Of a stretch of DNA of 37,310 nt, positions 1 through 37,310 are shown piece after piece; within the stretch, counting starts at the first letter, position 1; every line of letters begins with the position of its first letter. Location of the stretch: positions 1-37,310 of the forward strand of contig NZ_AKKF01000034.1 of NCBI RefSeq assembly GCF_000281955.1, given 5' to 3'. Under the pieces are notes generated by a model that made no database searches, had not been told where the DNA came from, and was given only the letters and a program-made list of their open reading frames with translations. This stretch comes from Caulobacter sp. AP07. GTDB taxonomy: Bacteria > Pseudomonadota > Alphaproteobacteria > Caulobacterales > Caulobacteraceae. Both the position numbers and the translations under genes were made by a program.

Positions 1-1028
1 GGCAGGCGACCGCCGATCTCGATCGAGCCGTCCTCGATCGCCTTCCACGCCTCGCCCGGCGCGGTCAGCCCCAGATGGTCGATGGCCATGTATTCGGTGG
101 TCGTGAAACAGTCGTGGGTCTCGACCACGTCGATCTGCGACAGGTCGCTGACCCCGGCGCGAGCCCGGGCGTCTTCGATGGCGCGGCGGACCTGCGGAAA
201 CACGTACTCCGCCCCTTCGCTCGCCCGGATCTTGGCGGCGTAGGAGATCGGGGCGGAGCGGTGCCCCCAGCCCTTGATCCGGGGCAGGCTTTCGAGCGGA
301 ATTCCGCGCTTGGCGGCATATTCGGCGGCTCGTCTTTCCGAGGCCAGGAAGACCACGGCGGCGCCGTCCGTAACCTGGCCGCAGTCCTGTTTGCGGGTGC
401 GGCCTTCGACCACCGGATTGGCCTCGTCGTCGGCGGTGAAGCTGCGATCGTTGAATTGCCATTGCCGCGTCTGGGCGTTGGGATTGCGCTTGGCGTTGGC
501 GAAGTTGACCTCGGCTATGCGCATCAGGTGCTCGGGCTTGAGACCGTAGCGGCGGTCATATTCGTCGGCCAGGTCGGAGAAGGCCCGCGGCCAGACGAAC
601 TGGGCGTCCTGGAATTCGTGACCCGCCCAGGCGGCCGCGGCCAGGTTTTCGGCGGCCTTCTGACCGCTGACATTGCGCATCTGCTCCAGACCGACCACGC
701 AGGCCAGGTCATAGCGCCCCGCCTCGATCTCCGCCGTCGCCGCCAGGATCGCCACGCTGCCCGAAGCGCAGGCCGCCTCGTGGCGGGAGGTCGGCAGACC
801 GTCGAAATCGGGGTGGACCATGCCGAAAAACCCGCCCAGCAGGCCCTGACCGGCGAACAGGTCGCCGACGAAGTTGCCGACATGCCCGGTATCGACGTCC
901 CTGGCCTCGAGCCCGACGGCGTTCAGCCCCTCGCCGATCACCTCCGAGAAGGCGTCGGCGAACTCCAGGCCCTGGCGGGCCCAGTTGTTGGCGAAGTCGC
1001 TCTGCCAGCCACCGATAATGTAGGTCAT
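1..1028 (-). CDS. Thiolase / acetyl-CoA acetyltransferase-like protein (3' end cut by window)
   Basis: About 342 residues are visible, reading from an ATG at 1028 off the left edge without a stop. The N-terminus (MTYIIGGWQSDFANNW) and the motif HEAACASGS, with the probable nucleophile Cys at about residue 87, place it in the thiolase-like / SCP-x (lipid-transfer) superfamily. An HDCFTT motif further on resembles the second active-site block of SCP-x thiolases. Such enzymes cleave or form beta-ketoacyl-CoA. GAGGA just upstream of the ATG is a good ribosome site. It follows the SDR gene by 56 bases on the same strand, so the two are probably co-transcribed and could perform the oxidation and thiolysis steps of a CoA-linked pathway. 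The substrate cannot be told from sequence. Confidence 0.88.
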   Translation of the reverse strand, partial: MTYIIGGWQSDFANNWARQGLEFADAFSEVIGEGLNAVGLEARDVDTGHVGNFVGDLFAGQGLLGGFFGMVHPDFDGLPTSRHEAACASGSVAILAATAEIEAGRYDLACVVGLEQMRNVSGQKAAENLAAAAWAGHEFQDAQFVWPRAFSDLADEYDRRYGLKPEHLMRIAEVNFANAKRNPNAQTRQWQFNDRSFTADDEANPVVEGRTRKQDCGQVTDGAAVVFLASERRAAEYAAKRGIPLESLPRIKGWGHRSAPISYAAKIRASEGAEYVFPQVRRAIEDARARAGVSDLSQIDVVETHDCFTTTEYMAIDHLGLTAPGEAWKAIEDGSIEIGGRL

Positions 1029-1084
1029 GGTTTCCTCGCCAGGGCCGCTACCAGCCTCTCCGAATGTTAGTCTTATTACACAAG

Positions 1085-2005
1085 CTAATCGACGACAGCC
1101 AAGGCGGGCCGTTCGTCCATGAAGGCCGCGAAGGACTGATGGGCGTCGCCATAGGCTTCGCGCGGATTGACCCTCATCGCGGTGTGCAGAGCGGCGCCGA
1201 TCCGGCCCTCCTCCAACTCGACCGGCGGACCTTCGACGGCCGTCGCCGCCCGCACGCGCCCGCCACCGCAGACCAGGGTCTGGCCTGTCACGTCGCAGGC
1301 CTCGCCGACCAGCCAGGAGACAAGGGGAGCCACGGCGGCGGGATCCATCCGCGCGGCCAGACCTGGCGATAGATGCTGCTGCGTCATCGCGGTCACCGCA
1401 TAGGGCGCGATGGCGTTGATCATCAGGTCGCGCGAGCGCCCCTCGATCGCCAGGCCTCGGACCAGGCCGATCAGGGCCGCCTTCGATGAGGCGTAAGCCG
1501 CCATGCCGTCGCCGCCGTGCAGGCCGGCCGACGAGGCGCTGACCACGATCCGCCCGGCCGGCGCCGCCGACAGCACGGGCCAGGCCGCGTGGACCAGATG
1601 GAAGGCTCCGAAGAAGTTGATGTCGAAGACCGCCCGAAATCCTTCTCGGGTCTGCCGGTGCAGCCGTTGGGTCTCCGGAACGCCGGCGTTGGACACCACG
1701 GCGTCCAGCCTTCCAAATTCCGCCAGGGCCTGGGCCACCAGCGCCGCGCCGGTCTCGGGATCCTCGGCCGGATCGAGATTGGCCACGGCCCGGCCGCCGG
1801 CCGCGCGGATCTCGGCCACGACGGTTTGCGCGCTGCTCGCCTGCTCCCGATCGACCCAGCGATTGTTGACGACGACACTGGCGCCGCGCGCCGCCATATC
1901 CAGCGCATAGGCGCGACCCAGGCCCTTGCCCGCGCCGGTCACGATCACCACCCGGTCGCGCAAGTCGCCGGCGCCCACTGCGTCGTCCTGACGGATGCCC
2001 AACAT
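1085..2005 (-). CDS. Short-chain dehydrogenase/reductase (long, MFE-2-like SDR)
   Basis: A 306-residue NAD(P)-dependent oxidoreductase. The Rossmann motif TGAGKGLG is at residues 23-30, NAG at 106-108, a probable catalytic Ser at 158, and YASSK (Tyr171, Lys175) completes the SDR catalytic set. The length, with about 60 residues beyond the usual 250-residue fold, resembles the 3-hydroxyacyl-CoA dehydrogenase domain of MFE-2-type proteins, which fits its position before a thiolase. The ATG at 2005 has GGAGAAGAC immediately upstream. A copy of the shared regulatory element lies 31 bases before the start. The role as a hydroxyacyl-CoA dehydrogenase is inferred from context. Confidence 0.9.
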   Translation of the reverse strand: MLGIRQDDAVGAGDLRDRVVIVTGAGKGLGRAYALDMAARGASVVVNNRWVDREQASSAQTVVAEIRAAGGRAVANLDPAEDPETGAALVAQALAEFGRLDAVVSNAGVPETQRLHRQTREGFRAVFDINFFGAFHLVHAAWPVLSAAPAGRIVVSASSAGLHGGDGMAAYASSKAALIGLVRGLAIEGRSRDLMINAIAPYAVTAMTQQHLSPGLAARMDPAAVAPLVSWLVGEACDVTGQTLVCGGGRVRAATAVEGPPVELEEGRIGAALHTAMRVNPREAYGDAHQSFAAFMDERPALAVVD

Positions 2006-2036
2006 GTCTTCTCCCTGTTGTGTCGATCATCCACGA

Positions 2037-2056
2037 CATAGTATCGTTATGCAAGT
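2037..2056 (-). promoter_or_regulatory. Shared catabolic-cluster element, copy A (before SDR-thiolase)
   Basis: Read on the minus strand the site is ACTTGCATAACGATACTATG. It contains a short inverted repeat (CATA, 7-base spacer, TATG). Near-identical copies precede the DapB-like gene and the acyl-CoA ligase, and a partial copy precedes the HxlR gene, so it is likely an operator or a conserved promoter element of the cluster. Confidence 0.6.
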
Positions 2057-2094
2057 GATTAGACGCACCGCGTGGCCGTGGCGGCGTTTCGCCG

Positions 2095-3156
2095 TCAGCC
2101 GAGCGCCAAGTCTCCGCGAAAGGGCGTCACCAGCGGCCGCGTCATCAGGCCTGGCGCGGCGGCGCAAACGATCGGAATGGCGTTGATCACCGTTCCGGCG
2201 ACGCCCAGCTGCTCGGCCGAGGTCGCGGTGACGTCCCCGTCCCGCTTGTCCATGTCGACCGACAGCCGCACCCCGGGCTGGCCTTCGATACGGATGCGCC
2301 ACAACGGCGGGTCGGGCTCCTCGAGGTGCGCCGTTTCCATGTACCAATGGATCGACATCACCAGCTTCGGCCTCCCCGCGACGATCCCGATCCAGCGCCA
2401 GTTCACATGGCTGACGCCGCCCTGGGCGATTGGCCCGGCCGCGACGCTCAGATCCTCGGAGGCCGCGAAGACCTGGTGCTCGGTGTCGATGCGATCCAGC
2501 CCAAGCCTCAGGTGCTCGGCCATGGCCGAGAGCACCTCGGCGTACATCCCGTTGAGCGCCGCTGCCGGCCCCCAGTCGGGATCATTGGGATTCACGGCCC
2601 CAGGATCGCTGCCGAAACCCAGGATTCCGAACACATAGTCGGGATTGCGCACCGCCCGGCAGTCGACGCTTTCGACCACCTCGATCTGGTCCAGCTCGGA
2701 ACAGAGGCCGCTGGCCACCACGGCCAGTTGCTCGCCGGCGAAACCGGGATTGAGGCCCGCCGCCATCAAGGTACTTCCGCCCGTCGCGCAGGCGGCTTCC
2801 AGGGCCTCGCGCCGCGGGCCGGTCCAGTGCTGAGGTCGGCTGTAGCCGTTGATGCTGATGACGTTCTTGCCGCCCGCCAACAGCCGCAGAATCTCAGCGT
2901 CATGGGAGCCATAGGGCGGCGCCAGCCGGGCGCAGTGGATGACCACGTCGGCGTCGAGCGCCAGGATCTCGTCCACGTTCCGAGTGGCGACCACGCCCGT
3001 CGTCGGCCGGCGCGCGATGTCGCCTGCGTCCCGCCCGGCCTTGGCCTCGCCGTAGACATAGAGGCCGACCAGTTCCATCGCGGGATGGTCGATGATCGCC
3101 CGCAGGCAAGTCTTGCCCATGGCGCCCGTGGCCCACTGGATGACGCGATAGGTCAT
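2095..3156 (-). CDS. Dihydrodipicolinate-reductase-like NAD(P)-binding oxidoreductase
   Basis: A 353-residue protein that begins MTYRVIQWATGAMGK, the glycine-rich nucleotide-binding start of DapB-like and 2,4-diaminopentanoate-dehydrogenase-like proteins. It is longer than lysine-biosynthetic DapB (about 270 residues) and I see no DapB substrate signature, so it is unlikely to act in lysine synthesis. Family members of this length often sit in lipid or steroid catabolic clusters of actinobacteria and alphaproteobacteria, with unknown reaction. The start has a strong ribosome site (GGGGAGGA, then three bases, then ATG). The shared element lies 34 bases upstream. It probably reduces or oxidises a pathway intermediate; the substrate is unknown. 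Confidence 0.8.
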   Translation of the reverse strand: MTYRVIQWATGAMGKTCLRAIIDHPAMELVGLYVYGEAKAGRDAGDIARRPTTGVVATRNVDEILALDADVVIHCARLAPPYGSHDAEILRLLAGGKNVISINGYSRPQHWTGPRREALEAACATGGSTLMAAGLNPGFAGEQLAVVASGLCSELDQIEVVESVDCRAVRNPDYVFGILGFGSDPGAVNPNDPDWGPAAALNGMYAEVLSAMAEHLRLGLDRIDTEHQVFAASEDLSVAAGPIAQGGVSHVNWRWIGIVAGRPKLVMSIHWYMETAHLEEPDPPLWRIRIEGQPGVRLSVDMDKRDGDVTATSAEQLGVAGTVINAIPIVCAAAPGLMTRPLVTPFRGDLALG

Positions 3157-3190
3157 GGCTCCTCCCCGCTTTCGGGAGACTCCTAGCGCA

Positions 3191-3210
3191 CATAGTATCG
3201 TTATGAAAGT
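3191..3210 (-). promoter_or_regulatory. Shared catabolic-cluster element, copy B (before DapB-like gene)
   Basis: The minus-strand sequence ACTTTCATAACGATACTATG differs from copy A at a single base, although the flanking DNA differs. It lies between the HxlR stop codon and the DapB-like start. Confidence 0.6.
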
Positions 3211-3227
3211 GACTTTGCCAGCGAGTG

Positions 3228-4175
3228 CTAGCGGATGGGTTCCAGCGCCGGCGGCGCGTGCGCCTCGATCACCTCGAAGGTCACGTCGTGCGCCTCGACG
3301 GGTTGGCCACAGCAGGAGCAGGTGACCGCCGGGTCCAGATCGTGGCCGTCGGCCTTGTGCCGCAGCAGAAGCGGCGGTCCCTCGGGCGAGACATAGTACT
3401 TGTCGCCCCAGCGCAGCAGCATCAGCAGAACCGGATAGTAGTCGATCCCCTTCTCGGTCAGCCGGTATTCCGACCGCCGGCCGCCGAGGTCATGGGCGCG
3501 GATCACGCCGCGCGCGGTCAGCCAGGAGAGCCGCTCGGACAGGATGTTGGTGGCGATGGCGGTGTCGCGATGGATCTCGTCGAACCGTCGCAACCCCGTG
3601 AAGATCGAGCGCAGCACCAGGCTCGCCCAGCGGTCTCCGGTGATCTGAGCGACATCTACCATCAGGCTGGAGGCGTCATCGACCGCGTTGCGCTGCTGAC
3701 GACGCCGGCTGTAGCGCGCCGACATCCAGCCGACGCCCGGTCCCTCGGTCCAGTCGACGTCGCGGGCGCTGATCTCCTCGCCGCACTTCAAGCAGGTGGG
3801 GACGGGATCGAAGATCTGGCCGCAGGTGCGATGGCGCAATCGAAGCCGCAACTTGCCCTCGGCCGCGCCCCAACGGCGCTCCCAGCGCAGCATCATCAGG
3901 GCCGGCCAGTAGAGGTCGCGGCCCTTGCGGGTCATGCGGTACTCGTAGCGCGGCGGCGCTTGGCTATAGAGCACCTTCTCCAGGACGTCGGCGGCGACCA
4001 GCCGCTTCAGCCGGTCGCTGAGCAGGGTCTGCAGCAGGCCCGTGCGCGCGCGAAACTCATCGAACCGGCGCGCGCCGATCCAGGAGGATTCCAGGATCAG
4101 CAGAACGGAAGCATCCCCCACCACCTCCAGCGCCCGCCAGATCGAGCAGGTGCGGATGAATTTCGGGGCGGTCAT
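3228..4175 (-). CDS. Tandem-domain HxlR-family transcriptional regulator
   Basis: Two HxlR-type winged-helix modules are fused in one chain. Module 1 (about residues 10-125) has the family pattern CSIWRALEVVGDASVLLIL...FDEF...LLSDRLKRL...YRMTRKG. Module 2 (about 175-290) repeats it as ITGDRWASLVLRSIF...FDEI...ILSERLSWL...YRLTEKG. Each is followed by a cysteine-rich tail (CGQIFDPVPTCLKCGEE and CSCCGQPVE) that resembles a zinc knuckle. HxlR proteins normally have one module of about 110-150 residues and dimerise. The ATG at 4175 gives 315 residues; a TTG at 4247 would add 24 residues but would overlap the putative operator. It lies between the acyl-CoA ligase and the DapB-like gene and is the obvious candidate regulator of the cluster and of itself. 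Confidence 0.85.
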   Translation of the reverse strand: MTAPKFIRTCSIWRALEVVGDASVLLILESSWIGARRFDEFRARTGLLQTLLSDRLKRLVAADVLEKVLYSQAPPRYEYRMTRKGRDLYWPALMMLRWERRWGAAEGKLRLRLRHRTCGQIFDPVPTCLKCGEEISARDVDWTEGPGVGWMSARYSRRRQQRNAVDDASSLMVDVAQITGDRWASLVLRSIFTGLRRFDEIHRDTAIATNILSERLSWLTARGVIRAHDLGGRRSEYRLTEKGIDYYPVLLMLLRWGDKYYVSPEGPPLLLRHKADGHDLDPAVTCSCCGQPVEAHDVTFEVIEAHAPPALEPIR

Positions 4176-4229
4176 CGATCGGATCGACTCTTGCAGGCCC
4201 GGCGAGATCCGGCGAGCAAGAGTCGCGGA

Positions 4230-4249
4230 ATGGGTGCGGCTATGCAAGT
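4230..4249 (-). promoter_or_regulatory. Shared catabolic-cluster element, partial copy D (before HxlR gene)
   Basis: The minus strand reads ACTTGCATAGCCGCACCCAT. Only the first nine bases match copies A and C. It lies 54 bases upstream of the ATG at 4175, just after the acyl-CoA ligase stop, which would suit autoregulation. Confidence 0.4.
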
Positions 4250-4286
4250 CGCTTTCGACGCGACTGGTCCGCCATCGGATAAACGA

Positions 4287-6026
4287 TCAGCTTGAGGCCA
4301 CCCCCGCCAGATCGCGCCGCAGGACCTTGCCCAACGGGTTACGCGGCAGGGCCGGTATGATCCGCAGTTTCTCCGGCAGTTTGAAGATGGCGATATCGTG
4401 GGCCTTCAGATGGGCGTTCAGCTCGTCCAGCGTCAAATCCTGCTCGGGCCGCAACGCCACGACCGCGCAGACCCGTTCGCCCAGACGCTCGTCGGCATAG
4501 GCCGCGCAGGCGCCCTCCCGCACCTTCGGATGGCTCTCGATCAGCACGTCGATCTCGGCCGGCGAGATGTTCTGGCCACCGCGAATGATGATCTCCTTGC
4601 GACGGCCGACGAAGCGGTAGTAGCGCCCGTCCCCTTCCGAGGTGATCTCGAAGAGGTCGCCGGTGCAGAAGAAGCCCTGGTCGTCGAAAGCCCGCCGCGA
4701 CAGTTCCGGCGCCTTCCAATAGCCGTCGAAGGTCATGGCTCCGGCGATGCGCAACTCGCCCTCGACCCCCGGCGCGGTGATCTCCTCGCCGGTATCGGGA
4801 TTGACCAGCCGGGTCTGGATCTTCGACGGAAACGCCGCCGGCCAGTCCACGCCGTTGGCCCCGAAGCGCGGGAAGAACCGGGCCCGCTGTTCGGGATCGG
4901 GAATGGCCTCGCCGGTCGAGAACAGCGACGTCCCCTCGTTGGAGCCGAACACGTTCATCACCGTGACGCCGTAGCGATCCTGCCAGCCCTTGACCATCCA
5001 GGGCGCCAGCGGCGCGGAACCGGAGCCCAGGCAGCGCAGCTTGGACAAATCGGTCTTCGACAGCAGGGCCTCGTTCTGCAGCAGCATGTTCAGCACGGTC
5101 GGCGGCGCGACGGTGTAGGCCACGCCCTCGTCCTGCATCTGGGCCAGGAACAGCGGCAGGTCGAAGGGGTGATGCTGCACCAGTCGTCCCTGGGCGATCA
5201 GCCAGGTCATCACCATTCCGCCGATGGCGGCGATGTTGATCAGCGGGAACGGGTTGAGGATCGAATCGCCGTTCTGAATGCCGGCGGCCTCGACCAAGGC
5301 CTCGCCATTGATCACCCAGTGGTCGTGATGGCGCGGCACGCCCTTGGGCATGGCTTCCGTGCCGGAGGTCCAGCAGATGGTCAGCGCCTCGGCCGCGTCC
5401 AGATCGGACGGGGTCGGATAGGGCGCGGTCGAAGCCGCCTTGATCAAAGCGTCCAGCGTATGGGCGCCCGTAGGCGCCGCGTCACCCAGGCTTACGATCT
5501 GAGTTTTCGTCAGGCCAGCGGCCTTCAATTCCGCCAGCATCGCGGCATGCTCGCAGCCGTGGAAGGCGCCAACGGTCAGGTAGACCTTCGGTTCGACGCT
5601 GGGCAGGATCTGGCGCAGTTCATGGCCGCGATAGCCCATGGCCACCGGGCTGAAGATCGCCCCCATACGGGCGCAGGCCAAGAAGGCCAGCACGCCCTCG
5701 ACGAGGTTGGGTAACTGGGTGGCGACGACGTCGCCCCGACCAACGCCAAGCCTGGCGAAAACGTGGGCCATCACGTCAACGCGCGCGTCAACCTGCGCAT
5801 AGGTCAGACGCTGTGGCGGGGTCCCGACCAGAGCCTGGCGGTTGGCGGGATCGACCAGCGCCTCCCGGTCCGGGGACGCCGCAACCGCCTTGCGAAGGAG
5901 AGAGTCGATGGTCTCGCCGCGCCACCAGCCTTTGCGACGATATTCCGTGACACGTTCGGGCGGACTGGGACGCAAGCTCGTCCTCCATTGCAAACCAGGG
6001 TCAAGGGCGCGTCGGACGCCGCTCAT
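4287..6026 (-). CDS. AMP-forming acyl-CoA synthetase (cyclohexanecarboxylate/medium-chain ligase-like)
   Basis: A 579-residue ANL-superfamily ligase that activates a carboxylic acid to its CoA thioester through an acyl-adenylate. The ATP-binding loop TSGTEAMPKG is at residues 220-229. TGDLFEI and the hinge block VGRRKEIIIRGGQNISPAEID follow, and the C-terminal GK (Lys about 567, in PLGKVLRR) is the expected adenylation lysine. The N-terminus (about 40 residues ending GWWRGETIDSLL) is typical of cyclohexanecarboxylate-CoA ligase-type members. The start at 6026 has little ribosome-site support, so a slightly downstream start is possible. It is the first gene of the minus-strand cluster, as expected for the entry step of a CoA-dependent pathway. 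The true substrate is unknown. Confidence 0.9.
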   Translation of the reverse strand: MSGVRRALDPGLQWRTSLRPSPPERVTEYRRKGWWRGETIDSLLRKAVAASPDREALVDPANRQALVGTPPQRLTYAQVDARVDVMAHVFARLGVGRGDVVATQLPNLVEGVLAFLACARMGAIFSPVAMGYRGHELRQILPSVEPKVYLTVGAFHGCEHAAMLAELKAAGLTKTQIVSLGDAAPTGAHTLDALIKAASTAPYPTPSDLDAAEALTICWTSGTEAMPKGVPRHHDHWVINGEALVEAAGIQNGDSILNPFPLINIAAIGGMVMTWLIAQGRLVQHHPFDLPLFLAQMQDEGVAYTVAPPTVLNMLLQNEALLSKTDLSKLRCLGSGSAPLAPWMVKGWQDRYGVTVMNVFGSNEGTSLFSTGEAIPDPEQRARFFPRFGANGVDWPAAFPSKIQTRLVNPDTGEEITAPGVEGELRIAGAMTFDGYWKAPELSRRAFDDQGFFCTGDLFEITSEGDGRYYRFVGRRKEIIIRGGQNISPAEIDVLIESHPKVREGACAAYADERLGERVCAVVALRPEQDLTLDELNAHLKAHDIAIFKLPEKLRIIPALPRNPLGKVLRRDLAGVASS

Positions 6027-6032
6027 TCCCAG

Positions 6033-6060
6033 CTTGCATGGTCAGTATCGTAATGCAAGT
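6033..6060 (-). promoter_or_regulatory. Shared catabolic-cluster element, copy C, with perfect inverted repeat
   Basis: The minus strand reads ACTTGCATTACGATACTGAC over 6041-6060. Here the site extends to a perfect inverted repeat: CTTGCAT (6033-6039) and ATGCAAG (6053-6059), separated by 13 bases. It lies directly before the acyl-CoA ligase start. This is the clearest sign that the element binds a dimeric regulator. Confidence 0.6.
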
Positions 6061-6354
6061 CAACTGACGAAGGGACGGCCCGGGAGCACGGCCCATTCGA
6101 TCGTCGCCGACTTCGAAACTTCCAAGGCGAAAGGATACGACGCGATCCGAGCTGGCCGGCGGAACGCCGCGCACGTTGGGTTCGCGAGTGCTCCAGGCAC
6201 AGGACGCGGCAGCAACTGTGGGCCATGGAGAACGAGCAGAAGGTCGCCGCCGCGAGGGCGGCCTATCAGGATGACGACGCGCCGCGCGACTGAGGTCGAG
6301 CACGAGAATTACCGGGCGTGGGATCCGCGCCTGGGCGTCCCCACCCGCGGTTCT
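6061..6354. other. Intergenic stretch with possible gene remnant
   Basis: No convincing intact gene. A short frame at 6225-6293 (22 codons, ATG to TGA, C-terminus AAYQDDDAPRD) has protein-like composition and stays open upstream without a start or ribosome site. An adjacent frame further upstream reads IVADFETSKAKGYDAIRAG. Together they may be a decayed gene, but I recognise no family. Confidence 0.25.
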
Positions 6355-6391
6355 CGCCCGGCGACGTCTGTGTGGCAGACGTCGCCGGGCG
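6355..6391 (-). terminator. Strong hairpin after the GH51 gene
   Basis: A perfect 16-bp stem (6355-6370 with 6376-6391) closes a 5-base loop, about 35 bases beyond the GH51 stop. A second GC-rich hairpin (GCCGCCTGCGGCGGC) lies between them. There is no clear T-run, so it may act as a weak or Rho-assisted terminator or as 3'-end protection. Confidence 0.6.
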
Positions 6392-6425
6392 TCGCCGCCT
6401 GCGGCGGCGGCGAAGGGGTGACGAT

Positions 6426-7985
6426 CTATTCGACCGCGACAACCACGACCGACTTGGCCGGAATGTCGAGAGTGAGCTTGTCGCCGACCAGACGCCCGCC
6501 CTTGTAGGGAACCGGAGCGACGACGGGTTTGGCGCCAAAGGCGTTGAACGCGTCCATCTTGTCGGCGGTCAGGAGCTGGCCCGAAACAGATCTGGCCTTG
6601 AGTCCGCCGAGCGACACGCTGAGCTTAATGCTGTCGTCCGGCGACATGTTGGCCACGCCGATATAGGTCTTTCCGTCCTTGCCCTTGGCGGCCGAGGCGT
6701 TGAACGCCGGAATGGTCGTGGCGCCGATGGTGATCTTGGGCGCCTGCACCTCAAGCGGCACGGCCGTGGCGTCCTGGAACGGCGTGTACATCTTGAACGC
6801 GTAGTAGGTCGGCGTCAGGACGATCTGGTCGCCCTTGGTCAGGATCATCGCCTGCAGGACGTTGATGGTCTGGGCGATGTTGGTCATTTTCACACGGTCA
6901 GTGTGATGATGGAAAATATTGAAGTTCGCCGCCGCCAACACGCCGTCGCGAAGGGTGTTGAGCTGATAGAGGTGGCCGGGATTGGTGCCCGGCTCGACGT
7001 CGTACCAAGTGCCCCATTCGTCGACGAAGAGACCGATGCGCTTGTCCGGATCGTTCTTGTCGAGCACGGCGATGTGCTGGGTAAGCAGGTCCTCCATCCG
7101 CAAGGTCTGCGCAAAGGTTTGGCCCCAGGCGGCCTTGTCGAAGCCGGTGGCGGCGCCCTTCTTGTCCCATTTGCCGGTCGGCAGCGTGTAGTAGTGCAGC
7201 GAGATCGCGTCCATGAACCGGCCGGCGTTCTTGGTCACCACGTCAGTCCAATTGGTGTCGAAGGCGTTGGCTCCCGAGCCGACGCGCACGGCCGGATTGT
7301 CGTTGTTCTTGTGGAAGAACGCCGAGAAGCGACGATACTCATTGGCATAGTATTCCGGGGTCATCTCGCCGCCGCAGCCCCAGCTTTCGTTGCCGATGCC
7401 GATGAACGGCACCTTGAACGGCTTGTCGCGACCGTTGGCGCGCCGCTCCTGGGCCAGGGTGTCGTCGCCCGGCGAGGTCATGTACTCGATCCACTCGCGC
7501 ATCTCGGTCGGATCGGACGAGCCGACATTGATCGAGAGGTAGGGGTCCGCGCCGACCTGTTCGGCGAAGTCCATGAATTCGTGGGTGCCGAACGCATTGC
7601 TCTCGGGCGAGCCGCCCCACCAGTTGTTCTTGCGCGAAGGACGCTTGGAGCGCTCGCCGACGCCGTCGCGCCAACGATATTCGTCGGCGAAGCAGCCGCC
7701 GGGCCAGCGGATCACCGGAACCTTGAGATCCTTGAGGGCGCCGACCACATCGCTACGGATGCCGCGAACGTTGGGAATCTTCGAGTCCGGCCCGACCCAG
7801 ACGCCGTCATAGACGCCCGCGCCCAGGTGCTCGGAAAACTGTCCGTAGACGTAGCGGGAAATCGGCGCGCCGGGCTGGTCGGCTTTCAACGCCGCCGTGG
7901 CGGCCAGTTCGGCGGCTTGCGCGTTCGTCGCTATCGCCAGGAGCGCGATCGCCGCCGCGCCCAGGATTGTCTTGGCCTTCGCCAT
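6426..7985 (-). CDS. GH51 alpha-L-arabinofuranosidase, secreted
   Basis: A 519-residue GH51 enzyme that removes terminal alpha-L-arabinofuranosyl units from arabinan, arabinoxylan or arabinogalactan. A Sec signal peptide (about residues 1-25, ending NAQA) points to the periplasm or outside. The family block VIRWPGGCFADEYRWRDGVG is at 91-110, the acid/base Glu is in IGNES (Glu200), and the nucleophile Glu is in FVDEWGTW (Glu323). The ATG at 7985 follows GGAAGAG. It is divergent from a sugar MFS transporter, with a GntR-type palindrome in the shared intergenic region. The L-arabinose released would feed the oxidative pathway encoded downstream. Confidence 0.95.
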   Translation of the reverse strand: MAKAKTILGAAAIALLAIATNAQAAELAATAALKADQPGAPISRYVYGQFSEHLGAGVYDGVWVGPDSKIPNVRGIRSDVVGALKDLKVPVIRWPGGCFADEYRWRDGVGERSKRPSRKNNWWGGSPESNAFGTHEFMDFAEQVGADPYLSINVGSSDPTEMREWIEYMTSPGDDTLAQERRANGRDKPFKVPFIGIGNESWGCGGEMTPEYYANEYRRFSAFFHKNNDNPAVRVGSGANAFDTNWTDVVTKNAGRFMDAISLHYYTLPTGKWDKKGAATGFDKAAWGQTFAQTLRMEDLLTQHIAVLDKNDPDKRIGLFVDEWGTWYDVEPGTNPGHLYQLNTLRDGVLAAANFNIFHHHTDRVKMTNIAQTINVLQAMILTKGDQIVLTPTYYAFKMYTPFQDATAVPLEVQAPKITIGATTIPAFNASAAKGKDGKTYIGVANMSPDDSIKLSVSLGGLKARSVSGQLLTADKMDAFNAFGAKPVVAPVPYKGGRLVGDKLTLDIPAKSVVVVAVE

Positions 7986-8090
7986 GTTCTCTTCCCCAAT
8001 TGCTCTCGCGGGTGATCGCCCTCCGGGCTTCTCACCGTCCCCAGATTGCTGCGCGAGGCTTCACGATGTGACTTGGTAGCAGGCTTAGTT

Positions 8091-8101
8091 TTGTCCTACA
8101 A
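8091..8101 (-). promoter_or_regulatory. Putative GntR (FCD) operator at the GH51 promoter
   Basis: TTGTCCTACAA fits T-N-GT-NNN-AC-N-A exactly. On the minus strand it begins at the third base of a -10-like TATTGT, the same geometry as at other sites in this window. The -35 is not evident. Confidence 0.6.
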
Positions 8102-8198
8102 TAACCAAGAACCACGTGATATTCCGAAGCCGCGCGGCCTTTCACACGCCCGGTTGTGGGTTTTAACTCCCTTGGTATCCGCCTCAGCGCCGCATGCG

Positions 8199-8232
8199 TT
8201 GACGCAACGACGCAGACGATATACTCGGACAA
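8199..8232 (+). promoter_or_regulatory. MFS transporter promoter with overlapping operator
   Basis: TTGACGC (8199-8205), 12 bases, then GATATACT (8218-8225) fits the Caulobacter housekeeping promoter pattern. The palindrome TACTCGGACAA (8222-8232), with one mismatch to T-N-GT-NNN-AC-N-A, begins inside the -10, so binding there would block RNA polymerase. Confidence 0.6.
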
Positions 8233-8294
8233 AATATCAAGAATGGGCAAAGCCAGCCTGACTTGCGCGACCGCGCTCGACTAAAGAGGAAACG

Positions 8295-9596
8295 ATGCCC
8301 GCCATTCCGCAAAGCGCGCCGACCGTAGCCACCGACACCCCGCAACAGCGCCACGGCTCGGCCTTGAGCCTGCTGGCCAGCCTGTTCTTCATGTGGGGCT
8401 TCATCACGGTCATCAACAACACGCTGCTGCCGCATCTGCGCAGCGTTTTCGTGCTGGATTACACCCGCACGACCCTGATCGAGTCGGTCTGGTTCATCGC
8501 CTATTTCGTGGCCTCGATCCCCTCGGCCAAGCTGATCGAGCGGATCGGCTACCAGAAGGCGATCGTCATCGGTCTACTGGGCATGGCGGTCGGAGCGGCC
8601 ATGATGGTCCCGGCGGCCATCCTCACTTCCTACGCCCTGGTGCTGACGGCGCTGTTCGTGATCGCCAGCGGCATCACCCTGCTGCAGGTGGCGGCCAATC
8701 CCTATGTGGCGGTGCTCGGTCCGCCCGAGACCGGCTCCTCGCGCCTGAACCTGGTACAGGCGTTCAACTCGCTGGGCACCACCCTGGCCCCGCTGTTCGC
8801 CGGCTACCTGATCCTGGGCCGCTCCAAGAGCGGCACGGCCCAGGCCGGCGTCGCCCTGACCGCCGCCGAGCGCCACGCCGACGCCCAGTCGGTGATCCTG
8901 CCCTACGTCATCGTCGCGATCGCGCTCGTGTTGCTGGCCCTGGTCATGGGTCGCGTCCGCCTGCCGACCATCGGCCAGGCGACCCAGCGCGCGTCGCGCG
9001 AGGCTCGCAAGGGCCTGTCCCTCTGGACGCACCGCAACCTGGTCTGGGGCGTGCCGGCGATCTTCATCTACCTGATCGCCGAAATCGGCGTGGCCAACCT
9101 TTTCATCAATTTCGTTTCGCAGCCGAACATCGCCGCGATCACCCACGAAGAAGCCTCGCGCTATTTGGCCATCCTGTGGGGCGGCATGATGGTCGGCCGC
9201 TTCCTGGGCAGCGTGCTGATGCGCCGCTTCACCGCCGAACACGTTCTGGCCGCCTTCTCGATCGGCGCCTTCGTGGTGATGCTGATCACCACCTTCGCCC
9301 ACGGCCCGGTGGCCATGTGGTCGCTGATCGCGGTCGGGTTCTTCCATTCGATCATGTTCCCGACCATCTTCACCCTGGGCATCCGCGGCCTGGGGCCGCT
9401 GACCGAGGAAGGCTCGGGCCTGCTGATCATGGCCATCGCCGGCGGCGCCCTGGTCATCGTCCAGGGCTGGCTGGCCGACACCTTCGGCCTGCAGTGGTCG
9501 TTCCTGCTGACGGCGGCCTGCGAGGTCTACGTGCTGTTCTACGCCCTGTGGGGCTCCAGGCCCACCAACGCCCTCCCCGACCAGCACGTCGACTAG
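8295..9596 (+). CDS. MFS sugar transporter, FucP/GluP-like
   Basis: A 433-residue major-facilitator protein with about 12 hydrophobic segments. The N-terminal block FFMWGFITVINNTLLPHLRS and the following YTRTTLIESVWFIAYF are characteristic of the L-fucose:H+ symporter / glucose-galactose transporter group of the inner membrane. FucP-type carriers also accept galactose and arabinose, whose ring stereochemistry is close to fucose. AGAGGAAACG lies directly before the ATG. It is divergent from the GH51 gene and carries the same operator type as the arabinose-pathway genes, so uptake of L-arabinose or D-galactose is the likely role. Confidence 0.88.
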   Translation: MPAIPQSAPTVATDTPQQRHGSALSLLASLFFMWGFITVINNTLLPHLRSVFVLDYTRTTLIESVWFIAYFVASIPSAKLIERIGYQKAIVIGLLGMAVGAAMMVPAAILTSYALVLTALFVIASGITLLQVAANPYVAVLGPPETGSSRLNLVQAFNSLGTTLAPLFAGYLILGRSKSGTAQAGVALTAAERHADAQSVILPYVIVAIALVLLALVMGRVRLPTIGQATQRASREARKGLSLWTHRNLVWGVPAIFIYLIAEIGVANLFINFVSQPNIAAITHEEASRYLAILWGGMMVGRFLGSVLMRRFTAEHVLAAFSIGAFVVMLITTFAHGPVAMWSLIAVGFFHSIMFPTIFTLGIRGLGPLTEEGSGLLIMAIAGGALVIVQGWLADTFGLQWSFLLTAACEVYVLFYALWGSRPTNALPDQHVD

Positions 9597-10138
9597 GGGC
9601 GCGGCCCGCGGCGGCCGGGAGAGCCTCGGCATCGCCGGCCACGGCCTGGGTCATGCCCGTCGGCGGTCTCGCTGATGTCGACCCAGGCCGGCCTGCCCGA
9701 GTTCAAGCGGCGCGCGGCCTGCATCGTCGGGGAGCTGGTTGTCTGCCGGGCCGGGCGCAGACCGGGCCTCGGTTGGTGGCCAAGGTCTGGGCCCACGCCG
9801 ACATCCGCGGCCGAACCGTCGACACCGTCCGCTTCGGCGAGCAGCAGCTCGAGATCGACCGCGATCCAGCCCGGCATGCAGGACACCGGCAACCTGACGG
9901 TCCCCAACCGCTTGCTGAATCGCGCTCGACATCCGGCCCGGCGCGCGGGAAGAGCTCACGCTACTTGTCGAGGACCAGGACGTGGCGCGAGACCCTGCCG
10001 GGCGAACGCACCTCGACGTTGAACGTCAAGACCTATGACCCGCCCCAGAACCCTACGATGGCCGAAGCAAGATCACGGCGCGGTTCGAGATGACCGTCAA
10101 GGACGGCCATCTTCGAGGCCCGGATGTTCCGTAGGATG
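9597..10138 (+). pseudogene. Probable decayed coding region, family not recognised
   Basis: No intact gene. Protein-like stretches appear on the plus strand but switch frames: VWAHADIRGRTVDTVRFGEQ near 9780-9850, LTLLVEDQDVARDPAGRTHL near 9955-10015, LPGERTSTLNVKTYD near 9997-10040, and ITARFEMTVKDGHLRGPDVP near 10071-10130. This looks like one gene broken by several indels. I cannot assign a family. The other possibility is chance open frames in GC-rich DNA. Confidence 0.35.
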
Positions 10139-10161
10139 GAGGCGCGCGCCTAGCGCGCCTC
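10139..10161 (-). terminator. Hairpin after the IlvD/Edd dehydratase gene
   Basis: A 9-bp GC-rich stem (10139-10147 with 10153-10161) closes a 5-base loop, 8 bases beyond the dehydratase stop on the minus strand. There is no long T-run. Confidence 0.6.
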
Positions 10162-10168
10162 TTCAGCC

Positions 10169-11971
10169 CTAGTGGTTGTCGCGCGGCAGGCCCTTGGTCT
10201 GGGCGATGCGCTGGTACTTGACCGCCGGCTCCAGCACCGCCCCGGTCTCCATCTGGCCGACAATAGCGCGCTGGATCTCCTGCCAAGGCGTCTGGCTCTC
10301 TGGATAGACGAAGCCGCCAGCCGCATCGAGCGCCGCGCGTCGGGCGACGATCTCCTCGGGGGTGATCAGCACGTCGACCCGCGACTTGCGCAGGTCGACG
10401 CGGACCCGGTCGCCGGACTTCAGCAGCGCCAGCCCGCCGCCGGCGGCGGCCTCCGGCGAGGCGTTGAGAATCGACGGCGAGCCCGAGGTGCCCGACTGCC
10501 GCCCGTCACCCAGGCAGGGCAACTGGTGGATCCCCTGCTTGATCAGATAATCCGGGGCTCGCATGTTCACGACCTCGGCCGCGCCTGGATAACCGATCGG
10601 CCCGGCCCCGCGCATGAACAGCACGCTGCGCTCGGTGATGCCGACCGACGGGTCGTCGATCCGGCGGTGGTAGTCCTCGGGCCCGTCGAACACCACCGCA
10701 TCGCCTTCGAAGGCGTCCGGGTCGTTCGGATCGGAAAGATAGCGGTCGCGGAACTCGGCGGTGATCACGCTGGTCTTCATGATCGCCGAATTGAACAGGT
10801 TGCCGCGCATGACCACGAAGCCGGCGCGCTCGACCAATGGCTTGTCGAAGGGACGGATCACCGCCTCGTCCTCGATCACCGCGCCGCGGCAGGCGTCGCC
10901 CAGGCTCTGGCCGGAAACGGTCAGCGCGCCCTCGCGGATCAGGCCCTGGGTCATCAGCTGGTTGACCACGGCCGGCACGCCGCCGGCCCGGTAATAGTCC
11001 TCGCCCAGATACTCACCGGCCGGCTGCAGGTTCACGAGCAGGGGCACTTCCTCGCCATGGGTCTGCCAGTCGTCCACCGTCAGCTCGACACCGATGTGGC
11101 GGGCCAGGGCGTTGAGATGGATGGGGGCGTTGGTCGAGCCCCCGATCGCCGAATTGACGACCACGGCGTTGAGGAAGGCGTCGCGGGTCAGGATGTCGGA
11201 CGGCTTGATGTCCTGCTCGACCAGATCGACGATCCGCAAGCCGGTCTCATAGGCGTTCTGCTGCCGGTCGCGATAGGGTGCCGGGATGGCCGCCGAGCCG
11301 GTCAGCGACATGCCCAGCGCCTCGGTCAGCGAGTTCATGGTCGTGGCCGTGCCCATGGTGTTGCAATAGCCGGTCGAGGGGGCCGAGCTGGCGACCAGCT
11401 TGATGAAGCCGGCGCGGTCGATCTCGCCGGCCGCCAGCATCTCGCGAGCCCTCCAGACGATGGTGCCCGAGCCGGTGCGCTGGCCCTTGTGCCAGCCGTT
11501 CAGCATGGGCCCCACGGACAGGGCGATGGCCGGGATATTGACCGTGGCGGCGGCCATCAGGCAGGCCGGGGTGGTCTTGTCGCAGCCGATGGTCAGGACG
11601 ACGCCGTCGATCGGATAGCCGTAGAGCGTTTCGACCAGACCCAGATAGGCGAGGTTGCGATCGAGCCCCGCGGTGGGTCGCTTGCCGGTTTCCTGGATCG
11701 GATGGACCGGAAACTCCAGGGCGATGCCGCCAGCGGTGCGGATGCCTTCCCGGACGCGCTCGGCCAGGACCAGGTGATGCCGGTTGCAGGGCGACAGGTC
11801 GCTGCCGGTCTGGGCGATGCCGATGATCGGGCGGCCCGACTGCAACTCTTCCAGCGACAGGCCGAAGTTCAGATAGCGCTCCAGATAGAGCGCCGTCATG
11901 TCGACGTTGTCCGGATTGTCGAACCAGGCGCGCGAACGAAGGGCGCGAGGCGGAACGGCGGCAGAGCTCAT
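10169..11971 (-). CDS. IlvD/Edd-family sugar-acid dehydratase (probable L-arabonate dehydratase)
   Basis: A 600-residue dehydratase with cluster-ligand cysteines in SPCNRHH (Cys62), TIGCDKTTP (Cys130) and GYCNTMGTA (Cys203), the set of [2Fe-2S] pentonate dehydratases. The first block ([20 protein letters not shown]) resembles the C. crescentus D-xylonate dehydratase as I recall it. Family substrates include L-arabonate, D-xylonate, D-fuconate and D-galactonate. The nearby AraD1-type and KGSA dehydrogenase genes favour L-arabonate, giving L-2-keto-3-deoxyarabonate. AAGGA precedes the ATG at 11971. Its promoter carries the GntR-type operator, divergent from the GH27 gene. Confidence 0.9.
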
Positions 11972-12078
11972 GACGATCCTTGGGTCGGCGACAGCGGGAG
12001 GGCTCGGCAGGACATCACGAGGATTGCGCCGCCATCCGGCGGAACGATCGACATCCCGTTCATTTCACCTCTGTTTAT

Positions 12079-12113
12079 TTGTCTGACTATACCGCAAACG
12101 ACGCGGCGTCAAC
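12079..12113 (-). promoter_or_regulatory. Dehydratase promoter with overlapping GntR-type operator
   Basis: On the minus strand TTGACGC (12106-12112), 12 bases, then GGTATAGT fits the Caulobacter promoter pattern. The operator TAGTCAGACAA (plus-strand TTGTCTGACTA, 12079-12089) starts at the third base of TATAGT. The plus-strand 11-mer is identical to the one at the AraD1 promoter. Confidence 0.7.
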
Positions 12114-12189
12114 GTGCGAGCTACGCTGCTCGACAAGTGCGGCAAGCCGTGTTTTGCAATTGAAGACACAGGAAATCCATCGCTGGCTG

Positions 12190-12200
12190 TTGTCAGACGA
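12190..12200 (+). promoter_or_regulatory. Putative GntR operator before GH27
   Basis: TTGTCAGACGA fits T-N-GT-NNN-AC-N-A, 21 bases before the GH27 ATG. No convincing -35/-10 pair could be placed around it. Confidence 0.5.
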
Positions 12201-12221
12201 TAGGCAAACTTGGAGAGAATC

Positions 12222-13592
12222 ATGGGTTCGAAAAATCCAGCGGCGACGACGGAATTCCGCGCCCTTCGCCGGGCCCTGCTGGCCGCCGCAACCATCGCGC
12301 CCTGGCTGGGCGGGGCTGTCCAGGCCGCCGATTCCCTGGCCTTCCGCCGCCTGGCGCCGACACCGCCGATGGGCTGGAACAGCTGGGACAGCTTCGCCAC
12401 TACCCTGACGGAAGACCAGGCCATCGACAACGCCAAGGTGATGGCCAAGGTGCTGCTGCCGCACGGCTACGACGTCTTCACGGTCGACATCCAGTGGTAC
12501 GAGCCCGGCGCGGTCGGCTTCGACTATCGCCAAGACGCCAGCCTGGCCCTGGACCCGTGGGGCCGCCTGCTGCCGGCGGTCAACCGCTTCCCCTCGTCGG
12601 CCGACGGCGCGGGCTTCAAGCCGTTGGGCGACCGGCTGCACGCCCTGGGCCTGAAGTTCGGCATCCATCTGATGCGCGGCGTTCCCCGCCAGGCGGCCGA
12701 TCGCAACCTGCCGATCCTCGGCGCGTCCGCGCGCTGTGGCGACATCGCCGACCGCGCCAGCCTCTGCCCGTGGAATCCGGACATGTACGGGGTCGATATG
12801 AGCAAGCCCGGCGCTCAGGCCTATTACGACAGCGTCTTCAAGCTGCTGGCCGCCTGGGGCGTCGACTACGTCAAGGTCGACGACATGAGCCGGCCCTATC
12901 ACGACCACGCGCCAGAGATCGAGGCCGTGCGCAAGGCCATCGACGCCTGCGGCCGGCCGATGGTGCTCAGCCTATCCCCGGGCGAGACGCCGCTCGACGC
13001 CGCCGCTCACGTCCAACGCCATGCCAACCTCTGGCGGATCAGCGATGACTTCTGGGATCAGTGGCCGCTGCTGCTGGAGCAGTTCGGGCGGCTCGAACGC
13101 TGGAACCCGCACCGCGTTCCCGGCTGCTGGCCCGACGCCGACATGCTGCCGCTGGGCGTGCTGGACCTGGGCAAGCGCACGACCCGGTTCACGCCCGACG
13201 AGCAGCGCACCATGATGACCTTGTGGTCGATCGCCCGCTCGCCGCTGATCATGGGCGGCGACCTGCGCAAGCTGGATCCGGCCACCAAGGCGTTGCTGAC
13301 CAACGACGAAGTGCTGGCGGTGAACCAGCGCAGCAGCGGCAACCGGCCGCTGTTCAATCGCGATGGCTTGATCGCCTGGACGGCGGAGGTTCCCGGATCA
13401 CGCGCCTGCTACCTGGCGCTGTTCAATACCCGGGACGTCGCGGCGACGGTGTCGGTGGACTTGGCGACGCTGGGCGTGAAGGGGCGTGTGCGGGTGCGAG
13501 ACCTCTGGGCGCGCAAGGATGAAGGCGAGACGACTTTGCGACTTGAACGCGCCTTGCCCGCCCATGGCGCGGGGTTGTATCGCCTCGGCTAG
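12222..13592 (+). CDS. GH27 glycosidase (alpha-galactosidase or beta-L-arabinopyranosidase-like), secreted
   Basis: A 456-residue GH27 protein. The N-terminal hydrophobic segment ending AVQAA (about residue 36) suggests a signal peptide. TPPMGWNSWDSF at about 47-58 is the family hallmark. YVKVDDMS holds the probable nucleophile Asp220, and WRISDDFWDQW the probable acid/base Asp276. The DDCW substrate-binding block of classical alpha-galactosidases reads DIQW here (Asp89-Trp92), and the CEW block is replaced by SPGE (252-255), so specificity may differ. The ATG at 12222 is chosen because GGAGAG lies just upstream; a TTG at 12210 is unlikely. It sits divergent from the arabonate dehydratase and beneath the same operator type, pointing to arabinose- or galactose-containing glycans. 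Confidence 0.88.
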   Translation: MGSKNPAATTEFRALRRALLAAATIAPWLGGAVQAADSLAFRRLAPTPPMGWNSWDSFATTLTEDQAIDNAKVMAKVLLPHGYDVFTVDIQWYEPGAVGFDYRQDASLALDPWGRLLPAVNRFPSSADGAGFKPLGDRLHALGLKFGIHLMRGVPRQAADRNLPILGASARCGDIADRASLCPWNPDMYGVDMSKPGAQAYYDSVFKLLAAWGVDYVKVDDMSRPYHDHAPEIEAVRKAIDACGRPMVLSLSPGETPLDAAAHVQRHANLWRISDDFWDQWPLLLEQFGRLERWNPHRVPGCWPDADMLPLGVLDLGKRTTRFTPDEQRTMMTLWSIARSPLIMGGDLRKLDPATKALLTNDEVLAVNQRSSGNRPLFNRDGLIAWTAEVPGSRACYLALFNTRDVAATVSVDLATLGVKGRVRVRDLWARKDEGETTLRLERALPAHGAGLYRLG

Positions 13593-13599
13593 AGTCCTG

Positions 13600-13710
13600 C
13601 AAAATCCGTCGCCTCGGACAAGGCGGAGCGCCGATCCGGAACGCCGGATGCGCAAACATTCTCGCCCCGATCCCGAATCTGCGCACTGCGCGCTCGTCCG
13701 GGGATGACAA
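13600..13710. repeat. Possible REP-like extragenic palindromic element
   Basis: Between the convergent GH27 and GntR genes lies DNA with a 6-bp stem (ATCCGG / CCGGAT, 13634-13649, 4-base loop) and, on the minus strand, a TCATCCCCGGACGAGCGCGC stretch with a GCGCAGTGCGC core. This is the style of the multi-copy intergenic palindromes common in alphaproteobacterial genomes. Only one copy is in the window. It may also serve as a bidirectional terminator. Confidence 0.35.
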
Positions 13711-13730
13711 CGGCTTTGGGGCTTGCCCTC

Positions 13731-14483
13731 CTACCCCTTCGGCTCGATCGCCGCCCGGGTATCCTCGAGCGCCAGCCCCACCAGCCGCTCCATCGCCTCG
13801 CGCGCCTGGTCCGGCCGGCCGGCGGCGATGGCGTCGAACACCTTCCAGTGGTCGGGCATCGGGTCGCGAGGCAGTTCGCGCTTGCGCTGCTTGAAGATGG
13901 TGGTCCAGCGCACGGCCGCGCCAATGCTGCTCGACAAGGTGAACAGCGCCGCGTTGCCCGTGGCTTCCAGCACGGTGTCGTGAAAGTCGCGGTCGGCAGC
14001 CTGGCCGGCCTCGGTGGCCAGGGTCCGGCTTTCCATCTGGATCAGCGCCTTGCGCATGCGCTCCAGTTGGCCGTCGTCGCGGCGCTCGGCGGCCAGGGCC
14101 GCGGCGGCCGGCTCGACGATCATGCGCAGTTCGTACAGCCCCTTGAGGAACTCCTCACTAGGCTCGGACTCGAAGAACCAGGCCAGAACCTCCGGGTCCA
14201 GCAGGCTCCAGCGGTGGCGCTCGGTCACCCGGGTGCCGGTCTTGGGACGGCTCTCGACCAGCCCCTTGGCCGCCAGGATCCGAATGGCTTCGCGATAGGC
14301 GCTGCGCGAAACCTGCAGCTGCTCGCTGGAATCGATCTCGTTGTTGAGGATGTCGCCCGGAGCATACTGGCCAGAGACGATGGCCACGCCGAGGGTGCGG
14401 GCGATTGAGCCATGGATCCGGCTGGTCGAGAGTCCGTCCCGCGCCAACTCCCCGTCTCCAGCCCTGTCCTTCTTCTTCGCCAC
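13731..14483 (-). CDS. GntR-family regulator, FadR/FCD subfamily
   Basis: A 250-residue repressor-type regulator. The N-terminal winged helix (about residues 17-85) includes the subfamily pattern SEQLQVSRSAYREAIRILAAKGLVESRPKTGTRV. The C-terminal all-helical FCD domain (about 100-240) has LYELRMIVEPAAAALAAERR and a DRDFHDTVLEATGN block, whose Asp and His usually bind a metal and the sugar-acid effector. The GTG at 14483 is chosen because GGAAGCGGAG precedes it at the right distance; the open frame continues upstream to 14612 without a ribosome site. It is divergent from the arabinose operon. FCD regulators bind T-N-GT-NNN-AC-N-A palindromes, which occur at seven places here, so it is the likely regulator of the arabinose and glycan genes, with a pathway sugar acid as effector (inference). 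Confidence 0.9.
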   Translation of the reverse strand: MAKKKDRAGDGELARDGLSTSRIHGSIARTLGVAIVSGQYAPGDILNNEIDSSEQLQVSRSAYREAIRILAAKGLVESRPKTGTRVTERHRWSLLDPEVLAWFFESEPSEEFLKGLYELRMIVEPAAAALAAERRDDGQLERMRKALIQMESRTLATEAGQAADRDFHDTVLEATGNAALFTLSSSIGAAVRWTTIFKQRKRELPRDPMPDHWKVFDAIAAGRPDQAREAMERLVGLALEDTRAAIEPKG

Positions 14484-14812
14484 GCCCGCTCCGCTTCCTG
14501 TCCAGTCGACCGCCGGAACCGCGTCCGACCCGCCGATCTCGACGCAGCGCGACACTAGCGAGACTGTTTGTCCGACGACAAGGGATTTCGGAACCCCGCG
14601 CGGCGCGCCCATCGTCGTCCCACGACACCGTGAAAAGTATGATGACTGACCAAGTCCGGCGCGGCCTCACCTTTGAGGACCGAGCCGCGCCCCAAAAGGG
14701 GCCGTACGCCACGACCTTCGAGCCCGCCCGACGCTGCTCCGGGTTTGACAGCCGACCGCAGATCGCTATTTGTCTGACTAAATAATCCACGCCTTGAGAG
14801 GTAGCGACAGCC
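14484..14812. other. Divergent control region, GntR / arabinose operon
   Basis: 329 bases, non-coding apart from the unlikely upstream extension of the GntR frame. It carries the AraD1 promoter and operator near the right end. I see no second palindrome near the GntR start, so autoregulation is not evident. Confidence 0.6.
14745..14780 (+). promoter_or_regulatory. Arabinose operon promoter with overlapping GntR operator
   Basis: TTGACAG (14745-14751), 13 bases, then GCTATTTG (14765-14772) is a good match to the Caulobacter housekeeping promoter. The operator TTGTCTGACTA (14770-14780) overlaps the -10. The 11-mer is identical to that at the dehydratase promoter. Confidence 0.75.
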
Positions 14813-15808
14813 ATGGTGCTGCGGTTCGTGCAACTGAGAGAACAGGGCGGTACGCGAATCCTCGCGGCGGTCAACGACGCGGGCCAGGCCTGGCGGGTTG
14901 AGGTGGCCGACACCCTGCTGGCCCTCGCCCAAGCCGCCTTGGCGACCAGCGCCAGCTTGACCGAGGCCGCCCAGAGCCGCCCGCTTGGGGCCGAGATCGA
15001 CCTCCCCGCCGCCCTGGCCGAAGGCCGCGTCCTGGCTCCAATCGACCATCCCGACCCCGCTCACCTGATCCTCACCGGCACCGGCCTGACCCACCTCGGC
15101 TCGGCCGAGGGGCGCGACAAGATGCACAAGGCGGCGCAAGCGGGCGAACAGCTGACCGACTCGATGCGGATGTTCCTGATGGGCGTCGAGGGCGGCAAGC
15201 CCGAGACCGGCGTCGTTGGGGCTCAGCCGGAATGGTTCTACAAGGGCGACGGCTCGCACGTGGTCGGCCCAGGCAGTCCCCTCACCTCGCCGGCCTTCGC
15301 CCAGGACGGCGGCGAGGAGCCGGAGATCGCCGGCGTCTACCTGATCGGCCCCGACGGCGCGCCCTACCGCCTGGGCTTCTGCCTGGCCAACGAGTTCTCC
15401 GACCACATCGTCGAACGCGGCAACTATCTGTGGCTGGCGCACTCCAAGCTGCGCCAGGCGGCCCTGGGTCCCGAACTTCTGACCGGCGAACTGCCGGCCG
15501 ACGTGCGTGGCGCCAGCCGTATCCTGCGCGGCGATAAGGTCGTCTGGGAAAAGCCCTTCCTGTCGGGCGAGGCCAACATGTCCCACACCATCGCCAATCT
15601 CGAGCACCATCACTTCAAGTACGAGATCTTCCGCCGGCCAGGCGACGTCCACGTCCACTTCTTCGGCACCGCCACCCTGTCGTTCTCCGAAGGCTTTCAG
15701 ACCCGCGTGGACGACATCTTCGAGATCAGCGCCGCGCCGTTCCTCTATCCGGTCCGCAACAGTCTGGCCCAGGCGCCCGAGCGTCCCGTGACGGTGCGCA
15801 GCCTGTGA
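14813..15808 (+). CDS. araD1: AraD1/GguC-type FAH-family protein (L-2-keto-3-deoxyarabonate dehydratase)
   Basis: A 331-residue fumarylacetoacetate-hydrolase-fold protein. Its start (MVLRFVQLREQGG) and the LILTGTGLTHLGSAEGRDKMH block resemble the GguC / AraD1 family. The metal-binding region is in the second half (GEEPEIAGVY, then LGFCLANEFSDHIVE). In AraD1 pathways this protein converts L-2-keto-3-deoxyarabonate to alpha-ketoglutarate semialdehyde. It heads the operon: the stop overlaps the next gene's GTG by four bases (GTGA), a typical sign of translational coupling. GAGAGG precedes the ATG. XylX of the xylose route is a longer relative and fits less well. Confidence 0.87.
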   Translation: MVLRFVQLREQGGTRILAAVNDAGQAWRVEVADTLLALAQAALATSASLTEAAQSRPLGAEIDLPAALAEGRVLAPIDHPDPAHLILTGTGLTHLGSAEGRDKMHKAAQAGEQLTDSMRMFLMGVEGGKPETGVVGAQPEWFYKGDGSHVVGPGSPLTSPAFAQDGGEEPEIAGVYLIGPDGAPYRLGFCLANEFSDHIVERGNYLWLAHSKLRQAALGPELLTGELPADVRGASRILRGDKVVWEKPFLSGEANMSHTIANLEHHHFKYEIFRRPGDVHVHFFGTATLSFSEGFQTRVDDIFEISAAPFLYPVRNSLAQAPERPVTVRSL

Positions 15809-16737
15809 CCCGGAACCGCATCCGCATCGCCCTGGTTGGCCTGGGCAAGATAGCCCGCGACCAGCACCTGCCGGCCCTGGCGGGCGACAACCGGTTCGAA
15901 CTGGCCGCCATCGTCAGCCGCAACGCCGACCTGGACGGCGTGGCGCACTTCACGGCCCTGGAAGACCTGCTGGCCAGCGACGTCAGTATCGACGCGGTGT
16001 CGCTGTGCACGCCGCCGCAGCCTCGCCACCGCCTGGCCCACATGGCGCTGGCCGCCGGCAAGCACGTGATGCTGGAAAAGCCACCGGGCGCGACGTTGAG
16101 CGAGGTCGAGGATCTGCGCCTGACCGCCGCCGCCCGCGGCCTGACCCTGCAGACCACCTGGCATTCGCGCCATGCCCCCGGGGTCGAGCCGGCCCGCGTC
16201 TGGCTGGCCGACCGGACGATCCAGGCCGTGCGCATCGCGTGGAAGGAAGATGTCCGCGTCTGGCATCCGGGCCAGGATTGGATCTGGGAAGCCGGCGGGC
16301 TGGGCGTGTTCGACCCGGGCATCAACGCCCTGTCGATCGTCACCCGAATCCTGCCCCGGCCGTTCTTTCTCACCCAGGCCGTGCTGCACGTGCCGGAGAA
16401 CCGCCAGTCGCCCATCCAGGCCGAGCTGGATTTCGTCGACGCGGTCGGCGTGCCGATCACCGCTGAATTCGACTTCCTGCAGACCGGCCCGCAGAGCTGG
16501 GACATCGAGATCGAAACGACCGACGGTCTGCTGAAACTGTCGCACGGCGGCTCCAAGCTGTGGATCGACGGTGCCCTGATTCTGGAGGCGCCGGACGCCG
16601 AGTATGCCGGGCTGTACGACGCCTTCGCTCAGCTGGTCGAAGGCCACGCCAGCGACGTCGACGTCAGCCCCTTACGCCACGTGGCCGACGCCTTCCTGCT
16701 GGGCCGCCGCGTCGTCGCCCCCGCCTTTGTCGAATAG
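15805..16737 (+). CDS. Gfo/Idh/MocA sugar dehydrogenase (L-arabinose / D-galactose 1-dehydrogenase-like)
   Basis: A 310-residue NAD(P)-dependent enzyme with the Rossmann motif VGLGKIA (11-17) and the family EKPPG motif (Glu91, Lys92). The block [17 protein letters not shown] is characteristic of the galactose 1-dehydrogenase / L-arabinose 1-dehydrogenase branch. It would oxidise the aldopyranose to the 1,5- or 1,4-lactone. Such enzymes usually act on both L-arabinose and D-galactose. It starts with GTG overlapping the AraD1 stop, and the KGSA dehydrogenase gene follows 13 bases later. Confidence 0.87.
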
Positions 16738-16750
16738 AGCGAGCCTACCG

Positions 16751-18283
16751 ATGTCCAACGCCGCGCTACGAGCCCTCAACCCCACCACCAATGAACCTTT
16801 CGGCCCGGTCTTTCCCGAACCGGACGCCGCCGCGATCGACGCGGCCTGCGCGGCGGCGGCCGCGGCGTTCGACACCTATCGCGAGACCGCCCCCGAAGCC
16901 CGCGCGGCTTTCCTGGAAGCCATCGCCGCCGAGATCGAGGCGATCGGCGACATACTGATCGAGACCGCCATGGCCGAGACCGGGTTGCCGCTGGCCCGGC
17001 TGACCGGCGAGCGAGGCCGCACAACCGGCCAGTTGCGGCTGTTCGCCCAGGTGGTGCGGCGCGGCGACTGGATCGGGGCGCGGATCGACCCGGCCCTGCC
17101 CGACCGCAAGCCCCTGCCGCGCGCCGACCTGCGCCAGCGCTTCATTCCGCTGGGACCGGTGGTGGTATTCGGAGCCAGCAACTTCCCGCTGGCCTTTTCG
17201 ACGGCCGGCGGCGACACGGCCGCGGCGCTGGCGGCCGGCTGCCCGGTGATCGTCAAGGGCCACCCGGCCCATCCCAACACGGGCGCCCTGGTCGGCGGCG
17301 CCATCGCCCGCGCCGTAGCGGCCGCGGGCCTGCCGGCCGGCGTCTTCGCCCTGCTGACCGGCCAGTCGCACGATCTGGGCGGAGGCCTGGTGCGCGACCC
17401 ACGCGTCAAAGCCGTGGGCTTCACCGGCTCACGAGCCGGCGGCATGGCCCTGGTGCGGATCGCCGCCGAGCGCCCCGAGCCGATCCCGGTCTTCGCCGAG
17501 ATGAGCAGCGTCAATCCCGTGGTGCTGTGCCCGGCCGCCCTGGCGGCGCGAGCCGAGACCCTGGGCGCGGCCTTCGTCGGCTCCCTGACCCTGGGCGCCG
17601 GCCAGTTCTGCACCAATCCTGGCCTGGTCTTCGCCCTGGCCGGCCCCGACCTCGACCGCTTCACGACCGCCGCCGCCGCCGCCCTGACCACCGCCCAGCC
17701 GCACGTCATGCTGACCCCCGGCATCTTCGGCGCCTACGAGCAGGGCGTCGATCGTCTGGCCGGTCGCGAGGGTGTCGAACCGCTGGCCCGGGGCTGCGTC
17801 GGCGACGGCGTCAACCAGGCGGTGGGCGCGCTGTTCGCGGTCGAGGCCGAGACCTTCCTGCGCGACGCCGTGCTGGGCCACGAGGTGTTCGGCTCGTCTT
17901 CGCTGATCGTCCGGGTGACCGACGCCGCGCAGATGAAGACCCTGCTGGAAAGCCTGGAAGGCCAGCTGACCGCCACCCTGCAGATGGACGCCGACGACGC
18001 CGACTTCGCGCGCGGCCTGCTGCCCACCCTGGAACGCAAGGCCGGGAGAATCCTGGCCAATGGCTGGCCGACCGGCGTCGAGGTCTCGCACGCCATGGTC
18101 CATGGCGGCCCGTTCCCGGCCACCTCCGACCCGCGCGGCACCTCGGTGGGCACGCGGGCCATCGAACGGTTCCTGCGGCCGGTTTGCTATCAGGACATTC
18201 CGGACGACCTGCTGCCAGCGGCGCTCAAGACCGGCAATCCGCTGGATTTGGCCCGCGCTGTGGATGGCGTTTTGACGTCCTGA
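16751..18283 (+). CDS. Alpha-ketoglutarate semialdehyde dehydrogenase
   Basis: A 510-residue aldehyde dehydrogenase with Asn144 (GASNFP), Glu250 ([11 protein letters not shown]) and catalytic Cys287 ([10 protein letters not shown]). [10 protein letters not shown] and GQFCTNPG are typical of the KGSA dehydrogenase group of ALDHs. It oxidises 2,5-dioxopentanoate to alpha-ketoglutarate, the last step of oxidative arabinose/xylose catabolism and also of hydroxyproline catabolism. The ATG at 16751 is chosen over earlier in-frame starts because it follows the dehydrogenase stop and aligns with the normal family N-terminus (ALNPTTNE). It may serve both the arabinose genes around it and the hydroxyproline genes near 36 kb. 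Confidence 0.92.
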
Positions 18284-18346
18284 CGTCGCCACGCGCCGAT
18301 AAACGACAACAAGCCCGGGAGCCGGGCGCTAGAGGAAACCAGAGCC

Positions 18347-19501
18347 ATGAACGCGCCTTCTTGCACCGCCGCCCTCGCCGCAGCCCTACTGGCCTCCACC
18401 GCGCTCTGCGCGGGCGGCGCTCAGGCGGCGGACTATGCCCGCAAGCCCTTCGGCAAGACGCCCGACGGCGCCGAGGTCGAGGCCATCACCCTGACCAACG
18501 GTCACGGGGTCAGCGCCACGGTCATCACCTACGGCGCCACCCTGCAGTCGCTGGTGGCGCCCGACCGCAGCGGCGCCGAGGCCGACATCGCCCTGGGCTT
18601 CGCGGACGCCGCCGCCTACGCCAAGAACGCCAGCTACTTCGGCGCCTCGGTCGGCCGGTTCGCCAACCGCATCGGCAAGGGCCGCTTCGCTCTGGATGGC
18701 AAGACCTACCAACTGGCGCTGAACAATAACGGCGTCGCGGCCCTGCACGGCGGCGTCAAGGGCTTCGACAAGCAGGTCTGGAAAGTGGTCGACGTCAAGC
18801 GCGGCCCCGTCGCCTCGGTGACCTTCAGCCTCGTCAGCCCCGACGGCGACGAGGGCTATCCCGGAACCCTGACCGCGACGGCGACCTACGCCCTGGACGA
18901 GAACAACGACCTGACGATCACCTACGGCGCCACGACCGACAAGCCGACCATCGTCAACCTGACCAACCACGCCCTGTTCAACCTCGCCGGCGAAGGCTCG
19001 CCCGGCGGAGCGATGGGCAATGTCCTGACCTTGGCGTCCGACGGCTACACCCCGGTCGACGCCGAACTGATCCCGACCGGCCAGATCACCCCGGTGGCTG
19101 GCACCCCGTTCGACTTCCGCACACCCAAGGTGGTGGGCGAGCGGCTGCGCGACGCCAGCGACCCGCAGATCGTCGTCGGCCGCGGCTACGACCACAACAT
19201 GGTGCTGACCGGCAAGGCCGGCGGCGCCCCGCGCCTGGCCGCCCGCCTGGCCGACGCCAAGAGCGGCCGGGTTCTGGAAATCCTCAGCGACCAGCCGGGC
19301 ATCCAGTTCTACACCGGCAACTTCATCGACGGCACGATGGTGGGCAAGAGCGGCAAGATCTATCGCCAGGGCGACGGCGTCGCGCTGGAGCCGCAGCACT
19401 TCCCCGACGCCCCCAACAAGCCGGCCTTCGCGCCGGTGCGCCTGGATCCGGGCCAGACCTACCGGAATGTGATGGTGTTTCGTCTGACAACTCAGAAATA
19501 G
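18347..19501 (+). CDS. galM: Aldose 1-epimerase (mutarotase), secreted
   Basis: A 384-residue GalM-type enzyme that interconverts the alpha and beta anomers of galactose, arabinose or glucose. A signal peptide (residues 1-27, ending AQA) implies periplasmic action. The family block SVGRFANRIGKGRF, the NLTNHALFNL stretch with its active-site His, and a later GYDHNMVL block are present. AGAGGAAACC lies upstream. It ends the AraD1 operon and is followed by a hairpin. Its role would be to supply the anomer needed by the carrier or the 1-dehydrogenase. Confidence 0.93.
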   Translation: MNAPSCTAALAAALLASTALCAGGAQAADYARKPFGKTPDGAEVEAITLTNGHGVSATVITYGATLQSLVAPDRSGAEADIALGFADAAAYAKNASYFGASVGRFANRIGKGRFALDGKTYQLALNNNGVAALHGGVKGFDKQVWKVVDVKRGPVASVTFSLVSPDGDEGYPGTLTATATYALDENNDLTITYGATTDKPTIVNLTNHALFNLAGEGSPGGAMGNVLTLASDGYTPVDAELIPTGQITPVAGTPFDFRTPKVVGERLRDASDPQIVVGRGYDHNMVLTGKAGGAPRLAARLADAKSGRVLEILSDQPGIQFYTGNFIDGTMVGKSGKIYRQGDGVALEPQHFPDAPNKPAFAPVRLDPGQTYRNVMVFRLTTQK

Positions 19502-19504
19502 GTC

Positions 19505-19530
19505 CCGGCGTCGCGCCCGAGCGACGCCGG
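19505..19530 (+). terminator. Hairpin ending the arabinose operon
   Basis: A perfect 10-bp stem (CCGGCGTCGC / GCGACGCCGG) with a 6-base loop, starting four bases after the galM stop. There is no T-run. Confidence 0.6.
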
Positions 19531-19584
19531 AGTCCGGCCTCTTGAACGATCCGGCGGGTTCTCGCGAAACCCTCGACGCCAAGC

Positions 19585-19625
19585 TGAACACGGCTGCTGG
19601 GGAGCTCCCGCCGCGGCCGTGTTCA
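19585..19625. terminator. Second large inverted repeat between convergent operons
   Basis: TGAACACGGC (19585-19594) pairs perfectly with GCCGTGTTCA (19616-19625). The 21-base loop contains its own self-complementary GGGAGCTCCC. It could terminate the minus-strand GH43 operon or form a cruciform. Confidence 0.5.
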
Positions 19626-19731
19626 ATTGGCTGATCAGGGTGAGCACGTGGCGGTCGCGCGCACTGGCGCGGCCGCACTCAATAGCGATCCGCGTGCGCC
19701 CGTATTCCCCCTCAAGCTGGTCGGGCCCAGC

Positions 19732-20655
19732 CTACTTGACTGCGCGCTTGGGGCGCACCTCCTCGATCGTCCCGTCGGCCGAGTAGGTCAGCGGCTCGAT
19801 GGCGATCGAACGGCGATGGTCGCCGCCGCCGGCCAGCAGATTGTCGTGGTAGAAGAACCAAGTCCTGCCCTTGTCCTGCAGGATCGCCTGATGGTTGGTC
19901 GAGATCTTCAGATAGTCGAGGATCACGCCGCGATAGGCGTAGGGCCCCATGGGGGTCTTGGCCGTGGCGTAGACGATCTGGCCCGGCCAACCGGTCGAAA
20001 AGCTGAAATAGTAGAGCCCCTTGCGCTTATGCAGGAACGGAGCCTCGCCATATTTCTTCTTGGGATCAGCGGCGGGGAAACCCGTCACGACAAGGTTCTG
20101 GATCGGCCCGGCTAGGCTGACCATGTCCGAGCCCAGCTTGACGATCTTGGGCACGCGGGTGCCGAAGACCATGTAGGCTTGGCCATCGTCGTCGATCAGC
20201 ACCTGCGGATCGATCGGCTCGTCGCCGGCGTTGGCGTCGCGAGCCTTGTCGACCAGGGGCGCGCCGATGGCGTCCTTGAAGGGCCCCTCGGGGTGATCGG
20301 CGACGGCCACGCCGATCTTATCGCCGCCCACCGGCGCGTAGAAATAGTACTTGCCGTTCCGATAGGCCGCGTCCGGAGCCCATGCCTTGGCGTCGGGCCT
20401 GGCCCACCCGAAAACCGAAACGTTCAAGAACGCGCCGGCGTCCGCCCAGCGCTTCATGTCCTTGGAAGTGTAGAGCCGCCAGGTGGTCGAGTCCCAATAG
20501 GTTCCGGAATTCGACGCGTCGTCGGTGGCGTAGAGATAGTAGCCGGACTTGAAGGCGTGGGGCGACGGATCGCCATTGAAGCGCGAGCTGATCGGTTCGC
20601 CGGCCAGGGCCGGACTCGCGAGCAAGGCGGCAAGGACCAGTACGAAAGGCCTCAT
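19732..20655 (-). CDS. GH43 glycosidase, secreted
   Basis: A 307-residue five-bladed beta-propeller glycosidase. The signal peptide is residues 1-18 (ending ALA). The expected acidic residues lie in NGDPSPHAF (base Asp near residue 29), PIDPQVLIDDDG (pKa-modulating Asp) and KYGEAPFLHK (acid Glu). GH43 enzymes include arabinofuranosidases, arabinanases, xylosidases and exo-beta-1,3-galactanases, and I cannot fix the subfamily by eye. GGAG precedes the ATG. It is the last gene of the TonB receptor operon, separated from GH2 by a strong hairpin. Confidence 0.88.
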   Translation of the reverse strand: MRPFVLVLAALLASPALAGEPISSRFNGDPSPHAFKSGYYLYATDDASNSGTYWDSTTWRLYTSKDMKRWADAGAFLNVSVFGWARPDAKAWAPDAAYRNGKYYFYAPVGGDKIGVAVADHPEGPFKDAIGAPLVDKARDANAGDEPIDPQVLIDDDGQAYMVFGTRVPKIVKLGSDMVSLAGPIQNLVVTGFPAADPKKKYGEAPFLHKRKGLYYFSFSTGWPGQIVYATAKTPMGPYAYRGVILDYLKISTNHQAILQDKGRTWFFYHDNLLAGGGDHRRSIAIEPLTYSADGTIEEVRPKRAVK

Positions 20656-20673
20656 GGTGGAACTCCTTGAATT

Positions 20674-20704
20674 CGATGCTCCGGCGGCGACCGCCGGAGC
20701 ATCG
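20674..20704 (-). terminator. Intercistronic hairpin between GH2 and GH43
   Basis: A perfect 14-bp stem (20674-20687 with 20691-20704) closes a 3-base loop. It sits between the GH2 stop and the GH43 ribosome site. There is no T-run, so it may lower read-through or stabilise the upstream message rather than fully terminate. Confidence 0.6.
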
Positions 20705-20726
20705 ATGGCGAGATGGGAGCCAGCGG

Positions 20727-23972
<3,246 letters not shown>

Positions 23973-23994
23973 TCATTTATAAGATAATTAGTCT

Positions 23995-25548
23995 CTAGAC
24001 CGGCGCCGACATCCGCGCCAGACAGTGCGCGTCGATGAAGTCGCCGTGCGTCGGCATCCGGTCGACCGCCTGGCGCGCCATCTCGGCGATCTTCGCCAGG
24101 CGGGCGGCGCCCAGCTCCTGGGGCACGGCCAGGGCCAGGGGGTCATCGTCCCGAGCCTGCGCCCCTTGCCCTTCCATCACCGCCAGCCAGCTGGTCTTGG
24201 TGAAGAGCTCGTCGCTCTCGCGGAAAATCCGACCGGTGGCGCGGTAGATGGACAGCCGCTCGGCCAGGCTTTCGGGCGGGGTCATGGCCCGCAGCTCGCG
24301 CCAGTACGGCGTATCGTCGCGCTGGGTGACGTGGAAGTGCAGGACCAGAAAGTCGCGGACGTTGTCGAAGTCGGCCGCCATCAGCCGATTGTAGCGCCGC
24401 GCGTCGGCGGGCTCGAAGGCCCGCGTCGGCAGCATCTCCAAGAGGCGCGCGATGCCGGCCTGGATCAGGTGGATGCTGGTCGACTCCAACGGCTCCAGAA
24501 AGCCGGAAGCCAGGCCCAGGGCCACGACGTTCTTCACCCAGCAGGCCTCGCGCCGCCCGGCCTGGAACGTCAGCAGCCGCGGCTCGGCCAGGGGTTCGCC
24601 ATCGAGGCCCGACAGCAGGGTCGCCGTCGCCTCGTCGATCGACACGTGACGGCTGGAGAAGACGTAGCCGTTGCCAGTCCGGTGCTGGAGCGGAATGCGC
24701 CACTGCCAGCCAGCCTCGCGGGCCGTCGAGCGAGTGAAGGGGGTGGGCGGACCGGCGTTGGCCGAAGGCACGGCCAGAGCGCGGTCGTTGGGCAGCCAAC
24801 GCGACCAGTCCTCGAACGGCGTGCCCAGGGCCTGGCCCAGGAGAAGCGAACGGAAGCCCGAACAGTCGATGAAGAGGTCGCCGGCGATCCGCTCGCCGCT
24901 GGCCAGGGTCACCGCCTCGACGAAGCCGTCCGCGCCGCGCAGGGACACATCGACGACCTTACCCTCGCGACGGACGACGCCGGCGGCCTCGGCGTGGGTC
25001 CGCAGCATTCGCGCATAGAGCGTCGCATCGAAATGAAAGGCGTAGCCCATCGGCGGCGGCCCGCCCGCGGCCTGCGGGATCGGCGCGAACCGACCTTGCG
25101 CCGCAGCGCGGGCGCAGACGGAATAGGCGTCCAGCGGCTGGGCTTGTCCTGCGCGGCGCAGGCGCCGCCACACCGCCTCGAATGGCGCGACTCCGAAGTC
25201 GTGGCCGTAGACGCCGAACGGATGGAAATAGCGGTCGCCGAGCCGGGTCCAGTCGACGAACTCGATGCCCAGCTTGAACGTGCCCTGCGTCTCGCGGACG
25301 AAAGCGCTCTCATCGAGACCGATCAGGGAATTGAAGGCGCGGATCGGCGGGATGGTCGCCTCGCCCACCCCGACGATGCCGATCTCCTCGGACTCGATCA
25401 GGGTGATCGCTGGGCCGCGCGGACCCAGCCCGCGGGACAAGGCGGCCGCCGCCATCCAGCCGGCCGCGCCGCCGCCGACGATCACGATACGCGAGATCGC
25501 GCCGTCCCGGTCGGAGGATGTCGCCGACGTCGAGGGAGCCTCAGACAT
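23995..25548 (-). CDS. Flavin-dependent tryptophan-halogenase-like protein
   Basis: A 517-residue FAD-dependent protein of the tryptophan halogenase family. VGGGAAGWM (24-32) is the FAD-binding glycine motif and GEATIPP follows at 62-68. The lysine of the halogenase active site is present (Lys92, in TFKLGIEFVDW). The WxWxIP signature occurs as WQWRIP (281-286), and the catalytic-site Glu is in EPLEST (Glu355). The active-site set is thus intact. The gene directly follows a TonB receptor and precedes a beta-galactosidase, an arrangement known from Caulobacter and Xanthomonas glycan loci, where the substrate is unknown. There is no partner flavin reductase in the window. Confidence 0.87.
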   Translation of the reverse strand: MSEAPSTSATSSDRDGAISRIVIVGGGAAGWMAAAALSRGLGPRGPAITLIESEEIGIVGVGEATIPPIRAFNSLIGLDESAFVRETQGTFKLGIEFVDWTRLGDRYFHPFGVYGHDFGVAPFEAVWRRLRRAGQAQPLDAYSVCARAAAQGRFAPIPQAAGGPPPMGYAFHFDATLYARMLRTHAEAAGVVRREGKVVDVSLRGADGFVEAVTLASGERIAGDLFIDCSGFRSLLLGQALGTPFEDWSRWLPNDRALAVPSANAGPPTPFTRSTAREAGWQWRIPLQHRTGNGYVFSSRHVSIDEATATLLSGLDGEPLAEPRLLTFQAGRREACWVKNVVALGLASGFLEPLESTSIHLIQAGIARLLEMLPTRAFEPADARRYNRLMAADFDNVRDFLVLHFHVTQRDDTPYWRELRAMTPPESLAERLSIYRATGRIFRESDELFTKTSWLAVMEGQGAQARDDDPLALAVPQELGAARLAKIAEMARQAVDRMPTHGDFIDAHCLARMSAPV

Positions 25549-25560
25549 GGAGAACCTGAC

Positions 25561-25597
25561 AAAAAGACGCCGACGTGGCGAAGACCGCCACGTCGGC
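25561..25597 (-). terminator. Intrinsic terminator/attenuator after the TonB receptor gene
   Basis: A perfect 12-bp stem (25569-25580 with 25586-25597) closes a 5-base loop. On the minus strand it is followed by GTC then TTTTT (25565-25561). It lies between the receptor stop and the halogenase start, so most transcripts may end here, leaving the enzymes at lower levels. Confidence 0.75.
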
Positions 25598-25612
25598 TAG
25601 CAGGGGGAGGTG

Positions 25613-28414
25613 CTAGTAGGTCACGCGCAGGGCGACACCGAACCGTCGATCGTTCAGCTGGTACTGCAACGGCGCGGCGGACGTGCCGATGTAGAGGACG
25701 TTCATGCGGTTGTTCAGATTCACCGCATCGAACGAGACGGCGACGTGTTCGTTGACATCGAAGCTGACCGAAGCGTCCAGGGAGGCGTAGGGCCTGGCGT
25801 ACTGCGGGATGCCGTTGGCGCCGCTGCCGGTGGTCTGATCAAGGTAGCTGGAACGCCAATTATAGGCGACGCGGGCGCTGACCGGTCCCTTCTCATACAG
25901 ACCAATCAGGTTGTAGCTGTTCTTCGACAGCTTCTCGAGCGGCACCTGCTGGGGAATGTTCGAGCCGGCCGTCGCGAACGGGTTGCTCACGCTGCTGTCG
26001 ACATAGGTGTAGTTGGCCTGCAGGCCCAGGCCACTCAGCAGGCCCGGCAGGAAGTCGAAGAACTGCTGGTAGCCCAGCTCGATCCCCTTGACCGTGCCCT
26101 TGCCCGAGTTGACCACGGTGCCGACGTCGTAAACCACGCCGTTGTAGGTGCCCGTCACCGTGCCACCAGCCAGGAAGCCGTCGACCTTCTTGTAGAAGAC
26201 GCCAGCCGTCAGCGATCCGGTGTTGGAGAAGTACCATTCGGCCGTCAGGTCGTAGTTGTCCGACTCGATTGGATGCAGGGCCGGGTTTCCGGAGCTGGCG
26301 CTGGGGTGACCGGTGACCGGGTTGACCTGGTTGGGATTGTTCAGCGTCAGGTTGGTCGACAGCTGGTCGAAGTTCGGCCGGGCCAGGCCCTTCGAATAGG
26401 CCAGGCGCGCCTGCAAGGTGTCCGTCAGCTTGGCGCGCAGGTTGAAGCTGGGCAGGACCCGCGTGTAGCTGTTGTCGACGTCGATCGCCTTCGAGGTGCC
26501 GTCCGAATTGAACTGCGTGCCCGTCGAGGTGGCCTGCGTCTTGATCACCCGCACGCCGACGCCGCCGTCGATGGCGACCCCGCCGATCTCGGTGTCGTAA
26601 TCGGCGACCGCCCAGCCGGTATAGGTCTTCTCGGTCTGGCTGTTGAGGTCGCCGGGGGTGAAGCTGTCCTTGGTCGTCGCGCCCAGCAAGGCGTAGAGCG
26701 CCTTGGTCTGGGCCCAGACCCCGTCGCCGGCGGGGAAGGCCGGATACAGCAGGCCGCCCTTGACGGTGTTGCCGTCGAACCAGTCCTTGGACGGGCCCTT
26801 CATCGCCAGCTGCGGGTGGGCCGACAGCGGCACCAGCGGCGTGCCGGCCGGAGCCGAGCAGTTCGGATCGGCGCCCAGCGACGTCACGCAGACTCCGTGC
26901 CAGGTGCCGCGCAGGTCGATGCTGTTGTCGGAATAGCGCGCGCCGCCGCGCAGCTTGTCGAAGAAGCCGCCCTCGAAGTCGTATTCGAAGTCGCCGGCCA
27001 GGGCGAAGGTCTCGGCGTCGTTACGCTGCAGGGAGTCGGCGATGAACGGCGTGGTGTAGTTGGCCGGGTTGCTCAGCAGGGTCGGATCGCGAACGTCCCA
27101 CTTCGGGTACTTACCCGTCAGGTCGAAGTCTACGACCGTCTTGTGCGGCGTGGTCAGGGCGGTCTGGCCGACCTGGGTGTACAGCGACAGGACGTGACCG
27201 TTACGGTCGGCGTTGTAGTACGACTTCAGGTACTGGGCGTCGAAATTGGTCTTCAGCTTGTCGCTGACCCGCCAGGCGGCGTTCAGGGTGAAGTTCTGGC
27301 TCTGGCTCCACAGCTGCTGGTCGAACCGGCCGGTCTCGAAGGTCTGGTTCTGCAGCGAGCCCTTTGTGGCATAGCCCTCGTCATTGAAGGTGAAGGCCGC
27401 GCCCGGCAGCGGATCGGTGCCGTAGCTGGTCACCACGCCTGCGGCGTTCCGCTGGTTCGAGCGGTTGTTGAAGTCGTAGTAGTAGGCGCCAGTCCGATTG
27501 AACCAGTACTTGGTGCGCTGGTACTGGGCGGTCAGCAGCAGGTTGTCGTTCGGCTGCCATTGGACAGCCGTGGCGATGCCCAGGCGCTTGCGGTCGCCGC
27601 TGTCGTCGTAGATCTCGAAGCCGTAGGGGACCTGGGCGTTGGCCGGGGCGCCCGCGATCGAGCCGGCCGCCACGGTGTCGAACGGACCGGCCAGCAGGCC
27701 ATCCTGGCGGTAATGGCTCTTGCTGAGCACGGCATTGACCAGGAAACCCACCTCGCCGGCGGACGTGTCCCAGCGGTTGCTGTAGAGGCCCGAGATCGAG
27801 CCGCCGTCCTTGCCGACCCGGTCGTAGTAGTTGCCGCGCACCGTGGCGCTGAGCACGCGGCCGGCCGCGTCGAACGGCTTGCGGGTGCGCAGGTTCACCG
27901 CTCCGCCGACGCCGCCCTCGATGATGTTGGCCGGCGCGTTCTTGTAGACGTCGATGCCCGAGAGCAGTTCGGGCGGAACGCCTTCCAGGTCGAACGCCCG
28001 ACCGCCCGAGGCGGAATAGACGGCGCGACCGTCCAGGAAGTTCTGCACCTGGGTCAGGCCGCGAACGGTGACGGCCGGCTGCGTGCGGTGATCGAAGTCG
28101 GTGGCCCCTTCGCCATAGCGGCGCTGGATCTGCACACCGGTGATGCGTTGCAGCGCCTCGGTGGTGTTGGCGTCGGGCAGCTTGCCGATGTCCTGGGCCT
28201 GGACCGAATCGACGATCTGGTCGGCGTTACGCTTGAGGGCCTGAGCCGAGCGGAGGCTTTCTCGCACGCCGGTGACCACAACCTCGGCCACCGCATTGGA
28301 ATCGGAAGTCTGCGCCGGCGCGGTTTGGGCCGCGGCGACGCCGCCGGTGGCGGCGACGACTGCCGCGGCTGATGCGCCCGCCATCAACTGGAAATAGAAA
28401 CTCTTCACGACCAC
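25613..28414 (-). CDS. TonB-dependent outer-membrane receptor
   Basis: A 933-residue TonB-dependent receptor. The signal peptide covers about residues 1-30 (ending AAAQT). The plug domain (about 40-165) starts VAEVVVTGVRESLRSAQALK and contains DSVQAQDIGKLPD and NTTEALQRITGVQI, the pattern of the large Caulobacterales / Xanthomonadales carbohydrate receptors. The beta-barrel follows and ends in the outer-membrane signature FGVALRVTY. The GTG start at 28414 has GGAGG five bases before it. It probably imports the oligosaccharides released by the neighbouring glycosidases, with the ligand unproven. A GntR-type palindrome lies at its promoter. Confidence 0.94.
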   Translation of the reverse strand: MVVKSFYFQLMAGASAAAVVAATGGVAAAQTAPAQTSDSNAVAEVVVTGVRESLRSAQALKRNADQIVDSVQAQDIGKLPDANTTEALQRITGVQIQRRYGEGATDFDHRTQPAVTVRGLTQVQNFLDGRAVYSASGGRAFDLEGVPPELLSGIDVYKNAPANIIEGGVGGAVNLRTRKPFDAAGRVLSATVRGNYYDRVGKDGGSISGLYSNRWDTSAGEVGFLVNAVLSKSHYRQDGLLAGPFDTVAAGSIAGAPANAQVPYGFEIYDDSGDRKRLGIATAVQWQPNDNLLLTAQYQRTKYWFNRTGAYYYDFNNRSNQRNAAGVVTSYGTDPLPGAAFTFNDEGYATKGSLQNQTFETGRFDQQLWSQSQNFTLNAAWRVSDKLKTNFDAQYLKSYYNADRNGHVLSLYTQVGQTALTTPHKTVVDFDLTGKYPKWDVRDPTLLSNPANYTTPFIADSLQRNDAETFALAGDFEYDFEGGFFDKLRGGARYSDNSIDLRGTWHGVCVTSLGADPNCSAPAGTPLVPLSAHPQLAMKGPSKDWFDGNTVKGGLLYPAFPAGDGVWAQTKALYALLGATTKDSFTPGDLNSQTEKTYTGWAVADYDTEIGGVAIDGGVGVRVIKTQATSTGTQFNSDGTSKAIDVDNSYTRVLPSFNLRAKLTDTLQARLAYSKGLARPNFDQLSTNLTLNNPNQVNPVTGHPSASSGNPALHPIESDNYDLTAEWYFSNTGSLTAGVFYKKVDGFLAGGTVTGTYNGVVYDVGTVVNSGKGTVKGIELGYQQFFDFLPGLLSGLGLQANYTYVDSSVSNPFATAGSNIPQQVPLEKLSKNSYNLIGLYEKGPVSARVAYNWRSSYLDQTTGSGANGIPQYARPYASLDASVSFDVNEHVAVSFDAVNLNNRMNVLYIGTSAAPLQYQLNDRRFGVALRVTY

Positions 28415-28459
28415 GGTTCCCTCCTATCGCTATCGATCGTGCTCGAACGGCCCGATTTC

Positions 28460-28493
28460 TTGTCGGACATTATTTCCGTATTATTTATATTAC
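28460..28493 (-). promoter_or_regulatory. TonB receptor promoter with overlapping operator
   Basis: On the minus strand TTGTAA, 17 bases, TAATGT forms a sigma70-like promoter. The palindrome ATGTCCGACAA (28460-28470), one mismatch from T-N-GT-NNN-AC-N-A, begins at the third base of the -10. The geometry matches the arabinose promoters. Confidence 0.55.
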
Positions 28494-28702
28494 AAGTGCC
28501 ATTCGAAGAGGGCGCCGGGGGCCGGTATCCGCACCGCGCCTTGCTCGACGGAATGGCTCTCCATTCACGATGGTCGCGCGATTCGAACTGGAAACCCTCG
28601 AATTCGAGCGCGCAGCGGTCTAATCGACACGTTCACAGGCCGATCGAGGGCAGGCCTCGTTCATTGGGGTTCCCTTCCCGGGTCCTTGCCGGCGCCATAC
28701 AC

Positions 28703-28713
28703 TTGTCGTACAA
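28703..28713 (+). promoter_or_regulatory. Putative GntR operator before GH35-GH30
   Basis: TTGTCGTACAA is a full match to T-N-GT-NNN-AC-N-A and lies 12 bases before a strong ribosome site. A -10-like ACTTGT overlaps it; the -35 is unclear. Confidence 0.6.
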
Positions 28714-28739
28714 ATTTGGAAATCAGGGAGGATTAAAGT

Positions 28740-28835
28740 TTGCTGCTCGCGCTCCTGGAAAGGGCGACCGCGCCCATGCTTCACGCCACGCTTGGCTTGA
28801 TCCGTTCGCGAGCCTCGAAAGCGATTCGCCGATGA
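28740..28835 (+). CDS. Possible leader peptide coupled to GH35
   Basis: GGGAGGA (28726-28732) is followed after 7 bases by TTG, which opens a 31-codon frame starting LLALLERATAP and ending SKAIRR. Its stop TGA overlaps the GH35 start codon as ATGA. GH35 itself has no ribosome site of its own, so translation of this leader may be needed to start GH35. The peptide resembles nothing I know. The alternative is that the ribosome site is a coincidence. Confidence 0.4.
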   Translation: MLLALLERATAPMLHATLGLIRSRASKAIRR

Positions 28836-30406
28836 AGGCGGCTCTTCTCGGCGCCCTGTGCGCTTCCTTCCTGCTCGGCGCATCGGCGCTGGCTCAGGAC
28901 GGCTTGACCACCGCCGCCGACGGCAAGCCACGCCTCATGGTCGACGGAAAGCCGTTCCTGGTGCTCGGCGTCCAGCTCAACAACTCAAGCGGCTACCCGG
29001 CCGTCCTGCATGCGCTCGGATCGGCGATCGAGGGCAGCCATGCCAACACCGTGATGGCGCCGATCGGCTGGGAGTCGATCGAACCAGTCGAGGGGCGTTA
29101 CGACTTTTCGCTGATCGACGGACTTGTCGCCGAAGCCCGCACCCAGAAGGTCCGGCTGGCGCTATTGTGGTTCGGCTCGTGGAAGAACGGCGCGATGAGC
29201 TACACGCCGGCCTGGGTCAAGCGCGACACCGTGCGCTTTCCGCGAGTGATGACGCGCGAAGGCCGAGCGATCGAGGCCCTCAGTCCCATTGGAACGGCCG
29301 GCCGGGACGCCGATGCGCGCGCCTTCGGCGCCGTGATGGCCCATCTCAAGGCCATCGACGGCAAGCAGAAGACCGTGATCATGGTCCAGGTCGAGAACGA
29401 AGCGGGCGTCTTGGGTTCCGATCGCGACTATTCGCCGACGGCCCAGGCTCTCTATGATGCGCCCGTGCCCGCCGACATGCCGGGAGCCCGGCCCGGCGGC
29501 TGGACGCAGAACTATGCCGATCGCGCTCCGGAGGCCTTCATGGCCTATCACACCGCCCGGTACGTCGGCGCGGTGGCCGCGGCGGGCAAGGCCGCCTACG
29601 ACCTGCCGCTCTATGTCAACGTCTGGCCGCGCGAACAGCCGGGGCTGGAGCGTCCAGGCGAGAGTTCGCCTTCCGGCGGCGCCGTCTCCTGGCTCCTGCC
29701 CCAATGGCGAGCTCTGGCCCCGGCGGTGGATATCGTCGGCGTCGACAACTACGACACCAATGTCGCACCCTACACCGCCATCGCCCGCGCTTACGACGTT
29801 CCCGGAAACCCGTTGTTCGTGCCCGAGACCGGCGGCAGCATGGCCCATGCCCGGCATGCTTTCTGGACGATCGCTCAGCCCCACGGCGTCGGGATCTCGA
29901 AATTCGGCCTGGATGCGCGGATCGGCCTCAAGGACGGCCGCGAGGCCGAGGAGCCCATGGCCACAACCTACCGCTTGCTGGGTCCAGCCGCTTCCGTGCT
30001 CCTGCCGCTGCGCGACGAAGGCAAGGTCGAGGTGGCCGTCGAAGAGGATGGATTGGCCAATATCCCCCTGCCCTTCTCCGCGGTCGACCTCGTCGCCCGG
30101 TTCGGTGAGGTGCGCGACGGCTACGGTGGTCCGCGCGGTCAGGGCAACAAGGACCTGTCGGGCCGGGTGCTCGTCGCCGAGGCCGCGCCGGACCGATTCT
30201 ATGTCACGGGGACCTCGGCCAATCTGAAGTTCTCCCCCAAACTGGGCCAGACTGGATCGGTCCAGCTGGTCACCGTCCAGGAGGGACGGTTTGAGGCCGG
30301 AGCCTGGATCGGCGAGCGGTTGCTCAACGGCGACGAAACCGCCTTCGGCCTGATCCTGCCCAAGGAGGGCCGGTCTTTGCTCGTCACCGTGCAGGTCAAT
30401 CCATGA
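28832..30406 (+). CDS. GH35 beta-galactosidase with DUF5597-like C-terminus, secreted
   Basis: A 524-residue glycosidase. The signal peptide (residues 1-21, ending ALAQ) fixes the start at 28832. The barrel begins MVDGKPFLVLGVQLNNSS. The acid/base is Glu190 in VQVENEAG and the nucleophile Glu332 in FVPETGG. About 180 residues follow the catalytic part, matching the DUF5597-type extension of bacterial GH35 proteins. It would remove beta-galactosyl residues. The last codons overlap the GH30 start by four bases (ATGA), so the two enzymes are translationally coupled. Control is probably through the palindrome at 28703. Confidence 0.88.
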   Translation: MKAALLGALCASFLLGASALAQDGLTTAADGKPRLMVDGKPFLVLGVQLNNSSGYPAVLHALGSAIEGSHANTVMAPIGWESIEPVEGRYDFSLIDGLVAEARTQKVRLALLWFGSWKNGAMSYTPAWVKRDTVRFPRVMTREGRAIEALSPIGTAGRDADARAFGAVMAHLKAIDGKQKTVIMVQVENEAGVLGSDRDYSPTAQALYDAPVPADMPGARPGGWTQNYADRAPEAFMAYHTARYVGAVAAAGKAAYDLPLYVNVWPREQPGLERPGESSPSGGAVSWLLPQWRALAPAVDIVGVDNYDTNVAPYTAIARAYDVPGNPLFVPETGGSMAHARHAFWTIAQPHGVGISKFGLDARIGLKDGREAEEPMATTYRLLGPAASVLLPLRDEGKVEVAVEEDGLANIPLPFSAVDLVARFGEVRDGYGGPRGQGNKDLSGRVLVAEAAPDRFYVTGTSANLKFSPKLGQTGSVQLVTVQEGRFEAGAWIGERLLNGDETAFGLILPKEGRSLLVTVQVNP

Positions 30407-31875
30407 TCCCCTCCCGTCGCGCCATGCTCGGCGCTGGTTTGGCCCTGGCCAGCGGAATCGGTGTCGCTGCGGCCGGGGCCGAACCGGAGGTGAGCGTCAG
30501 GCTCTCCCCCGCCTTCGATCGACCAGGCCCGGAATTCGAAGGTTGGGGCACGGCCCTGGCCTGGTTCGCCAATGTCAGCGGAAACTGGAATGAGCCGGTG
30601 CGCCAGCGCCTGGCCGATCTTCTGTACGGATCGGGCGGCCTGGGCTGGACCATCGGACGCTACAACATCGGCGGCGGCGCGCGTCCGGGGGCCGAGCCCG
30701 GCCTGCGACCCGGAGCCGCCGTGGAAGGCTTCTGGCGTCAACCCGAAGGGACAACGGGCGACGCCTGGTGGCGGCCCGAGGACGAGGCGATGTGGGATTG
30801 GTCGGCGGACGCCGGCCAGAGATGGTGGCTCGACGCCATCAAGGCGCGGGTGTCCGATCCGACCCTCGAGGCATTCTCCAATTCTCCACCCTGGTTCATG
30901 ACGGTCAGCGGCAAGGTCTCAGGCGCGCAAAGGGCGCTCGATGACAATCTGCGCCCCGGGCATGAAGCGCTGTTCGCCGCTTACCTGGCCCGCGTCGTCG
31001 ACGAGTTGCAACGCCGCCATGGCGTCGCCTTTCGCACCCTCTCGCCGGTCAACGAGCCCAATACCGACTACTGGTTCGCCGACAACCGACAGGAAGGCGC
31101 GCACTGGAGCCCGGCCCGCCAGGCGGCGATGTTCATCGCGGCGGACACCGCGCTCAGGGCGCGCGGACTTTCGACCCGCGTCAGTGGCCCCGATGAAACC
31201 AACTCCAGCACCTTCCTCGCCGACTGGGCCGAGTACCCGCCGGCCGCCCGGCGTGCGATAGGCCAGTTGAACGTCCACAGCTACGGAACGGTCAACCAGA
31301 CCGGCGTGCGCGATGTCGCTCGAGCTTCCGGCGTTCGCCTTTGGATGTCGGAGGACGACACGCCGATGGACAAGGACCCGGAGAATTTCGACAGCGTGTC
31401 CTCGGCGCTCGCCCTGGCCGAGCACATTGTCCTGGACCTCAAGCGCCTGGAACCCTCCGCCTGGGTGTTCTGGCAGGCGGTCGAGGATCTCAGCGCCCGC
31501 AACGGCGGCGCCGGGTCCAATTGGGGGCTGATCAAGGCGGATCTGACCCAGCCGCCGGCGGGTCCGCAGGACCTTCATGTGACGTCCAAATACTGGGCGA
31601 TGGCCCAGTTCAGCCGCTTCATCCGGCCGGGCTACCGCCTGATCTTCGTCGATGACATCGACACGGTTGGCGCGCTGTCGCCTAACGGCCAGGAACTGGT
31701 GCTGGTGCACGTGAATGGCGGCCTGTCGGCGCGCCGCCTCGTGACGCCGCCCGGCTGGACCGGCCGGGCCGTGGTGTCCGACGCCGCTCGGCATGCCGAA
31801 CCAAGCGCGCGGCTTGTCGCCCCCCCTCGTTCCGTGACCACCCTGGTGATGCGAAAGACGGCGGCGAAGCGATAG
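30403..31875 (+). CDS. GH30 glycosidase (candidate endo-beta-1,6-galactanase), secreted
   Basis: A 490-residue GH30-type enzyme. The N-terminus (SRRAMLGAGLALA...) resembles a signal with a twin-arginine-like motif. FEGWGTALAWFANVSGNW at about 45-62 is typical of GH30 proteins such as endo-beta-1,6-galactanases (GH30_5). The acid/base is Glu218 (SPVNEPN) and the probable nucleophile Glu317 (WMSEDD). A beta-sandwich C-terminal domain follows. GH30_5 enzymes cut the beta-1,6-galactan side chains of arabinogalactan proteins. The subfamily is inferred from this block and from the partners (GH35 overlapping, GH2, GH43, GH51), and other GH30 activities such as beta-glucosidase or xylanase cannot be excluded. 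Confidence 0.82.
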   Translation: MIPSRRAMLGAGLALASGIGVAAAGAEPEVSVRLSPAFDRPGPEFEGWGTALAWFANVSGNWNEPVRQRLADLLYGSGGLGWTIGRYNIGGGARPGAEPGLRPGAAVEGFWRQPEGTTGDAWWRPEDEAMWDWSADAGQRWWLDAIKARVSDPTLEAFSNSPPWFMTVSGKVSGAQRALDDNLRPGHEALFAAYLARVVDELQRRHGVAFRTLSPVNEPNTDYWFADNRQEGAHWSPARQAAMFIAADTALRARGLSTRVSGPDETNSSTFLADWAEYPPAARRAIGQLNVHSYGTVNQTGVRDVARASGVRLWMSEDDTPMDKDPENFDSVSSALALAEHIVLDLKRLEPSAWVFWQAVEDLSARNGGAGSNWGLIKADLTQPPAGPQDLHVTSKYWAMAQFSRFIRPGYRLIFVDDIDTVGALSPNGQELVLVHVNGGLSARRLVTPPGWTGRAVVSDAARHAEPSARLVAPPRSVTTLVMRKTAAKR

Positions 31876-31921
31876 GCTCCGAAATTCGGCTGGGAGACCA
31901 GAGTGGCGTCTTGCCAGGCGC

Positions 31922-31970
31922 GCCTTTCAGCTCGCGGCCATCGATCAGGAGGGCCGGGACGCTGAAAGGC
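31922..31970. terminator. Inverted repeat between GH30 and the permease gene
   Basis: GCCTTTCAGC (31922-31931) and GCTGAAAGGC (31961-31970) pair perfectly across a 29-base loop, between two convergent genes. It is a probable bidirectional stop signal, although the loop is long. Confidence 0.45.
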
Positions 31971-32011
31971 ACGTGGCCAGAACCGTGGATTGCCCTTGGG
32001 CGAAGTCGTTT

Positions 32012-33460
32012 TTAAAGCGCCGCGCTTTCCTGATGAACGAGAGGGGCATCGACACCGTGCCCCAGGAGGCTCGCACGGCGGCTATAGGCCAGATAGACCA
32101 CCAGGCCGATGAGGTTCCAGACCACGAACCGGATCAGCGTGGCGGACGGCAGGCTGATCATGAAATAGAGGCAACCGACGACCGCCAGCGGGCCGACGAT
32201 CCACACCGCCGGGCAACGGAACAGTCGCGGCAGGTCCGGCCGACGCACGCGCAGCACCATCAGGCACACCGCCACGCAGATGAAGGCCAGCAGGGTGCCG
32301 GCATTGGACAGCTCGGCGATCTGGTCCAGCGGCAGGAACCCGCCGACCAGCGCCACGACCGCCCCGGTGATCAGAGTCAGGGTGACCGGCGCGCCGGTCT
32401 TGGCATGTAGCCGGCCCAGGCCGCGCGGCAGGAGGCCGTCCCGCGCCATGACGAAGAACACCCGGGTCTGACCGAACATCATCACCAGGATGACGCTGGG
32501 CAGGGCGATGATGGCGGCGGCGGCGATGCCGAAGGCGGCGGCCGGGTGGCCCAGGCCGCGCAGGATGAAGGCCAGCGGCTCCCCCGAACGGGCGAACTCG
32601 GCATAGGGCCAGGCCCCCACCGCGCAGGCGGCGACCACCATGTAGATCAGGGTGCAGATCACCATCGAGCCGATGATGCCGATGGTCAGGTCGCGCTTGG
32701 GATTCTTGACCTCCTCGGCCGAGGTCGAGACCGCGTCGAAGCCGAAGAAGGCGAAGAACACGATGGCGGCGGCGGCCATCACGCCGCGCGGATGGCCCGC
32801 CTCGGTGTGGGCGGCGAAGCCATAGGGCATGAACGGCGTGAAGTTGTGCCCCTTGATGGCCGTGAAGGTCAGGCCGACGAAGACGGCCAGGGCGACGATC
32901 TTGATCACCACCAGGCCAATGTTGAGCGTGGCGCTCTCGCGCGCGCCTTTCGCCAGCAGGGCGGTGACGGCGGCGGTGATCAGCACGGCCGGCAGATTGA
33001 TGACCCCGCCGGCGTGCGGCCCGGCCAGGATCTGCGGCGGCAGGTGAATCCCGACGCTCTGGAGCAGGCCGACCATGTAGCCCGACCAGCCGACGGCCAC
33101 GGCCGCGCAGGTGACGGCGTACTCCAGCACCAGACTCCAGCCGACGATCCAGGCCAGGCCCTCGCCCAGCACCGCATAGGCGTAGGTATAGGCGCTGCCA
33201 GCGGCTGGGATCAGGGTCGCGACCTCGGCATAGGCCAGGGCGGCGAACACGCACAGGACGCCGCAGGCGGCGAAGGCCAGGATCACCGCTGGCCCCGCCC
33301 GCTCGGCGCCGATGCCGGTCAGGGTGTAGATCCCCGTGCCGATGATGGCTCCGATACCCAGGGCCAGCAGGTGCGGCCAGGACAGGGTCGGCTTCAGCCG
33401 ACGGTCGGCCTCCACCGAGACGATCGCGTCGAGCGCCTTGCGACGGGTCCAGAAGTTCAT
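32012..33460 (-). CDS. APC-superfamily amino-acid permease (cationic amino-acid transporter type)
   Basis: A 482-residue inner-membrane permease with about 12 hydrophobic segments. LALGIGAIIGTGIYTLTGIGA and FFAFFGFDAVSTSAEEVKNPKRD are the APC signatures of the CAT/YfnA group. The ATG at 33460 is chosen because GGGG lies just upstream; a TTG at 33514 is less likely. It is the last gene of the flavoprotein-peptidase-permease run, 100 bases after the peptidase, so import of hydroxyproline or proline-like amino acids is a reasonable guess, not shown by the sequence. Confidence 0.9.
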   Translation of the reverse strand: MNFWTRRKALDAIVSVEADRRLKPTLSWPHLLALGIGAIIGTGIYTLTGIGAERAGPAVILAFAACGVLCVFAALAYAEVATLIPAAGSAYTYAYAVLGEGLAWIVGWSLVLEYAVTCAAVAVGWSGYMVGLLQSVGIHLPPQILAGPHAGGVINLPAVLITAAVTALLAKGARESATLNIGLVVIKIVALAVFVGLTFTAIKGHNFTPFMPYGFAAHTEAGHPRGVMAAAAIVFFAFFGFDAVSTSAEEVKNPKRDLTIGIIGSMVICTLIYMVVAACAVGAWPYAEFARSGEPLAFILRGLGHPAAAFGIAAAAIIALPSVILVMMFGQTRVFFVMARDGLLPRGLGRLHAKTGAPVTLTLITGAVVALVGGFLPLDQIAELSNAGTLLAFICVAVCLMVLRVRRPDLPRLFRCPAVWIVGPLAVVGCLYFMISLPSATLIRFVVWNLIGLVVYLAYSRRASLLGHGVDAPLVHQESAAL

Positions 33461-33560
33461 GCGATTACCCCCAAAGGTGGTCTTTGACGGACCGGAAACG
33501 ACCGGCCGGGACAATGTGAAAAATGTGCTCGCGAACGCCCCCTATCGGGGTTCGCAGGCG

Positions 33561-34769
33561 TCACGACGGACCGAACGGCGCGTCGATCGAGGGCGAGGGC
33601 TCGGTGAACCAGGCCGCACCATCCTCGGTGACGTGGAAATGGTCCTCCAGCCGCACGCCGAAGCGGTCGGGCACGACGATCATCGGCTCGTTGGAAAAGC
33701 ACATGCCCGGCGCCAGGGGCGTGCGGTCGCCGCGCACCAGATAGGGACCCTCGTGGATCGACAGGCCGATGCCGTGACCGGTGCGATGCGGCAGGCCCGG
33801 CAACGCGTAGTCGGGACCCAGGCCGTAGCGCTGCAACACCTGGCGCGCCGCCGCGTCGATCGCTTCGCAGGGCAGGCCCGGGCGGACCGCGGCGAAGGCG
33901 GCGGCCTGAGCCTCGTGCTCGATGTCCCAGATCCGCCGATGCTCGTCGCCCGGTTCGCCGAACACATAGGTGCGGGTGATGTCGGCGTTGTAGCCCTCGA
34001 CCTGGCAGCCGGTGTCGATCAGCACCAACTCGCCCTCCCCCAGCGCCTGGTCGCCGGGCAGACCATGCGGGTAGGCGGTGGCGCGGTCGAACTGCACAGC
34101 GCAGAAGGTCGAACCGCCGTCGGCGCCCGCGGCGCGGTGGGCGGTGTCGATGAACCGCTTGACGGCGCTGGCGGCGATGCCTGGCGCGAGCATGGCGGCG
34201 GCGCGACGGTGGACATCCAGGGTGATGGCCTTGGCATAGCGCATCAGGGCCAGTTCCGCCGGCGACTTGAGGGCGCGGCAGCCGTCGATGACCGGGGCGG
34301 CGTCCAGAGCGCGCAAGGACGGCGCCGTCTTTTCCAGAGCGGAGAACAATGAGAACGGCGCGGCCGGATCGAGCGCCAGGACGTCAGCGCCGATCTCGGA
34401 GAGCGCCTGGGCCACCAGGGCGGCCGGACTGTCGTGCTCCTGCCAGAGGCGGATGTCGGCCTCGATCTTCAGGTCGGCCCGCAGCGAGCCCAGCTCGAAG
34501 GCCGGGCAGATCATGACCGGCCTCCCCTTGCGCGGCAGCAGCAACGCCACCAGCCGTTCGGTCGCGCCCCACGGCACGCCGGTGAAATAGCGCAGGCTTG
34601 TCCCCGCCCCGACCAGAAGCGCGTCGGCGCCCAGCGCCGCGGTCAGGACTCGCGCCCGCTCCAGTCGCGCCTCGTATTCGACGACGGCGATGGCCGGCGG
34701 TCGCCCGGGCCGAGGTGACAATCCCGCCAATTGCAGGTCCATGGTCGAGCCACCGACGCCGTGGGTCAT
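33561..34769 (-). CDS. M24-family Xaa-Pro dipeptidase/aminopeptidase
   Basis: A 402-residue metallopeptidase with the creatinase-type N-domain and the pita-bread C-domain. All five metal ligands are visible: Asp252 and Asp263 (LIDTGCQVEGYNADITRTY), His332 (HRTGHGIGLSIHEGP), Glu361 (CFSNEPM) and Glu375 (VRLEDHF). It hydrolyses peptides with proline, and possibly hydroxyproline, at the second position. No signal peptide is present, so it acts in the cytoplasm. Its ATG overlaps the flavoprotein stop by four bases (ATGA), so the two are translationally coupled, a strong hint that peptide cleavage supplies the imino acid to that enzyme's pathway. Confidence 0.92.
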   Translation of the reverse strand: MTHGVGGSTMDLQLAGLSPRPGRPPAIAVVEYEARLERARVLTAALGADALLVGAGTSLRYFTGVPWGATERLVALLLPRKGRPVMICPAFELGSLRADLKIEADIRLWQEHDSPAALVAQALSEIGADVLALDPAAPFSLFSALEKTAPSLRALDAAPVIDGCRALKSPAELALMRYAKAITLDVHRRAAAMLAPGIAASAVKRFIDTAHRAAGADGGSTFCAVQFDRATAYPHGLPGDQALGEGELVLIDTGCQVEGYNADITRTYVFGEPGDEHRRIWDIEHEAQAAAFAAVRPGLPCEAIDAAARQVLQRYGLGPDYALPGLPHRTGHGIGLSIHEGPYLVRGDRTPLAPGMCFSNEPMIVVPDRFGVRLEDHFHVTEDGAAWFTEPSPSIDAPFGPS

Positions 34770-36043
34770 GCCGCGTTCCTCTTTCGTAGGTCGGACGGTC
34801 GCGCGAACCGCTCCAGATCAAGGGGGATCAGATCGACCGCCGGGATCGCTCGGCCCATCAGGGCGGCGACCCATTCGCTGGTCACCGCCGCCAAGGTCAG
34901 GCCCAGATGCTGGTGGCCGAAGGCGTAGTAAAGATTGTCGGCCCGCCGGCTGACGCCGATGGCGGGAAGATAGTCAGGCAAGGTCGGTCGAGCGCCCATC
35001 CATTCAGCGATCGGGCCCTCCATCCGCACCCCCAGCTCGGAAAGATGGCGACGCAGGCGCGACCATTTACGGGGATCGGGCGGCGACGATTCGCGGCCGA
35101 ATTCGACGAAGCTGGCGGCCCGCAACCGGTCGCCGAAACGCGTGAGGATCAGCGAGCGATCCTCGAACACGACGGGCGGCAGGTCACCCCAGCGCCCCGC
35201 GCCGCCTTCGAGATGGTAGCCGCGCTCGGCGATCACCGGCGCGACGTGGCCAAGGTCGCGCATCAACGCGCCGGAACCCACGCCGCCCGCGACCAGCACG
35301 CGCTCCGGCGCCAGCCGCTCGCCGTCCTCGAGCAGGACCTCGACACGCCCCTCGATGTTCAACAGTCGCACGGCACGACCGATCCGCCGCTGGCCGCCCA
35401 GGGCCGCGAAGGCCTCGTCCAACAATCGCAGGACCAGTGCCGGGTCGCGCACCTGGCCCGTGTTCTCGAACTGAGCGCCGCCAGCGATCGGGACGTCGAT
35501 CGACTGCCCCAGCCGTCGCGCCAGCGGATCGGACAGGGGTCGCAGCCTGGCCTGGCCGATATCAGCGGCGCGCCAGGCCTCAAGACCTGAGCGAGCGGTA
35601 TCCTGGCTCTCCCAGACCACGACGTGACCGCGCTCGATCAGCAGATCGGGCCGGTCGAGGGAAGCGGCCAGACGTCGCCAGGCTGGCAGGGCGTCCTGGA
35701 GCAGGTTGCTCAGCACCCGCTTGCCATGCGCCGCGCCCTCCGGAGTCGACGCCCTCATATAGCGCGCCGCCCAGGGGCCCCAGGCGGCGACGTCCGCCAA
35801 GCGGAAATCAAGCGCGCCCCCCAGCAGGAACAGACGGCCAAAAGCCGAGGCCAGGGCGGCAGGCGAAGCCAGGGGCTCCACCTGCTCGACCGCGATGTGG
35901 CCCGCGTTGCCGTAGGAGGCGGGACGTGACAGGCTTTGCGGATCGAGCAGCAGCACCGTTTCGCCGGCGCGACGCAAGGCCAGGGCGCAGGCCTTTCCGA
36001 CCACCCCGCCCCCGATCACCAATGTTCCCGCCGCCTGTCCCAC
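34766..36043 (-). CDS. FAD-dependent D-amino-acid dehydrogenase-like (candidate D-hydroxyproline dehydrogenase)
   Basis: A 425-residue flavoprotein of the DAO/DadA family. The FAD-binding motif GGGVVG is at 11-16 and the C-terminal block YYAFGHQHLGLTLAAVT matches the family. It oxidises D-amino or imino acids and passes electrons to the membrane chain or oxygen. Beside a DHDPS-family deaminase and a proline-racemase-family epimerase, the most likely substrate is cis-4-hydroxy-D-proline, giving 1-pyrroline-4-hydroxy-2-carboxylate. The GTG start at 36043 has GGAGG upstream. It leads the minus-strand operon with the M24 peptidase and the permease, and is divergent from the deaminase. Confidence 0.85.
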   Translation of the reverse strand: MGQAAGTLVIGGGVVGKACALALRRAGETVLLLDPQSLSRPASYGNAGHIAVEQVEPLASPAALASAFGRLFLLGGALDFRLADVAAWGPWAARYMRASTPEGAAHGKRVLSNLLQDALPAWRRLAASLDRPDLLIERGHVVVWESQDTARSGLEAWRAADIGQARLRPLSDPLARRLGQSIDVPIAGGAQFENTGQVRDPALVLRLLDEAFAALGGQRRIGRAVRLLNIEGRVEVLLEDGERLAPERVLVAGGVGSGALMRDLGHVAPVIAERGYHLEGGAGRWGDLPPVVFEDRSLILTRFGDRLRAASFVEFGRESSPPDPRKWSRLRRHLSELGVRMEGPIAEWMGARPTLPDYLPAIGVSRRADNLYYAFGHQHLGLTLAAVTSEWVAALMGRAIPAVDLIPLDLERFARPSDLRKRNAA

Positions 36044-36068
36044 CTGGGCTTTACCTCCGCTTCGCCAT

Positions 36069-36087
36069 TTCGTATACCGTAGACGAA
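36069..36087. promoter_or_regulatory. 19-bp palindromic operator between hydroxyproline operons
   Basis: TTCGTATACCGTAGACGAA: two 9-base arms with one mismatch around a central C. It lies 25 bases from the flavoprotein start and 21 bases from the deaminase start, so one regulator could control both directions. It is distinct from the TTGTC-type sites elsewhere in the window. The regulator gene is not in view. Confidence 0.6.
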
Positions 36088-36108
36088 GCAGTTAGAGGTG
36101 CAAGTCGT

Positions 36109-37026
36109 ATGAGCTCCATGAATTGGTCGGGCGTGTTCCCGGCCGCCACCACCCAGTTCAACACCGACCTTTCGATCGACATCGACGCCAGCCAGCAGGT
36201 GCTCGACGCCTTGGTTCGCGACGGCGTACACGGTCTCGTGGTGCTGGGCACCTGCGGCGAGAACAATTCGCTCGAAGCCGACGAAAAGCGCCAGGTGCTG
36301 CAGGCGGCCGTCGAGGTGGTGGCTGGCCGAGTGCCGATCATCGTCGGGGTCTCGGAGTTGACCACGCCGCGCGCCGCCGCCTTCGCCAAGAGCGCAGAAT
36401 CTATCGGCGCCGACGCGCTGATGGTCTTGCCCGCCATGGTCTACGTGCCGACCGAGGCCGAGCTCGTGGCCCACTTCCGCACGGTCGCCCAAGCCTCCGC
36501 CCTGCCGATCATGCTCTACAACAATCCTCCGGCCTATCGCGCCGCCATCACCCTGGACGTGCTGGCCCGCCTTGCTGAAGAGCCGACCATCGTGGCGGTC
36601 AAGGAAAGCGCGCCCGACACCCGCCGCTTCACCGATCTGGCCCGGGCCTTTGGCGAGCGCTTCATCCTGATGGCCGGCCTCGACGACGTCGCCCTCGAAG
36701 GCCTGCTCATGGGCGCCCGCGGCTGGGTCTCCGGCCTGACCAGCGCCTTCCCGCAGGAATCGGTGGCCCTGGTCGCCGCCGTCGATCGCGGCGACCTGGA
36801 AGAAGCGCGCCGCATCTATCGCTGGTTCATGCCGCTTCTGCACCTGGACGCCGAACACGACCTGGTGCAGTCGATTAAGCTGGCCGAACAGATCATGGGC
36901 CGTGGAACCGAGCGCGTGCGCATGCCCCGCCTGCCCTTGGCCGGCGCCCGCCGCGCCCAGGTCATCGCCATGGTCGAGGAAGCCGCCGCCACCCGACCGC
37001 TCCTCACCCCAGCTGTCGCGGCCTAA
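36109..37026 (+). CDS. DHDPS/NAL-family lyase (candidate 1-pyrroline-4-hydroxy-2-carboxylate deaminase)
   Basis: A 305-residue class I aldolase-type protein. GTCGEN (47-52) is the family substrate-binding loop. Tyr137 (MLYNNPP) and the Schiff-base Lys165 (IVAVKES) are in place. The family covers dihydrodipicolinate synthase, sialate lyase, sugar-acid aldolases and the hydroxyproline-pathway deaminase that makes alpha-ketoglutarate semialdehyde. The downstream epimerase and the divergent D-amino-acid dehydrogenase favour the last. AGAGG lies before the ATG at 36109 (a second ATG is nine bases on). A role in lysine synthesis is unlikely in this context. Confidence 0.83.
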   Translation: MSSMNWSGVFPAATTQFNTDLSIDIDASQQVLDALVRDGVHGLVVLGTCGENNSLEADEKRQVLQAAVEVVAGRVPIIVGVSELTTPRAAAFAKSAESIGADALMVLPAMVYVPTEAELVAHFRTVAQASALPIMLYNNPPAYRAAITLDVLARLAEEPTIVAVKESAPDTRRFTDLARAFGERFILMAGLDDVALEGLLMGARGWVSGLTSAFPQESVALVAAVDRGDLEEARRIYRWFMPLLHLDAEHDLVQSIKLAEQIMGRGTERVRMPRLPLAGARRAQVIAMVEEAAATRPLLTPAVAA

Positions 37027-37049
37027 GGCGAGAGGCCTAGAGGAAGTTC

Positions 37050-37310
37050 ATGCGTCACACATTCTTCTGCATCGACGGCCACACCGCGGGCAATCCGGTG
37101 CGCCTGGTGGTCGGCGGCGCCCCGCTGCTGCGCGGCGACACGATGAGCGCGCGACGCCAGGACTTCCTCGCCCGCTTCGACTGGATCCGCACCGGCCTGA
37201 TGTTCGAGCCGCGCGGCCACGACATGATGTCGGGCGGCTTCCTTTATCCGCCCACCCAGGCCGATTGCGACGCCGGCATCCTGTTCATCGAGACCAGCGG
37301 CTGGCTGCCG
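37050..37310 (+). CDS. Proline racemase / 4-hydroxyproline 2-epimerase family protein (3' part outside window)
   Basis: 87 residues are visible from an ATG at 37050 preceded by [25 protein letters not shown] and [22 protein letters not shown] are the N-terminal signature of the proline racemase superfamily, in particular the trans-4-hydroxy-L-proline 2-epimerases. The window ends at FIETSGWLP, where the catalytic MCGHG motif should follow at once. It is 23 bases behind the deaminase, so they are probably co-transcribed. It would convert trans-4-hydroxy-L-proline to cis-4-hydroxy-D-proline. Confidence 0.88.

Follow-up and report, generated by a model that had tools for sequence, protein, structure and literature searches.

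Linked glycosidase and hydroxyproline-catabolism genes in Caulobacter form part of a probable locus for the use of plant hydroxyproline-rich glycoproteins

Introduction

Hydroxyproline-rich glycoproteins occur widely in plant cell walls. Bacterial clusters for the catabolism of trans-4-hydroxy-L-proline (Hyp) encode an epimerase, a D-Hyp oxidase or dehydrogenase and a DapA-like deaminase, while the polysaccharide utilization loci of Bacteroidota combine a TonB receptor, as part of a SusC/SusD pair, with linked glycosidases. Loci for arabinogalactan proteins (AGPs) are mentioned for Bacteroides (PMC8939339). In Xanthomonas euvesicatoria, the XeHypAA/XeHypBA1/XeHypBA2 system comprises GH43 and GH127/GH146-type enzymes for the arabinosides of Hyp-rich glycoproteins and employs GH121, a prolyl oligopeptidase gene, reported as broken, adjoining xehypAA; the main text of that paper mentions neither catabolism nor TonB nor 4-hydroxyproline (PMC6085000). 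Bifidobacterium longum possesses, with HypBA1/HypBA2/HypAA and its AGP clusters, β-L-arabinofuranosidases for extensin and AGP (PMC10850190; PMC8939339; PMC7263609) and GH30_5 and GH43_24 galactanases alongside the AGP enzymes (PMC8939339), but uses an ABC transporter and surface-anchored enzymes, and the pertinent parts of these accounts contain no Hyp catabolism (PMC10850190; PMC8939339). Latescibacteria (WS3) are predicted to degrade such glycoproteins, with extensin-directed GH127, AGP-directed GH30 endo-β-1,6-galactanase and GH2, and, for the peptide part, peptidases including S9 and M24 all proposed in one genome, so that the idea of eating both parts is not new (PMC4454575); this is a genome-wide inventory, the main text of which does not use the term 'gene cluster' and the pertinent parts of which contain no Hyp catabolism.

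The Caulobacter locus described here shares the arabinosidases, galactanase-type enzymes and peptidases of these systems. What sets it apart from Latescibacteria is a linked locus that includes Hyp catabolism, while in comparison with Xanthomonas the locus has Hyp catabolism, receptors and several peptidases, and GH121 is absent among the genes scanned. Like Bacteroidota loci it links a TonB receptor to glycosidases, but it includes amino-acid catabolism, and neither the 20 window proteins nor those scanned from the corresponding locus of a second Caulobacter genome, G116, include a SusD-like protein. The epimerase, D-Hyp oxidase/dehydrogenase and DapA-like deaminase of known Hyp clusters are all represented at family level; the mapped Caulobacter Hyp blocks differ in that they hold no relative of the window's probable semialdehyde dehydrogenase and are joined to prolidase, peptidases and glycosidases.

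Results

The window, the whole stretch of DNA analysed, is a complete contig of 37,310 nucleotides of Caulobacter sp. AP07 (G000), the 3′ end of which falls inside a 4-Hyp epimerase gene. Comparison of the 20 proteins encoded from 6426 to 37310 with the Pfam and NCBIfam libraries (Table 1) places a glycan module beside a Hyp module and recovers every gene family listed in an earlier note on this DNA; the completeness of the locus, which that note had considered possible, cannot be judged from the window, as the contig stops within the epimerase gene.

Table 1. Features of the window with the family evidence for each
Position	Strand	Assignment	Evidence
6426..7985	-	GH51 α-L-arabinofuranosidase, probably exported	Pfam PF06964 (Alpha-L-AF_C) 1.5e-45
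8295..9596	+	GluP/FucP-type MFS sugar symporter	TIGR01272 296.5 bits, cut-off 202.55
10169..11971	-	IlvD/Edd dehydratase, probable L-arabonate dehydratase	NF009560 1038 bits, cut-off 684
12210..13592	+	GH27 (Melibiase_2)	PF16499 2.9e-28
13731..14612	-	GntR/FCD regulator, sugar side	PF07729, PF00392
14813..15808	+	AraD1/GguC family, probable 2-keto-3-deoxy-L-arabonate step	NF040903 511 bits, cut-off 340
15805..16737	+	Gfo/Idh/MocA dehydrogenase, probable sugar 1-dehydrogenase	PF01408 7e-19
16748..18283	+	Aldehyde dehydrogenase, probable α-ketoglutarate semialdehyde dehydrogenase	PF00171; PDB 3v4c 534 bits
18347..19501	+	Aldose 1-epimerase, probably exported (N-terminus by eye)	PF01263 2.9e-94
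19732..20655	-	GH43, xylosidase/arabinofuranosidase type	PDB 8hcj 5e-58, 3qed 3e-54
20727..23963	-	LacZ-type GH2 β-galactosidase	PF02836 1.2e-89
23995..25548	-	Tryptophan-halogenase-like flavoprotein, adjoins receptor	PF04820 1.9e-187
25613..28414	-	TonB-dependent receptor, Xanthomonas/Caulobacter type	TIGR01782 641 bits, cut-off 310
~28829..30406	+	GH35-family β-galactosidase with DUF5597	PF18120; NF051902
30403..31875	+	GH30 (GH30_2), endo-β-1,6-galactanase type	PF14587; PDB 24td 1.3e-44
32012..33514	-	APC amino-acid permease	PF13520
33561..34769	-	M24 prolidase (Xaa-Pro, putative Xaa-Hyp dipeptidase)	PDB 5cik/4r60/5cde 'Proline dipeptidase' 523-526 bits
34766..36043	-	FAD oxidoreductase (DAO), putative D-hydroxyproline dehydrogenase	PF01266 2.8e-41
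36097..37026	+	DapA-like (DHDPS-like), putative pyrroline-4-hydroxy-2-carboxylate deaminase	PF00701 3.2e-56
37041..37310	+	4-hydroxyproline epimerase, 5′ part, contig end	NF010578 2.6e-46

By visual reading, the N-termini of the GH51, GH27, GH43, GH2, GH35 and GH30 proteins resemble export signals. Some assignments stay at family level: GH51 scores 220 bits against NCBIfam ArfA (cut-off 625), and GH2 (NF052611, 921.3 bits versus 999) and the GH35-like protein (NF051902, 432.7 bits versus 500) lie under their best NCBIfam cut-offs. The closest solved structure to GH30 is PDB 24td, 'Secreted endo-beta-1,6-galactanase' (156 bits; runner-up 3clw, 59.9 bits), so the relation to galactan that the earlier note required of GH30 and GH43 is supported for GH30, while GH43 is nearest to xylosidase/arabinofuranosidases and not to galactanases. 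The tryptophan-halogenase-like gene is reduced to a remnant in G116.

A Weimberg-type set for oxidation of L-arabinose, assigned at family level with probable substrates, lies in one block and comprises sugar dehydrogenase, arabonate dehydratase, the 2-keto-3-deoxy-L-arabonate step, which we take to be the reaction of the AraD1/GguC protein, and semialdehyde dehydrogenase; no lactonase for the pathway is found among the 20 window proteins. The substrate of the dehydratase is inferred, since it scores 510.5 bits against the NCBIfam L-arabinonate dehydratase model with a cut-off of 882. Judged by its family, the aldehyde dehydrogenase probably acts on α-ketoglutarate semialdehyde; it is the single match in its own genome at E ≤ 1e-60, and in none of the mapped Caulobacter loci does a relative of it adjoin the Hyp genes. 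In Sphingomonas Leaf412 and Sphingopyxis italica, arabinose-oxidation genes adjoin Hyp and GH127 genes.

In AP07 the Hyp genes continue on two further contigs, C62 and C15, while in Caulobacter sp. Root655 a single contig carries the continuation. On that Root655 contig, the window end aligns to position 25763 and C62 begins at 26426, so that some 660 bp of the epimerase gene fall in the gap; C62 abuts C15. Beyond the contig end lie genes for S9 peptidase, GH127 β-L-arabinofuranosidase, Ldh2, DUF885 peptidase, GH43, GH27, a TonB receptor, GntR, DUF5695, the peptide permease POT and h936, with 91-99% identity to Root655; lower identity is seen for one of the two Ldh2 pieces (86%) and for h206, a small ORF (55%). 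The epimerase (HypE) matches NF010578 over its 5′ part, and its Root655 ortholog contains both Cys motifs, MCGHGTI and SPCGTGT, which fall outside the window in AP07; two catalytic Cys mark 4-Hyp 2-epimerases within the proline racemase family. Relatives of DAO accompany epimerase and deaminase in 20/20 other Hyp loci fetched from the genus, family membership suggesting D-Hyp oxidase/dehydrogenase and DapA-like deaminase functions beside the epimerase.

GH127 belongs to PF07944 (1.2e-121), with E383-x-C385 and C453-C454 invariant in eight sequences, the same spacing as E723/C725 and C804/C805 of Bll3HypBA1 (PMC10850190). Unlike in Bifidobacterium and Xanthomonas, the proteins scanned from the G116 locus include no GH121 (HypBA2) beside it; the HypBA2 model matches no more than residues 393-526 of the GH43 of the Hyp module (38.6 bits, cut-off 3200). 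The GH27 of this module is nearest to α-galactosidases. The predicted structure of DUF5695 (pLDDT 82), a β-sandwich with a helical barrel as in PL27, has the PL27 enzyme BACCELL_00875 as nearest fold (E 1e-25; TM 0.76-0.78 by target, 0.57-0.58 by query). PL27 L-rhamnose-α-1,4-D-glucuronate lyases (PDB 5no8) are reported to free rhamnose from gum arabic (PMC8377490). DUF5695, a predicted lyase, is 14-15% identical to PL27 and has no sequence match in the PDB at E ≤ 0.1.

Among 75 Caulobacter genomes, 14 contain GH127 orthologs, all 14 with HypE, and the two genes lie at most 15 kb apart in 12/12 testable genomes; conversely, GH127 is missing from 7/21 Hyp loci of the genus. HypE occurs in 10/11 genomes with GH30_2 versus 11/64 without (Fisher p 4e-6, kinship uncorrected; p 0.0019 among the 31 genomes of at least 4.7 Mb, likewise uncorrected), and GH30_2 is missing from 11/21 Hyp genomes. 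Nine of the ten genomes with both genes are testable for linkage (G170 is not): the GH30/GH2 module is linked to the Hyp block in five, with a spacing of GH30 and HypE of 5.9 kb in G000 and G116, 34 kb within one locus in G126, and, in G091 and G082, a linkage inferred across contig ends. The genes are apart in the other four, by more than 1 Mb in G128, G129 and G138 and deep inside different contigs in G133, as well as in both family members with GH30_2 tested outside the genus (G014, G114). In G138, the block Gfo-GH43-GH2-TrpHal-TBDR-GH30-GH35-GH51 lies more than 1 Mb from its own Hyp locus. The linkage of glycosidases and Hyp genes expected by the earlier note is thus stable in relatives chiefly for GH127, GH43, GH27 and PL27-like DUF5695 past the contig end. 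The window's own GH30/GH2 genes are less firmly tied to the Hyp genes than GH127 is, and the two blocks of the window do not form a fixed unit.

In public genomes, HypE, DapA-like or DAO genes lie at most 10 kb from GH127 in 54 of the best 80 GH127 loci (50 of 73 outside Caulobacter, mostly Sphingomonadales), and the same 80 contain DUF885 in 72, DUF5695 in 64 and S9 in 40, counts that include some weak matches of 23-40% identity. No HypE, DapA or DAO is found in the stretch examined of the other 26, among them three of five Acidobacteria, and L109 and L110, in which those genes sit just past 10 kb. The remaining two Acidobacteria combine GH127 with distantly related Hyp genes; in Granulicella paludicola the Hyp operon includes an aldehyde dehydrogenase of its own together with GH127, GH43, DUF885, S9 and APC, while HypE and DapA are only 34-43% alike. 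Class-wide, HypE is found at E ≤ 1e-50 in 92/385 genomes; of the matches listed (including two of the five HypE places of GH127-bearing G217), only that of G509 has GH127 nearby. This wide occurrence of HypE without nearby GH127 among the matches listed indicates that Hyp catabolism as a whole also serves other purposes.

Discussion

The window probably holds one full module and half of a second from a locus that uses plant Hyp-rich glycoproteins, namely AGPs and probably extensins. In the glycan module (6.4-31.9 kb), GH30, GH2, GH35, GH51, GH43 and GH27, if exported, would trim type II arabinogalactan, fragments would enter by the TonB receptor and the MFS carrier, and arabinose would be oxidised via arabonate to α-ketoglutarate semialdehyde. 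In the glycoprotein module (from 32.0 kb across the contig end into C62 and C15), PL27-like DUF5695, GH127, GH43 and GH27 would bare the Hyp-rich protein for S9 and DUF885 peptidases to cut, a TonB receptor and the POT and APC permeases would bring in the pieces, and prolidase would liberate Hyp. Epimerase, FAD oxidase and DapA-like deaminase may then, in this order, convert Hyp into the same semialdehyde, on which one dehydrogenase might serve both branches. Co-regulation of the modules would be expected; that each has its own GntR-type regulator counts against a joint explanation, as do the genomes in which the modules lie apart, the Hyp loci and GH127 loci in which the other partner is missing, the absence of GH121 among the genes scanned, and the fact that Hyp peptides of other origin might also feed the Hyp branch.

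A serious competitor, to which we give somewhat less than an even chance, is that two loci, one for arabinogalactan (6.4-31.9 kb) and one for hydroxyproline/extensin (from 32.0 kb), are neighbours by chance and separately used. Each block holds together without the other, as in G138, and GH30 and HypE are likewise apart in G128, G129, G133, G014 and G114; each has its own regulator and TonB receptor, and the GH30 tree joins layouts A and B of the linked loci (support 0.84), which would allow a single old juxtaposition later rearranged. On the other hand, the glycan block flanks the Hyp locus on one side in layout A (G000, G116) and on the other in layout B (G126; G091 and G082 by inference). 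GH2 and TBDR of G000 are 89-90% identical to unlinked copies versus 84-85% to layout B, while its Hyp block is, apart from G116, closest to layout B (91-92%), which suggests two separate juxtapositions. The co-occurrence of GH30_2 and HypE, uncorrected for kinship, also speaks against chance, as does Sphingomonas Leaf32, in which TBDR-TrpHal-GH2 adjoins GH127-Ldh2-DUF885-GH43, though with no HypE, DapA or DAO in the stretch examined. The earlier proposal of one locus eating glycan and protein of one plant polymer keeps the linkage of Hyp genes to glycosidases, but not a fixed union of the two window blocks.

Extensin serine carries galactose, and the α-galactosidase-like GH27 would fit a Hyp module serving extensins only (Hyp-arabinosides and Ser-galactose), with AGPs left to the glycan module. 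Action of GH127/GH146 enzymes on Araf-β-Hyp (PMC10850190; PMC6085000) and the peptidase gene next to xehypAA (PMC6085000) point the same way, but we regard this as unlikely, given the predicted fold of DUF5695, resembling a gum-arabic lyase and present in most of the 80 GH127 loci, the action of a bifidobacterial GH146 on AGP (PMC10850190) and the absence of GH121 among the genes scanned. That the Hyp module lives on Hyp from any source, free or in peptides, the glycosidases being unrelated passengers, accords with loci that have DUF885, APC, M24, DAO, DapA and HypE without a GH127 ortholog (G130, G156, G166, G169) or lack both GH127 and DUF885 (G056, G064, G101); it is very improbable in view of the invariable company and linkage of GH127 and HypE in Caulobacter and of the two Acidobacteria that join GH127 to unlike Hyp genes.

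Beyond Caulobacter, the balance tips slightly towards glycoprotein utilisation loci as a conserved bacterial class that arose by separate assembly in Alphaproteobacteria and in Acidobacteria and would eat plant Hyp-rich glycoproteins whole: DUF5695 as a new PL27-like lyase family, β-arabinofuranosidases and galactanases would bare the protein, metallopeptidase-like DUF885, S9 and M24 would cut Hyp-rich peptides, and arabinose and Hyp would meet at α-ketoglutarate semialdehyde. The literature searched says little on how bacteria use the Hyp-rich protein core, and a locus that consumes sugar and protein together would offer a testable genetic handle, with proposed roles for DUF5695 and DUF885, both families of unknown function. 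In Caulobacter and Sphingomonadales, the shared end intermediate may explain in metabolic terms why arabinose and hydroxyproline genes are paired.

Results

Gene content of the window and its continuation

The genome of Caulobacter sp. AP07 (G000) comprises 5.6 Mb on 326 contigs, of which the window is the whole of contig C34. Every gene family named by the earlier note was confirmed with Pfam and NCBIfam, with some corrections. The glycan module (GH51, GH27, GH43, GH2, GH35, GH30 and arabinose oxidation) is followed by the hydroxyproline (Hyp) module with permease, prolidase, a FAD oxidoreductase (DAO, the putative D-Hyp dehydrogenase), a DapA-like putative deaminase and the 4-hydroxyproline epimerase HypE, whose gene is cut through by the contig end. 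At the other end, an ORF reading by eye gave thiolase-, SDR-, DapB-, HxlR- and AMP-ligase-like genes, which suggest breakdown of lipids or aromatic acids and no relation to the locus.

The contig of Caulobacter sp. Root655 (G116) begins at the dehydratase and keeps the gene order of the window from there. Downstream of the epimerase it carries a GntR/FCD regulator, a TonB receptor (TBDR), GH27, GH43 with an F5/8-type domain, DUF885, an Ldh2-family protein, GH127, an S9 peptidase, DUF5695, the peptide permease POT, a small ORF and a further TonB receptor. The same post-epimerase genes are found in AP07 on contigs C62 and C15, which abut; from the collinearity with Root655 we infer the adjacency C34-C62-C15, with a sequence gap of about 660 bp within the epimerase gene. 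The block can apparently do without the tryptophan-halogenase-like flavoprotein (TrpHal) that the window encodes between its TonB receptor and GH2, as Root655 keeps just a remnant of the gene and none was found in the copies of G128 and G129.

Coordinates of features in AP07 and Root655
Feature	Genome	Position
Putative lipid- or aromatic-acid catabolic block	AP07	window 1-6026
Glycan module	AP07	window 6.4-31.9 kb
Dehydratase, first gene of the Root655 contig	AP07	window 10169
TrpHal	AP07	window 23995-25548
Hyp module, start	AP07	window 32.0 kb
Alignment of window end	Root655	25763
Alignment of C62 start	Root655	26426
DUF885	Root655	L070:13808-15595
Ldh2-family protein	Root655	L070:15611-16642
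DUF5695	Root655	L071:1574-4342
DUF5695	AP07	C15:42160-44919

Linkage of hydroxyproline catabolism with GH127

The same GH127 gene recurs with 79-100% identity in Caulobacter sp. Root655, BK020, UNC279MFTsu5.1, Root343 and D5, C. hibisci and an uncultured Caulobacter MAG. Among 75 genomes of the genus, HypE (PF05544 above cut-off) is encoded by 21 and a GH127 ortholog (59-100% identity) by 14, all 14 of which possess HypE; the two genes lie less than 15 kb apart in 12/12 genomes with both on one contig, AP07 and G141 being split across contigs. Of the 21 genus stretches, 20 have prolidase alongside the Hyp genes, the remaining one (G142) ending too early, and a DUF885 relative is present in 18/21 Hyp genomes, separate contigs of AP07 and G141 included. 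DUF885 relatives adjoin Hyp genes even without GH127 (G130, G156, G166 and G169). In G128, G129, G133 and G168, a second GH127 paralog (47-48% identity) stands some 3 kb away from GguC, a gene of arabinose oxidation, and so again ties beta-arabinofuranosidase to that pathway.

Public genomes yielded 457 GH127 relatives, of which the best 80 were examined (7 from Caulobacter, 5 from Acidobacteria, the rest mostly from Sphingomonas, Sphingobium and Novosphingobium). Counted up to 10 kb to each side (tblastn, E <= 1e-10, some matches being only 23-40% identical), the neighbours in these best 80 of 457 loci were DUF885 (72), Ldh2 (64, in Root655 between GH127 and DUF885), DUF5695 (64), DapA-like (51), HypE (44), GH43 (40), S9 (40), prolidase (31), APC (29) and DAO (27). 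At least one of HypE, DapA and DAO stands beside GH127 in 54 of these 80 loci, and in 50/73 outside Caulobacter. Arabinose-oxidation genes occur near GH127 in Sphingomonas Leaf412, S. hylomeconis and Sphingopyxis italica, in the first and last of these (L126, L171) together with Hyp genes, and partial sets surround GH127 in L169 and L172. In Sphingomonas sp. Leaf32 (L145), a TBDR-TrpHal-GH2 block with a distant GH43 adjoins GH127-Ldh2-DUF885-GH43; HypE, DapA and DAO are all absent from the stretch covered.

Within the five acidobacterial loci, HypE and DapA were seen in L128 (a MAG) and L156 (Granulicella paludicola), while the GH127 stretches of L155, L170 and L174 (up to 10 kb to each side) are without HypE or DapA. 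By Pfam, L156 encodes HypE, DAO, a Pyr_redox/BFD protein, DapA-like, aldehyde dehydrogenase, a second distant GH127, DUF885, APC, GntR and S9, and L128 encodes HypE, DAO, Pyr_redox, DapA-like, a second distant GH127 and GH43. In both loci the matched GH127 and GH43 share 62-73% with their Root655 counterparts, against 34-44% for HypE and DapA, so Acidobacteria probably paired the same functions separately. The Hyp genes of L128, with two GH127 and GH43, adjoin ribonucleotide reductase and S-adenosylmethionine synthetase, which probably places this locus in a chromosomal setting.

That Hyp genes and glycosidases have no functional tie at all was rejected on the basis of the GH127-Hyp linkage in the genus, in related loci and in Acidobacteria. 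The pairing nevertheless marks particular lineages and does not extend to Hyp catabolism in general: class-wide (385 genomes), HypE was found at E <= 1e-50 in 92 and GH127 above 200 bits in 9, the two being close by, among the matches listed (which hold 2 of the 5 HypE places of G217), only in G509 and, presumably, AP07.

The glycan module as a looser partner

GH30_2, which in the class-wide sample of 385 genomes was found only in AP07, is above cut-off in 11/75 genus genomes (a twelfth, G148, lies below), 10 of which have HypE, against 11/64 of the others (Fisher, p 4e-6; p 0.0019 among the 31 genomes of at least 4.7 Mb; kinship ignored in both). In the family sample of 119 genomes, HypE is likewise above cut-off in 6/6 with GH30_2. 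The glycan module lies at the permease side of the Hyp module in AP07 and Root655 (layout A), and GH2-TrpHal-TBDR-GH30 lies beyond the last TonB receptor in G126, on a single contig (layout B). Layout B we also infer for G091, where both contigs end within GH2, and for G082, where one contig ends just past the Hyp-module gene h936 and the other begins at POT. The GH30 and Hyp blocks are apart in G128, G129, G138 and G133, G170 giving no reading on linkage; outside the genus, GH30_2 and HypE are on different contigs in G014 and 348 kb apart in G114. Gene order in the genus bears out the linkage of GH127 with Hyp genes in every testable genome, but that of the window's glycan block only in part. 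A single, invariably linked unit of the two blocks was rejected, since they are apart in 4/9 testable genus genomes and 2/2 further family members.

GH2 and TBDR of AP07 are 89-90% identical to unlinked copies versus 84-85% to layout B, and its Hyp block is, after Root655, nearest to layout B (91-92%) versus 87-88% for G128, G129 and G133. This suggests two separate juxtapositions of glycan and Hyp blocks, a reading kept conditional because the GH30 tree, which groups layouts A and B together (support 0.84), speaks against it. Between one and four proteins went into a tree, with 8-12 taxa. The GH2-TBDR tree leaves out G091, G133 and G170, and the Hyp tree G139, G170 and L118, each for want of a protein with 80% coverage by one piece; the choice of taxa did not include G142.

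Predicted enzyme functions

The nearest solved structure to the window GH30 is a secreted endo-beta-1,6-galactanase, and type II arabinogalactan has side chains of beta-1,6-galactan (PMC3965541). GH127 conserves the catalytic Glu and Cys residues (nearest structure 5opj), and the GH27 of the Hyp module is nearest to alpha-galactosidases. The predicted fold of DUF5695 (pLDDT 82, pTM 0.85), a domain mentioned in a fungal context in the literature searched, is nearest to a PL27 gum-arabic rhamnose lyase (BACCELL_00875, E 1e-25; next other protein 3e-7). PL27 enzymes are described as freeing rhamnose from gum arabic via beta-elimination (PMC8377490), a glycoprotein with both extensin and arabinogalactan protein (AGP) kinds of module according to a title referenced in PMC8939339.

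The prolidase matches proline dipeptidases with 523-526 bits. DUF885 is likely a Hyp-peptide metallopeptidase, a reading taken from its HE-x4-H motif and downstream Glu, invariant in 38 sequences, and from context, because the close Foldseek matches are structures whose function is not named, and M32 carboxypeptidases match only weakly (E 1e-3, TM ~0.3, rmsd 18). The N-terminal half of the Ldh2-family protein resembles piperideine-2-carboxylate reductase (1wtj).

Arabinose oxidation and Hyp catabolism both end in alpha-ketoglutarate semialdehyde, so that one semialdehyde dehydrogenase common to both pathways is plausible in AP07. The window aldehyde dehydrogenase (16748-18283) is the sole match of its kind in this genome (E <= 1e-60), and in the mapped Caulobacter loci none of its relatives stands with the Hyp genes. 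Shared use is not forced in general, since a second relative (60-61%) is carried by 4/11 other genomes searched (G116, G126, G091 and G082).

Discussion

Components of such a system are known from other bacteria. In Xanthomonas euvesicatoria, GH43, GH121 and GH127/GH146-type enzymes for Hyp-arabinosides are described alongside a broken prolyl oligopeptidase gene (PMC6085000), and in Bifidobacterium GH127/GH146 plus AGP enzyme clusters (PMC10850190, PMC8939339). Latescibacteria genomes are predicted to degrade extensin, AGP and the peptide part of both (PMC4454575); in contrast to Caulobacter, a linked locus and Hyp catabolism are absent from the portion of that account covered. A review on how type II arabinogalactan is degraded (PMC8424115) does not, by term search, contain the word Caulobacter, and titles and abstract starts from the literature search describe no joint glycan-plus-Hyp locus, PMC4454575 being the nearest; with few subscription journals covered, this missing precedent is weak evidence of novelty.

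The earlier proposal of one locus consuming the glycan and the protein of Hyp-rich plant glycoproteins was right in kind, its substrate and joint regulation being putative, but misplaced the firm glycosidase partners, which are the GH127-side genes rather than the glycan module of the window. As read from its genes, the locus is a variant of the TonB-dependent carbohydrate utilisation locus, adding catabolism of the hydroxyproline of the putative substrate protein itself.
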